Source of the DNA: Bacteroidia bacterium
GTDB lineage: Bacteria > Bacteroidota > Bacteroidia > AKYH767-A > OLB10
NCBI GenBank assembly: GCA_013001815.1
Contig: JABDLV010000141.1
Location: 1 to 48,073, forward strand
Length of the DNA: 48,073 nucleotides
Direction of reading: 5' to 3'
The translations under genes were made by a program, and so were the position numbers. Of the stretch, positions 1 through 48,073 are shown piece by piece (positions within the stretch are counted from its first letter, which is position 1; each line of letters starts with the position of its first letter). The notes under the pieces were generated by a model that did no database searches, was not told the DNA's origin, and saw nothing but the letters and a program-made list of their open reading frames with translations.

Positions 1-48
1 ATTTTTGACGTTAATTTGACAATTAAATTAAACCAAAAAGCGGAGATA

Positions 49-1311
49 ATGAAAAGACTGATCGTAATTTCTCTTTCTGCACTTATGTTGGCTAGTTGTG
101 GTAATAGCAACAATGGACAATTAGTAGCTGTACAAAAGCGACAAAAATGGTTTCAACCAGACCCTTATGGTATGGTTTACATCCCCTCAGGTTCTTATAA
201 CATGGGTCCTAGTGACCAAGATGTTCCTTATGGCTTAACCAGCCAAAGTAGAACGGTTACTGTGCATGCCATGTATATGGATAACACCGAAATTACAAAT
301 AACGAATATCGTCAGTTTGTATATTGGGTTAGAGACTCCATTGCTCACAGATTATTAGGCGAAGACCATATAATAGAGGAAGGAGAATATGGTGAGCGTA
401 TTAATTGGAGAGAAAAAATTAAATGGGACGATGAGGATAATGTTGAAGTCTTAGATGAAATGTTTTTACCAGAGAGTGAACGGTATTATAAGCGTAAAGA
501 AATTGATACACGTAAACTTAACTTTGAATATTTCTGGATTGATTTAAAAGAAGCAGCTAAGAAAACGAACCGTGAACAAGGAAAAATCGATCGTTCTGTA
601 TTTATTAAGAGAGATGTAATTCCTGTATACCCGGATACATTAGCTTGGATTCACGACTATACATATGCGTTTAATGAGCCAATGACTAAAATGTATTTTT
701 GGCATCCTGCATATGATGATTATCCTGTTGTTGGAGTATCATGGAAACAAGCAAGATCTTTTTGCATCTGGAGAACCCAGTTATATTATGATTATTTGAG
801 AGAAACCGGCTCTGCCATTACCAATGAATTTAGATTACCTACAGAATCTGAGTGGGAATATGGTTCAAGAGGTGGCTTAGAAAACTCTCCTTACCCTTGG
901 GGTGGTCCTTATATTAGAAATAGCCGTGGTTGCTTCTTAGGTAACTTTAAACCAATGAGAGGTAATTATATTGATGATGGTGGTTTTTATACTGTTAAAG
1001 TAACTTCTTATTGGCCAAATGATTACGGTTTATATTGCATGGCAGGTAATGTTGCAGAATGGACCAGCAATGCATTTGATGAAAGCGCATATAATTTTAC
1101 ACATGATTTAAATCCTGATTATGAATACGAAGCAAAAGATTCAGACTTACCAGTTCTTAAGCGTAAAGTAATTAGAGGAGGATCATGGAAAGACATAGGA
1201 TATTATCTTCAAACAGGAACTCGTTCTTTTGAATACCAAGACACCGCCAAATGTTATGTTGGGTTCAGATGCGTTCAAAGTTTCTTAGGTAGAGATAAAT
1301 CTGACTTTTAA
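49..1311 (+). CDS. gldK: GldK, T9SS/gliding lipoprotein
   Basis: Outer-membrane lipoprotein of the T9SS ring (PorK in Porphyromonas), which works with GldN. The ATG at 49 gives a lipoprotein signal peptide with lipobox LASC about 17-20 residues in; an in-frame TTG at 16 would put 11 hydrophilic residues before it and is not preferred. The mature part has the formylglycine-generating-enzyme (SUMF1) fold seen across the GldJ/GldK family: PYGMVYIPSG near the N-terminus, then FRLPTESEWEYGSRGG, GLYCMAGNVAEWTS, RGGSWKD and a terminal GFRCVQ. The family uses this fold structurally; I do not infer a modifying enzyme. It is first in the gldKLMN run, 60 bp before gldL. Recognition rests on the motifs and the exact gene order. 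Confidence 0.95.
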   Translation: MKRLIVISLSALMLASCGNSNNGQLVAVQKRQKWFQPDPYGMVYIPSGSYNMGPSDQDVPYGLTSQSRTVTVHAMYMDNTEITNNEYRQFVYWVRDSIAHRLLGEDHIIEEGEYGERINWREKIKWDDEDNVEVLDEMFLPESERYYKRKEIDTRKLNFEYFWIDLKEAAKKTNREQGKIDRSVFIKRDVIPVYPDTLAWIHDYTYAFNEPMTKMYFWHPAYDDYPVVGVSWKQARSFCIWRTQLYYDYLRETGSAITNEFRLPTESEWEYGSRGGLENSPYPWGGPYIRNSRGCFLGNFKPMRGNYIDDGGFYTVKVTSYWPNDYGLYCMAGNVAEWTSNAFDESAYNFTHDLNPDYEYEAKDSDLPVLKRKVIRGGSWKDIGYYLQTGTRSFEYQDTAKCYVGFRCVQSFLGRDKSDF

Positions 1312-1371
1312 TCACTATATTTAATTTTAGAATTCAACTGATTGTTTAACTGAGAAAAAATTTTTAACACT

Positions 1372-2190
1372 ATGGGAATCGCACAAATAACACAAGGAAA
1401 GAAATTTAAAAACTTCATGGCCAAGCTCTATGGATGGGGTGCATCTATTGTACTTATCGGAGCCATGTTTAAAATACAACACTGGAAAGGTGCAGGTATC
1501 ATGCTTGTTGTAGGTCTTTCTGTTGAAGCTATAATTTTCTTTTTCTCTGCGTTTGAACCACCACATGAGGAAGTGGATTGGTCATTAGTATATCCTGAAT
1601 TAGCAGGTATTGATGAGCCGGGACAAGCAAAGAAAAAAATATCAACTGACCCTGTTGCACAGGAGTTAGACAAATTATTAGGTGAAGCTAATATTGGTCC
1701 GGACTTAATTCAAAGCTTAGGTTCAGGTCTTACATCATTAAGTGATAGCACTTCACAACTTTCTGATTTAACAGATGCAAACGTTGCTACAAAAGAGTAT
1801 GTAGATAACGTTAGTAATGCTTCTAAATCAATTTCTGAATTATCAAGTTCATATGCCAATGCATCTAATGCAATGGAAAACTTAAGCTCTGCTTCTGAAG
1901 ATGTTAAAATGTACAATGAACAAGTGCAAAACGCAGGTAAAAACTTAGCGGCATTAAATGCTGTTTATGAATTGCAATTGCAAGACACTAATGAGCACAT
2001 GAAAGAAACATCTCGTTTCTATGAAGGTATTAATGAGTTAATGGGCAACCTTCAATCTTCATTGGATGACACTAAACGTTATAAAACTGAAGTGGGTCAA
2101 TTGGCTAACAATCTTTCTAGTTTAAATACTGTTTACGGCAACATGTTAAGTGCAATGAACGTTAATGTTCCTGCAAACCAACCAGCGTAA
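1372..2190 (+). CDS. gldL: GldL, T9SS/gliding motor inner-membrane protein
   Basis: Inner-membrane protein that, with GldM, forms the proton-driven motor of the T9SS and gliding machinery. The first 62 residues hold two transmembrane helices (about 20-33 and 42-60) joined by a short FKIQHWKG loop. The second helix carries a buried glutamate (Glu52), the position expected for the conserved motor glutamate, and the loop has Lys34 and His37. After FEPPHEEVDWSLVYPEL comes a long cytoplasmic tail rich in Ser/Asn/Leu and likely coiled coil (about 100-265). Length (272 aa) is normal for the family. The gene lies between gldK and gldM with no other promoter evident. Confidence 0.95.
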   Translation: MGIAQITQGKKFKNFMAKLYGWGASIVLIGAMFKIQHWKGAGIMLVVGLSVEAIIFFFSAFEPPHEEVDWSLVYPELAGIDEPGQAKKKISTDPVAQELDKLLGEANIGPDLIQSLGSGLTSLSDSTSQLSDLTDANVATKEYVDNVSNASKSISELSSSYANASNAMENLSSASEDVKMYNEQVQNAGKNLAALNAVYELQLQDTNEHMKETSRFYEGINELMGNLQSSLDDTKRYKTEVGQLANNLSSLNTVYGNMLSAMNVNVPANQPA

Positions 2191-2222
2191 ACTTTTCTAA
2201 CCAAAACTAAAACCAAAGAAAG

Positions 2223-3815
2223 ATGGCAGGAGGAAATTTATCACCACGACAAAAGATGATAGGCTTAATGTACTTAGTGCTTACCGCACTTTTGGCATTA
2301 AACGTATCTAAAGAAATCATAAATGCATTTGTAACCGTAAATGACAGCTTAGAAGCTTCTAACGCAAACATTGAGGTTAAAAACCAAAAGACCTATGCTG
2401 ATTTTGCAAAGGCTATGCAAAATGATGCAGAAAAAACGAAACCATTTAAAGCACAAGCTGATAAAATAAAAACCTTGAGCGACAACATGGTTAAATACAT
2501 TGAAAATGTTAAAACCGAATTAGTAAATCAAGTAGAAGGTGTAGACGAAGGTGGAGAAACACCGGCAATAGCTGATATTAAAAAGAAAGACGAATACGAT
2601 ACATCTACAAACTACTTATGCGGTGAAGATGTTGAGGGTAAAAGTGGAAAAGCTGCTGAATTAAAAACTGCTTTGGAAAAATTTAAAACAGAAGTAATTG
2701 CAGCGTTCGATTCTACTGATGACAAAAATAAATTTAAACCCATTTTACAAAGTTCAATTTTTACTGAAGATCCAGATCCGGAATCAAAGGCATATAAAAC
2801 TGAAGGTAAAAGAACATGGGAAATGAAAAACTTTTATCACAACCCGGTTGTTGCATGTGTTACACTGTTAACCAAAATGCAAACGGACGTAAGAAACATT
2901 GAGTCTGAAACAACCAACTATCTACTTTCATCTATTTCTGCAGCAGATTTTAAATTTGATGCATTACAAGCAAGAGTTATTGCCCCTACAAGTTATGTAA
3001 TGACAGGACAAACGTATGAAGCAGACGTTTTCTTAGCTGCGTTTAGTTCTACAGCAGACCCTGAAATAGTTGTTGGCGGGAACACATTACCAGTTGAAAA
3101 CGGTTTGGGTAAATTTACAGCTAGACCTTCTTCTCCTGGAGTTAAAAAATGGAACGGAGTAATTAAAGTTAAAAAGCCGGATAATACATTTGAAGATTAT
3201 CCATTTGAAGCAGAATATACGGCAGCATTACCAACCTCTGTTGTTTCACCTACAAGAATGAATGTATTTTATATTGGTGTAGATAATCCTGTTGCTATTT
3301 CAGTGCCAGGTGTTGCAAGCAATAACGTAAAACCATCTATTTCTGGTGGTGGCGGAACCTTAAGCCCAGATGGCAAAGGAGGTTTTATTTGTAAAGTAAA
3401 ACAACAAGGAATTGCAAAAGTTTCTGTTAATGCTGTTTTAGATGGCGGTACAAAAAACATGGGAACGCATGAGTTTCGTGTAAAAAGAGTACCAGATCCC
3501 GTTGCAAAAGTTGCAGGTAAAAAAGGCGGTAAAATTGCTAAAAGCGTATTGGCTGCTCAACCGGCTATTATTCCTGTAATGGAAAACTTTGACTTTGAAT
3601 TATATTTTAAAGTTACTGAGTTTGAAATGAGCAGGTTTGGTAAAGGTAGAGACCCAATTACTATCAGAACAAAAGGAAACAAACTTACGAGTGAAATGAA
3701 AAAAGTTATTTCATCTTCCAGATCAGGCGATAAAATTTATTTTGAATACATTAAAGCTGTTGGTCCGGATGGTGCTCCACGAAGATTAAGTAGTGTAAAC
3801 TTTGCGATACAGTAG
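2223..3815 (+). CDS. gldM: GldM, T9SS/gliding motor periplasmic shaft protein
   Basis: Partner of GldL. It has one N-terminal transmembrane helix and a long periplasmic part that reaches the GldK/GldN ring and is thought to transmit motor movement. The N-terminus MAGGNLSPRQKMIGLMYLVL is the family signature: a short cytoplasmic stretch, then a helix (about 13-30). A helical region follows, then beta-rich domains (from about residue 250, including ARVIAPTSYVMTGQTYEADVFLAAFSST and later FYIGVDNPVAISVPG). The C-terminus (FDFELYFKVTEFEMSRFGKG onward) is the typical end domain. 530 aa is the usual length. It starts 32 bp after gldL and is 25 bp ahead of gldN. Confidence 0.95.
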   Translation: MAGGNLSPRQKMIGLMYLVLTALLALNVSKEIINAFVTVNDSLEASNANIEVKNQKTYADFAKAMQNDAEKTKPFKAQADKIKTLSDNMVKYIENVKTELVNQVEGVDEGGETPAIADIKKKDEYDTSTNYLCGEDVEGKSGKAAELKTALEKFKTEVIAAFDSTDDKNKFKPILQSSIFTEDPDPESKAYKTEGKRTWEMKNFYHNPVVACVTLLTKMQTDVRNIESETTNYLLSSISAADFKFDALQARVIAPTSYVMTGQTYEADVFLAAFSSTADPEIVVGGNTLPVENGLGKFTARPSSPGVKKWNGVIKVKKPDNTFEDYPFEAEYTAALPTSVVSPTRMNVFYIGVDNPVAISVPGVASNNVKPSISGGGGTLSPDGKGGFICKVKQQGIAKVSVNAVLDGGTKNMGTHEFRVKRVPDPVAKVAGKKGGKIAKSVLAAQPAIIPVMENFDFELYFKVTEFEMSRFGKGRDPITIRTKGNKLTSEMKKVISSSRSGDKIYFEYIKAVGPDGAPRRLSSVNFAIQ

Positions 3816-3840
3816 CTTTAAGCTCTAAAAAGGGGGAATT

Positions 3841-4695
3841 ATGAAAAAAATTATTTTATTCTTATTAGTTGTATGTTTTGTTGGCATAGACATTAACTCT
3901 GCACAAGCACAAAATGTATTAGATGGTGTTTATGTAAAAGAACATGCTCAATTTAGACGAGTAGTACCATTTGCTCATTTAAGAGAAGCAGATGTGATGT
4001 GGTCTAAAAGAATATGGAGAGTTATAGATTTAGATGAGAAATTGAATCTTCCTTTTAGATACCCTGCAAGTAAGAGTATGGCAGATAGAGCATCATTAAT
4101 TGATGTTATTATGGATGCTGTTGAAGAAGGTACTTTAACTGCATATAGCTCTATTGATGATGAATTTACATTGCAATTAACCAAAGATGAAATTGAAAAA
4201 GTTGGCGGTGCAGGTGTTGATTCTACTCAAATTACAGATCCAGACCCTCCTTACTTAACAAGAGATACTGTTATTAAAAGAGAATTTTCCAGAGATAAAG
4301 TAATTGCTTATCGTATTAAGGAAGATTGGTTTTTTGACAAGCAACGTTCTGTTATAGAAAGTAGACTAATTGGAATTGCTCCAATGATGTATGCCGAAGA
4401 TGACCAGGGAGAAATTAGAGAAGGAAACATTAGAATTCCACTGTTTTGGATATACTATCCTGAAGCAAGAAATATGTTGGTAAATGCAGAAGTGTATAAC
4501 AGAGGAAATGATGCAGAAAGAAGAACCTACGATGATGTATTTCAAAAAAGAATGTTCAATAGCTATATCTTTAAAGAATCTAATGTATTTGACAGAAGAA
4601 TTGAAGAATACAAAACAGGAATAGATGCTTTATTAGAAGCAGAAAGAATTAAGCACGAGATTATAAATCTTGAGCACGATTTATGGGAGTTTTAA
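3841..4695 (+). CDS. gldN: GldN, T9SS/gliding periplasmic ring protein
   Basis: Periplasmic protein that forms the ring with GldK (PorN in Porphyromonas). It has a Sec signal peptide (MKKIILFLLVVCFVG, cleavage likely after AQA), then conserved stretches VLDGVYVKEHAQFRRVVPFAHLREADVMW, KRIWRVIDL and PLFWIYYPEARNML, ending in an Arg/Glu-rich helix and DLWEF. The G-rich run at 3832-3836 four bases before the ATG is one of the few Shine-Dalgarno-like sequences in the window. It is the last gene of the run and is followed by a terminator hairpin. Length (284 aa) is typical. Confidence 0.94.
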   Translation: MKKIILFLLVVCFVGIDINSAQAQNVLDGVYVKEHAQFRRVVPFAHLREADVMWSKRIWRVIDLDEKLNLPFRYPASKSMADRASLIDVIMDAVEEGTLTAYSSIDDEFTLQLTKDEIEKVGGAGVDSTQITDPDPPYLTRDTVIKREFSRDKVIAYRIKEDWFFDKQRSVIESRLIGIAPMMYAEDDQGEIREGNIRIPLFWIYYPEARNMLVNAEVYNRGNDAERRTYDDVFQKRMFNSYIFKESNVFDRRIEEYKTGIDALLEAERIKHEIINLEHDLWEF

Positions 4696-4716
4696 TACCA
4701 GATAAAACATTTCCAG

Positions 4717-4749
4717 CCCCGGTTTATTTATTTAAATCGGGGTTTTTTT
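4717..4749 (+). terminator. Rho-independent terminator after gldKLMN
   Basis: The arms CCCCGGTTTA (4717-4726) and TAAATCGGGG (4733-4742) pair with one G-T wobble over ten positions, with a six-base loop, followed by seven T (4743-4749). It starts 21 bp after the gldN stop. The T-run is only on the plus strand, so it terminates gldKLMN. The T-run overlaps the stop codon of the opposing OsmC gene at 4748-4750. Confidence 0.9.
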
Positions 4750-5155
4750 ATGGGTAATTGAAACGAACCGTTTGAATTAAATTGGGATGTACACTTTTTG
4801 CTACCGGACAATTGAGAGCTGCGGATTCTAATAATTGTTTTTGCTTATCATCCAATGTACTGTTGGCCACATTAATTTCAATTACCACCTCTCCTACCCT
4901 TCTTGGGTTCTGCTCCATTATTTTAGTTACGTCTATGGCAGTTCCATCAATAGATACGCTAAGGTCTCTGGCTTTTATTCCCATAATTGTTACCATGCAT
5001 GTACCTAGAGCTGCAGCCAAGGTATCTGTTGGAGAAAAAGCTTCTCCCTTGCCATTGTTATCTGTTGGAGCATCCGTCAGCAAAACGTTGCCGGATTTAA
5101 TATGGGTTGATTCGCAACGCAAATCGCCTTTATATGTAGTTGAAATTGTGGGCAT
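4748..5155 (-). CDS. OsmC/Ohr-family protein
   Basis: Small thiol-based peroxidase-like protein of the OsmC superfamily (YhfA-like branch), probably cytoplasmic, with a role in organic hydroperoxide defence or related thiol chemistry. The two family cysteines are visible: Cys53 in LGTCMVTIMG and Cys116 in LNCPVAKSVHP. The FSPTDTLAAALGTC helix and the R85-V-G-E strand region fit the fold. I chose the ATG at 5155 (135 aa); the in-frame TTG at 5197 would add 14 residues absent from the family core. It stands alone, convergent with gldN and divergent from the gene at 5299. Substrate is not predictable from sequence. Confidence 0.85.
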   Translation of the reverse strand: MPTISTTYKGDLRCESTHIKSGNVLLTDAPTDNNGKGEAFSPTDTLAAALGTCMVTIMGIKARDLSVSIDGTAIDVTKIMEQNPRRVGEVVIEINVANSTLDDKQKQLLESAALNCPVAKSVHPNLIQTVRFNYP

Positions 5156-5286
5156 TATATATAAAAATTGATTTTTATTAATCTCTAAAATAGGCAAACA
5201 TTAAGCCTTTTTACTGCGTTATTACATTAACACATATTGATTTTAGTAAATTACTCATCACTAAAGCATTATATTCAGCTAATTGT

Positions 5287-5294
5287 TAATTTTG
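5287..5294 (+). promoter_or_regulatory. Bacteroidota -7 box (TAATTTTG) before the 5299 gene
   Basis: The sequence TAATTTTG matches the Bacteroidota -7 consensus TAnnTTTG exactly and ends four bases before the ATG at 5299. No TTG lies at the usual 19-21 bp upstream spacing (the nearest, 5237-5239, is too far). If functional, transcription would start at or very near the ATG, giving a leaderless or nearly leaderless mRNA. Confidence 0.45.
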
Positions 5295-5298
5295 TAGC

Positions 5299-6063
5299 AT
5301 GCAAAAGATTTTTCTTCTGAGTTTAGTTTTGGCTTTGTTTGCCGCTGATTTGTCGGCCCAAACTATTATTGATGAGAATGAAGACTATAAGCCTGTATTA
5401 TATAGAAATGAATACAGCTTTGGATTCATGTTGCATTCAAATGGCTGGGGTATAAACTTTAACAGAGGCAAACATATTACAGGATACAAAAAAAGAATGT
5501 TTGAGTTTGATTTCGTTGGAATGAAACACCCAAAGGAAGTGAAAACGCTTCAAAATGAAAACGCTAAGTCTTATGTGTATGGAAAACTAAATACATTTAG
5601 CATTCTAAGATCTTCCATAGGTGAACAAAAACTGTTGTACAGCAGAAATACAAGACAAGGTGTTGAAGTTCGATTGAATTATGCTGTAGGAGCTTCTTTC
5701 GGGATTACTAAACCGGTTTACTTAGAAATTCTTGTACCAATTGATAAAGTTCAACCTGTAGATACTTTTCCGAGTGCACGAATTGAAGTGCAAAAGTATG
5801 ATCCGGATGAACACTTCACCAATAATATAGTTGGACGTGCAAATTTCTTTAATGGAATTGATGAATTAGATTTGCATCCGGGATTGCATGGAAAATTAGC
5901 TATAAGCTTTGGTTATGGCTATTTAGATGATGATGTAAAGGCACTTGAAACAGGAATGACAATAGATTTGTATCCAAAAGATATTCCAATCATGGCCTTG
6001 ATTGATAATAATTCTGTTTATTTTAATTTTTACTTCAAATTATTGTACGGCCGAAAATGGTAG
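5299..6063 (+). CDS. Predicted outer-membrane beta-barrel protein, conserved hypothetical
   Basis: I do not recognise a named function. The protein has a Sec signal peptide (MQKIFLLSLVLALFAADLSAQ, cleavage likely after SAQ) and a mature part of alternating short amphipathic strands: NEYSFGFMLHSNGWGINF, RMFEFDFVGM, VRLNYAVGASFGI, LAISFGYGYL and a last strand VYFNFYFKLLYGRKW. This pattern suits a small outer-membrane barrel of about 230 residues. It starts at a TAATTTTG box and lies 32 bp ahead of lipA, so it is probably cotranscribed with lipA and gapA. Nothing in its sequence connects it to lipoylation. Confidence 0.7.
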   Translation: MQKIFLLSLVLALFAADLSAQTIIDENEDYKPVLYRNEYSFGFMLHSNGWGINFNRGKHITGYKKRMFEFDFVGMKHPKEVKTLQNENAKSYVYGKLNTFSILRSSIGEQKLLYSRNTRQGVEVRLNYAVGASFGITKPVYLEILVPIDKVQPVDTFPSARIEVQKYDPDEHFTNNIVGRANFFNGIDELDLHPGLHGKLAISFGYGYLDDDVKALETGMTIDLYPKDIPIMALIDNNSVYFNFYFKLLYGRKW

Positions 6064-6095
6064 GTAAACCTAACTACCATAATCACTAATTGTAT

Positions 6096-6971
6096 ATGTC
6101 AGAAAAGGAAACAATAACTCGGGAGAAACCTAATTATAAAAAACCTAGTTGGTTAAAAGTTAAATTACCAACAGGTAAAGAATATAAAAAGGTTAGAAGT
6201 CTTGTTAGTACTCACAAGTTGCATACCATTTGCGAAAGTGGCAACTGTCCGAATATGGGAGAATGTTGGGGTGCCGGTACAGCTACATTTATGATTCTCG
6301 GAAATATTTGTACACGCTCTTGTGGATTCTGCGCAGTAGCAACCGGTAGACCAAAAGCAGTTGACTTAGAAGAGCCTAAGCGCGTAGCAGATTCTGTTAA
6401 ACTGATGAGTGTAAAACACTGTGTAATTACTTCGGTAGACAGAGATGACTTAAAAGATGGAGGCGCAAATATTTGGGCTGAAACAATTAGAGAAGTTCGA
6501 AAAATATCACCTGGCACAACTATGGAAACCTTAATTCCTGACTTTAAAGGTGAAATGGAAAATTTACAAATTGTTATTGATGAAGCACCTGAAATTATTT
6601 CACATAATTTAGAAACGGTAAGAAGACTTACTAAACAAGTTCGCATACAAGCTAAATATGACAGAAGTCTTGATGTTTTGAAATACATTTCAAATGCAGG
6701 TATTAGAACAAAATCAGGAGTAATGCTTGGCTTAGGCGAAACCCATGATGAAGTTTTAGAAACAATGGATGATTTAATTAATTCAGGGGTTCATGTTTTA
6801 ACTCTGGGCCAATATTTACAACCCACCCCAAAACATTTAGTTGTTGAAGAGTTTATTACCCCAGAACTTTTTTCAGAGTACAAGGAAATAGGCTTAAAAA
6901 AAGGGTTTAAGTATGTAGAAAGCGGACCACTGGTGCGTTCATCATACCATGCAGAAAAACATTTAGCATAA
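6096..6971 (+). CDS. lipA: Lipoyl synthase LipA
   Basis: Radical-SAM enzyme that inserts two sulfurs into octanoylated carrier domains of pyruvate and 2-oxoglutarate dehydrogenases and of GcvH. Both iron-sulfur motifs are present: the auxiliary cluster CX4CX5C (Cys46, Cys51, Cys57, in [12 protein letters not shown]) and the radical-SAM CX3CX2C (Cys72, Cys76, Cys79, in CTRSCGFC). The C-terminal RSSYH motif that completes the auxiliary cluster is also present ([11 protein letters not shown]). I chose the ATG at 6096 (291 aa) over an in-frame TTG at 6090. It sits 19 bp ahead of gapA. Confidence 0.97.
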
Positions 6972-6990
6972 TTTTTAATTATTCTTTAGA

Positions 6991-8007
6991 ATGGGTACTA
7001 CAAAAACAGCCATCAATGGCTTTGGAAGAATTGGCAGAGTTACTTTTAGAAATGCGATTAGTAAAAATAATGGCATAGATGTAGTAGCGATTAATGATTT
7101 AACTTCTACTGAAACACTAGCACATTTATTAAAGTATGATTCTGTTCACGGAAAATTTGACGGGGAAGTTTCAGCTAAGGCAAACGAACTAATTGTAAAT
7201 GGAAACCATATACCTGTTTACGCAGAACGCGATCCTGCTAGTTTAAATTGGAGCAAGCATGATGTTGACGTTGTGCTAGAATCTACCGGACTATTTAGAA
7301 CCGAAGAAACTGCTGGCAAGCACTTAGAAGCTGGTGCGAAAAAAGTAATCATAACAGCACCGGCAAAAGGAAACATAAAGTCAGTTGTATTGGGTGTTAA
7401 TGATTCCATTTTGGATGGAAGTGAAAAAATAATTAGCAATGCCTCTTGCACCACAAACAGTGTTGCACCAATGCTAAAAATTATATTGGATCATTGGGGA
7501 ATTGAAACAGCATTCATCACTACCATTCATGCATATACGGGAGATCAAAGATTGCATGATGCACCTCATAAAGATTTAAGAAGAGCAAGAGCTGCAGCTA
7601 ACTCAATCATTCCAACAACAACCGGTGCTGCTAAAGCAGTAACTAATATTTTTCCAAAACTAGATGGTAAAATTGGTGGAGCAGGAATCAGAGTTCCGGT
7701 AATTGACGGCTCACTAACAGACTTAACTATTTTCACAACAAGTCAGGTAACACCAGAAGAGATTAATAATAAATTCAAAAATGCTGCAAATGGTGAATTG
7801 AAAGGAATATTAGAATTTACTTCTGATCCAATTGTATCAACTGATATAATTGGAAATAGCCATTCTTGTATTTTTGATTCTCAATTAACCAGCGTGATTG
7901 GAAATATGATTAAAATAGTTGGCTGGTACGACAATGAAAATGGATATTCTTGCCGTTTAGTTGATTTGGTACAAAAAGTATCAAAAATGCAATCCGTTAC
8001 ACTGTAA
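6991..8007 (+). CDS. gapA: Glyceraldehyde-3-phosphate dehydrogenase, type I
   Basis: Glycolytic and gluconeogenic enzyme converting glyceraldehyde 3-phosphate to 1,3-bisphosphoglycerate with NAD. The N-terminal NAD-binding motif is NGFGRIGR. The active site is SNASCTTNS with Cys153, and the partner histidine is His180 in TTIHAYTGDQ. The substrate-binding AAANSIIPTTTGAAKA and the end motif WYDNENGYSCRLVDL are intact. 338 aa is normal. Its last 11 bases overlap the end of the opposing lpxH gene, so no terminator fits between the two. Confidence 0.97.
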   Translation: MGTTKTAINGFGRIGRVTFRNAISKNNGIDVVAINDLTSTETLAHLLKYDSVHGKFDGEVSAKANELIVNGNHIPVYAERDPASLNWSKHDVDVVLESTGLFRTEETAGKHLEAGAKKVIITAPAKGNIKSVVLGVNDSILDGSEKIISNASCTTNSVAPMLKIILDHWGIETAFITTIHAYTGDQRLHDAPHKDLRRARAAANSIIPTTTGAAKAVTNIFPKLDGKIGGAGIRVPVIDGSLTDLTIFTTSQVTPEEINNKFKNAANGELKGILEFTSDPIVSTDIIGNSHSCIFDSQLTSVIGNMIKIVGWYDNENGYSCRLVDLVQKVSKMQSVTL

Positions 8008-8767
8008 CGATTTCTGTATTCTCTTTTAGAGAGTTTAACTCTAGCTTTTCTCCATCAAATACAGCATACGTGTAGAAGCTAATCCAATCACCCAAGTTTA
8101 TATAGGTCGAGCCTTGGCCCAAATTCTTGTTGATGGGTAGATGACGATGCCCAAAAACAAAATAATCAAAGTGTTCTTTTTTTAACATGTCTTTGCAATA
8201 GATGTATAACCACTCTTTGTCATCACCTAAATACTTTTCTTCAATTCCAGTTGCACCCCTACTCCTTCTGCTCCAATAATTAGCCAAACCTATTCCAAAA
8301 TTTGGATGTAATCTTGCAAACAGCCATTGGCAAATCTTATTAGCAAATACTTTTTTTATGAATTTATAACCTTGGTCTCCAGGTCCTAAACCATCGCCAT
8401 GTCCAATATAAAATTTCTTTCCTCCAATTTCTCTGGTAATGGGTTCGCGATAAAGTTTAACACCAATTTCTTTTGTTAAATAATCGAACGTCCACATATC
8501 GTGATTACCGGTAAAGTAATGAATGGGAATACCCGCATCTGCAATTTCTGCCAGTTTACCTAATATTCTAACATAGCCTCTTGGAACAACCGTTTTATAT
8601 TCAAACCAAAAATCAAAAACATCTCCCAGAATAAACAGCTCTTCTACATCAGGTAAAATACTATCCAGCCATTCAACAATTTTCATCTCGCGCTCTTTAC
8701 TGGCTTTTTCATTAGGTATTCCTAAATGAAAATCAGATAAAAAATATATTTTTCCTTTGCTAAGCAT
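7997..8767 (-). CDS. lpxH: UDP-2,3-diacylglucosamine diphosphatase (LpxH-type)
   Basis: Peripheral inner-membrane metallophosphatase of lipid A synthesis that hydrolyses UDP-2,3-diacylglucosamine to lipid X and UMP. The calcineurin-like metal motifs are all visible: DFHLG (Asp12, His14), GDVFDFW (Asp49), GNHD (Asn88, His89), GHGD (His123) and GHRH (His207, His209). The segment from about 135 to 185, with ARLHPNFGIGLANYWSRRSR, matches the helical cap of LpxH. Its ATG immediately follows the TAG of the M1 peptidase gene, so it is the last gene of the six-gene operon. The 3' end overlaps gapA by 11 bp. Confidence 0.88.
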   Translation of the reverse strand: MLSKGKIYFLSDFHLGIPNEKASKEREMKIVEWLDSILPDVEELFILGDVFDFWFEYKTVVPRGYVRILGKLAEIADAGIPIHYFTGNHDMWTFDYLTKEIGVKLYREPITREIGGKKFYIGHGDGLGPGDQGYKFIKKVFANKICQWLFARLHPNFGIGLANYWSRRSRGATGIEEKYLGDDKEWLYIYCKDMLKKEHFDYFVFGHRHLPINKNLGQGSTYINLGDWISFYTYAVFDGEKLELNSLKENTEIVTV

Positions 8768-11700
8768 CTATTTGAACAAGCTTTTTCTCAGCTCCTGAAT
8801 TCTCAAGCGAGATATTTTTAACTCAAATCTAATTTGTTCTCCAAAATTAACATTATTTGTGTCTAGTGACTTTTTGATATCATCTGACTTAGCCAAGGGG
8901 AAATATACTTTCAAAAAGTTTCCTAAATCCAAATACAATCCCGCATCATATAATATCTTCTCTTCATTGGCTAGCGTATTTCCTGCATTTTCAAATGTTC
9001 CAAAATCTGCAAAAGCCCCAATCAGTTTTAATCCCGGAAATGAAGCATTTAAATTTATTGCTGCCAACCAGTCTCTTGTTTGACCAATAATTGTTGGGAT
9101 TTTAAATGCACCATCATTTAAAACAGTTTGCTGAGACCACAATCCATCGGTCTCTGTTCTACCAAAAAATGCGTTGTCAAATGCATAGTCATTCTTGCCT
9201 TGCCATCCACTTAGTCTAAATCTATAATCGTTCAATTCTGAATCATCAAAAATAAATGCACCTGTAAATATTCTAAAGCCAAATTCACCGGGAGATTTCC
9301 CATAAGTGAAACTTTGCGAAAAAGTTGCACTTAATTTGCTATGCTCTTCACTAAATTCGGAGGAAAACAAAATTTCATATGGATCAAGCACTCGCTTATT
9401 AGAATAGTTATATGATAAATTATATAAGTGATTCCAAACATCAACCTCTTTATAAATGCCATTAATAACATCATAATTAAATTTATTCTTATGAATGCTC
9501 TTATTTTCTAGAACTAACGATTCGTTAATTGAGCTTCTAAATTTCTTTTTTCTAAAGTTGACTTCTACTGATGGATTTACTCTTAAATATTTTTGGTACT
9601 CAGTAGTTGGGTTACCTGCCTCCAATTCTAACTTATTCTTAGAATAATTAAAATAGTCCAACTCTGCATCTAAAACTACAGATTGAATCTTTGAAGATTT
9701 GAAAATAAAATTGTAATTGGTATATACCCTACCAATCAACTCATTCGAGCCAAACCCGTACATTGGGGTAATCACATATTCAAACTTTTTAGTTTGCAAA
9801 AAGCTATTATAGAAAGATGCACCTAAAGACATTTTATCATAATAATTGTAATCTATAGCTGGTGTATAAAATATGGTAGAACGATCAGACCTTTCCGGAT
9901 AGCCAATAAATTTGAAATTTATTTTATTCCATTTTTTAAATATTCCTTTTGTTCTTATGTGATTATCCTTTTCATTTATATCAATAGCTCCTTTATTGGC
10001 AATCATTATTCTATCTGCACTATCAATCAGCTTTATAACTAAAATAGAATCTCCTACGAAACCCTTAGCATATTCCTCATTCACAATTTTATCCTGGTGG
10101 TACTGAGTGATACTTACTGGAACACTCAAGTTTGAATTATTCTTAACTTTTACTATTGTCCGATCATCATATTTCTTAATCCCCTTAATTTTGTAATCAA
10201 CATCTTCCTTTGTATTTAATACATCCTTGAAAAACCAATCTAAATCTTCACCACTGGTGCGTTCAAATACTTTCTGCATGTCCTCAGGATAGGGATGTTT
10301 AAATTTATATTCGCTGTAATATTCCTTCATGCAATTATTAAATGCCTCTTCACCTAAATAATTCTTTAACTCGTACAACAAAGCACCCACCTTCATATAA
10401 ACGACTAACCCATAATTTGCCGAACCAAAATTATCTCCTCTCATATTTGCTTGTTGAGAATATCCACTGCTTCCAACTATGGTGTACAAATATTTGTACA
10501 ATTCCATGTAATTTAATCTGTCTGTATCAAACAATTTTGAAACAATGGGCACAGTACTCATCAAATTCTCATTCAAATTATCATTGGGGTACTTATCTCG
10601 CTTTATATAGTACGTTGCTTCATAATAAGTATTCACACCTTCATCCATCCAGGCATGCTCTCTTTCATTAGATCCAAGTATTCCATAAAACCAATTGTGC
10701 CCTACTTCATGAACAATTACTGTTTCTAAAACATTGGCTGCTCCGGAATTACCAATTACAGTAATGGTTGGATATTCCATACCTGCTCCAGCACTTAATG
10801 GAGCATGCACTGCAGTTACCACATCATAAGGATACTCACCAACATACCTAGAATAATGAATTACACCATCTTTCGCATACGTTGTTGCCTCTTTCCACAA
10901 ATCACGTTCTGTATCCGGAAAAAATGTCCAGGCCGTAATTTCTCTATCCGTTCCGGGCAATGCAAAAACTTCTTTTCCAACGTTAAAATCTTTAGAAGCG
11001 AACCAAGCAAAATCATGAACATTATCTTGAATGTAAGTCAGTGTTTTAAATTCTGAATTGTCTTTCTTAATAAATGTGCTCTTCTCTGATTTGTTTGCAA
11101 TAAGATTTAACCATTCTAATTCATCCGTGTTTTGCAAAACACCGGTTGCTGCAACAATATATTTACTAGGAACCGTTATGTTCACAGTAAATTTTCCAAA
11201 TTCACTAAAAAACTCACCTTGATTTAAATATGGATAGGCATGCCATCCTTTTTTATCATATACAGCCGGCTTTGGATACCATTGTGTTAATTGAAATGAT
11301 TCATTTTTTTGCCCCAATCTTGAAAACTTTGACGATGGTATTTTAACCATAAATGGAGTAGTTATAGTCACTTTTTCTCCTGGAGGTAAAGGTTCTGGCA
11401 GTATTAATTTTGCGATATCAATGTGCTTATTATCTAATTCATGTGAAGCATTGGCTCCGCCCACTTTAAAACTTATGCCATCAATATATCCTCTCTCCAC
11501 TTCTGTTGCAAAATACAAACTGGTATTTCCTTCTTCTAATAACTGTTGTGTTAATGCACTACTTCTATCTCTATAAGCATTCGGCCATAAGTGAAAATAT
11601 AATTCATTCAGTTCAACTTTTGAATTATTCGTATAGACTAATGTCATGTCAGCATTGATGACATTATCAACATCATTTAATTTTACATTAATTGTGTAAT

Positions 11701-11797
11701 CTACGTGCTGCTGCCAATAATCATCTTGTGCAATTATTGAAGTAGAAAAAAGAAGTGCGAGAAATAGAAAGGATGTTTTTTTAAATGAATAAAACAT
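8768..11797 (-). CDS. Secreted M1-family metallopeptidase with C-terminal barrel-like region
   Basis: Zinc metallopeptidase of the M1 (aminopeptidase N-like) family with a Sec signal peptide (cleavage near IIAQ, residue 24). The zinc site is complete: HEVGH at 363-367 and the third ligand Glu386 after 18 residues (MDEGVN). A GAGMEY exopeptidase-type motif is at 337-342. The first 600 or so residues are the peptidase. From about residue 640 to the end the sequence becomes a series of alternating strands with aromatic girdle-like residues (TPAIDYNYYDKMSLGASF, YVITPMYGFG, LIGRVYTNYNFIF, LSYNYSNKR, LYLDLGNFLKVYFPL), resembling an outer-membrane beta-barrel. At 1009 aa it is much longer than a plain M1 catalytic unit. 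It starts 5 bp after the gatB stop. Substrate is unknown. Confidence 0.88.
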   Translation of the reverse strand: MFYSFKKTSFLFLALLFSTSIIAQDDYWQQHVDYTINVKLNDVDNVINADMTLVYTNNSKVELNELYFHLWPNAYRDRSSALTQQLLEEGNTSLYFATEVERGYIDGISFKVGGANASHELDNKHIDIAKLILPEPLPPGEKVTITTPFMVKIPSSKFSRLGQKNESFQLTQWYPKPAVYDKKGWHAYPYLNQGEFFSEFGKFTVNITVPSKYIVAATGVLQNTDELEWLNLIANKSEKSTFIKKDNSEFKTLTYIQDNVHDFAWFASKDFNVGKEVFALPGTDREITAWTFFPDTERDLWKEATTYAKDGVIHYSRYVGEYPYDVVTAVHAPLSAGAGMEYPTITVIGNSGAANVLETVIVHEVGHNWFYGILGSNEREHAWMDEGVNTYYEATYYIKRDKYPNDNLNENLMSTVPIVSKLFDTDRLNYMELYKYLYTIVGSSGYSQQANMRGDNFGSANYGLVVYMKVGALLYELKNYLGEEAFNNCMKEYYSEYKFKHPYPEDMQKVFERTSGEDLDWFFKDVLNTKEDVDYKIKGIKKYDDRTIVKVKNNSNLSVPVSITQYHQDKIVNEEYAKGFVGDSILVIKLIDSADRIMIANKGAIDINEKDNHIRTKGIFKKWNKINFKFIGYPERSDRSTIFYTPAIDYNYYDKMSLGASFYNSFLQTKKFEYVITPMYGFGSNELIGRVYTNYNFIFKSSKIQSVVLDAELDYFNYSKNKLELEAGNPTTEYQKYLRVNPSVEVNFRKKKFRSSINESLVLENKSIHKNKFNYDVINGIYKEVDVWNHLYNLSYNYSNKRVLDPYEILFSSEFSEEHSKLSATFSQSFTYGKSPGEFGFRIFTGAFIFDDSELNDYRFRLSGWQGKNDYAFDNAFFGRTETDGLWSQQTVLNDGAFKIPTIIGQTRDWLAAINLNASFPGLKLIGAFADFGTFENAGNTLANEEKILYDAGLYLDLGNFLKVYFPLAKSDDIKKSLDTNNVNFGEQIRFELKISRLRIQELRKSLFK

Positions 11798-11802
11798 AAA
11801 AG

Positions 11803-13254
11803 TTATTTTTCAAGTGCATCTTTAACCAACTTATTGGCAATTTTAGGGTCAGCCTTTCCTTTAGAAAGTTTCATAACCTCACCCATAAACAAACCAATGA
11901 GTCCCTTTTTTCCATTTTTATATTCCTCCACTTTGTCAGGAAATTTTGAAATAGCTTGATTCACAAAATCGTTCAATGCACTTTCATCACTTTCTTGAAT
12001 AAGATTCATCTCTTGTGCCAACTCTAACGGATTCTTGCTTTGTTTTTTTATTAGCTCCGGGAATAGTTTTTGTGATGCAACACTAGAACTTACTTTATTG
12101 CCCTCTACCAGTTCTATTAATTCTGAAATGGCGTTAGATGTAATTGGCACTTCACCAACATGCACTCCGTTCTCATTCGCGTAAGACTTAATTGGACCCA
12201 TAATCCAATTCGCTGCAGCCTTATAATTGCTTGTATAATTTAATATTGACTCAAATAGCTCAACGGTTTCCTTACTTTCTGTAATTAAAGCAGAGTCATA
12301 TTCACTCAAGGCATATTCTGAAATATACTTTTTATACAGTTCGTTTGGCAATGCGGGCATCTCAGATTTAATGCTATCAATAAACTCATCACTTAAAACA
12401 ACTGGAGCCAAATCCGGCTCTGGAAAATAACGATAATCATTGGCTGCCTCCTTTGAACGCATGGCAGTGGTAGTACCAGTTCCCGCATCGAAATTTCTTG
12501 TTTGCTGTTCTAGTGTTCCACCCTCATTTAAAACATCAATTTGCCTTACAATTTCATGTTCTATGGCACGCTGCACGTTTCGCATGGAGTTCATGTTCTT
12601 CACCTCTACCTTTGTGCCTAATTCCTTTTGGCCCTTTGGTCTTACAGAAATGTTTGCATCACAACGCAAACTCCCTTCTTCCATATTTCCGTCACAAATA
12701 CCCAAGTATCTCACCAGCTTTCTAACCTCCATTAAATACTGATACGCCTCTTCAGAATTTTCTATTTCAGGTTCTGAAACCATTTCTAATAATGGAACAC
12801 CCGCTCTATTTAAATCTACCAGTGTATTAAATGGATCTAAATCATGTATGCTTTTACCCGCATCTTCCTCCATGTGAATTCGGGTTAGGTTTATATTTTT
12901 TTCTGCACCATTCGCTTTAATGGTGATGTGTCCTTCAGTGCAAATTGGAGTAGTGTCTTGTGTAATTTGATACCCCTTAGGTAAATCAGGATAAAAATAA
13001 TTCTTACGTGCAAATTCATTGTGCCTTCTAATTTTAGCATCAACCGCCAATCCCAATTTTACGGCAGATTCAATTGTACCTTTATTCACAACAGGTAGCG
13101 TACCCGGATGACCAAGTGTAATGGGACTTATATAGCTGTTAGGTGAACCACCATATGCAGCATTATCTGATGAATAAGCTTTGCTATTAGTCGAAAGTTG
13201 AATATGAACTTCTAATCCAATAGTTGCTACGTAATCTATTTTTGATTCAGTCAT
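11803..13254 (-). CDS. gatB: Aspartyl/glutamyl-tRNA amidotransferase subunit B
   Basis: Subunit of GatCAB that amidates Glu-tRNA(Gln) (and Asp-tRNA(Asn) where needed), carrying the kinase and tRNA-binding functions. Recognised by the N-terminal VATIGLEVHIQLST, then FARKNYFYPDLPKGYQIT, RIHMEEDAGKSIHD, DLNRAGVPLLEMVSEPE, GNMEEGSLRCDANISVRP, KVEVKNMNSMRNVQRAIEHE and DYRYFPEPDL, ending in the helical tRNA-binding tail (GLIGLFMGEVMKLSKGKADP). 483 aa is full length. gatA and gatC are not in the window. Its start overlaps the stop of the aldo/keto reductase gene by one base (TAATG), suggesting translational coupling. Confidence 0.97.
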   Translation of the reverse strand: MTESKIDYVATIGLEVHIQLSTNSKAYSSDNAAYGGSPNSYISPITLGHPGTLPVVNKGTIESAVKLGLAVDAKIRRHNEFARKNYFYPDLPKGYQITQDTTPICTEGHITIKANGAEKNINLTRIHMEEDAGKSIHDLDPFNTLVDLNRAGVPLLEMVSEPEIENSEEAYQYLMEVRKLVRYLGICDGNMEEGSLRCDANISVRPKGQKELGTKVEVKNMNSMRNVQRAIEHEIVRQIDVLNEGGTLEQQTRNFDAGTGTTTAMRSKEAANDYRYFPEPDLAPVVLSDEFIDSIKSEMPALPNELYKKYISEYALSEYDSALITESKETVELFESILNYTSNYKAAANWIMGPIKSYANENGVHVGEVPITSNAISELIELVEGNKVSSSVASQKLFPELIKKQSKNPLELAQEMNLIQESDESALNDFVNQAISKFPDKVEEYKNGKKGLIGLFMGEVMKLSKGKADPKIANKLVKDALEK

Positions 13255-14237
13255 TAAAACGAGGGCATTACCGGCTTATTATCTAAAATTTTGTCAATGT
13301 TAGCCATCACTTTTTCAGTAAGTAAATCACAAACATCTATTGCTCTAATATTTTCTTTGAGCTGACTAATTTTTGAAGCACCCAATATTACAGTACTTAC
13401 GTTTTGGTTTTTTAAGCACCAGGCAATGGCCAACTGTGCAATTGAGATTCCTAACTTATCTGCTAAATATGAAAGCTTTTTTACTTTTAACAATCTGTTT
13501 TTAGTTATGGAATTATCTTTCAGCCAATCAAGTCCTTCAATACTTAAACGAGAGTTTTTGGGAATTCCACTATTGTATTTGCCGGTTAGCACACCACTTG
13601 CCAAAGGAGACCATATTGTTGTTCCTAATCCTACTGTTCTGTATATATCAGAATAATCTCGCTCAACTCTTACGCGCTCAAACATGTTATACTGTGGCTG
13701 TTCCATTACCGGACCAATTAACCCATTCGCTGATGCTACTCTGTGTGCTTCCATAATTTCTACTGCACTCCACTCACTTGTTCCCCAATACAATATTTTA
13801 CCTTGCTCAACCAAATTATGCATAGCCCAAACTGTTTCTTCAATTGGTACATTTTTATCCGGTCGATGGCAATAAAATAAATCTAAATAATCTAATTGAA
13901 ATCTTTTCAATGCTCCATTGCATCCTTCCACTATGTGTTTTCTACTTAAGCCACTTTGATTTGGTTTTGGATCTCCCAAACCAAAAAATACTTTGCTACT
14001 AACCAGGTAAGAACTTCTGTCCCATTTTTTCTTTTTTAAAATCTTACCCATTAAGGTTTCACTTTTTCCACGCGCGTATATTTCCGCGTTGTCAAAAAAG
14101 TTTACTCCCTGATCGTAAGCAAAAGTCATTAATTTATCTGCACCGACTGCATCTACTTTTTTATGAAAAGTTAACCAACTTCCAAACGATAATGCGCTAA
14201 CCTGCAGCCCTGATTTTCCTAATCTTCTATACTCCAT
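13254..14237 (-). CDS. Aldo/keto reductase, Kv-beta-like
   Basis: NADPH-dependent oxidoreductase of the aldo/keto reductase superfamily, closest in pattern to the voltage-gated potassium channel beta-subunit group. The N-terminal MEYRRLGKSGLQVSALSFGS strand and the catalytic tetrad Asp49, Tyr54, Lys82 and His124 (FDNAEIY, SSKVF, FYCHRPD) are present. The cofactor-end motif QLAIAWCLKNQNVSTVILGASK is intact. 327 aa is normal. It sits between tag and gatB in the six-gene operon, starting 32 bp after tag and overlapping gatB by one base. The in vivo substrate cannot be read from sequence. Confidence 0.9.
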   Translation of the reverse strand: MEYRRLGKSGLQVSALSFGSWLTFHKKVDAVGADKLMTFAYDQGVNFFDNAEIYARGKSETLMGKILKKKKWDRSSYLVSSKVFFGLGDPKPNQSGLSRKHIVEGCNGALKRFQLDYLDLFYCHRPDKNVPIEETVWAMHNLVEQGKILYWGTSEWSAVEIMEAHRVASANGLIGPVMEQPQYNMFERVRVERDYSDIYRTVGLGTTIWSPLASGVLTGKYNSGIPKNSRLSIEGLDWLKDNSITKNRLLKVKKLSYLADKLGISIAQLAIAWCLKNQNVSTVILGASKISQLKENIRAIDVCDLLTEKVMANIDKILDNKPVMPSF

Positions 14238-14269
14238 TATTACTATTAAATATTATGGCCATAAAGGTA

Positions 14270-14833
14270 TTAAAGTAATTCTTTTCTTCTGTAACAGCTG
14301 GTAATATGGTCGTTTACCATGCCGGAAGCCTGCATAAAAGCATAGCAAATAGTAGACCCGACAAATTTAAAACCTAACTTTTTCAATTCCTTACTCATTG
14401 CATCAGATTGCTTTGATGTAGCCGGCATTTGAATCATATTTTTCCACTTGTTTACTATGGGCTCGCCATCTACAAATTGCCAAATATATTTATCGAAAGT
14501 ACCATGTTCGGCTTTTACCTCTAAGAATAATTGAGCATTGGTAATTGCACTATTAACTTTCAATTTATTTCTAATAATACCCGCATCTTGCAACAAGGAG
14601 TTTACTTTCTTTTGATTGTATTTCGATATCTTTTTTGCATCAAAATTATCAAAGGCCTTTTTGAAATTTTGACGCTTCTGTAAAATAGTATTCCAACTTA
14701 AGCCAGCTTGAAAAGAATCCAGTAATAAATATTCAAACAATTTTTTATCATTATGGTTGGGTACTCCCCATTCCTTATCATGATATTTAATCATTAGGTC
14801 ATTCCCCAAACACCAGTCACACCTTTTTATCAT
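14270..14833 (-). CDS. tag: DNA-3-methyladenine glycosylase I
   Basis: Base-excision repair enzyme that removes 3-methyladenine from alkylated DNA. The zinc-site elements of the family are visible at both ends: Cys5 in MIKRCDW, His in KYHDKEWGVP, and His and Cys in the final NDHITSCY. The core QAGLSWNTILQKRQNF, QDAGIIRNKLK and GFKFVGSTICYAFMQASGMVNDH match Tag closely. In the base-recognition helix (LLLDSFQAGLSW) an Asp stands where I recall a Glu in E. coli Tag, a conservative change. I chose the ATG at 14833 (187 aa) over a GTG six bases earlier. The start overlaps the plsC stop by 17 bp. Confidence 0.93.
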   Translation of the reverse strand: MIKRCDWCLGNDLMIKYHDKEWGVPNHNDKKLFEYLLLDSFQAGLSWNTILQKRQNFKKAFDNFDAKKISKYNQKKVNSLLQDAGIIRNKLKVNSAITNAQLFLEVKAEHGTFDKYIWQFVDGEPIVNKWKNMIQMPATSKQSDAMSKELKKLGFKFVGSTICYAFMQASGMVNDHITSCYRRKELL

Positions 14834-15563
14834 ATTCACTTAATTTGTTTAGCATAATATTTCTCACTTTGCTTTTTAACTCTTCCATGTTTTCTTCCGT
14901 TAACCCTTTGGTCTCAATAGGCTCACTCCATGTAGCCTTTACAGTACCGGGATACAATTTGAATGGTTCTTTTGGTTTTAAAAACTCACCGGAATTTAAA
15001 ACAGTAATCACCGCAATTGGAGTTTGACTCATTATGGCTAACCTAAATGCTCCATTATGAAATGGCAATAAAGGTTTGTCCGTTTTGTTTCGTCTTCCTT
15101 CCGGAGCAATAAACAATGACACACCATTTCGCAATGTGCTCGCCATTCTTTCCATACTTCTTTTTCTGTCCTCCGGACTATCTCTTTTAACAGCTACATA
15201 AATTCGCTTAAGAACGTATCCGAACACCGGTAATTTCATCATTTCTTCTTTTGATAAAAATTTTAAAGTGTTTTGGCAAGCCATTGTCCAACAAGGCACA
15301 TCTAGTAATGATTGATGATTAGCCACAAAAACATATGTTCTTTTGGGGTCAATGAAATTCTTATTGCTGATTTTCATCTTAACAAAAATAAACGCCATAG
15401 CAGTTCTTGCCCAGTATTGAGATACTCTATGTGCATTTCGCGACAAGTTTTTCTTTGATGATAAGTTTATCACTAAAAAATAAAACACGAATGCCAGAAG
15501 TCCAATTAAACCAAAAGCAATTGCACAATAAATTCTGTATATAAAAAGGAATACTTGCTTCAT
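14817..15563 (-). CDS. plsC: 1-acyl-sn-glycerol-3-phosphate acyltransferase (PlsC family)
   Basis: Membrane acyltransferase of phospholipid synthesis that acylates lysophosphatidic acid to phosphatidic acid. The HX4D catalytic motif is NHQSLLD (His83, Asp88) and the substrate-binding motif is FIAPEGRRNK (Glu155-Gly156). A hydrophobic segment at 8-33 anchors the N-terminus. 248 aa is typical. It is the first gene of the minus-strand run plsC-tag-AKR-gatB-M1-lpxH. A perfect interrupted palindrome lies directly before its ATG. Other lyso-lipid acceptors are possible, since Bacteroidota often have several PlsC-type proteins. Confidence 0.88.
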   Translation of the reverse strand: MKQVFLFIYRIYCAIAFGLIGLLAFVFYFLVINLSSKKNLSRNAHRVSQYWARTAMAFIFVKMKISNKNFIDPKRTYVFVANHQSLLDVPCWTMACQNTLKFLSKEEMMKLPVFGYVLKRIYVAVKRDSPEDRKRSMERMASTLRNGVSLFIAPEGRRNKTDKPLLPFHNGAFRLAIMSQTPIAVITVLNSGEFLKPKEPFKLYPGTVKATWSEPIETKGLTEENMEELKSKVRNIMLNKLSEYDKKV

Positions 15564-15564
15564 T

Positions 15565-15583
15565 AAATTCTGCCGCAGAATTT
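15565..15583. promoter_or_regulatory. 19-bp palindrome directly upstream of plsC
   Basis: AAATTCTGCCGCAGAATTT has perfect 9-base arms around a single centre base. It ends one base before the plsC ATG (15563) and lies in the 185-bp divergent region between plsC and eno. It could be a repressor operator or, in the plsC mRNA, a short hairpin covering the ribosome-binding region. No T-run follows it, so it is not a terminator. Confidence 0.5.
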
Positions 15584-15711
15584 TAATACATTGAATTACA
15601 ATATATGAATAATTCGGTTTTGAAATGTGTAATACATGTTCCTTGAGAATACTAATTGTTGTTAATTACCAGCACCTAGCTGCTCCAATATTTTCTCAAA
15701 TTAATTACATT

Positions 15712-15719
15712 TACATTCG
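15712..15719 (+). promoter_or_regulatory. Candidate -7 element of eno
   Basis: TACATTCG differs by one base from the Bacteroidota -7 consensus TAnnTTTG and lies 29 bp before the eno ATG. The same eight bases occur before the citrate synthase gene at 17362-17369. No clear TTG is found 19-21 bp upstream, so the case for eno is weaker than for citrate synthase. Confidence 0.4.
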
Positions 15720-15733
15720 ATTAAAAATATTAA

Positions 15734-17038
<1,305 letters not shown>

Positions 17039-17060
17039 CCCCGATATTCTTTTACTAAAA

Positions 17061-17306
17061 ATGGAAGAAAAAAATTCTAATCATTCTGAGGAGCAGGCTT
17101 TAAGCGAAGAAGAAAGAAGAGCTTTACGTAAAGAGAAGCGCAAAGAGTTCTATCGCAAAAAAAGAAAAAGTAAAAGGAAAAGAAAAAAGGCCAGAAAACT
17201 TTTGGAAACAGTAGGCTGGACATTGATAATTATTGCTTTTGTTGTAACCATATTTGTTTTAATGAATGAGCTGGAATTAGTGGGTATGGGTAAGAAAAAA
17301 CGCTAA
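17061..17306 (+). CDS. Small basic single-helix membrane protein, unknown function
   Basis: I do not recognise this 81-aa protein. It has three zones: an acidic N-terminus (MEEKNSNHSEEQALSEEE), an extremely basic stretch from about 19 to 46 in which most residues are Lys or Arg (including RKKRKSKRKRKKARK), and one hydrophobic helix (about 51-68, WTLIIIAFVVTIFVLM) close to the C-terminus, ending GMGKKKR. This predicts a membrane protein with its basic part in the cytoplasm. An in-frame start exists inside eno (16977), but the ATG at 17061, 22 bp after eno, gives the sensible protein. It is likely cotranscribed with eno. Confidence 0.7.
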   Translation: MEEKNSNHSEEQALSEEERRALRKEKRKEFYRKKRKSKRKRKKARKLLETVGWTLIIIAFVVTIFVLMNELELVGMGKKKR

Positions 17307-17338
17307 CATTCCAGGGTTCATATTCCAATTAAATGTTC

Positions 17339-17369
17339 TTGAATAATTGCGTGCAAATAGTTACATTCG
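17339..17369 (+). promoter_or_regulatory. Candidate promoter of citrate synthase
   Basis: TTG (17339-17341) and TACATTCG (17362-17369) are 20 bp apart, close to the Bacteroidota arrangement of a -33 TTG and -7 TAnnTTTG (here with one mismatch). The box ends 44 bp before the ATG at 17414. The same TACATTCG occurs before eno. Confidence 0.5.
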
Positions 17370-17413
17370 CCTTAGACCATAATTATTGCTAAACTCTCTT
17401 TTTTATATTCAAA

Positions 17414-18733
17414 ATGATAGAACAACTCAAAGAAAAATTCGCAGCAAAGGCTTTACCCCTTAGGGATGAAATTAAAGCATTAGTTAAAGCCAATGGAACG
17501 CATGTTTTGGGTGAATATACCGTTGCTAATATTTACAGCGGAATGAAGGGTATAGTTAGCATGGTTACAGAAACTTCTAAACTTGACCCGGAAGAAGGAA
17601 TACGGTTTAGAGGCTATACCATTCCAGAGTTAAAAGAGAAGTTACCAAAGGCCCCGGGTGGCAAAGAGCCATTACCCGAAGGATTATTCTATTTATTGCT
17701 TCTAGGAGAATTACCATCTGAAGAAGATGTGAAGGCGCTTAGTAAAGAATTTGCAAAACGTGGTGAATTGCCGGCTAGTGCAAAAAATGCCTTAGATAGC
17801 TTGCCAATTGAAACACACCCTATGACTCAATTGAGCATCGGCTTATTGGCATGCCAACAAGACAGTGTTTTTGCCCAAGAATACCGTAAGGGTATGAACA
17901 AGAAGGATTATTGGGAATCTACATTTGAAGATGTTATCAATGTAATTGCCAGAATGCCAAGAATAGCAGCTTACATATACAGAAGAACATACAAAAATAA
18001 TGAGCACATTGATGCCAATCCTGATTTAGATTTAGCAGGTAATTTTGCTCACATGTTAGGTTATAGTGATGATGAATTCAAAAGTTTAATGAGAATTTAT
18101 CTGACCATACATGCTGACCATGAAGGTGGAAATGTTTCTGCGCATACAACCCATTTAGTTGGCTCTGCTTTGAGCGATGCATATCTTTCTCTTTCTGCAG
18201 GATTGAATGGCTTAGCCGGACCATTGCATGGCCTGGCAAATCAAGAGGTGGTTAGATGGATAATGGAATTAAAGAAAAACGTTGGTTCCGACCCTAGCAC
18301 AGAAGACATTAGAAAATACCTTCAAAAAACCTTAGATGAAGGAAAAGTAATTCCGGGTTACGGACATGCTGTGTTAAGAAAGACTGATCCGAGATACATG
18401 GCACAAAGAGAATTTGCATTAGAGTATATGCCAGATGATGAGAACTTTAAAATTGTAGGTAAAATATATGATGTTGCTCCTGATGTTTTAAGAGCTACGG
18501 GAAAAGTAAAAAATCCATGGCCTAATGTAGATGCACATTCGGGTGTATTGTTAATTCATTACGGATTGGTGGAATCTGATTTCTATACAGTTTTATTTGG
18601 TGTTTCCAGGGCTATTGGAGTTTTAACTTCTTTACTTTGGGATAGAGCCTTGCTTGCTCCAATTGAAAGACCTAAGTCTGTAACTACAGAGTGGGTTAAA
18701 TCTCAGGTTACGCAAGAGCCACAACTAAACTAG
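17414..18733 (+). CDS. gltA: Citrate synthase, eukaryotic (mitochondrial)-like type
   Basis: Condenses acetyl-CoA and oxaloacetate to citrate at the entry of the TCA cycle. The active-site residues are His236 and its motif [12 protein letters not shown], His272 in [10 protein letters not shown], His318 in [14 protein letters not shown] and Asp373 in PNVDAHSG. These motifs and the 439-aa length follow the homodimeric mitochondrial enzyme: the catalytic positions are each two less than in pig citrate synthase (274, 320, 375). They do not follow the hexameric E. coli GltA type. It has its own candidate promoter and ends two bases before the convergent glycosyltransferase gene. Confidence 0.96.
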
Positions 18734-18735
18734 AA

Positions 18736-20658
18736 TTATCTTTTAGTAAACCTCACCTGCAAATTATCCATATATAATTTGTGATTACCGGGTTTCCAAA
18801 CATAAATCTTTAGTTCTTCTAAACCCTTCAATTTATTTGGTACAGGATAAGACAAGTAAACCTTTGTCCATTTACCGGGCTCTGTAATAAAGGTTTTAAA
18901 TTTTGTAGAACGCCAAAAAACAGATTTGCCATTTGCTTCAATACTATAAACCAAATCAGCATTAAGGTCTGTTGTATCTTCAACCATTGCCCATAATTCG
19001 CACTGAACAAATACATCTTTTTCTTTGGTGATTTTATTCCAAATGCTTTTAAATGTAGGGCCAAATTCATTTAAGGTATCCATTAATGCAGAGCTTGAAC
19101 CATCATACACTACATCATTAATGATTGAATACTCTCCTTTCAATTCTTTTTCTCCCTCAAAATTATACTCTTTATTATAAAGCGGTTTCTTCAGTTCAAA
19201 TAATGCATCAGTAGTTTTTGAATACAACACCAGGCCTGAATTAAAAAAAGTGTCTCTGCTAACAACAGACGGATATTTACTTGTAATTATTTGCTCTACA
19301 ATTGGTGGATTATTAATTGTTGACCATGCATGCAGAAAGTGAGTAGTATTGCTTGCATCCACTATGCTAGTAAGCTCCTTGTAATGTTTTGGCTCACTTA
19401 TTTTATGCATTTTATAATCCAAATCACTACCTAATTTTTCCATGTAATAATCAATATAAAATGGCGAATGAATATTTATCGTTCTGGTAACATTATCTGC
19501 ACCTAACTCATCACTATAAGAAATTGTTTTTTTGGCTAATGCTCTAAACTCTCCAAAATGCTGTTTATTATAATAGTTGTTTTCTAATATGGTGCTCCCT
19601 AACAATGTCAATGCAAGCACACTCAGCACAATCAAATTCTTTTTATTGAAAACATCTGAAGGAATAAATGAAAACAAGAAGACTAGTAAGAACGGGAAAG
19701 CAAAAAGCAAGATTGAGAATTGCATAACCGGATTTTTAAATATAGAATAATAAAAACCGGTAAAATATAATACAATGAACCAGCAAATTGCAATAGCATG
19801 AAACTTATTCAACTCTAGTGTCTTTCTAAATTTTACAAAAGAGCCAATCAATATTCCAAAAGACAATAAGAAGATTAAGTCTGATTGATTAAATGCATAG
19901 AATAAATACGAACCCAAATAACCTCTTTGAGGTGCCGGCAGCCAACCACCCTCACCACCTACTCCACCTATTTTTAAATGGCCAATAAAAATATTTGCAT
20001 GAGGTAAAAAACCAACAAGCACTGCTATGCCCAACAGCAAATAATTAAACACAGACGTTCTTTTAAAGAAGAAAAAACCGGTTAAGTAAATGATAAGACA
20101 CATTAATCCGGCAAAGTAATGGCTGTATACACAACCCAAAGCAGAAAGCACAAACCCTATTAGCAATAATATTTTTCTCTTTTTATTGTATAAATAGAAA
20201 TCCGGTTTAAATAAATAAATAGTCCAAATAAGTGCAAACAACAAAACGAAAAACAATCCGGGCGAATAAGGCCTGGCTATTTGACTATATAATATTGGAT
20301 ACTGCAAAATGGCAAAAGACAGCGAAGTAAACATTGCAGTATTCGTATTGAACCAAATCTTAGCCAGAAAATATATTAGTGCAACACTCCCTATTCCAAA
20401 TAAAGCAAATGGCAATCGCACTGAAAATTCTCCGTTTCCAAAAATTGCTGTCCAAAAATAAAGCAATAACTGAACACCGGCCGGATGTCCATCAGGCTTA
20501 ATTCCCTTATCGATAACTTCACTAACAGAATTAAACTCTAATCTTGCTAACGCACTTAACTCATCATTTGACAACGAAAATCCTGTCAAAAGAATTAACC
20601 TGAGTGCTGCACCGATAAAAAGTATTAGCCCAAAAAGAATTAAATGCTTCTTATTCAT
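18736..20658 (-). CDS. Multi-span glycosyltransferase, GT39/ArnT-like
   Basis: Integral inner-membrane protein resembling the PMT/ArnT (GT-C fold) family, which transfers sugars from polyprenyl-phosphate donors. About ten to twelve hydrophobic helices occupy residues 5-365. The Asp-Glu pair after the first helix (SNDELSALARLEF, Asp32-Glu33) is the typical catalytic/metal position, and DGHPAGVQLLLYFW follows as in the family. A soluble C-terminal part (about 370-640) ends in a beta-sandwich-like segment (FVQCELWAMVEDTT, KLYMDNLQVRF) that could bind carbohydrate. It starts 35 bp after rlmB and is last in its run. The sugar and acceptor are unknown; protein or lipid glycosylation are both possible. 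Confidence 0.75.
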   Translation of the reverse strand: MNKKHLILFGLILFIGAALRLILLTGFSLSNDELSALARLEFNSVSEVIDKGIKPDGHPAGVQLLLYFWTAIFGNGEFSVRLPFALFGIGSVALIYFLAKIWFNTNTAMFTSLSFAILQYPILYSQIARPYSPGLFFVLLFALIWTIYLFKPDFYLYNKKRKILLLIGFVLSALGCVYSHYFAGLMCLIIYLTGFFFFKRTSVFNYLLLGIAVLVGFLPHANIFIGHLKIGGVGGEGGWLPAPQRGYLGSYLFYAFNQSDLIFLLSFGILIGSFVKFRKTLELNKFHAIAICWFIVLYFTGFYYSIFKNPVMQFSILLFAFPFLLVFLFSFIPSDVFNKKNLIVLSVLALTLLGSTILENNYYNKQHFGEFRALAKKTISYSDELGADNVTRTINIHSPFYIDYYMEKLGSDLDYKMHKISEPKHYKELTSIVDASNTTHFLHAWSTINNPPIVEQIITSKYPSVVSRDTFFNSGLVLYSKTTDALFELKKPLYNKEYNFEGEKELKGEYSIINDVVYDGSSSALMDTLNEFGPTFKSIWNKITKEKDVFVQCELWAMVEDTTDLNADLVYSIEANGKSVFWRSTKFKTFITEPGKWTKVYLSYPVPNKLKGLEELKIYVWKPGNHKLYMDNLQVRFTKR

Positions 20659-20693
20659 AAATTAAGTTAAACAGAAATAAATTGAGGTCTAAT

Positions 20694-21461
20694 TTAACAA
20701 TTGTTCAAAGTTCTGAAACGGTTTACTTCAAATAAAGCAATACCCGCAGCAACAGAAACATTCAAAGATGCCGTTTTTCCTGTAATAGGTATAGCTACTT
20801 TCTTATCGCTCAATTTTAACAGCTGAGATGAAATTCCTTCTCCTTCAGAACCCAAAATTAAAGCGGTAGGACTGCAGAAATCAACATTCCCAAAACCTTC
20901 ATTGGATTTCTCTGTGCAGGATACAATTGAATAACCACAATCTTTTAAATGGTTAACCGCATCCAATAGATTACCCTCCTTACAAATGCTCACATTAAAT
21001 ATTGCGCCTGCCGAAGACTTAACAGCATCTTCATTTACTTGAGCAGATTCCGTTTGAGGAATAACAACTGCATCTACTCCAAAACATTCTGCAGATCTGG
21101 TTATTGCACCAAAATTTCGTACATCAGTAACTCTATCTAAAATAAGTATTAACGGAATTTTTCCAGACTCAAACAATTGTGGAACTAAATTTTCCAAGGA
21201 TACATATTCCACGGGAGATATAAAACACACTACCCCTTGATGCACTTTTTTGGTTAATCGATGTAACTTTTCCTGTGGAACACGATTAATAAAAATCTTA
21301 TGCTCCGTTACACATTTCATTAGTTCAGCAATCTGAGGATTTTTTATTCCCCTTTGAATAAATAATTTATCAATGCTTTTACCTGCTTCAATTGCTTCAA
21401 TTACCGGTCTTATGCCAATAATCATGTTCTTGCTCTCAGGTCTGGTTTTTTTGTACATCAT
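20694..21461 (-). CDS. rlmB: 23S rRNA 2'-O-methyltransferase, RlmB/TrmH family
   Basis: SPOUT-superfamily RNA methyltransferase, most likely the enzyme that 2'-O-methylates G2251 of 23S rRNA. An N-terminal substrate-binding domain (IIGIRPVIEAIEAGKSIDKLFIQ) is followed by the three SPOUT motifs: ILDRVTDVRNFGAITRSAECFG, LILGSEGEGIS and IPITGKTASLNVSVAAGIALFE. 255 aa is normal. The ATG at 21461 overlaps the TGA of the upstream GWxTD gene (ATGA); a second ATG is directly after it. Other TrmH-family targets remain possible, but the N-terminal domain favours RlmB. Confidence 0.9.
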   Translation of the reverse strand: MMYKKTRPESKNMIIGIRPVIEAIEAGKSIDKLFIQRGIKNPQIAELMKCVTEHKIFINRVPQEKLHRLTKKVHQGVVCFISPVEYVSLENLVPQLFESGKIPLILILDRVTDVRNFGAITRSAECFGVDAVVIPQTESAQVNEDAVKSSAGAIFNVSICKEGNLLDAVNHLKDCGYSIVSCTEKSNEGFGNVDFCSPTALILGSEGEGISSQLLKLSDKKVAIPITGKTASLNVSVAAGIALFEVNRFRTLNNC

Positions 21462-22702
21462 AAATTCACAATTCTTCCCTTACGCCATGTTTCAACTGCT
21501 TTGTACCACTCAAATTCATATTCAGGCTTACGTACCAATACATAATCATTTGTACTAAAAGGGTTAGATATTTTTTTAAAGGTAAAATTTATTGCAGAGG
21601 TATAGGAAGTATTAGCATAAGTCCACACTTCTGAATCACTGCTTTTGTAAATACCACTAGGAACCCCAAAAACAATATAAATCAACCCTCTATCTGTTTT
21701 CCATCCCTCCAGATATGAAGTAAAAAACTGATTTGAAGTTTGTACCCTGTTGTAATAATTCTTTATCAAAAATCGAGCACGTTCTTTGCTCCCAGCTAGC
21801 TGTAACCAATAGGCATCTATTGCACTTCTTTTATTACTGCTCTCTATTATGTTTTTGTATTCTTCTCTAGTCGTTAAATAACGCAAGGGCTCTAATAATT
21901 GATTTGCCGCTGTTAAATTCGGGAAATCATTATGCAACCTAAATAATGTTACCCCATTTTTTTGCAAAGTGTCTTTCTGAATATGATATATTCCGGGCTT
22001 CTTAAAATTCAACTCACTATTTACTTCAACCGAAAATGTTGAATCGGAAATGAAGCTAAAAATCTGAGCACCTTTTTGCGAATGTGGTGGTGCTGCCAGT
22101 GGAAATCGCCTATTATAATACCTTACCCATAGCCTTTCCGTTTCAGGATTTGCATGACTAACAACAAATGTTTCGTCTGAAGCAATATGGTTTCTGAAAA
22201 GCGGAATATTTGAATCGCTAAGTTTTAAACTAAAAAACTGCGGCAAATTTTCATTCCCTTTATTAATATCTATATAAGAAATTGATTTGCTATTTCTATT
22301 GATATCATAAATAGTAACCTTAATTAAATATGACGACAATGAGGCATTATCAAATTCTATGAAATGATACAAATCCGAATCAGCACCAGGTTTATTTTTT
22401 AGATTATAGTTTTTAGTTAATGTATCGAGTACTACTTTAGACTCGAATGAAGAGTAAGACTCAATTGTAACATCGAAGTTTGCCTCGAATACCTCTTTTT
22501 CCTTCATGTACAACAAATCATTGCTGTCAAATTTAAAATGCAACAATGATTTACCTTCTGAACTATGACTTACTTTAAAACTTGGATTTAAATAACTGGT
22601 ATTTGGCCCATATAAAAATGCCAAATTTCTATTACTAATTTTTGAACTTGAGTAACAGCCACAAAGCAGAAAAACAAACAACAGAAGTATTGTATTTTTC
22701 AT
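21458..22702 (-). CDS. GWxTD domain lipoprotein
   Basis: Predicted lipoprotein with lipobox LCGC (Cys16) and a family-specific GWKTD motif at 333-337 (LEGWKTDRGLIYIVFGVP), which defines the GWxTD domain of Bacteroidota. The N-terminal 250 residues look beta-rich and non-catalytic. The end has the family-like EVWTY and FEWYKAVETWRKGRI. Its function is not established to my knowledge. It starts 6 bp after rmuC and overlaps rlmB by four bases, so it is tightly coupled to both. Confidence 0.85.
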   Translation of the reverse strand: MKNTILLLFVFLLCGCYSSSKISNRNLAFLYGPNTSYLNPSFKVSHSSEGKSLLHFKFDSNDLLYMKEKEVFEANFDVTIESYSSFESKVVLDTLTKNYNLKNKPGADSDLYHFIEFDNASLSSYLIKVTIYDINRNSKSISYIDINKGNENLPQFFSLKLSDSNIPLFRNHIASDETFVVSHANPETERLWVRYYNRRFPLAAPPHSQKGAQIFSFISDSTFSVEVNSELNFKKPGIYHIQKDTLQKNGVTLFRLHNDFPNLTAANQLLEPLRYLTTREEYKNIIESSNKRSAIDAYWLQLAGSKERARFLIKNYYNRVQTSNQFFTSYLEGWKTDRGLIYIVFGVPSGIYKSSDSEVWTYANTSYTSAINFTFKKISNPFSTNDYVLVRKPEYEFEWYKAVETWRKGRIVNL

Positions 22703-22708
22703 TTGCGT

Positions 22709-24049
22709 TTAGTCGTCCTCTTCCTTTAACAAACGATTAGTAAGACCTGTATTTATAATCTTAGACGTTTTCGCACCAAGCGTTTTTATTTTTTCAGCTC
22801 TACCTATTAAATTTCCCTTACCAGTAGTAAGCTTATTCATTGCCGAAGAATATCTGTCTTTTGTTTGGTCCATTGCATTTCCAACCTTGATTAAATCTTC
22901 AACTAGTGCTGCTAACTTATCATACATTGCACCACTTTGCCTGGCAATTTCAATGGCATTTTGGTTTTGGTCTTCGTTTCGCCATATATTAGATATGGTT
23001 TTTAAAACAGCCAGCAAAGTAGAGGGAGTAACAATAACTATATTCTTTTCAAAGGCATATTGATAAATTGAATCATCAGCATTAATCGCGCTTATGAACG
23101 CCTGCTCAATAGGTATAAATAGTAAAACAAAATCAAGCGTATTTAAATCATATAAATTCTGATAATTCTTACTACTTAAATCCTTAATATGTTTTTTAAC
23201 GGAAATTAAATGCTCTTTAATAGCAATACTTTTTTCTTCATCAGATTCTGCTCGTGTATATTTTTCATGTGCATTAAGGGAAACCTTAGAATCTATTATT
23301 AAGTTCTTGTCATCCGGTAAACGAACTATCACATCCGGCTGAACTCTATTACCCTCTTCGGTTTTACCACTCACTTGAGTTTCGTATTCTCTGCCCTTGT
23401 TCAGTCCAGACATTTCTAAGACTCGTTCTAAAACCATTTCACCCCAATTACCCTGTGTTTTCATTTCACCCTTTAATGCACGAGTCAAATTTTTTGCTTC
23501 TTCCCCTATAGATTGATTTAATTTCTGAAGATTACTAATCTGTTCCTTCAGAGTCTGATTTTCCCTTATGTTCTCCTTGTGTGTTTCATCAACCTTCTTT
23601 TCAAACTTTTCAATTTTATCTTTAAAAGGACTTAATATATCATTCAACTTAACCTTATGTTCTTCCTGCATCTTCAAGCTGTTCTTACTCACAATATCAG
23701 TAGCAATATTCTTAAACTGCTCTTTAAGCTGAACATGCATCTTATCATATTCCTGTTGCTGTTCTTTTACCCGTTCTTCTATTCCCAAGTATTTACTTTT
23801 CCAGGTAACTAAATCTTGCCCCTGTTCAATATTAATCAATCGTTCTTTCTCCAAGTCCATATGAAATTTATCTAGCTCTTGAAGTTTATCATTAAATTTA
23901 TCGGTTAAAATGTCTTTTTCTTTATCCAACTGCAATACTTGGCTTTCTATTTCTTTGATGCCCTTATTATTTAAAATTTTCATCAGCATCCACATAAATA
24001 GCATACCGCCTAATACGCTTCCAATTATATATATGTATAGTTGTTCCAT
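22709..24049 (-). CDS. rmuC: RmuC family DNA recombination-limiting protein
   Basis: Homologue of RmuC, a predicted nuclease-like protein that limits recombination at inverted repeats. It has one N-terminal membrane helix (about 4-24), a long coiled coil (about 30-175, rich in Lys/Glu/Gln), then the conserved RmuC domain: GNWGEMVLERVLEMSGLNKG, PDVIVRLPDDKNLIIDSKVSL, DFVLLFIPIEQAFISAI and VIVTPSTLLAVLKTISNIWR. Length (446 aa) is normal. The restriction-endonuclease-like core residues (DSK, PDVIV) are visible. It lies 42 bp after the Omp85 gene and 6 bp before the GWxTD gene. Confidence 0.92.
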   Translation of the reverse strand: MEQLYIYIIGSVLGGMLFMWMLMKILNNKGIKEIESQVLQLDKEKDILTDKFNDKLQELDKFHMDLEKERLINIEQGQDLVTWKSKYLGIEERVKEQQQEYDKMHVQLKEQFKNIATDIVSKNSLKMQEEHKVKLNDILSPFKDKIEKFEKKVDETHKENIRENQTLKEQISNLQKLNQSIGEEAKNLTRALKGEMKTQGNWGEMVLERVLEMSGLNKGREYETQVSGKTEEGNRVQPDVIVRLPDDKNLIIDSKVSLNAHEKYTRAESDEEKSIAIKEHLISVKKHIKDLSSKNYQNLYDLNTLDFVLLFIPIEQAFISAINADDSIYQYAFEKNIVIVTPSTLLAVLKTISNIWRNEDQNQNAIEIARQSGAMYDKLAALVEDLIKVGNAMDQTKDRYSSAMNKLTTGKGNLIGRAEKIKTLGAKTSKIINTGLTNRLLKEEDD

Positions 24050-24091
24050 GTAATTTGAGAATCTTAAAAATAAAAATAAAAAGTCAATCCT

Positions 24092-25858
24092 CTAGAAATA
24101 ATTTACAATTCCAAAATGCAATTTAGCATCTCTAAAAAATATGGGATTGTTAAATTGTTGGCCAATAGCGTAGTTTAAATTAAATATGCCAAGTTTAGTT
24201 TCAAATGCTATTCCTGTGCCAAATCCAATGGGATTATCATTTACAAATCCCGTTCTAGTCTCGGCTTCGTAATACGCCCCATTAGCAAACAATAAAAAAT
24301 ATGCATTCTGTTCTAATAAGTATCTATACTCTATTGTTAAAATTGAATAAGTTGTGGCCAATATAGATTCCTCATCAAATCCACGCAAAGACTTTAATCC
24401 GCCAATTCTATACAGTTGATTGCTGAAAATATCATCGCCAAGTAAAGCAGCAGAGTTAACACCAAAATTTAAAACATGGCGTTTATAAACATTCCAAAAA
24501 TAATTTGCCTTTAAATTTGCCTGGTACTGATTGCTCTTTAACAACAAACTGTCATATAACTCTTCACTAATTTTAGAATTCTGTTCTATCTTCTTTGTGC
24601 CAACAGCTACACTTAAATCCACCAACCAACCTTTTCTTGGATTAAACTTATAATCCAATTTTTCAATATTTAATCGCAAGCCATAATTTGTATTATTGAT
24701 ATCTGCCCATTCTGGCAAAACAGTTAAAGAACTAAAGTTGCTCGTAGATAGCAGAGTTGAATTATGGTACTGAACAAAAGCCTCTAAATAATTATTACCG
24801 GAAAACACATATTGAACACCAATGAGCTGCTTAAGGTCTAAGTAAGTAGTGTCATGTTTATAAATCTCAAGTTTTGCATCTAAACCAAATGGTGTAGAAA
24901 ATAAAAATGGATAATTCACCTCAACCTCCAAGTTTTGGGTCAACTTACGTGGTTGTTTCCAATGAAATTTTAGTTTTTCACCACGAGAAAATGAATTGCT
25001 CAAAAATAATTTGATTTCACCGGTTAAATTTACTTTTCCACTTTCTCTATCCGATTGCAATCCCAATATGCCATCAACTGAGCTTACACTTCTATCCTTT
25101 AAATACAAATAAACCCTTGCCTTATTGTTTCTAAAGTACACTTGGGTTTCTTTTTCAGAATCAACAAAACTCAGTTCTTTAATTCTATTTGATATTCTTC
25201 GAATAATTGATTCATTATATACATCACCAGGCTTTAAATTCAAATAACTGTAAATGTAATTTTGATTTAATTTTGAGTCCCCTTTTATTACAACACTATC
25301 AATTGTAACCAAAGTATTCTTTGTGATTTGTACATCTGCGTTAAGTTTACTATCAATAAACTGAATATCACTTAACTGAACTTCGGCAAATGGATATCCA
25401 TTATTTTCAAAGTGACTTAAAATATTATCTGATAATTTTTTTAGTCTTGAGGGACTCACACTACGATTTTCATATGCAGATTTATTGATTCCAATTGTAT
25501 TAAATACCTTATCATCTATATTACTCCCCCGAATCACTAGACCTTCATATGACTTACCAATATATAGCAAAGCCGCAGCCGAACTATCTTCCCAATTCAG
25601 AGAATCTATAGAAAATTCTAAATAACCCTTTTCATAAAAATTATTTTGAAGTGTATTAAAGTTTTTACTCAGTGTTATTGAATCACTCAACAAATTTGAT
25701 TCTTTGAAATCATTTATAATTTTTAATACACCTTTCCGTTGCTCCGGTTTGGTAAGTACAATCTTAATTTGTTTATAATTTGATTGACCTATGCATTGGG
25801 AGATGCATGCAAACAAATACACGACAGAAAACAATAGAATAGATAAGGTCCGGCTCAA
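24092..25858 (-). CDS. Omp85-superfamily outer-membrane protein (BamA/TamA-like)
   Basis: Outer-membrane protein with a Sec signal peptide, POTRA-like domains and a 16-strand-type barrel. A POTRA-like pattern is VTIDSVVIKGDSKLNQNYIYSYLNLKPGDVYNESIIRRI (about 185-225); a second may precede it (GLVIRGSNIDDKVFN). The conserved barrel loop motif is IGGLKSLRGFDEES, and the protein ends in aromatic Phe (LHFGIVNYF) as barrel proteins do. The only N-terminal start that gives the signal peptide is a TTG at 25858, overlapping the ung TGA by four bases, so translation is probably coupled. At 588 aa it is too short for BamA with five POTRAs and is closer to TamA-like proteins. The client is unknown. Confidence 0.85.
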   Translation of the reverse strand: MSRTLSILLFSVVYLFACISQCIGQSNYKQIKIVLTKPEQRKGVLKIINDFKESNLLSDSITLSKNFNTLQNNFYEKGYLEFSIDSLNWEDSSAAALLYIGKSYEGLVIRGSNIDDKVFNTIGINKSAYENRSVSPSRLKKLSDNILSHFENNGYPFAEVQLSDIQFIDSKLNADVQITKNTLVTIDSVVIKGDSKLNQNYIYSYLNLKPGDVYNESIIRRISNRIKELSFVDSEKETQVYFRNNKARVYLYLKDRSVSSVDGILGLQSDRESGKVNLTGEIKLFLSNSFSRGEKLKFHWKQPRKLTQNLEVEVNYPFLFSTPFGLDAKLEIYKHDTTYLDLKQLIGVQYVFSGNNYLEAFVQYHNSTLLSTSNFSSLTVLPEWADINNTNYGLRLNIEKLDYKFNPRKGWLVDLSVAVGTKKIEQNSKISEELYDSLLLKSNQYQANLKANYFWNVYKRHVLNFGVNSAALLGDDIFSNQLYRIGGLKSLRGFDEESILATTYSILTIEYRYLLEQNAYFLLFANGAYYEAETRTGFVNDNPIGFGTGIAFETKLGIFNLNYAIGQQFNNPIFFRDAKLHFGIVNYF

Positions 25859-26565
25859 ACCAAAATAGATTTTGCTTTATTAACGGAATTCCAGTCAATT
25901 TCTTGCATTCCATTCTTTCTCAATAATTCATTTGCCTTTGAAAAATGGCCACATCCCAAAAAGCCTTTATGAGCTGAAAATGGAGATGGATGGGTAGTTT
26001 TCAATATATAATGATTGATACCATTAATTAGTTCTTCCTTTGCCTGGGCATACCTTCCCCACAATAAAAAGACAACTCCTTTTTTCTTTTCGGAAATCTT
26101 TTTTATCACAGAATCAGTAAATATTTCCCATCCCTTATTTTGATGAGACCCTGCCTGACTGGCTCTCACGGTTAACGTGGCATTTAATAATAACACCCCT
26201 TGGTCTGCCCAACTTTCTAAATTTCCATGCTGTGGAATATGCATTCCTATATCTGCATTCAACTCTTTATAAATGTTGTTTAGACTTGGTGGAACTTTTA
26301 CATTAGAATTAACAGAAAAGCATAATCCATGAGCCTGCCCTAAACCGTGATATGGATCTTGTCCAAGAATAACCACCTTGACATTATTAAGTGGCGTATG
26401 ATTAAATGCAGAAAAAATAAATTTTCCCGGTGGGTATATAACTTGATTATTGTTTTTTTCAGTCTGCAAGAACTTTTTTAATTCTAAAAAGTAATCCTTA
26501 TTGAATTCTTCTGATAAAGCGTTTTTCCAACTCGCTTCAATTTCAGGATTTATTTTTTCTTGCAT
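25855..26565 (-). CDS. ung: Uracil-DNA glycosylase, family 1
   Basis: Removes uracil from DNA in base-excision repair. The catalytic water-activating loop is GQDPYH (Asp70) and the DNA-intercalating loop is HPSPFSAHKGF. PPSLNNIYKE, GVLLLNATLTVRASQAGSHQNKGWE and VFLLWG are also typical. I chose the ATG at 26565 (236 aa), which the sequence supports better than the TTG six bases earlier. It follows the OmpA/PD40 gene by 93 bp. Its stop overlaps the TTG start of the Omp85 gene. Confidence 0.97.
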   Translation of the reverse strand: MQEKINPEIEASWKNALSEEFNKDYFLELKKFLQTEKNNNQVIYPPGKFIFSAFNHTPLNNVKVVILGQDPYHGLGQAHGLCFSVNSNVKVPPSLNNIYKELNADIGMHIPQHGNLESWADQGVLLLNATLTVRASQAGSHQNKGWEIFTDSVIKKISEKKKGVVFLLWGRYAQAKEELINGINHYILKTTHPSPFSAHKGFLGCGHFSKANELLRKNGMQEIDWNSVNKAKSILV

Positions 26566-26658
26566 TGCCAAAATAATTATAGTCTAAACTATACATTTAT
26601 TAGGCATAAAAAAAACTCTCAAACAATTAACTGTCCGAAAACAAATAAAAAACAACAG

Positions 26659-28431
26659 CTATTTCTTAGGGGTATAGGTAGTACTCAAAACTTCAAATTC
26701 TGTTCTGCGATTTTTTTGGTGAGCCTCTTCTTTTTCAGCTTCGCTTCCCATTCTACTAATTTCTTTATCGGCAATTCTTAGGTCTTGCTCCCCTCTCCCT
26801 TCTGATGTTAATCTGTCTTCAGGAATTTTCTTAGATATTAAATAATCTACAACCGACTTGGCCCGCCTGTTGGACAATTTTTGGTTATATGGATCTGGCG
26901 CACGTGAATCAGTATGTGCTATTAATTTAATAGTAATGTTTGGATTCTCTTCTAATGTTCTAACTAGATCATCTAATGCAATTTTGGATTCAAATCGCAA
27001 AGTAGCCTTATCTAAATCATAAAATATTTTTGGCAAATCATATTTCTTTCCAACTACAAAAGCCTCCTTTTTAATACGAATTATTTTTTTAAAAGGTGGG
27101 TCTTTAGAAATATCCACATCTTTAAAATTAATCGTCTTTGGGATGTAATCATCCTTCAATGCAGTAATTTTGCATATTAAGTTTGAAGAAATAATATTAG
27201 TCAGTTTTCCCTTGATATCGGTAATACCGCTTGTGCTCCCATCATTACAAGTAGCAATCTTAACTAAAACAGAATCAAGTGGGTTTTCAGTTAAGCTATC
27301 TATAACAGTTATCTCAATAATATTCGGATTATTAGTTCCCTTGAAAAAATAGATGTCGTCATTACCTTTTCCACCTGGACGGTTTGAACAAAAATAGCCA
27401 CTATCACCTTCACTGAAAAAAGTTATTCCAAAATCATCTAAAGGCGAATTTATTGGATCGCCAATATTAACCGGAAAATTCCATTTTCCTAATTCACTGC
27501 GAAACGTCTTATAAATATCTAATCCTCCTAGTCCTTTATGTCCATCAGATGCAAAGTGAAGTGCATCATCAACATTAATAGTCGGAAATATTTCATTGCC
27601 TTCAGTATTTATACCCGGTCCTAGATTTTTTGCGGCACCCCAAGTACCGTCATACAATCTATACCTAACATACAAGTCCATGCCACCTATTCCACCTGGC
27701 ATATCAGAACTAAAAATAAGTCGGTTTCCGTCTTCAGATATTGTTGGGTGAGCACAACTATATTCCGGATGGTTGTATTCAAACTCATTCTTTTTATCCT
27801 TTCTCCATACACCATTCGTTTCAGTGAACGATATTATTATTAAGTTCAATGTATCCTCTGAACTCAAACTGTCATTATTTTGAGTTAAATACATTTTTTT
27901 CCCATTATTAGTGAAGGTTACAACACCATCATGATAATCTGTATTTAAAAGAGAATCTTCAAATATCCATGGAATGCATTTTTCTAAGCTCTCAGGTTTT
28001 GAAAAAGTCTGATCTTCTTTTAGATAACTGCAAAACATATCCATAAGTGGTCTATTATTATTCTTCTTTTGATATTTTATATAATTAGACCTGTTTTTAT
28101 TCGCAGATGCAAAGACAATTCTTGTGCTTACATACTCCTCTGTATCTGTTACAACTATGCTAGGACTAAAGTCATCCTCTTTAGTATTTACACTTATATT
28201 CTTTATTTCATAAGAACCGAAAATATTACTAGCATCATTTTCACCATTAACAAAATCCCCAATTATTTGCTCCTTTGCTTGTAATAGTTCATTAATCTTA
28301 CTTGTCTGCTCTTTTAGTATCTCATTTTTTTTCGCATTAATCTGTTGTGTGATTTGCTCATTACAGGAAAAAGCAAACACAGTTAGTGCTAATACTAAAT
28401 ATTTAAAATATGATACAATTCTGTTTTTCAT
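26659..28431 (-). CDS. PD40/OmpA lipoprotein, T9SS-associated (proximal cassette)
   Basis: Predicted outer-membrane lipoprotein (lipobox FAFSC, Cys23) facing the periplasm. After a lysine-rich coiled coil (about 28-60) comes a PD40/WD40-like beta-propeller (about 80-370), with blades marked by DDFSPSIVV, HPTISEDGNRLIFSSDMPGGIGGMDLYV and YFCSNRPGGKGNDDIYFF. A beta-sandwich regulatory-like domain follows (about 375-465). The OmpA peptidoglycan-binding domain (about 470-590) has the key Asp and Arg in KLIAHTDSRAPDPYNQKLSNRRAKSV. This is the order in PorE of Porphyromonas, but without PorE's N-terminal TPRs. It starts 21 bp after the PorP/SprF gene. Role (inference): anchor linking a T9SS outer-membrane complex to peptidoglycan. 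Confidence 0.88.
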   Translation of the reverse strand: MKNRIVSYFKYLVLALTVFAFSCNEQITQQINAKKNEILKEQTSKINELLQAKEQIIGDFVNGENDASNIFGSYEIKNISVNTKEDDFSPSIVVTDTEEYVSTRIVFASANKNRSNYIKYQKKNNNRPLMDMFCSYLKEDQTFSKPESLEKCIPWIFEDSLLNTDYHDGVVTFTNNGKKMYLTQNNDSLSSEDTLNLIIISFTETNGVWRKDKKNEFEYNHPEYSCAHPTISEDGNRLIFSSDMPGGIGGMDLYVRYRLYDGTWGAAKNLGPGINTEGNEIFPTINVDDALHFASDGHKGLGGLDIYKTFRSELGKWNFPVNIGDPINSPLDDFGITFFSEGDSGYFCSNRPGGKGNDDIYFFKGTNNPNIIEITVIDSLTENPLDSVLVKIATCNDGSTSGITDIKGKLTNIISSNLICKITALKDDYIPKTINFKDVDISKDPPFKKIIRIKKEAFVVGKKYDLPKIFYDLDKATLRFESKIALDDLVRTLEENPNITIKLIAHTDSRAPDPYNQKLSNRRAKSVVDYLISKKIPEDRLTSEGRGEQDLRIADKEISRMGSEAEKEEAHQKNRRTEFEVLSTTYTPKK

Positions 28432-28452
28432 AACAAATGAAACTATACTTAA

Positions 28453-29412
28453 TTAAAAATATCTAATGGATTTAATTCCATAGTCTTTGATAAAATCATA
28501 ACCAAGTGTAAATTCATGAGAACCAATATTGAGGTCGGTGCAATTACAAATATTAAAGTCATAAGAATACCCTAATCTGATTTTAGGCGTGAATTGGTAA
28601 GATGTTAAAAGTGCTATTGCATCTCCGGTTCTATATGAAGATCCAACCCAAATCTTTTTATCTAGTAAAGCATTAATATTTAAATCAAACTCGACAGGAG
28701 AACCATGTACTGTTTTGATCATGATTGTTGGTTTTAATTTAATTTTCTGATTCAAATCAAAAACATAACCTGCAGCTATATAATGATGCCAACTTTCCAT
28801 ATTTACATCACTAACAACTGAATTGTCGCTTAAAGGGTCAATAGCACTTTCAATCAATCTGGGAACAGACCAACCAACATAAAAATTAGATGAGTCAGAA
28901 TAGTAAATTCCAAACCCTGCCCTGGGAACAGATTTACCCGGAGTATCTTCCAAAAATAATGGATCAACCGTTGCACCACCGCAACAATCTAAATCTGAAT
29001 AGTCCTCTTGCAATCGGCCAACACCTCCACTTAATCCAAAGGACAAAATGCTGTTATATGTTACCGGTAATTTATATGCAAATGTTCCATTAACCGTAAA
29101 CAGTTTTGTAATTCCTATTTTTTCATTTAACACAGATAATCCAACTCCAATATTTTTTGATTTAACCGGTGAATGAATAGAAAATGTTTGTGTTTTTGGT
29201 GCACCCTCAATTCCAGTCCATTGATTTCTATACAACAATACGGATGATATAAAATCGTGAGAACCCGCATAAGCCGGATTGATGAACATTTCATTATACA
29301 TATACTGCGTAAACTGCTCATCATATTGTGCACTTGCATTTGATGTTACAAGCACGAATAATATAATTGCGCAAAGAGCAACCTTTAATTTTCCGAATAT
29401 TTTATACATCAT
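28453..29412 (-). CDS. PorP/SprF-like T9SS outer-membrane protein (proximal cassette)
   Basis: Barrel protein of the PorP/SprF family. In Flavobacterium, SprF is needed for secretion of the giant adhesin SprB. A Sec signal peptide ends in SNASAQ, followed by the family signature YDEQFTQYMYNEMFINPAYAGS, RNQWTGIEGAPKTQTFSIHSP and GVGLSVLNEKIG. Later RLGYSYDFN and GSHEFTLGYDF lead to a terminal Phe (SIRYF). ATG 29412 gives 319 aa, matching the 318-aa paralogue at 37684; ATG 29409 and ATG 29436 are alternatives. Its gene is 29 bp after the giant gene and 21 bp before the PD40/OmpA gene. Confidence 0.93.
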   Translation of the reverse strand: MMYKIFGKLKVALCAIILFVLVTSNASAQYDEQFTQYMYNEMFINPAYAGSHDFISSVLLYRNQWTGIEGAPKTQTFSIHSPVKSKNIGVGLSVLNEKIGITKLFTVNGTFAYKLPVTYNSILSFGLSGGVGRLQEDYSDLDCCGGATVDPLFLEDTPGKSVPRAGFGIYYSDSSNFYVGWSVPRLIESAIDPLSDNSVVSDVNMESWHHYIAAGYVFDLNQKIKLKPTIMIKTVHGSPVEFDLNINALLDKKIWVGSSYRTGDAIALLTSYQFTPKIRLGYSYDFNICNCTDLNIGSHEFTLGYDFIKDYGIKSIRYF

Positions 29413-29441
29413 AATTATTTTTTTCAAATAACACATCAATT

Positions 29442-32400
29442 TTATTTTCGTTTTAACAATATGAAACCATTTATAGGCTCACTCCCATCTCCTTTATCAA
29501 ATTCATAATAATAGGTTCCATCATGCAATTCCTTCCCGTTAAGCACAGGTCCGGTATTTGAAGTTCCATCCCATGTATTGTCATATCCAGCCATCTCATA
29601 CACACAATTTCCCCATCTGTTAAATATTCTTAACTCATTCTCCGGATATTCTTCAGCACACTTAATTTCGAGTACATCGCCAATTAAATCACCATTGGGT
29701 GAAAGACATTGAGGCACACATACATCGCAATCACCAGCAACTTTAATAAATACAGTGGCAGTATCACAACATATGGGTATACCGTCATCGCAAATAAGGT
29801 AAACAAGAGTGTCTGGTCCAAGAAAATCAAAAAACGGTATGTAACTAATTTGACCGGTAATATTATCTACAGAAGCTATTCCATTACTCGGAAAGGAAAC
29901 TATGCTTACGGATGTACTATCAACAAAACCATCTACATCAAATGTATCATTCGCTGCTACATTAATATCAATTGCAATGTTCTTATCGGTTGTTACTGAA
30001 TCATCCATCGCAGTTGGGCAATCATTAACTGAATTTACCAATAGTCTCACTGTGGCAGTGTCACAGTTAACAACTAAACATCCGGTATCACACACTGAAT
30101 AAGTAAATGAATCTACACCAAAGTAATTTACTTCAGGTATATAAGTTACAGTTCCCAAAATATTATCAACCGTATAATTTCCTTTTGCCGGAGCATCTAC
30201 AACAACTAAACTTGAGGCATCAATCTTTCCTTCAGGATCAATATCATTAGACAATACAAAAATTGTTACGGGAGTGTCTTCAGCCATACTAGCTGTATCA
30301 TCAATTGCACTAAGAGGCAAATTAATGCAACAATTAATAGTGTCCAATACATTTAATACTAATGTATCAGTACTAATTCCACATTGGTTGCTAATTGTCC
30401 AAACCAGAGTATTAGAACCTGTTGAAAGACCGGTTACCAAAGTAGTAGCGGAATTTGTATCAACAATCATAGCATTACCTGAAATTACCGACCAAACTCC
30501 GTTCTCTCCAGCACCTGGTGCATTAGCACTTAATGAAGTTGTAGTTATGGTATCGCATAATAATTGATCCGCACCGGCATTGGCTATTGGAAGTGGACAA
30601 GACAAAACGGTCAAAATTACGTTTGCCGTATCACAACATACCGGTAGTCCGAAATCACAAACCAAATAACTTAATTGATCATTGCCAATAAATCCTGAAT
30701 TTGGAGTGTATGTGATTTGCCCTGTAATTGGATTTACAGTGGCGACTCCATTTAATGGTCCTGATATAATTGCAACAGAGGATGAATCTAAACCATTATC
30801 ATCTGTATCATTTGCCAATGGATTAAAGGTTATAGCTGTATTCTCCAATGTAGTATCACTATCTGAAACTGCCTGTGGGCACTGATTAACTATAGGTAAT
30901 GAATCTACAACTATGGTAATATTTGCTGAATCACAACACACAGGTAATCCAAAATCACAAACTCTATAACTTAATAGATCATTGCCTACAAAACCAGCAT
31001 TGGGAGTGTATGTGATTTGACCGGTAACCGGATTTACAGTAGCTACGCCATTTATAGGTCCGGATAGAATAACAACAGATGATGGATCCAAACCATTATC
31101 ATCTATATCATTGGCTAACGGGTCAAAAGTGAAAGTTGTATTCTCTAATGTAGTATCGTTATCTGCAACTGCATCTGGGCATTGATTTCCTATTATTATA
31201 GAATCTACTACTATAGTTATGATTGCAGAGTCACAACAAATCGGCATTCCAAAATCGCAAACCGAATAACTTAATTGATCAGTACCCACAAAACCTGCAT
31301 TGGGAGTGTATGTGATTTGTCCCGTAATTGAATTTACTGTGGCTACTCCATTTAAAGGTCCCGCTAGTATTGCAACAGATGAAGGATCTAAACCATTATC
31401 ATCTGTATCATTTGCCAATGGATCAAAAGTGAAAGTTGTATTCTCTAATGTTGTATCAAAATCTGCAACTGCATCTGGACATTGATTCGGCATAGGTATA
31501 GAATCTACTACTATGTTTATGATAGCAGTGTCACAACATACCGGTAATCCAAAATCACAAACCAAATAACTTAATTGTTCATTGCCAACAAAACCTGTAT
31601 TTGGAGTGTACGTAATTTGACCGGTAACCAAATCAACTGTTGCTGCTCCATTAAGAGGTCCTGACAATATTACAACAGATGAAGGATCTAAACCATTATC
31701 ATCTGTATCATTTGCCAATGGATCAAAAGTGAAAGTTGTATTCTCTAATGTTGTATCAAAATCTGCAACTGCATCCGGGCATAGATTATCTATAACTATA
31801 GAATCTACAACTATTGTTACGTTGGCTGAATCACAACATACGGGCACTCCAAAATCGCACACTTTATAACTTAACTGATCAATACCAATGAAACCTGCAT
31901 TTGGTGTGTATGTTATTTGACCGGTAACCGGATCAGCTGTGGCTACTCCATTTAATGGCCCTGATAATATTAGAACTGATGATGGATCTAAACCATTATC
32001 ATCTGTGTCATTGGCTAATGGATTAAATGTGAAAGTTGTATTCACTAATGTTGTATCACTATCTGCTACTGATTGTGGGCATTGATTAACTGCAGGATCT
32101 ATAGTTATTACAACAATTGCTGTATCTGTTCCACCATTGCCATCAGATACTATATAGATTAATGTATCCACCCCAGTAAATCCAGTGTTTGGAGTGTATA
32201 TCACAGAGTCTCCATTTGCCACAATTGCCGTTCCATTATTTGGTCCTGAAATAATTGTGGTTACTAGTGGATCTCCATCCGGGTCTGTATCATTCGCTTG
32301 TACATTAATTGTAACTGGAACTCCTACATTCGTTGATGCAGTGTCATCTATTGCAATCGGTGGATTACCTCCTCCAACTCCTACATTTATTGTTACAACT

Positions 32401-35045
32401 GCAGTATCCAATCCACCATTCCCATCTGACACTACATAGGTCAATATATCAGTTCCAATAAATCCTGGATTCGGAGTGTACACGATCGAATCTCCGTTTA
32501 ACACCGTTGCTGTGCCATTTAATGGTGGGGTTAAAATAGTTGTAACTAGCGGATCTCCATCCGGGTCTGTATCATTGGCTTGTACATTAATTGTAACTGG
32601 AACTCCTACATTCGTTGATGCAGTGTCATCTATAGCAACCGGTAGATTATTTCCTCCTCCAACTCCTACATTTATTGTTACAACTGCAGTATCCAATCCA
32701 CCATTCCCATCTGACACTACATAGATCAATATATCAGTTCCAACAAATCCTGGATTCGGAGTGTACACGATCGAATCTCCGTTTAACACCGTTGCAGTAC
32801 CATTTATTGGTGGAGACAAAATAGTTGTAACTAGTGGATCTCCATCCGGGTCTGTATCATTGGCTTGTACATTAATTGTAATTGGAACTCCTACATTTGT
32901 TGATGCAGTGTCATCAATCGCAACCGGTAGATTATTTCCTCCTACAACTTCTACATTTATTGTTACAACAGCAGTATCCAATCCACCATTCCCATCAGAT
33001 ACAACATAAGTTAATATTTCTATACCTATAAATCCAGGATTCGGAGTGTATGCAATCGAATCTCCGTTAAGCACCGTTGCAGTACCATTTATTGGTCCGG
33101 AAATAATTGTCGTTACTAATGGATCTCCATCAGGATCCGTATCATTGTTTTGTACATTTATTGTAACCGCTGTTCCTTGTGTTGTTGATACAGAATCATC
33201 TATAGCAACCGGTGGATTATTTCCTACTCCTACATTTATTGTCACAACAGCAGTATCTAATCCACCATTCCCATCAGATACAATATAGGTCAATATATCA
33301 GTTCCTAAAAATCCAGGATTTGGAGTGTATACAATCGAATCTCCATTTAACACTGTTGACGTACCATTTATTGGTCCGGAAATAATTGTTGTTACTAATG
33401 GATCTCCATCAGGATCCGTATCATTGTTTTGTACATTTATGGCTATGGCAGCTCCTTGTGTTGTTGATACAAAATCATCTATAGCAACCGGTGGATTATT
33501 AACTGAATTTACAGAAATAAGAACCATTGCAGTATCACAGATTGGAATGGTATTACAGATTACATAACTAAAACTATCAACCCCACTAAAATTTTGATTT
33601 GGTGTATAAGAAATTAAACCGGTTACATTATTTACAGTTACTGTACCATTCAAAGGACCTGAGCTTACGGATAAAGATGAAGTATCAATACTATTGTTGG
33701 GATCAGTATCATTATTAAGCACAGGAATATTAACAATACCTCCTGCATTTACCGAAACAAAATCATCTACTGCATTTGGACCTTGAATACCTCCGGTTGG
33801 ACATATATTGCCATTATCATCAACAAAACCTATTACTAAAAATGTTCCATCCGTACTGTTTTGATCTGGATTTGGATACGAGCCTAAATGTCCAAAATCA
33901 CTTTTTGTTGCATTAATGTTATTTAAAATGTCATCGGAACAACTTGCATGTATATTTGCGTCTTGATTCCCGTTAACTAAAAAATACCAGTCATTTCCAA
34001 TGTTGCCTAAGTTAATCACTAAAATATCTCCAGGATGTGTATTGGTATTGATATAAGGATTAGTTCCACTAGAATTGGGGCCAACACTAACAGTAGCACC
34101 CGGAGGTCCATCATAAATAACGGTCATTTCAACAATTTTCCCATCACAATCACATGGACAAGGAGGCAAGGGAAAAACCGAACCACAACTATTGGGTTGA
34201 CTAAAATCACTTCCACATGGACCTAAAGTATATCCTTCAGATAATTTTTTGCACAAATAAGATTCTTTTACGCATTTCTGAGTGCCATTATCACACATTA
34301 TAATCTTATCTGGATATGAAGGGCAAATAAGACTTACAACTGTAACAGTATGATTTGCGGTAGCTGTTAATCCATTTGCATCTGTTACCGTAACGGTATA
34401 AGATGTGGTTGCTGTTAAATTTATCGCAATGTTTTGAGTAGTAGCACCATTACTCCATAAAAATGAATATGGCGGAGTGCCACTTGTAACTGAACTAGTA
34501 ATAATTGCTGAAGCAGCACCCAACAAACCATTAATTCCACCTGCAGGACAAATATTTCCTTTATCATCTTTATATCCAATTACTAAAAAAGTACCATTGT
34601 TATTGTTCTGATTAGGATTTGGAAAATTTCCAAGACTACCAAAAGAACCATTAGTTGAATTTACGTTATTCAATAAGTCATCAGAACAACTTGTATGGAA
34701 TTGGGCATCAGATGAACCATTGACTGATATGTACCAATTGCTACCTATATTTCCAGCGGCAAGAGATAATGTATCACCTTGTTGTGTATTATTAAATGTT
34801 AATACCGGATTGCTTCCACTAGAATTTGAACTAACTTCAACTGTGGCATTATTCGGCCCGCCATAAATTACTGTTATATCAATAATTTTACCATCACAAT
34901 CACAAGGAGGTGGCCAATAGCCAACTTCTTGATCAGGACAAACACTAATAACCGGTACTGGAAGATTCCCACTACTTGTGTAACCAATTTGGTTAGTACA
35001 AATAAGAAAAATAAAACAAATGAAAACTGAATAAATACGTGCCAT
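29442..35045 (-). CDS. Giant multi-repeat surface protein, T9SS type B cargo (1867 aa)
   Basis: Secreted adhesin-like protein. Order: signal peptide (about 1-26). A Cys-rich domain (48-170) and its copy (298-419), separated by a SprB/PKD-like domain (about 174-237) and a short Cys-rich link. Six cadherin-like repeats of 93-95 aa (423-986). Five nearly identical 100-aa repeats (987-1482). A PKD-like domain (about 1483-1573). Two more cadherin-like repeats (about 1577-1771). A gliding-motility-associated C-terminal domain (1772-1867) with CLSPNGDLIGD, LRIFNRWGNCVYE, YDNTWDG and DGTYYYEFDKG, ending ILLKRK, the type B T9SS sorting signal. Ca-binding-like DTDPDGDP occurs in many repeats. It is upstream of, and probably cotranscribed with, its PorP/SprF and PD40/OmpA partners. 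The ligand is unknown. Confidence 0.95.
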   Translation of the reverse strand: MARIYSVFICFIFLICTNQIGYTSSGNLPVPVISVCPDQEVGYWPPPCDCDGKIIDITVIYGGPNNATVEVSSNSSGSNPVLTFNNTQQGDTLSLAAGNIGSNWYISVNGSSDAQFHTSCSDDLLNNVNSTNGSFGSLGNFPNPNQNNNNGTFLVIGYKDDKGNICPAGGINGLLGAASAIITSSVTSGTPPYSFLWSNGATTQNIAINLTATTSYTVTVTDANGLTATANHTVTVVSLICPSYPDKIIMCDNGTQKCVKESYLCKKLSEGYTLGPCGSDFSQPNSCGSVFPLPPCPCDCDGKIVEMTVIYDGPPGATVSVGPNSSGTNPYINTNTHPGDILVINLGNIGNDWYFLVNGNQDANIHASCSDDILNNINATKSDFGHLGSYPNPDQNSTDGTFLVIGFVDDNGNICPTGGIQGPNAVDDFVSVNAGGIVNIPVLNNDTDPNNSIDTSSLSVSSGPLNGTVTVNNVTGLISYTPNQNFSGVDSFSYVICNTIPICDTAMVLISVNSVNNPPVAIDDFVSTTQGAAIAINVQNNDTDPDGDPLVTTIISGPINGTSTVLNGDSIVYTPNPGFLGTDILTYIVSDGNGGLDTAVVTINVGVGNNPPVAIDDSVSTTQGTAVTINVQNNDTDPDGDPLVTTIISGPINGTATVLNGDSIAYTPNPGFIGIEILTYVVSDGNGGLDTAVVTINVEVVGGNNLPVAIDDTASTNVGVPITINVQANDTDPDGDPLVTTILSPPINGTATVLNGDSIVYTPNPGFVGTDILIYVVSDGNGGLDTAVVTINVGVGGGNNLPVAIDDTASTNVGVPVTINVQANDTDPDGDPLVTTILTPPLNGTATVLNGDSIVYTPNPGFIGTDILTYVVSDGNGGLDTAVVTINVGVGGGNPPIAIDDTASTNVGVPVTINVQANDTDPDGDPLVTTIISGPNNGTAIVANGDSVIYTPNTGFTGVDTLIYIVSDGNGGTDTAIVVITIDPAVNQCPQSVADSDTTLVNTTFTFNPLANDTDDNGLDPSSVLILSGPLNGVATADPVTGQITYTPNAGFIGIDQLSYKVCDFGVPVCCDSANVTIVVDSIVIDNLCPDAVADFDTTLENTTFTFDPLANDTDDNGLDPSSVVILSGPLNGAATVDLVTGQITYTPNTGFVGNEQLSYLVCDFGLPVCCDTAIINIVVDSIPMPNQCPDAVADFDTTLENTTFTFDPLANDTDDNGLDPSSVAILAGPLNGVATVNSITGQITYTPNAGFVGTDQLSYSVCDFGMPICCDSAIITIVVDSIIIGNQCPDAVADNDTTLENTTFTFDPLANDIDDNGLDPSSVVILSGPINGVATVNPVTGQITYTPNAGFVGNDLLSYRVCDFGLPVCCDSANITIVVDSLPIVNQCPQAVSDSDTTLENTAITFNPLANDTDDNGLDSSSVAIISGPLNGVATVNPITGQITYTPNSGFIGNDQLSYLVCDFGLPVCCDTANVILTVLSCPLPIANAGADQLLCDTITTTSLSANAPGAGENGVWSVISGNAMIVDTNSATTLVTGLSTGSNTLVWTISNQCGISTDTLVLNVLDTINCCINLPLSAIDDTASMAEDTPVTIFVLSNDIDPEGKIDASSLVVVDAPAKGNYTVDNILGTVTYIPEVNYFGVDSFTYSVCDTGCLVVNCDTATVRLLVNSVNDCPTAMDDSVTTDKNIAIDINVAANDTFDVDGFVDSTSVSIVSFPSNGIASVDNITGQISYIPFFDFLGPDTLVYLICDDGIPICCDTATVFIKVAGDCDVCVPQCLSPNGDLIGDVLEIKCAEEYPENELRIFNRWGNCVYEMAGYDNTWDGTSNTGPVLNGKELHDGTYYYEFDKGDGSEPINGFILLKRK
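30600..32087 (-). repeat. Five near-identical 100-aa (300-bp) repeats, block B
   Basis: Encodes residues 987-1482. The units begin at residues 987, 1087, 1187, 1287 and 1387, so four are exactly 300 bp long and the fifth is a little shorter. Each has NQCP or NLCP at the start, LANDTDDNGLD in the middle and YxVCDFGxPxCCD near the end. The conserved DNA string ggagtgtatgt or its close variants recurs every 300 bases (near 30705, 31005, 31305, 31605, 31905). Confidence 0.92.
32088..33779 (-). repeat. Six cadherin-like repeats, period 279-285 bp (block A)
   Basis: Encodes residues 423-986 as six units of 93, 93, 95, 95, 95 and 93 aa. The consensus core is PVAIDDTAS.N.G.PVTINVQ.NDTDPDGDPLVTTI..., then ...NGTATVLNGDSIVYTPNPGF.GTDILTYVVSDGNGGLDTAVVTINV. 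Units 2-5 are almost identical. The first unit is more diverged and has Cys residues; the sixth lies between blocks A and B. Confidence 0.92.
33789..34154 (-). repeat. Second copy of the N-terminal Cys-rich domain in the 29442 gene
   Basis: Encodes residues 298-419 and is a diverged duplicate of residues 48-170 (34536-34904). Shared landmarks in both copies are CDCDGKI, VIY.GPP/NN.ATV, GNIG..WY..VNG, SCSDD.LNN.NAT/S, PNP.QN...GTFLVIG and D.KGNICP or D.NGNICP. Confidence 0.85.
34536..34904 (-). repeat. First copy of the N-terminal Cys-rich domain in the 29442 gene
   Basis: Encodes residues 48-170. The second copy is at 33789-34154, about 750 bp away. Cys and Asn positions and the end GNICPAGG/GNICPTGG are conserved between the two. 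Confidence 0.85.
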
Positions 35046-35444
35046 AATTTCTTTGTTTCAACCCTAACATTAAATTATTGTTCAATCAACATATTTTTAA
35101 TAAAAATCATTTGAGATTGAAAGAGAAACTAATTCTCTCAAAACCAAATAATACTAAAAACAGAAAAAATCTAAATTTTCCGGCCCACGAAGATTATATA
35201 GCTGAAAATCGAACAAAGAGGATTTAGCAAGATTTAATCCGCATTTCAACTATAATTTGCAAGCTAACAGGTTTTCAACAAAACAACAACTAAATTTCCA
35301 TCAAGGCTAATTCAAAATCTCTATAAAACAATGTATACAATTGAAAAACAGAAATGTAAGCCAAATCACCGTACACAGAGTTATTAACAATTTTTGGCTA
35401 AATTTTTTGTTGAAATAGAATATTTTACAAAAAGTCACAAAAAA
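35046..35444. other. Intergenic leader region of the giant gene at 29442
   Basis: About 400 AT-rich bases without a gene. It must hold the promoter of the giant gene, which is transcribed leftwards, because the upstream cassette is closed by a terminator at 35445-35466. I searched the minus strand for TAnnTTTG and found no exact match. A weak stem (AGAGAA at 35122-35127 with TTCTCT at 35133-35138) lies about 80-95 bases before the ATG. No tRNA or small RNA was recognised. Confidence 0.6.
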
Positions 35445-35466
35445 AGCCCTGTATTTCTACAGGGCT
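35439..35466 (-). terminator. Rho-independent terminator after the distal cassette
   Basis: The arms TACAGGGCT (35458-35466) and AGCCCTGTA (35445-35453) pair perfectly over nine bases with a four-base loop. On the minus strand a run of seven T follows (A-run 35439-35445 on plus). It lies 20 bp after the stop of the PorE-like gene at 35487. It separates the two three-gene cassettes. Confidence 0.92.
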
Positions 35467-35486
35467 CAAAACATATTTAAAGGTTT

Positions 35487-37661
35487 TTATTCAACCGACA
35501 AAATTTTAAATTCTGTACGCCTGTTTGCTTGGTGTTCGGCTTTACTACATTTTACACCGTTACTACATTGGTTAGTTAACACTTTTTCACCATATCCTTT
35601 GGCTACCATTCTCGAATTAACTATGCCTTTGGATACCAAGTATGCTACGGCAGATTTAGCTCTGTTATCAGATAGTCTTTCATTATAAGCATCACTTCCT
35701 CTACTATCAGTGTGTGATCTTAATTCAATTTTTAAACCAGAATAATCATTCATGGTTAATACAAGCTTATCTAATTCAATTGCTGCGTCAGGCCTAATGT
35801 AATATTTGTCTAAGTCATAATAAATATTGTCTATTCTAATAATATCTCCTACGCAAAACATCTCTAGATTTATTGCGAATTCTTTTTCCCCAATTATGTT
35901 TTTAGTTGATATAAATTCTTCATTGGATGTACATCCATCTTTTACTCCCACAATTTTGTAGTCTGAATTTGGCAATAGATCAAAGTGGTATTTGCCATCC
36001 GGGCCTGCTGTGTATTCTCTCACAGAATTATCAGATGTATTTAGTAAAGTAATCTTAACAACAACGTCTTTCATTGGTGCACCATCAAATTTGGTACTAA
36101 CCGCACCACTCACAGAAATATTTGCAACTTTTTCTAATGGAATTTTAATAAAGGGTTTATTATCTCTATCATATTCTGTTGAAGCAAGAGAAGCTATGCC
36201 TTCTTGATAACCCTCTTTGTTAGCTTTGAAATCGAAATTCTGATTTAATTCAACTTCTTTAAATACTTTACCATCTGTTCCTGTAGTTAATCCTTCAGTA
36301 TTTGAAACATTCTCTACAATCTGAACCAATACTTTATCTAGTGGCTCGTTGGTCTCTTTATCATAAACCAACACTTCCAAATTAACCGGCATGTTCAATC
36401 TTTCAAATGCATAAATATCATCACCTCCCTTACCACCTGGTCTATCAGAACTAAAATACCCTCCATCATTATTAGAGTTTAAAATGATTCCAAAATCATC
36501 ATATTTCGTGTTAACCGGATTTCCCACATTAACAGGCGAACTCCATTCACCCGAAGTATTTCTTATAAAATAATTGTCTAATCCACCCAAGCCTTTGTGT
36601 CCGTTAGAAGCAAAGTATAGTGTTTTGTCATCATGCAAAAAGGGGAAAATCTCATTTCCTTTTGTATTAACTTTTGGACCTAAATTCACTGGAAGCCCCC
36701 ATCCGCTTTCTGTTCTCTCACATACATACAAATCCATACCACCTTCTCCATTTGGCATATCAGAACTAAAATAAAGCTTAGTCCCATCAGCAGAAACTGC
36801 CGGATGTGCCATGTGATAATCATGGTTGTTGTATTGAAATTCCACAGGATTTCCCCATCCAGTTTTATTTTTATGTGAAGAGAATATTTTCAATTTCACA
36901 ATGTCTCTTTCACTTTTATATACTTTTCCTTTGACAATATTATTTCTGGTAAAAAACATTGTATTACCATCTCCGGTAAATGTAACAGCTCCATCATGGT
37001 ACTTGGTTTGAACAGATTTTAGAAACAACTCAGGATTAGAGAGCTCATGTTTTTGCCCTACACTAAAATAAATTTTACTAAACGGTTTATCGTTCCAGGC
37101 ATGATTGTATTGCACAAAACTTTCATTAACCCTATTGGAAGCAAATACAAGACCCTTTCCATATAGTGTTGGACTAAAATCATCCTCCTTTGAATTAATC
37201 TCTAAGTTTTTAATGGTGTAAGAATCTTTATTAGCAAAGAAATTATCTAAGTTCTTAATTGACTCTACAAAAATTCCACCTCGTTCATCTTGTGCTTGAG
37301 AAGCACTATAAGTATCTAACCAAGTTTGTGCTTGCTCATACTTTCCATTTCTCATTAATGCTTGTCCGTAATACAAGCGATTAATTGGTTTTGCATCAGG
37401 CAATTTTACCACCTTGGCATACCATAATTCTGCTTCTTCACTTTGATTTGTTAATCTATAACAATCTGCAAGCCTTGACAATACTTCAGTATTAGCAGAA
37501 TCTTTACCAGCCACCATATTGTATTTTTCAATAGCTTGGATATAAGCCATTTGATTATACAGTTTATGTGCCTGGTAGGTTATTGGCTTGCTGCATGAAA
37601 ACAGAAACCCAATTAATACCACTACTAATATTTTCGATTTAATTACCATTTGATTATTCAT
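35487..37661 (-). CDS. PorE-like TPR/PD40/OmpA lipoprotein (distal cassette)
   Basis: Predicted outer-membrane lipoprotein (lipobox LFSC, Cys23). Domains in order: TPR-like helices (about 30-140, AIEKYNMVAGKD, EAELWYAKVV, GQALMRNGKYEQAQTWL), a PD40 beta-propeller (about 150-430, including HPAVSADGTKLYFSSDMPNGEGGMDLYV), a carboxypeptidase-regulatory-like domain (about 435-600) and an OmpA peptidoglycan-binding domain (about 610-724, LRSHTDSRGSDAYNERLSDNRAKSAV). This is the TPR-PD40-CRD-OmpA order of PorE, a T9SS component of Porphyromonas that binds peptidoglycan. I chose the ATG at 37661 (724 aa): it gives a proper lipoprotein signal, while the ATG at 37733 would add a charged stretch and overlap the upstream gene by 50 bp. 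It starts 22 bp after PorP/SprF and is followed by a terminator. Confidence 0.9.
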   Translation of the reverse strand: MNNQMVIKSKILVVVLIGFLFSCSKPITYQAHKLYNQMAYIQAIEKYNMVAGKDSANTEVLSRLADCYRLTNQSEEAELWYAKVVKLPDAKPINRLYYGQALMRNGKYEQAQTWLDTYSASQAQDERGGIFVESIKNLDNFFANKDSYTIKNLEINSKEDDFSPTLYGKGLVFASNRVNESFVQYNHAWNDKPFSKIYFSVGQKHELSNPELFLKSVQTKYHDGAVTFTGDGNTMFFTRNNIVKGKVYKSERDIVKLKIFSSHKNKTGWGNPVEFQYNNHDYHMAHPAVSADGTKLYFSSDMPNGEGGMDLYVCERTESGWGLPVNLGPKVNTKGNEIFPFLHDDKTLYFASNGHKGLGGLDNYFIRNTSGEWSSPVNVGNPVNTKYDDFGIILNSNNDGGYFSSDRPGGKGGDDIYAFERLNMPVNLEVLVYDKETNEPLDKVLVQIVENVSNTEGLTTGTDGKVFKEVELNQNFDFKANKEGYQEGIASLASTEYDRDNKPFIKIPLEKVANISVSGAVSTKFDGAPMKDVVVKITLLNTSDNSVREYTAGPDGKYHFDLLPNSDYKIVGVKDGCTSNEEFISTKNIIGEKEFAINLEMFCVGDIIRIDNIYYDLDKYYIRPDAAIELDKLVLTMNDYSGLKIELRSHTDSRGSDAYNERLSDNRAKSAVAYLVSKGIVNSRMVAKGYGEKVLTNQCSNGVKCSKAEHQANRRTEFKILSVE

Positions 37662-37683
37662 GGTTGTTCTTTTTTTAAGTTTT

Positions 37684-38640
37684 TTAGAAATATCTAATTG
37701 ATGAAATACCTTTTTTCTTGAAGTTAAAATCATATCCTAAGGAAATTTCATGTGAACCCGAAGTATGGTTACCTATATCCGTTATTGTATAATCATATGA
37801 ATATCCAATCCTAAATTGTGGTGATACATTTAAGGAACTAATTAATGCTATAGCATCACCGGTTCTATAGGAAGCACCAACCCAAATTATCTCGTTTATT
37901 AATGCATTCACATTAAAGTCCCATTCAACTGGAGCCCCAAATACTGCTTTAGTCATAATGGTAGGTTTAAGTTTTAAATTTTCTGACACAGGAAAAACAT
38001 ATCCCGCAGTAATATAATTGTGCCAGTTTTTTAAATTGACTTCATTGTTCACCTCAAAGTTATTTGTAGGGTCAATAGAACTTTCAATTAACCTTGGAAT
38101 TGACCATCCAACATAAAAACTGGGCTTCTGGTAATACATTCCAAAACCAGCCTTAGGAGCCATTTTGGTTGGAGTATCTTGCATAAATAAAGGATCAATA
38201 TTTACCCCATCCACAGGTGTTAATTCAGATAAGTTTTCTTGCAAACTGGTAAATCCACCTTGCAGTCCAAAAGAAAGAATTGCATCGTCACTAACCGGTA
38301 ATCGATAAGCATATGTACCCATAACAGAAAACTTTTTGGTTACCCCAATTTCTTCATTCATAATCGACATACCCAAACCAATTTTTTTCTTTTTTAGAGG
38401 AGCATGTATTGTAAACGTTTGCGTAGTAGGAGCTCCATCAATACCAACCCATTGGTCTCGGTAAAGCGCGAAAGTAGAAATGTAATCTCTAGACCCGGCA
38501 TACCCAGGGTTAATGAACATTTCATTATTCATATACTGCGAAAACATAGGATCATACTGCGCATTTGCATCTGACTTCGTCAGACAGAAAATTATACCTA
38601 TGAACATTACAATTTTTAAACTTCTTTTGAACTCTTTCAT
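37684..38640 (-). CDS. PorP/SprF-like T9SS outer-membrane protein (distal cassette)
   Basis: Close paralogue of the protein at 28453-29412. Signal peptide ending in DANAQ, then YDPMFSQYMNNEMFINPGYAGS, RDQWVGIDGAPTTQTFTIHAPL, GLGMSIMNEEIG, FYVGWSIPRLIESSIDP, GASYRTGDAIALISSLNVSP, RIGYSYDYT and SGSHEISLGYDF, with a terminal SIRYF. 318 aa. The family includes SprF, needed for SprB secretion, and PorP, part of a T9SS complex with PorE. The gene is 40 bp after the giant gene at 38681 and 22 bp before the PorE-like gene, so all three are probably cotranscribed. Confidence 0.94.
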   Translation of the reverse strand: MKEFKRSLKIVMFIGIIFCLTKSDANAQYDPMFSQYMNNEMFINPGYAGSRDYISTFALYRDQWVGIDGAPTTQTFTIHAPLKKKKIGLGMSIMNEEIGVTKKFSVMGTYAYRLPVSDDAILSFGLQGGFTSLQENLSELTPVDGVNIDPLFMQDTPTKMAPKAGFGMYYQKPSFYVGWSIPRLIESSIDPTNNFEVNNEVNLKNWHNYITAGYVFPVSENLKLKPTIMTKAVFGAPVEWDFNVNALINEIIWVGASYRTGDAIALISSLNVSPQFRIGYSYDYTITDIGNHTSGSHEISLGYDFNFKKKGISSIRYF

Positions 38641-38680
38641 CTTTTCTTATTTATCAATTAGAATTTATTGATTTTATTCT

Positions 38681-41600
38681 TTACTTACGTTTTATTACTA
38701 CAAATCCGGCTTTTGATTTATTTCCATCTCCAAGATCCAACACATAGTAGTATGTTCCATCCGGTAAATCATCTCCAATAACCAGTAATCCTGCATTGGC
38801 TTTACCATCCCAACTGTTATCGTATCCTTTCTTCTCGTACACTACATTACCCCATCTGTTGAAAATCTTCAATACATTGTTTGGATAATTTTCTATTCCA
38901 TCAATAACCCAGAAATCATAAATTAAATCACCATTCGGGGAGAATGCATTCGGAACAAACACATTTGTTTCTATTACAGGAAGAACATTAATGTAGATAG
39001 TGGCAGTATCACATAAAACAGGACTACCATTATCACATATCACATATGTGATACTGTCAATTCCAAAGAAATTCGGATTAGGAACATAGGTAATAACACC
39101 TGTAATTGGGTCTACTGTGGCAGTTCCATTAGTAGGACCTCCAATTATATTTACCGTAGTTGGATCAACACTACCATCAAGGTCATAATCATTTCCATCA
39201 ACAGTAATGTCTTTAGGACTTCCTTGCTGTGCCATAACAGTATCATTAACCGCTACAGGTGGGTCATTCACCGGCAATACAGTAATAATTACTACAGCTG
39301 TATCGCAATATATTGGAGTTCCTAAGTCACATATTACATAGGTAAATGTATCTGTTCCAAAGAAATCCATATTAGGTATGTAGGTAATTGCACCCGTAAT
39401 TGGATCAACAATCGTCATACCATTATTTGGACCACCAATTACTGTAACTGACGTTGGATCAATATTACCATCTGCATCAAAATCATTTGACAATACAGAA
39501 ATGGTAATAGGTGTGTCTTCATTTGTAGTATCTGCATCATCAACCGCTATTGGAGGATTATTAACAGCCCCAACAGTTATAAATATAGTTGCAGTATCAC
39601 ACAATACAGGAGCTCCAGAATCACAGACCACATACACAATTGTATCAACTCCGTTAAAGTAAGGTGCAGGTGTATAAGTGATTTGACCAGTAACAGGATC
39701 TACCGTTGCAGTACCATTATTTGGTCCGCCAATAATACCAACAGAACCAGGATCAATTCCACCCTCTATATCTGTATCATTCACCAACGGATCAATTACA
39801 ACAGCAGCTCCCTCATTTGTATTAACCGTATCATCAACTGCCACTGGTGGATCATTAACTGGATTTACAGTGATAATCAATAATGCTGTATCGCACAATA
39901 CGGGTGCTCCGGAATCACAAATCTGATAAACAATGGTATCAACACCATTAAAGTTGCTATTTGGGGTATACGTAATATTTCCAGTAGCTGCGTTTACAAG
40001 AGCTGTTCCATTATTTGGAGCAGATATAATAGTTACAGATAGCGTATCAAGGTTTCCATCTAAATCAGTGTCATTTGTTGATACTGACACAGTGATAGGG
40101 TTGTCTTCATTAACGGTAACAGCATCATTTACTGCAATCGGTGGGTCATTAACAGGAAGCACATTTATATATACCGTTGCAGAATCGCAGTATATTGGCA
40201 TTCCAGTATCACAGAACTGATAAACAAGAGAATCCACTCCATTAAAGTTTGGATTTGGAGTATATAAAATTTCTCCTGTAACAGTATCTAATACAGCTGT
40301 ACCATTCAACGGCCCACTCACTATAGAAATTGAAGAAGTATCTATATTATTATCCGGATCAAAATCATTTGACAGTACAGAAATTGTAACAGGTGTGTCT
40401 TCATTTGTACTAACCGTATCGTTAACCACAACAGGTGGTACATTGCTTAATGTAACATTAATTGTAACTACAGCAGTATCGCAGTAAACCGGAAGTCCTA
40501 AATCACAAACTACGTAGGTAAACGTATCTATTCCACCAAAGGTCAATGATGGAGTGTATGTTACATCCCCTGTAATTGGGTCAACGGTTACAGTTCCATT
40601 AGTAGGACCATTAATTACATTTACTGATGTGACGTCTATATTACCTTCTACATCTGTGTCATTGGCAAGAACTGCAACAACTATTGGTGTGTTTGATAAC
40701 GTAGAGTCAATATCATCAACCGCTATAGGTGGATCATTCACCGGAATAATATTTATAACTGTGAATGCTGTATCGCAATTACCAAGTGAATCACAAACAG
40801 AGTAATAGAGCGTATCTAATCCGTTATAATTTGTATTTGGTATATAAACCAAGCTGCCATCAGCTGCTAAAGTGGCTGTTCCATTACTTGGACCTCCAAC
40901 AACTGTAACAATCAATGAATCACCATTAGGGTCATAATCATTAGCTAATACATTTACATAAGCAGTATCTTCTTCTTGAATATTCACTTGCTCATTAGAT
41001 GCAACAGGCCCTATATTTATTATAGGTATAGTTACAGTTACAAGAGCAGTATCACACAATCCAGGAATTCCATTATCACAAACCATGTAGTAGAATGAGT
41101 CAATTACTGAATTTACCCCTGTAAATGGAGTATAGATTATTGAATCACCGTTTAATACTGTTACAGTTCCGTAGTTTGGATTCTGAATTACAAATGTTGA
41201 TAATGTATCACCATCCGGATCAGAATCATTAAACTGAACATCAATTATAGTTGATGTATTTGGAGGAGTAATCGCTGCATCATCATTTGCTATTGGTGGG
41301 TCATTCTCATTTTCTATAGTAATCACCCAAATAGATGTGTCACAATAAACAGGAACTCCCGCATCACAAACCACATAAGTGATTGTGTCGTACCCAAAGA
41401 ATCCGAAGTTTGGTAAATAGGATGCAAGGCCGGAAGCTGAGTTGATGTTAGCAAGCCCATTTGACGGACCACCAATCATGGTTACTGTTGCAATATTATT
41501 GTTAGGATCTGTATCATTTGCAAGAACATTTGTACTCACAGGTATATTTTGATCTGTTGTTGATGTATCCATATTAGCAACAGGTGGAAGATTAATAAAT

Positions 41601-44600
41601 CCAACCAGTATGCTTACGGTGGCAGTGTCACAATAAATAGGTGTGCCATTATCGCAAATTACATATTGCAAGCTATCAAGACCATTGTATCCGAATGTTG
41701 GACTATACAATATATTTCCAGTACCTGGCTGAACAAATGCGATTCCATTTGATGGCGCACTAATTATAGTAATGGAGTTTGTATCTAAATCCATCTCAGG
41801 ATCAATATCATTTACTATTACAGCAATGGTATCAATCATATTCATGGCAACAGTTACGGTATCATTAACAGCAATTATTGGTGAATTAACCGGAATTATT
41901 GTTATAATTTGCCAAGCAGTGTCACAATTAATTGGATAACCAGTATCGCAAATAACATATTGCAATGAATCTAGTCCATTGTAATTAGTATTTGGCGTGT
42001 AAGTAATATCACCTGTAATTGGATCTACAGCAACTGTACCATTCAAAGGTAAAGTGCTAACAGAAACACTGGTGATATCTAAATTGCCATCTACATCACT
42101 ATCATTAGTTGCTGTAGCCAAAATAACTGGCGTATTCTCATTTGTTGATGCAGTATCTACAATAGCTATAGGTGGATCATTAACTGGTAATACATCTATG
42201 ATTACTATTGCCGTATCACATAAACCTGAAGAATCACAAGCCAGATACGTTATGGTATCACCTCCATTGTAGTTTGCATTTGGTGCATAGGTAATCGTAC
42301 CATCGCCATTGTTTATAGCAGAACCATTACTTGGTCCGCCAATTATCACCACACCCATAGAATCACCATTTGCATCAAAATCATTTACTATAACATCAAT
42401 TGTTCCAGTAGAGTCTTCAGATACCGTAAGATTATCATCAACTGCAATTGGTGGTAGATTAGTATTTGGTACTATTACATACACGGTTGCAGTATCACAT
42501 CCCTGAGGTACACCATTGTCGCAAATAACATATACAATTGTATCAATTCCACTTAAGAATGTAACATTAGGAGTATACACAATACTATCTCCATTACTAA
42601 CTGAGGCAACTCCGTTAAATGGGCCTGAAATTATAGTAGTAGTCAATGTATCACCATCTGGATCTATATCATTATTTTGTACATCAATATTTACTGGTAC
42701 TCCTGGGTCAGCAGTAGCATAATCATCTACAGCTATAGGATCATCATTAATTGGATCAACTATGAACAAAATAGTAGCTGTATCACAGTATACAGGCATT
42801 CCGGTATCGCATATCACATATACAGCACTATCCAAACCACTGAAGTCAGCATTTGGTGTGTAAGTAACCTCACCTGTTGATGAATTAACAGTTAATATTC
42901 CATTTACAGGTAGTGTTATAATATTGATACTACTAGTATCTAAATTATTGTCAATATCAATATCGTTTATTATAATACTTGCAGTAACAGAAGAGTCTTC
43001 ATTTACTGAAATAGTATCATTCACGGCAATAATCGGATCATTAACCGGAATTACAGTTATAAATATGGTAGCAGTATCACAATATATCGGCATACCTGAA
43101 TCACAAACTGAATACACAATGGTGTCCAATCCAACAAAGTTTGCAGTTGGAGTATAGCTTATGTTTCCAGTAATTGGATCTATCACAACACTTCCATTTG
43201 AAGGACCTGAATTCACAGTGATACTTGCAGGATTGATATTATTATCAGGGTCGATATCATTTACCGAAGGATTGAATATAACAGCAGAGTCCTCTGCTGT
43301 TGTAATCATATCATCAACTGCTATCAATGAGTCATTAACATCTATTACATTAATGATTACAGTTGCGGTATCGCAATAAACCGGTATTCCAAAGTCACAT
43401 ATCAGATAATCAAAGCTATCCAAACCAACATATCCGATACTTGGGGTGTAGGTCACAATTCCTGTTATAGGATCTACACTTACAGAACCATTCGAAGGAT
43501 TTGTTATCACCGTTACACTTGTAACATTCAAGTTTGAATCCACATCATAATCATTTGCAGGTACATTTATAGCAACCGGAATATCTTGATTGGTTGCTAC
43601 TGTATCATTTATCGCAACTGGTGGGTCATTAGCAGGAGTAACAGTAATAGTTACAACAGCTGTATCACACAGTACCGGTATTCCATTATCACAAACTACA
43701 TATGCAAATGAATCAACTCCATTAAAGTTGGCATTTGGTGTATATAGATATGAACCATCACTATTTAATACTAGCGTTCCATTAAACGTACCAAATACCG
43801 GAGTGGTATTTACAAATAAAGAATCTCCATCCGGATCTGTATCATTAGATAACACAGTGAATCCATTTAATGGGGTATCTTCAGAAGTACTTGCTGCATC
43901 ATCAACAGCCATTGGGTTGAAGTTTATATCCAACACATTAATTAGCACTAAGCCGGTATCGCAATAAATTGGAATTCCTTGGTCACATAACACATAGTAC
44001 AATGAGTCCATTCCCACAAAGAAAGGATTAGGGTTGTATGTAAGAAGCCCGGTAACAGGATCAAATACTGCTGTACCATTATATGGACCCATTATTACAT
44101 TTACACTACTTGAATCAATATTGCCGTCTACATCAATATCGTTAGCCAAAATCGCATAGGATACTGGTGAGTTTTCTGTTGTAGAGGTAGAATCCATTAT
44201 TGCAATAGGTGGATCATTAACCGGATTAACAGTCATATACACTAGAGCAGTATCACAAGCATTAAATGCATCACAAATAATATAAGTCAAAGTATCAAAT
44301 CCGTAAAAATCCGGATTTGGAACATAGGATATACTGTCTCCATTGATTACAGTTGCAGTACCATTCACACTTGGAACTACAATTATGGTTAACAATGAAT
44401 CTCCATCAATATCAAAATCATTTGCTTGAACATTTACTATTATTGAATCATCTTCATTTAACATCACGGTATCATTAACTGCAACCGGTGCATCATTTAC
44501 TCCACCAATATCAATATATACGAATGCTGTATCACATGCCGCAAAAGGATCGCATATTACATAAACTAAAGTGTCAAATCCGTTGTATGAAGGATTTGGT

Positions 44601-47600
44601 GTATATAATATACTGTCACCATTAAGAATACTAACTGAACCATTTGAAGGTCCGGATAAAACAGTGGTAGTTAACGTATCTCCATCAATATCTGTATCAT
44701 TCAATTGTACATTTATCACAACAGAAGAATCTTCAGGTGTTGCAGCTGCATCATCAACCGCAACAGGAGGATCATTTACTGGCAACACCGTTATTATTAC
44801 GGTTGCCGAACCTGTTGCACCATTTCCATCATCAATTAAATATACTAGTGTATCAGTTCCATTGAAATTTGGATTTGGAGTATATAATATTGAATCACCA
44901 TTTACAATCGAAGCAGTTCCATTAGATGGTCCGCTAGCTATCAAAACTGTAGTAAGTGAATCTCCATCAGTATCAAAGTCATTAATTAGTACATCAACAT
45001 AAACTAAAGAATCTTCATTCGTTGTTGCAGAATCATCAATAGCAACAGGTGCATCATTGATCGGATCAACTGTTATGATTACCGTTGCCGTATCCGTGCC
45101 ACCGTTTCCATCTGAGATTACATAAGTTAATGTGTCTGTACCATTAAAGTTGGCATTCGGGGTATAAGTGATTGAATCTCCATTTACCACTACAGCAGTT
45201 CCATTGCTTGGTCCGCTTAATATTGTTGTTGTTAATGCATCGCCATCTAAATCGGAATCATTTGATTGTACATTTACCGTTACAGGCGTATCTTCATTTG
45301 TTGTTGCTACATCGTCCAAAGCAACTGGAGCATCATTAATTGGTAACACATTGATAACCACAGTGGCTGACCCTGTTGCTCCGTTTCCATCATCAATTAC
45401 ATATACCAAGGTATCCGTACCATTGAAATTTGCATTTGGTGTATATAATATTGAGTCACCATTAACTATGATAGCACTACCATTTGATGGACCACTTGCA
45501 ACCAAGATAGTCGTTAATGTATCTCCATCAATATCAAAGTCATTGCTTAATACATTCACATAAACCGGTGTATCTTCATTAGTAGTTGCCATGTCATTCA
45601 CTGCAACAGGAGCATCATTAACTGGCAATACAGTTATTATAACAGTTGCAGAACCAGTCTCTCCATTACCATCAGAAATTATATAAATTAATGTATCAGT
45701 TCCATTGAAGTTGGCATTCGGAGTATATAGTATTGAGTCCCCACTTACAATAGCAACACTACCATTTGATGGACCACTTGATATCAAAATAGTTGTTAGC
45801 GTATCTCCATCAATATCAAAGTCATTGTTTAACACATCAACATAAACTGGTGTATCTTCATTTGTTATAGATGAATCATTTACAGCAACCGGTGGATCAT
45901 TAACCGGATTAACTGTTATTACTACGATTGCCGTATCAGTACCGCCATTACCATCCGAGATAACATAAGTTAATGTGTCGTTTCCGTTGAAGTTTGGATC
46001 CGGTGTATAGGTGATTGAATCACCATTTACTACTACTGCCGTACCATTGCTTGGTCCGCTTAAAATAGTTGTAGTTAATGCATCTCCATCTAAATCAGAA
46101 TCATTTGCCTGTACATCTACTGTTACCGGAGAATCTTCATTCGTAGTGCTTGTATCATCTACTGCTACCGGAGCATCATTAATTGGGTCAACAGTTATTA
46201 CAACTATTGCTGTATCGGTTCCACCATTACCATCTGAGATAACATAAGTCAATGTGTCGTTTCCATTGAAATTCGGATCTGGTGTATAGGTAATGGAATC
46301 TCCATTCACCACTAACGCTACACCATTGCTTGGTCCGCTTAGAATCGCAGTTGTCAATGCATCTCCATCTATATCAGAATCGTTTGCCTGAACATTTACA
46401 ACTACCGGAGTATCTTCATTTGTTGTGCTTGCATCATCAACTGCTACAGGAGCATCATTAACCGGATTAACTGTTATGACTACGGTTGCAGTATCAGCAC
46501 CTCCGAATGGATCAGTTATTATATACACAAGAGTATCAGTACCGTTAAAGTTAGGATTAGGAGTATAACTTATTGAATCACCATTTACTACGCTAGCAAT
46601 TCCGTTATTTGGACCGCTTAATATAGAAGTTGTGAATGGATCTCCATCAACATCTGAATCATTTAATTGAACATTTACAACTACAGTACTGTCTTCATCC
46701 GTATTAGTATTATCATCCAATGCAACAGGAGGATCGTTTGTACCGCCAACATTAATTATAAATATAGCCGTATCACATAAACCACCCGGATCACAAACCG
46801 AATAGGTTATGGTATCTAAACCGTTATAATTCAAATTGGGACTATACTGTATAGAATCACCTACTAATATAGCAGTACCATTCGCTGGACCACCAATAAT
46901 TGAAGTGGTTAATATATCTCCGTCCACATCTGAATCGTTTCCTTGAACATTGTATGTTACCGGTGTGTCCTCAGGGGTAAGGGTACCATCATCCAATGCT
47001 ACCGGTGCATCGTTAATTGGGTCAACCGTGATTACCACAGTTGCCGTATCCGTACCGCCATTGCCATCCGAGATAACATAGGTTAAGGTATCCGTTCCAT
47101 TAAAGTTCGGATCCGGAGAATAGGTGATGGAATCTCCATTCACCACTACTGCTGTGCCATTACTTGGTCCGCTTAATATCGTAGTTGTTAATGCATCACC
47201 ATCCAGGTCAGAATCGTTTGCTTGGACATCAACCGTTACAGGAGTGTCTTCATCTGTTGTATCTGCATCATCAACTGCAACCGGTGCATCATTGATTGGG
47301 TCAACGGTGATTACTACAATGGCTGTATCGGTTCCACCATTACCATCTGAGATAACATAGGTTAATGTGTCTGTACCATTAAAGTTCGCATTCGGAGTGT
47401 AAGTGATTGAGTCACCATTTACCACTACTGCTATACCATTGCTTGGTCCTGATAATATGGTTGTCGTTAAGGCATCGCCATCTAAATCAGAATCATTTGC
47501 TTGTACATCTACAGTTACAGGAGTATCTTCATCTGTTGTTGCTGTATCATCTACTGCTACAGGTGCATCGTTAATCGGATCAACAGTTATGATTACCGTT

Positions 47601-48073
47601 GCCGTATCCGTACCGCCATTGCCATCTGAGATAACATAGGTTAATGAGTCTGAACCAATAAAGTTCGCATTCGGAGTGTAAGTGATTGAGTCACCATTTA
47701 CTACTACCGCTGTACCATTGCTTGGACCAGAAAGAATAGTTGTTGTTAACGCATCGCCATCTAAATCAGAATCATTCGCTTGTACATCTACAGTTACAGG
47801 AGTATCTTCATCTGTTGTTGCTGCATCATCCACTGCAACCGGAGCATCATTGATTGGGTCAACCGTGATTACCACAGTTGCCGTATCGGTTCCGCCATTT
47901 CCGTCTGAGATAATATAAGTTAAGGTATCGTTTCCATTGAAGTTGTCATTCGGAGTATAAGTGATAGAATCACCATTTACTACTACTGCTGTGCCATTAC
48001 TTGGTCCGCTTAATATCGTAGTTGTCAATGCATCACCATCCAGGTCAGAATCGTTTGCTTGTACATCAATTGT
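38681..48073 (-). CDS. Giant repeat surface protein, T9SS type B cargo, 5' end outside window
   Basis: Partial gene: at least 3130 residues are visible and the frame is open to the right edge, so the start, signal peptide and further repeats lie beyond 48073. Apart from the end it is a chain of 31 complete and one partial cadherin-like/Ig-like repeats of 92-98 aa. Upstream units (nearest the edge) are Cys-free, with NDAPVAVDD, DVQANDSDLDGDALTT and YVISDGNGGTDTA. Later units are more diverged and carry a Cys pair (YVICDxGxPxxCDTA). The last 92 residues are the gliding-motility-associated C-terminal domain: FVPNAFSPNGDLIYD, LKIFNRWGNVVYE, YDNSWDGKA and DGTYYYVLDLGDG, ending VVIKRK, a type B T9SS signal. 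Role (inference): very long surface or gliding adhesin exported through SprF-like partners. Confidence 0.95.
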   Translation of the reverse strand, partial: TIDVQANDSDLDGDALTTTILSGPSNGTAVVVNGDSITYTPNDNFNGNDTLTYIISDGNGGTDTATVVITVDPINDAPVAVDDAATTDEDTPVTVDVQANDSDLDGDALTTTILSGPSNGTAVVVNGDSITYTPNANFIGSDSLTYVISDGNGGTDTATVIITVDPINDAPVAVDDTATTDEDTPVTVDVQANDSDLDGDALTTTILSGPSNGIAVVVNGDSITYTPNANFNGTDTLTYVISDGNGGTDTAIVVITVDPINDAPVAVDDADTTDEDTPVTVDVQANDSDLDGDALTTTILSGPSNGTAVVVNGDSITYSPDPNFNGTDTLTYVISDGNGGTDTATVVITVDPINDAPVALDDGTLTPEDTPVTYNVQGNDSDVDGDILTTSIIGGPANGTAILVGDSIQYSPNLNYNGLDTITYSVCDPGGLCDTAIFIINVGGTNDPPVALDDNTNTDEDSTVVVNVQLNDSDVDGDPFTTSILSGPNNGIASVVNGDSISYTPNPNFNGTDTLVYIITDPFGGADTATVVITVNPVNDAPVAVDDASTTNEDTPVVVNVQANDSDIDGDALTTAILSGPSNGVALVVNGDSITYTPDPNFNGNDTLTYVISDGNGGTDTAIVVITVDPINDAPVAVDDTSTTNEDSPVTVDVQANDSDLDGDALTTTILSGPSNGTAVVVNGDSITYTPDPNFNGNDTLTYVISDGNGGTDTAIVVITVNPVNDPPVAVNDSSITNEDTPVYVDVLNNDFDIDGDTLTTILISSGPSNGSVAIVSGDSILYTPNANFNGTDTLIYIISDGNGETGSATVIITVLPVNDAPVAVNDMATTNEDTPVYVNVLSNDFDIDGDTLTTILVASGPSNGSAIIVNGDSILYTPNANFNGTDTLVYVIDDGNGATGSATVVINVLPINDAPVALDDVATTNEDTPVTVNVQSNDSDLDGDALTTTILSGPSNGTAVVVNGDSITYTPNANFNGTDTLTYVISDGNGGTDTATVIITVDPINDAPVAIDDSATTNEDSLVYVDVLINDFDTDGDSLTTVLIASGPSNGTASIVNGDSILYTPNPNFNGTDTLVYLIDDGNGATGSATVIITVLPVNDPPVAVDDAAATPEDSSVVINVQLNDTDIDGDTLTTTVLSGPSNGSVSILNGDSILYTPNPSYNGFDTLVYVICDPFAACDTAFVYIDIGGVNDAPVAVNDTVMLNEDDSIIVNVQANDFDIDGDSLLTIIVVPSVNGTATVINGDSISYVPNPDFYGFDTLTYIICDAFNACDTALVYMTVNPVNDPPIAIMDSTSTTENSPVSYAILANDIDVDGNIDSSSVNVIMGPYNGTAVFDPVTGLLTYNPNPFFVGMDSLYYVLCDQGIPIYCDTGLVLINVLDINFNPMAVDDAASTSEDTPLNGFTVLSNDTDPDGDSLFVNTTPVFGTFNGTLVLNSDGSYLYTPNANFNGVDSFAYVVCDNGIPVLCDTAVVTITVTPANDPPVAINDTVATNQDIPVAINVPANDYDVDSNLNVTSVTVITNPSNGSVSVDPITGIVTYTPSIGYVGLDSFDYLICDFGIPVYCDTATVIINVIDVNDSLIAVDDMITTAEDSAVIFNPSVNDIDPDNNINPASITVNSGPSNGSVVIDPITGNISYTPTANFVGLDTIVYSVCDSGMPIYCDTATIFITVIPVNDPIIAVNDTISVNEDSSVTASIIINDIDIDNNLDTSSINIITLPVNGILTVNSSTGEVTYTPNADFSGLDSAVYVICDTGMPVYCDTATILFIVDPINDDPIAVDDYATADPGVPVNIDVQNNDIDPDGDTLTTTIISGPFNGVASVSNGDSIVYTPNVTFLSGIDTIVYVICDNGVPQGCDTATVYVIVPNTNLPPIAVDDNLTVSEDSTGTIDVIVNDFDANGDSMGVVIIGGPSNGSAINNGDGTITYAPNANYNGGDTITYLACDSSGLCDTAIVIIDVLPVNDPPIAIVDTASTNENTPVILATATNDSDVDGNLDITSVSVSTLPLNGTVAVDPITGDITYTPNTNYNGLDSLQYVICDTGYPINCDTAWQIITIIPVNSPIIAVNDTVTVAMNMIDTIAVIVNDIDPEMDLDTNSITIISAPSNGIAFVQPGTGNILYSPTFGYNGLDSLQYVICDNGTPIYCDTATVSILVGFINLPPVANMDTSTTDQNIPVSTNVLANDTDPNNNIATVTMIGGPSNGLANINSASGLASYLPNFGFFGYDTITYVVCDAGVPVYCDTSIWVITIENENDPPIANDDAAITPPNTSTIIDVQFNDSDPDGDTLSTFVIQNPNYGTVTVLNGDSIIYTPFTGVNSVIDSFYYMVCDNGIPGLCDTALVTVTIPIINIGPVASNEQVNIQEEDTAYVNVLANDYDPNGDSLIVTVVGGPSNGTATLAADGSLVYIPNTNYNGLDTLYYSVCDSLGNCDTAFTVINIIPVNDPPIAVDDIDSTLSNTPIVVAVLANDTDVEGNIDVTSVNVINGPTNGTVTVDPITGDVTYTPSLTFGGIDTFTYVVCDLGLPVYCDTAVVTINVTLSNVPPVVVNDTVSTNEDTPVTISVLSNDFDPDNNIDTSSISIVSGPLNGTAVLDTVTGEILYTPNPNFNGVDSLVYQFCDTGMPIYCDSATVYINVLPVNDPPIAVNDAVTVNEDNPITVSVSTNDTDLDGNLDTLSVTIISAPNNGTALVNAATGNITYTPNSNFNGVDTIVYQICDSGAPVLCDTALLIITVNPVNDPPVAVDDTVNTNEGAAVVIDPLVNDTDIEGGIDPGSVGIIGGPNNGTATVDPVTGQITYTPAPYFNGVDTIVYVVCDSGAPVLCDTATIFITVGAVNNPPIAVDDADTTNEDTPITISVLSNDFDADGNIDPTSVTVIGGPNNGMTIVDPITGAITYIPNMDFFGTDTFTYVICDLGTPIYCDTAVVIITVLPVNDPPVAVNDTVMAQQGSPKDITVDGNDYDLDGSVDPTTVNIIGGPTNGTATVDPITGVITYVPNPNFFGIDSITYVICDNGSPVLCDTATIYINVLPVIETNVFVPNAFSPNGDLIYDFWVIDGIENYPNNVLKIFNRWGNVVYEKKGYDNSWDGKANAGLLVIGDDLPDGTYYYVLDLGDGNKSKAGFVVIKRK
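45059..45337 (-). repeat. Repeat unit resembling the edge block, set among a different subfamily
   Basis: This 93-aa unit has DALTTTILSGPSNG and YVISDGNGGTDTATV like the units at the right edge. Its neighbours on each side (two upstream, one downstream) belong to a subfamily with VLxNDFDxDGD, ILYTPN and GNGATGSATV. It looks like a unit copied or moved from the homogenised block. Confidence 0.75.
47015..48073 (-). repeat. Homogenised 279-bp repeats at the right edge
   Basis: Three complete units (47573-47851, 47294-47572, 47015-47293) and the partial unit at the edge differ by only a few residues over 93 aa. The period is exactly 279 bp. The next unit (46739-47014, 92 aa) is clearly more diverged. 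Confidence 0.92.

Follow-up and report, generated by a model that had tools for sequence, protein, structure and literature searches.

The window analysed here (48,073 nucleotides) is the whole of contig C124 from a 2.69-Mb Bacteroidota MAG of 266 contigs (88% complete, 6.4% contamination). It carries the T9SS core operon gldK-gldL-gldM-gldN and, on the other strand, two three-gene cassettes (Table 1). In both cassettes, a cargo gene is directly followed by a PorP/SprF-like carrier gene and a PorE-like anchor gene on the same strand, with intergenic gaps of 40 and 22 bp in cassette 1 and 29 and 21 bp in cassette 2, given the likely ATG starts, as expected for three-gene operons. Here, the start of P0004 is the ATG 22 bp past the P0005 stop, while P0004 residue numbers count from an upstream ATG at 37733. 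Because a hairpin follows P0004 and a 441-bp gap precedes P0003, the cassettes look like two transcription units. Terminator-like sites were found nine times against 5.8 expected, and the hairpin behind P0004 is the sole one with 10 pairs.

Table 1. Features of the window, and carrier-OmpA fusions in relatives.
Feature	Coordinates	Strand	Remarks
T9SS core operon gldK-gldL-gldM-gldN	16..4695	+	TIGR03525 599, TIGR03513 240, TIGR03517 403, TIGR03523 223 bits, all above cut-off
Cassette 2 chimeric PorE-like anchor P0001	26659..28431	-	PD40 propeller and OmpA; without TPR
Cassette 2 PorP/SprF-like carrier P0002	28453..29412	-	TIGR03519 269.8 bits; ends ..KSIRYF
Cassette 2 cargo P0003	29442..35045	-	signal-peptide-like N-terminus, Big_9 repeats, type B CTD
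Inter-cassette gap, 441 bp	35046-35486		contains the terminator-like hairpin; precedes P0003
Terminator-like hairpin with T-run	35444..35467	-	about 20 bp 3' of the P0004 gene
Cassette 1 PorE-like anchor P0004	35487..37661	-	lipobox-like N-terminus, TPR, PD40 propeller, CarboxypepD_reg, OmpA
Cassette 1 PorP/SprF-like carrier P0005	37684..38640	-	TIGR03519 287 bits; ends ..SSIRYF
Cassette 1 cargo P0006	38681..48073	-	5' end cut by contig end; PF17963, PF13585, TIGR04131
Carrier-OmpA fusion examples	L131:3929-5728, L138:3938-5803, L143:5981-7936, L263		

The cargo P0006 consists of about 32 Big_9/tandem-95 Ig-like repeats (32 stretches of PF17963) and a C-terminal type B T9SS sorting domain (CTD), while its N-terminus and signal peptide are invisible because the contig end cuts the gene. 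P0003 combines two related N-terminal modules with about 13 Big_9 repeats and a type B CTD, and its N-terminus is signal-like as judged by eye. Both proteins qualify as type B cargo by TIGR04131 (58.9 bits for P0006 and 49.2 bits for P0003; curated cut-off 35) and match CHU_C (PF13585) with 97.7 and 82 bits (cut-off 27). Their sorting domains are related, the last 100 residues of P0003 being 54% identical to P0006.

The carriers P0005 and P0002 are full-length matches to the PorP/SprF family (TIGR03519 287 and 270 bits; cut-off 90.6) and share 58% identity across 317 residues. The AlphaFold model of P0005 shows a barrel (mean pLDDT 87, about 90 within the barrel) whose last strand comprises residues 296–305. 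The tail with residues 309–318, including IRYF, lies outside the barrel and is disordered in this single-chain model, which demonstrates no docking. In a Foldseek search with P0005, the best T9SS matches were to two translocon entries, 6h3i (TMq 0.59) and 8gl6 (TMq 0.61), in each case to chain F, which we take to be PorV. A PDB sequence search with the carrier gave nothing but chance matches, designed repeat proteins among them. The C-tail of SprF is periplasmic and bonded to GldK through its cysteines (PMC12635249). Neither P0002 nor P0005 has a cysteine among its last 20 residues; judged by the Cys-X-Cys motif, the window carriers are not SprF.

PD40 and OmpA exceed the Pfam cut-offs in both anchors, and P0004 possesses all four of TPR, propeller, CRD, and OmpA. 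The PorE model NF052230 scores P0001 at 330 and P0004 at 394 bits against a cut-off of 600. By this curated model, both are PorE-like only and not PorE. In P0001, the domain scan yielded neither a TPR nor a CarboxypepD_reg match; a long helix is predicted at the N-terminus in place of the TPR, and the gap to P0002 is so short that it leaves no space for this domain. A stand-alone PorE is encoded on contig C89 (C89:441-2420, 536 bits). The triad Asp576/Asn584/Arg591, through which the OmpA domain of PorE binds DAP (PMC7192894), is intact in P0001 (D508/N516/R523), in P0004 (D676/N684/R691), and in the C89 protein.

Duplication of the cassette and origin of the second anchor

Trees were built from about 110 PorP/SprF-family loci of 19 other same-family genomes together with the loci of the own genome. 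In the carrier tree, P0002 and P0005 are sisters (98) within a clade, A, that is represented once in most other genomes, and the two window CTDs likewise group together in the CTD tree (99; one long-branch row present). A second tripartite cassette, clade B, also occurs family-wide, with the own-genome copy at C11:13.3-16.4 kb, and the A and B lineages are concordant among the carrier, anchor, and CTD trees. By these trees, the window pair arose when the clade A cassette, which occurs throughout the family, was duplicated in this lineage. The duplication is old, since besides the 58% identity of the carriers and 54% of the CTDs, third codon positions are only 38–47% identical between the cassettes. 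In the own-genome clade B anchor (L052:13308-15209, G000:C11), HTN replaces HTD, and thus the triad Asp is lost.

The first 127 bases of the window are identical to the last 127 of contig C11, which ends in a PorP-family gene. Therefore, porP and gldKLMN are most likely contiguous across C11 and the window, which would place three tripartite cassettes around the T9SS core operon. Relatives, too, have the clade A unit on one contig with the porP preceding gldK (e.g., G005:C25 and G015:C225). SprA is also encoded in the own genome (2722 bits).

The two parts of P0001 have different relatives. Its propeller (residues 73–389) shares 50% identity with P0004 and 34% with the stand-alone PorE, while its OmpA domain (residues 460–590) is 76–77% identical to the C89 PorE and 45% to P0004. 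Correspondingly, in the propeller segment tree P0001 is sister to P0004 inside clade A (96 and 98), and in the OmpA segment tree it falls among the PorE orthologues as sister to the C89 PorE (91 and 100). AU tests reject placing the P0001 propeller with PorE (p = 0.0056) and placing the OmpA domain with P0004 (p = 5.6e-5) or with P0004 and clade A (p = 3.3e-4). As the C89 protein groups with PorE orthologues in both segment trees, PorE is the donor of the OmpA domain. By the segment analysis, P0001 is thus a chimera of a clade A propeller and the OmpA domain of the genome's own stand-alone PorE that has lost the TPR. Replacement of the whole gene had been considered, as the full-length anchor tree puts P0001 with the C89 PorE, and was discarded when the segments yielded a mosaic instead. 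The exchange of the OmpA domain and loss of the TPR, with the propeller kept alongside its carrier lineage, suggest that the propeller is likely the carrier-binding part and OmpA a generic grip.

These results refine the first-pass annotation of the locus. The order of cargo, PorP/SprF, and PD40/OmpA gene, found twice on one strand with the gaps given above, is confirmed by gene order and profile matches, and the carriers are indeed paralogous over their whole length. The lipoproteins had been described in the same way, which holds for the propellers but neither for the OmpA domains nor for the TPR. Consequently, the proposed tandem duplication applies to the clade A cassette in this lineage, but simple co-duplication does not account for the second anchor, whose wall-binding domain was replaced.

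Carrier tails, following genes, and carrier-OmpA fusions

The relation between carrier tail and following gene was surveyed in a family census (19 same-family relatives and the own genome) and a wider census that added 60 loci from the order and class beyond this family, the class-wide loci being drawn from the strongest carrier matches. A PorE-like gene encoding propeller and OmpA follows 34 of the 37 family carriers with RYF, RFF, or RWF tails and all 19 such carriers outside the family. The same clade includes another carrier, outside the RYF set, that ends in PRYL and has a PorE-like neighbour too. The three family exceptions keep their P0004 orthologue at another genomic site (598, 592, and 440 bits). 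Carriers with NVRFL-type tails precede gldK (33/33), and those with CPxF tails precede gldJ (26/28; gldJ on C79 was identified by TIGR03524). Tail cysteines occur in none of the 37 RYF carriers of the family and in 1 of 20 outside, while all NVRFL- and CPxF-type carriers have them. Cysteines in the gldK- and gldJ-linked carriers and their near absence from RYF carriers fit the tie between SprF cysteines and GldK (PMC12635249).

When the tree is computed with the tail removed, the RYF carriers all fall into a single clade (99), and therefore tail and anchor linkage arose together once. Read as a repeated correlation, the link gives a tiny Fisher p, yet this reading was abandoned because the carriers form one clade and an independent-pairs test is not significant. 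On this comparative evidence, the linkage of RYF tail and PorE-like gene is one old, conserved association. The DAP-binding triad is kept in 33 of the 34 family anchors that follow RYF carriers, the own-genome clade B anchor being the sole loss.

Several loci depart from these three classes or extend them. In one clade member (L258), a single suggestive case, the downstream propeller gene lacks an OmpA domain and the carrier tail reads SPRL. Directly 5' of gldJ, a PorP/SprF gene whose product has a two-Cys tail (..CPxF) is located at L054:6459-9031 (G000:C79), with orthologues family-wide and in other families; possibly, this protein is a dedicated GldJ partner. A third cassette type comprises a cargo, a ..CPxY carrier, and a TPR/propeller protein with an OmpA-like domain (L055:3183-6166 in G000:C45, L139, L145, L163, and L166), and the Asp of the peptidoglycan-binding triad is kept in 0 of 19 of these OmpA-like domains. 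Carriers ending in ..IPCERY (L147, L150, L152, L153, and L170) precede a PorE-like gene whose OmpA triad is intact, and no type B cargo was recognised upstream of them.

Further, in 15 family loci, and at least once in another family (L263), a PorP/SprF barrel runs in one frame through an extended linker into a C-terminal portion, which is OmpA-like in the scanned fusions with clear hits. These fusions score up to 157 bits for PF11751 and up to 64 bits for PF00691 (L131, L138, L143, and L134), while a Pfam OmpA match is absent from L156 and L169. Wherever the upstream side of a family fusion is visible, it holds a type B cargo gene, and a PorE gene downstream is absent. Five of the 15 family fusions and L263 have the triad; the remainder look degenerate. 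Thus, carrier and wall-binding domain are joined in one chain next to a cargo gene, which supports anchoring. Our limited literature search found no published description of a SprF-OmpA fusion, which is weak evidence of absence.

Proposed export and retention of the cargo

In relatives, the parts of such a system are known. SprF is the carrier of SprB, P. gingivalis PorE binds peptidoglycan (PMC7192894), and the PorE-PorP-PG1035 complex with its direct PorE-PorP and PorP-cargo contacts is proven biochemically (PMC9143113). We consider it likely that each window unit exports one adhesin and anchors it statically to the cell wall. The giant Ig-repeat cargo would cross the outer membrane via the SprA/Sov translocon by means of its type B CTD, and the adjoining PorP/SprF-like barrel would take over the CTD and retain the cargo on the surface. 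On the periplasmic side, the propeller of the PorE-like protein would bind the free Cys-less ..RYF C-tail of the barrel, and possibly another periplasmic surface too, while its OmpA domain would grip peptidoglycan. The clade A unit was duplicated in tandem in this lineage, and its second anchor gave up the TPR and took on the OmpA domain of the core PorE. For the window proteins, we infer the complex, the propeller/tail interface, and the immobility of the adhesins from these relatives and from the conserved gene linkage. The sub-cut-off PorE scores of both anchors, the missing triad Asp of the own-genome clade B anchor, and the single origin of the link between tail and PorE-like gene speak against this reading.

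How far each cargo has partners of its own can be judged within the genome, where 19 type B sorting domains compare with six PorP/SprF-family genes. Of the 19 places matched by TIGR04131, only four have a neighbouring carrier and 15 have none, although some of these 15 may sit at contig ends. Most cargos are therefore orphans that share carriers or are separated from them by contig ends, and the rule "one cargo, one private set" fails genome-wide. Sharing has precedent, as one carrier serving several cargos is documented (PMC12618676). The earlier idea of a self-contained unit thus survives as inheritance in a block, evident from the linkage counts and the concordant trees, but not as a general provision of each cargo with its own partner. 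A private anchor per cargo is only partly supported, and this pairing, which the first pass had taken for the less described part, was already published (Gorasia 2022; Paillat 2025). PD40/OmpA genes unlinked to cargo, which had been named as evidence against the proposal, do occur in the own genome (C89, C258, and C254) and count against it in part.

The position of the cassettes next to gldKLMN, together with the co-purification of small amounts of PorK/PorN with PorE-PorP-PG1035, of which PG1035 is dispensable (PMC9143113), could also mean that PorE-like proteins are accessories of the export machine that mainly hold the PorK/N (GldK/N) ring or the translocon to the wall, with adhesin linkage being secondary. 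This is unlikely, as a separate PorE on C89 and a separate porP upstream of gldK are there for that role, and the cassette carriers belong to a different clade from the latter. Alternatively, the cargos might be mobile gliding adhesins whose carriers attach to the moving track like SprF, the PorE-like protein acting as a brake or biogenesis factor. Although GldJ and GldK are both encoded in the genome and the cargo is similar to repeat adhesins, we regard this as very unlikely: both carriers are devoid of the C-tail cysteines that link SprF and thereby the moving adhesin to GldK (PMC12635249), which argues against attachment to the gliding track, and in F. johnsoniae the mobile type B substrates have no adjoining porE-like gene, while a PorE-linked one is static (PMC12618676).

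As a further alternative, the three genes might be neighbours by shared regulation alone, with anchors and carriers freely interchangeable among cassettes. The OmpA domain was evidently exchanged between anchors in the own genome, and carriers cross-talk in F. johnsoniae (PMC12618676). However, propeller and carrier lineages are matched in all family A and B cassettes, and the three genomes with an unlinked anchor still keep the orthologue, which makes free interchange improbable. That the P0001 mosaic is itself an artefact of assembly or contamination, as the fragmented and partly contaminated MAG might suggest, seems extremely unlikely, since P0001 is one intact frame within a 48-kb contig and the closest relative of its OmpA segment is the PorE of the own genome. 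With 24% of its nucleotides differing from C89, the segment is not a misjoined copy.

Beyond static anchoring in the window, the census invites a more tentative reading, which we hold to be possible though somewhat short of an even chance: every PorP/SprF-type C-tail may be a docking tag that selects the partner encoded by the next gene, with RYF choosing wall anchors, single-Cys NVRFL choosing GldK, and double-Cys CPxF choosing GldJ, the propeller being the specificity part and OmpA an interchangeable grip, exchanged in P0001 and fused to the carrier itself in other lineages. If this were true, the static or moving fate of an adhesin could be read from about 12 carrier residues. The P0001 swap, the fusions, and the three classes of tail and partner bear on how surface type B proteins of Bacteroidota are held and why some of them move, and offer specific and cheap tests of adhesin retention versus movement.

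The cassette kind of cargo, carrier, and PorE-like protein is already known (PMC9143113, PMC12618676), and the window units are additional members of it. New are the lineage-specific duplication of clade A with a clade B cassette and porP-gldKLMN adjoining, the chimeric anchor P0001 with its PorE-derived OmpA domain, the distinction in sampled relatives between a PorE-linked RYF carrier clade and two Cys-tailed clades followed by gldK or gldJ, and the carrier-OmpA fusions in some relatives. In F. johnsoniae, six porP-like genes lie beside porE-like genes, and a 2022 study proposed that type B proteins which do not move are anchored to the wall (PMC9143113). A 2025 study tied five operons of this kind, among them Fjoh_3952-3951-3950, to static behaviour, and the Fjoh_3952 CTD is static by microscopy (PMC12618676). 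For these loci, the PorE homologue is the proposed static anchor (PMC12618676, PMC9143113). The window cassettes contain the same three gene types as Fjoh_3952-3951-3950 in the same order of cargo, carrier, and PorE-like gene. Compared with the F. johnsoniae loci, as far as these can be likened by their published description, the window unit differs in being tandem-duplicated, in lying near gldKLMN, and in having a TPR-less chimera as its second anchor. The same three protein classes form PorE-PorP-PG1035 in P. gingivalis. There, only one PorP and one type B protein are described, whereas the window has PorE-like paralogues in addition to the separate PorE on C89, a comparison again made by description. 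Like F. johnsoniae SprB-SprF, the window units combine a giant repeat cargo bearing a type B CTD with an SprF-like carrier directly after it. In contrast to SprF, which has a Cys-X-Cys tail disulfide-bonded to GldK and no porE-like neighbour (PMC12635249, PMC9143113), the window carriers have a Cys-less tail and a PorE-like neighbour.
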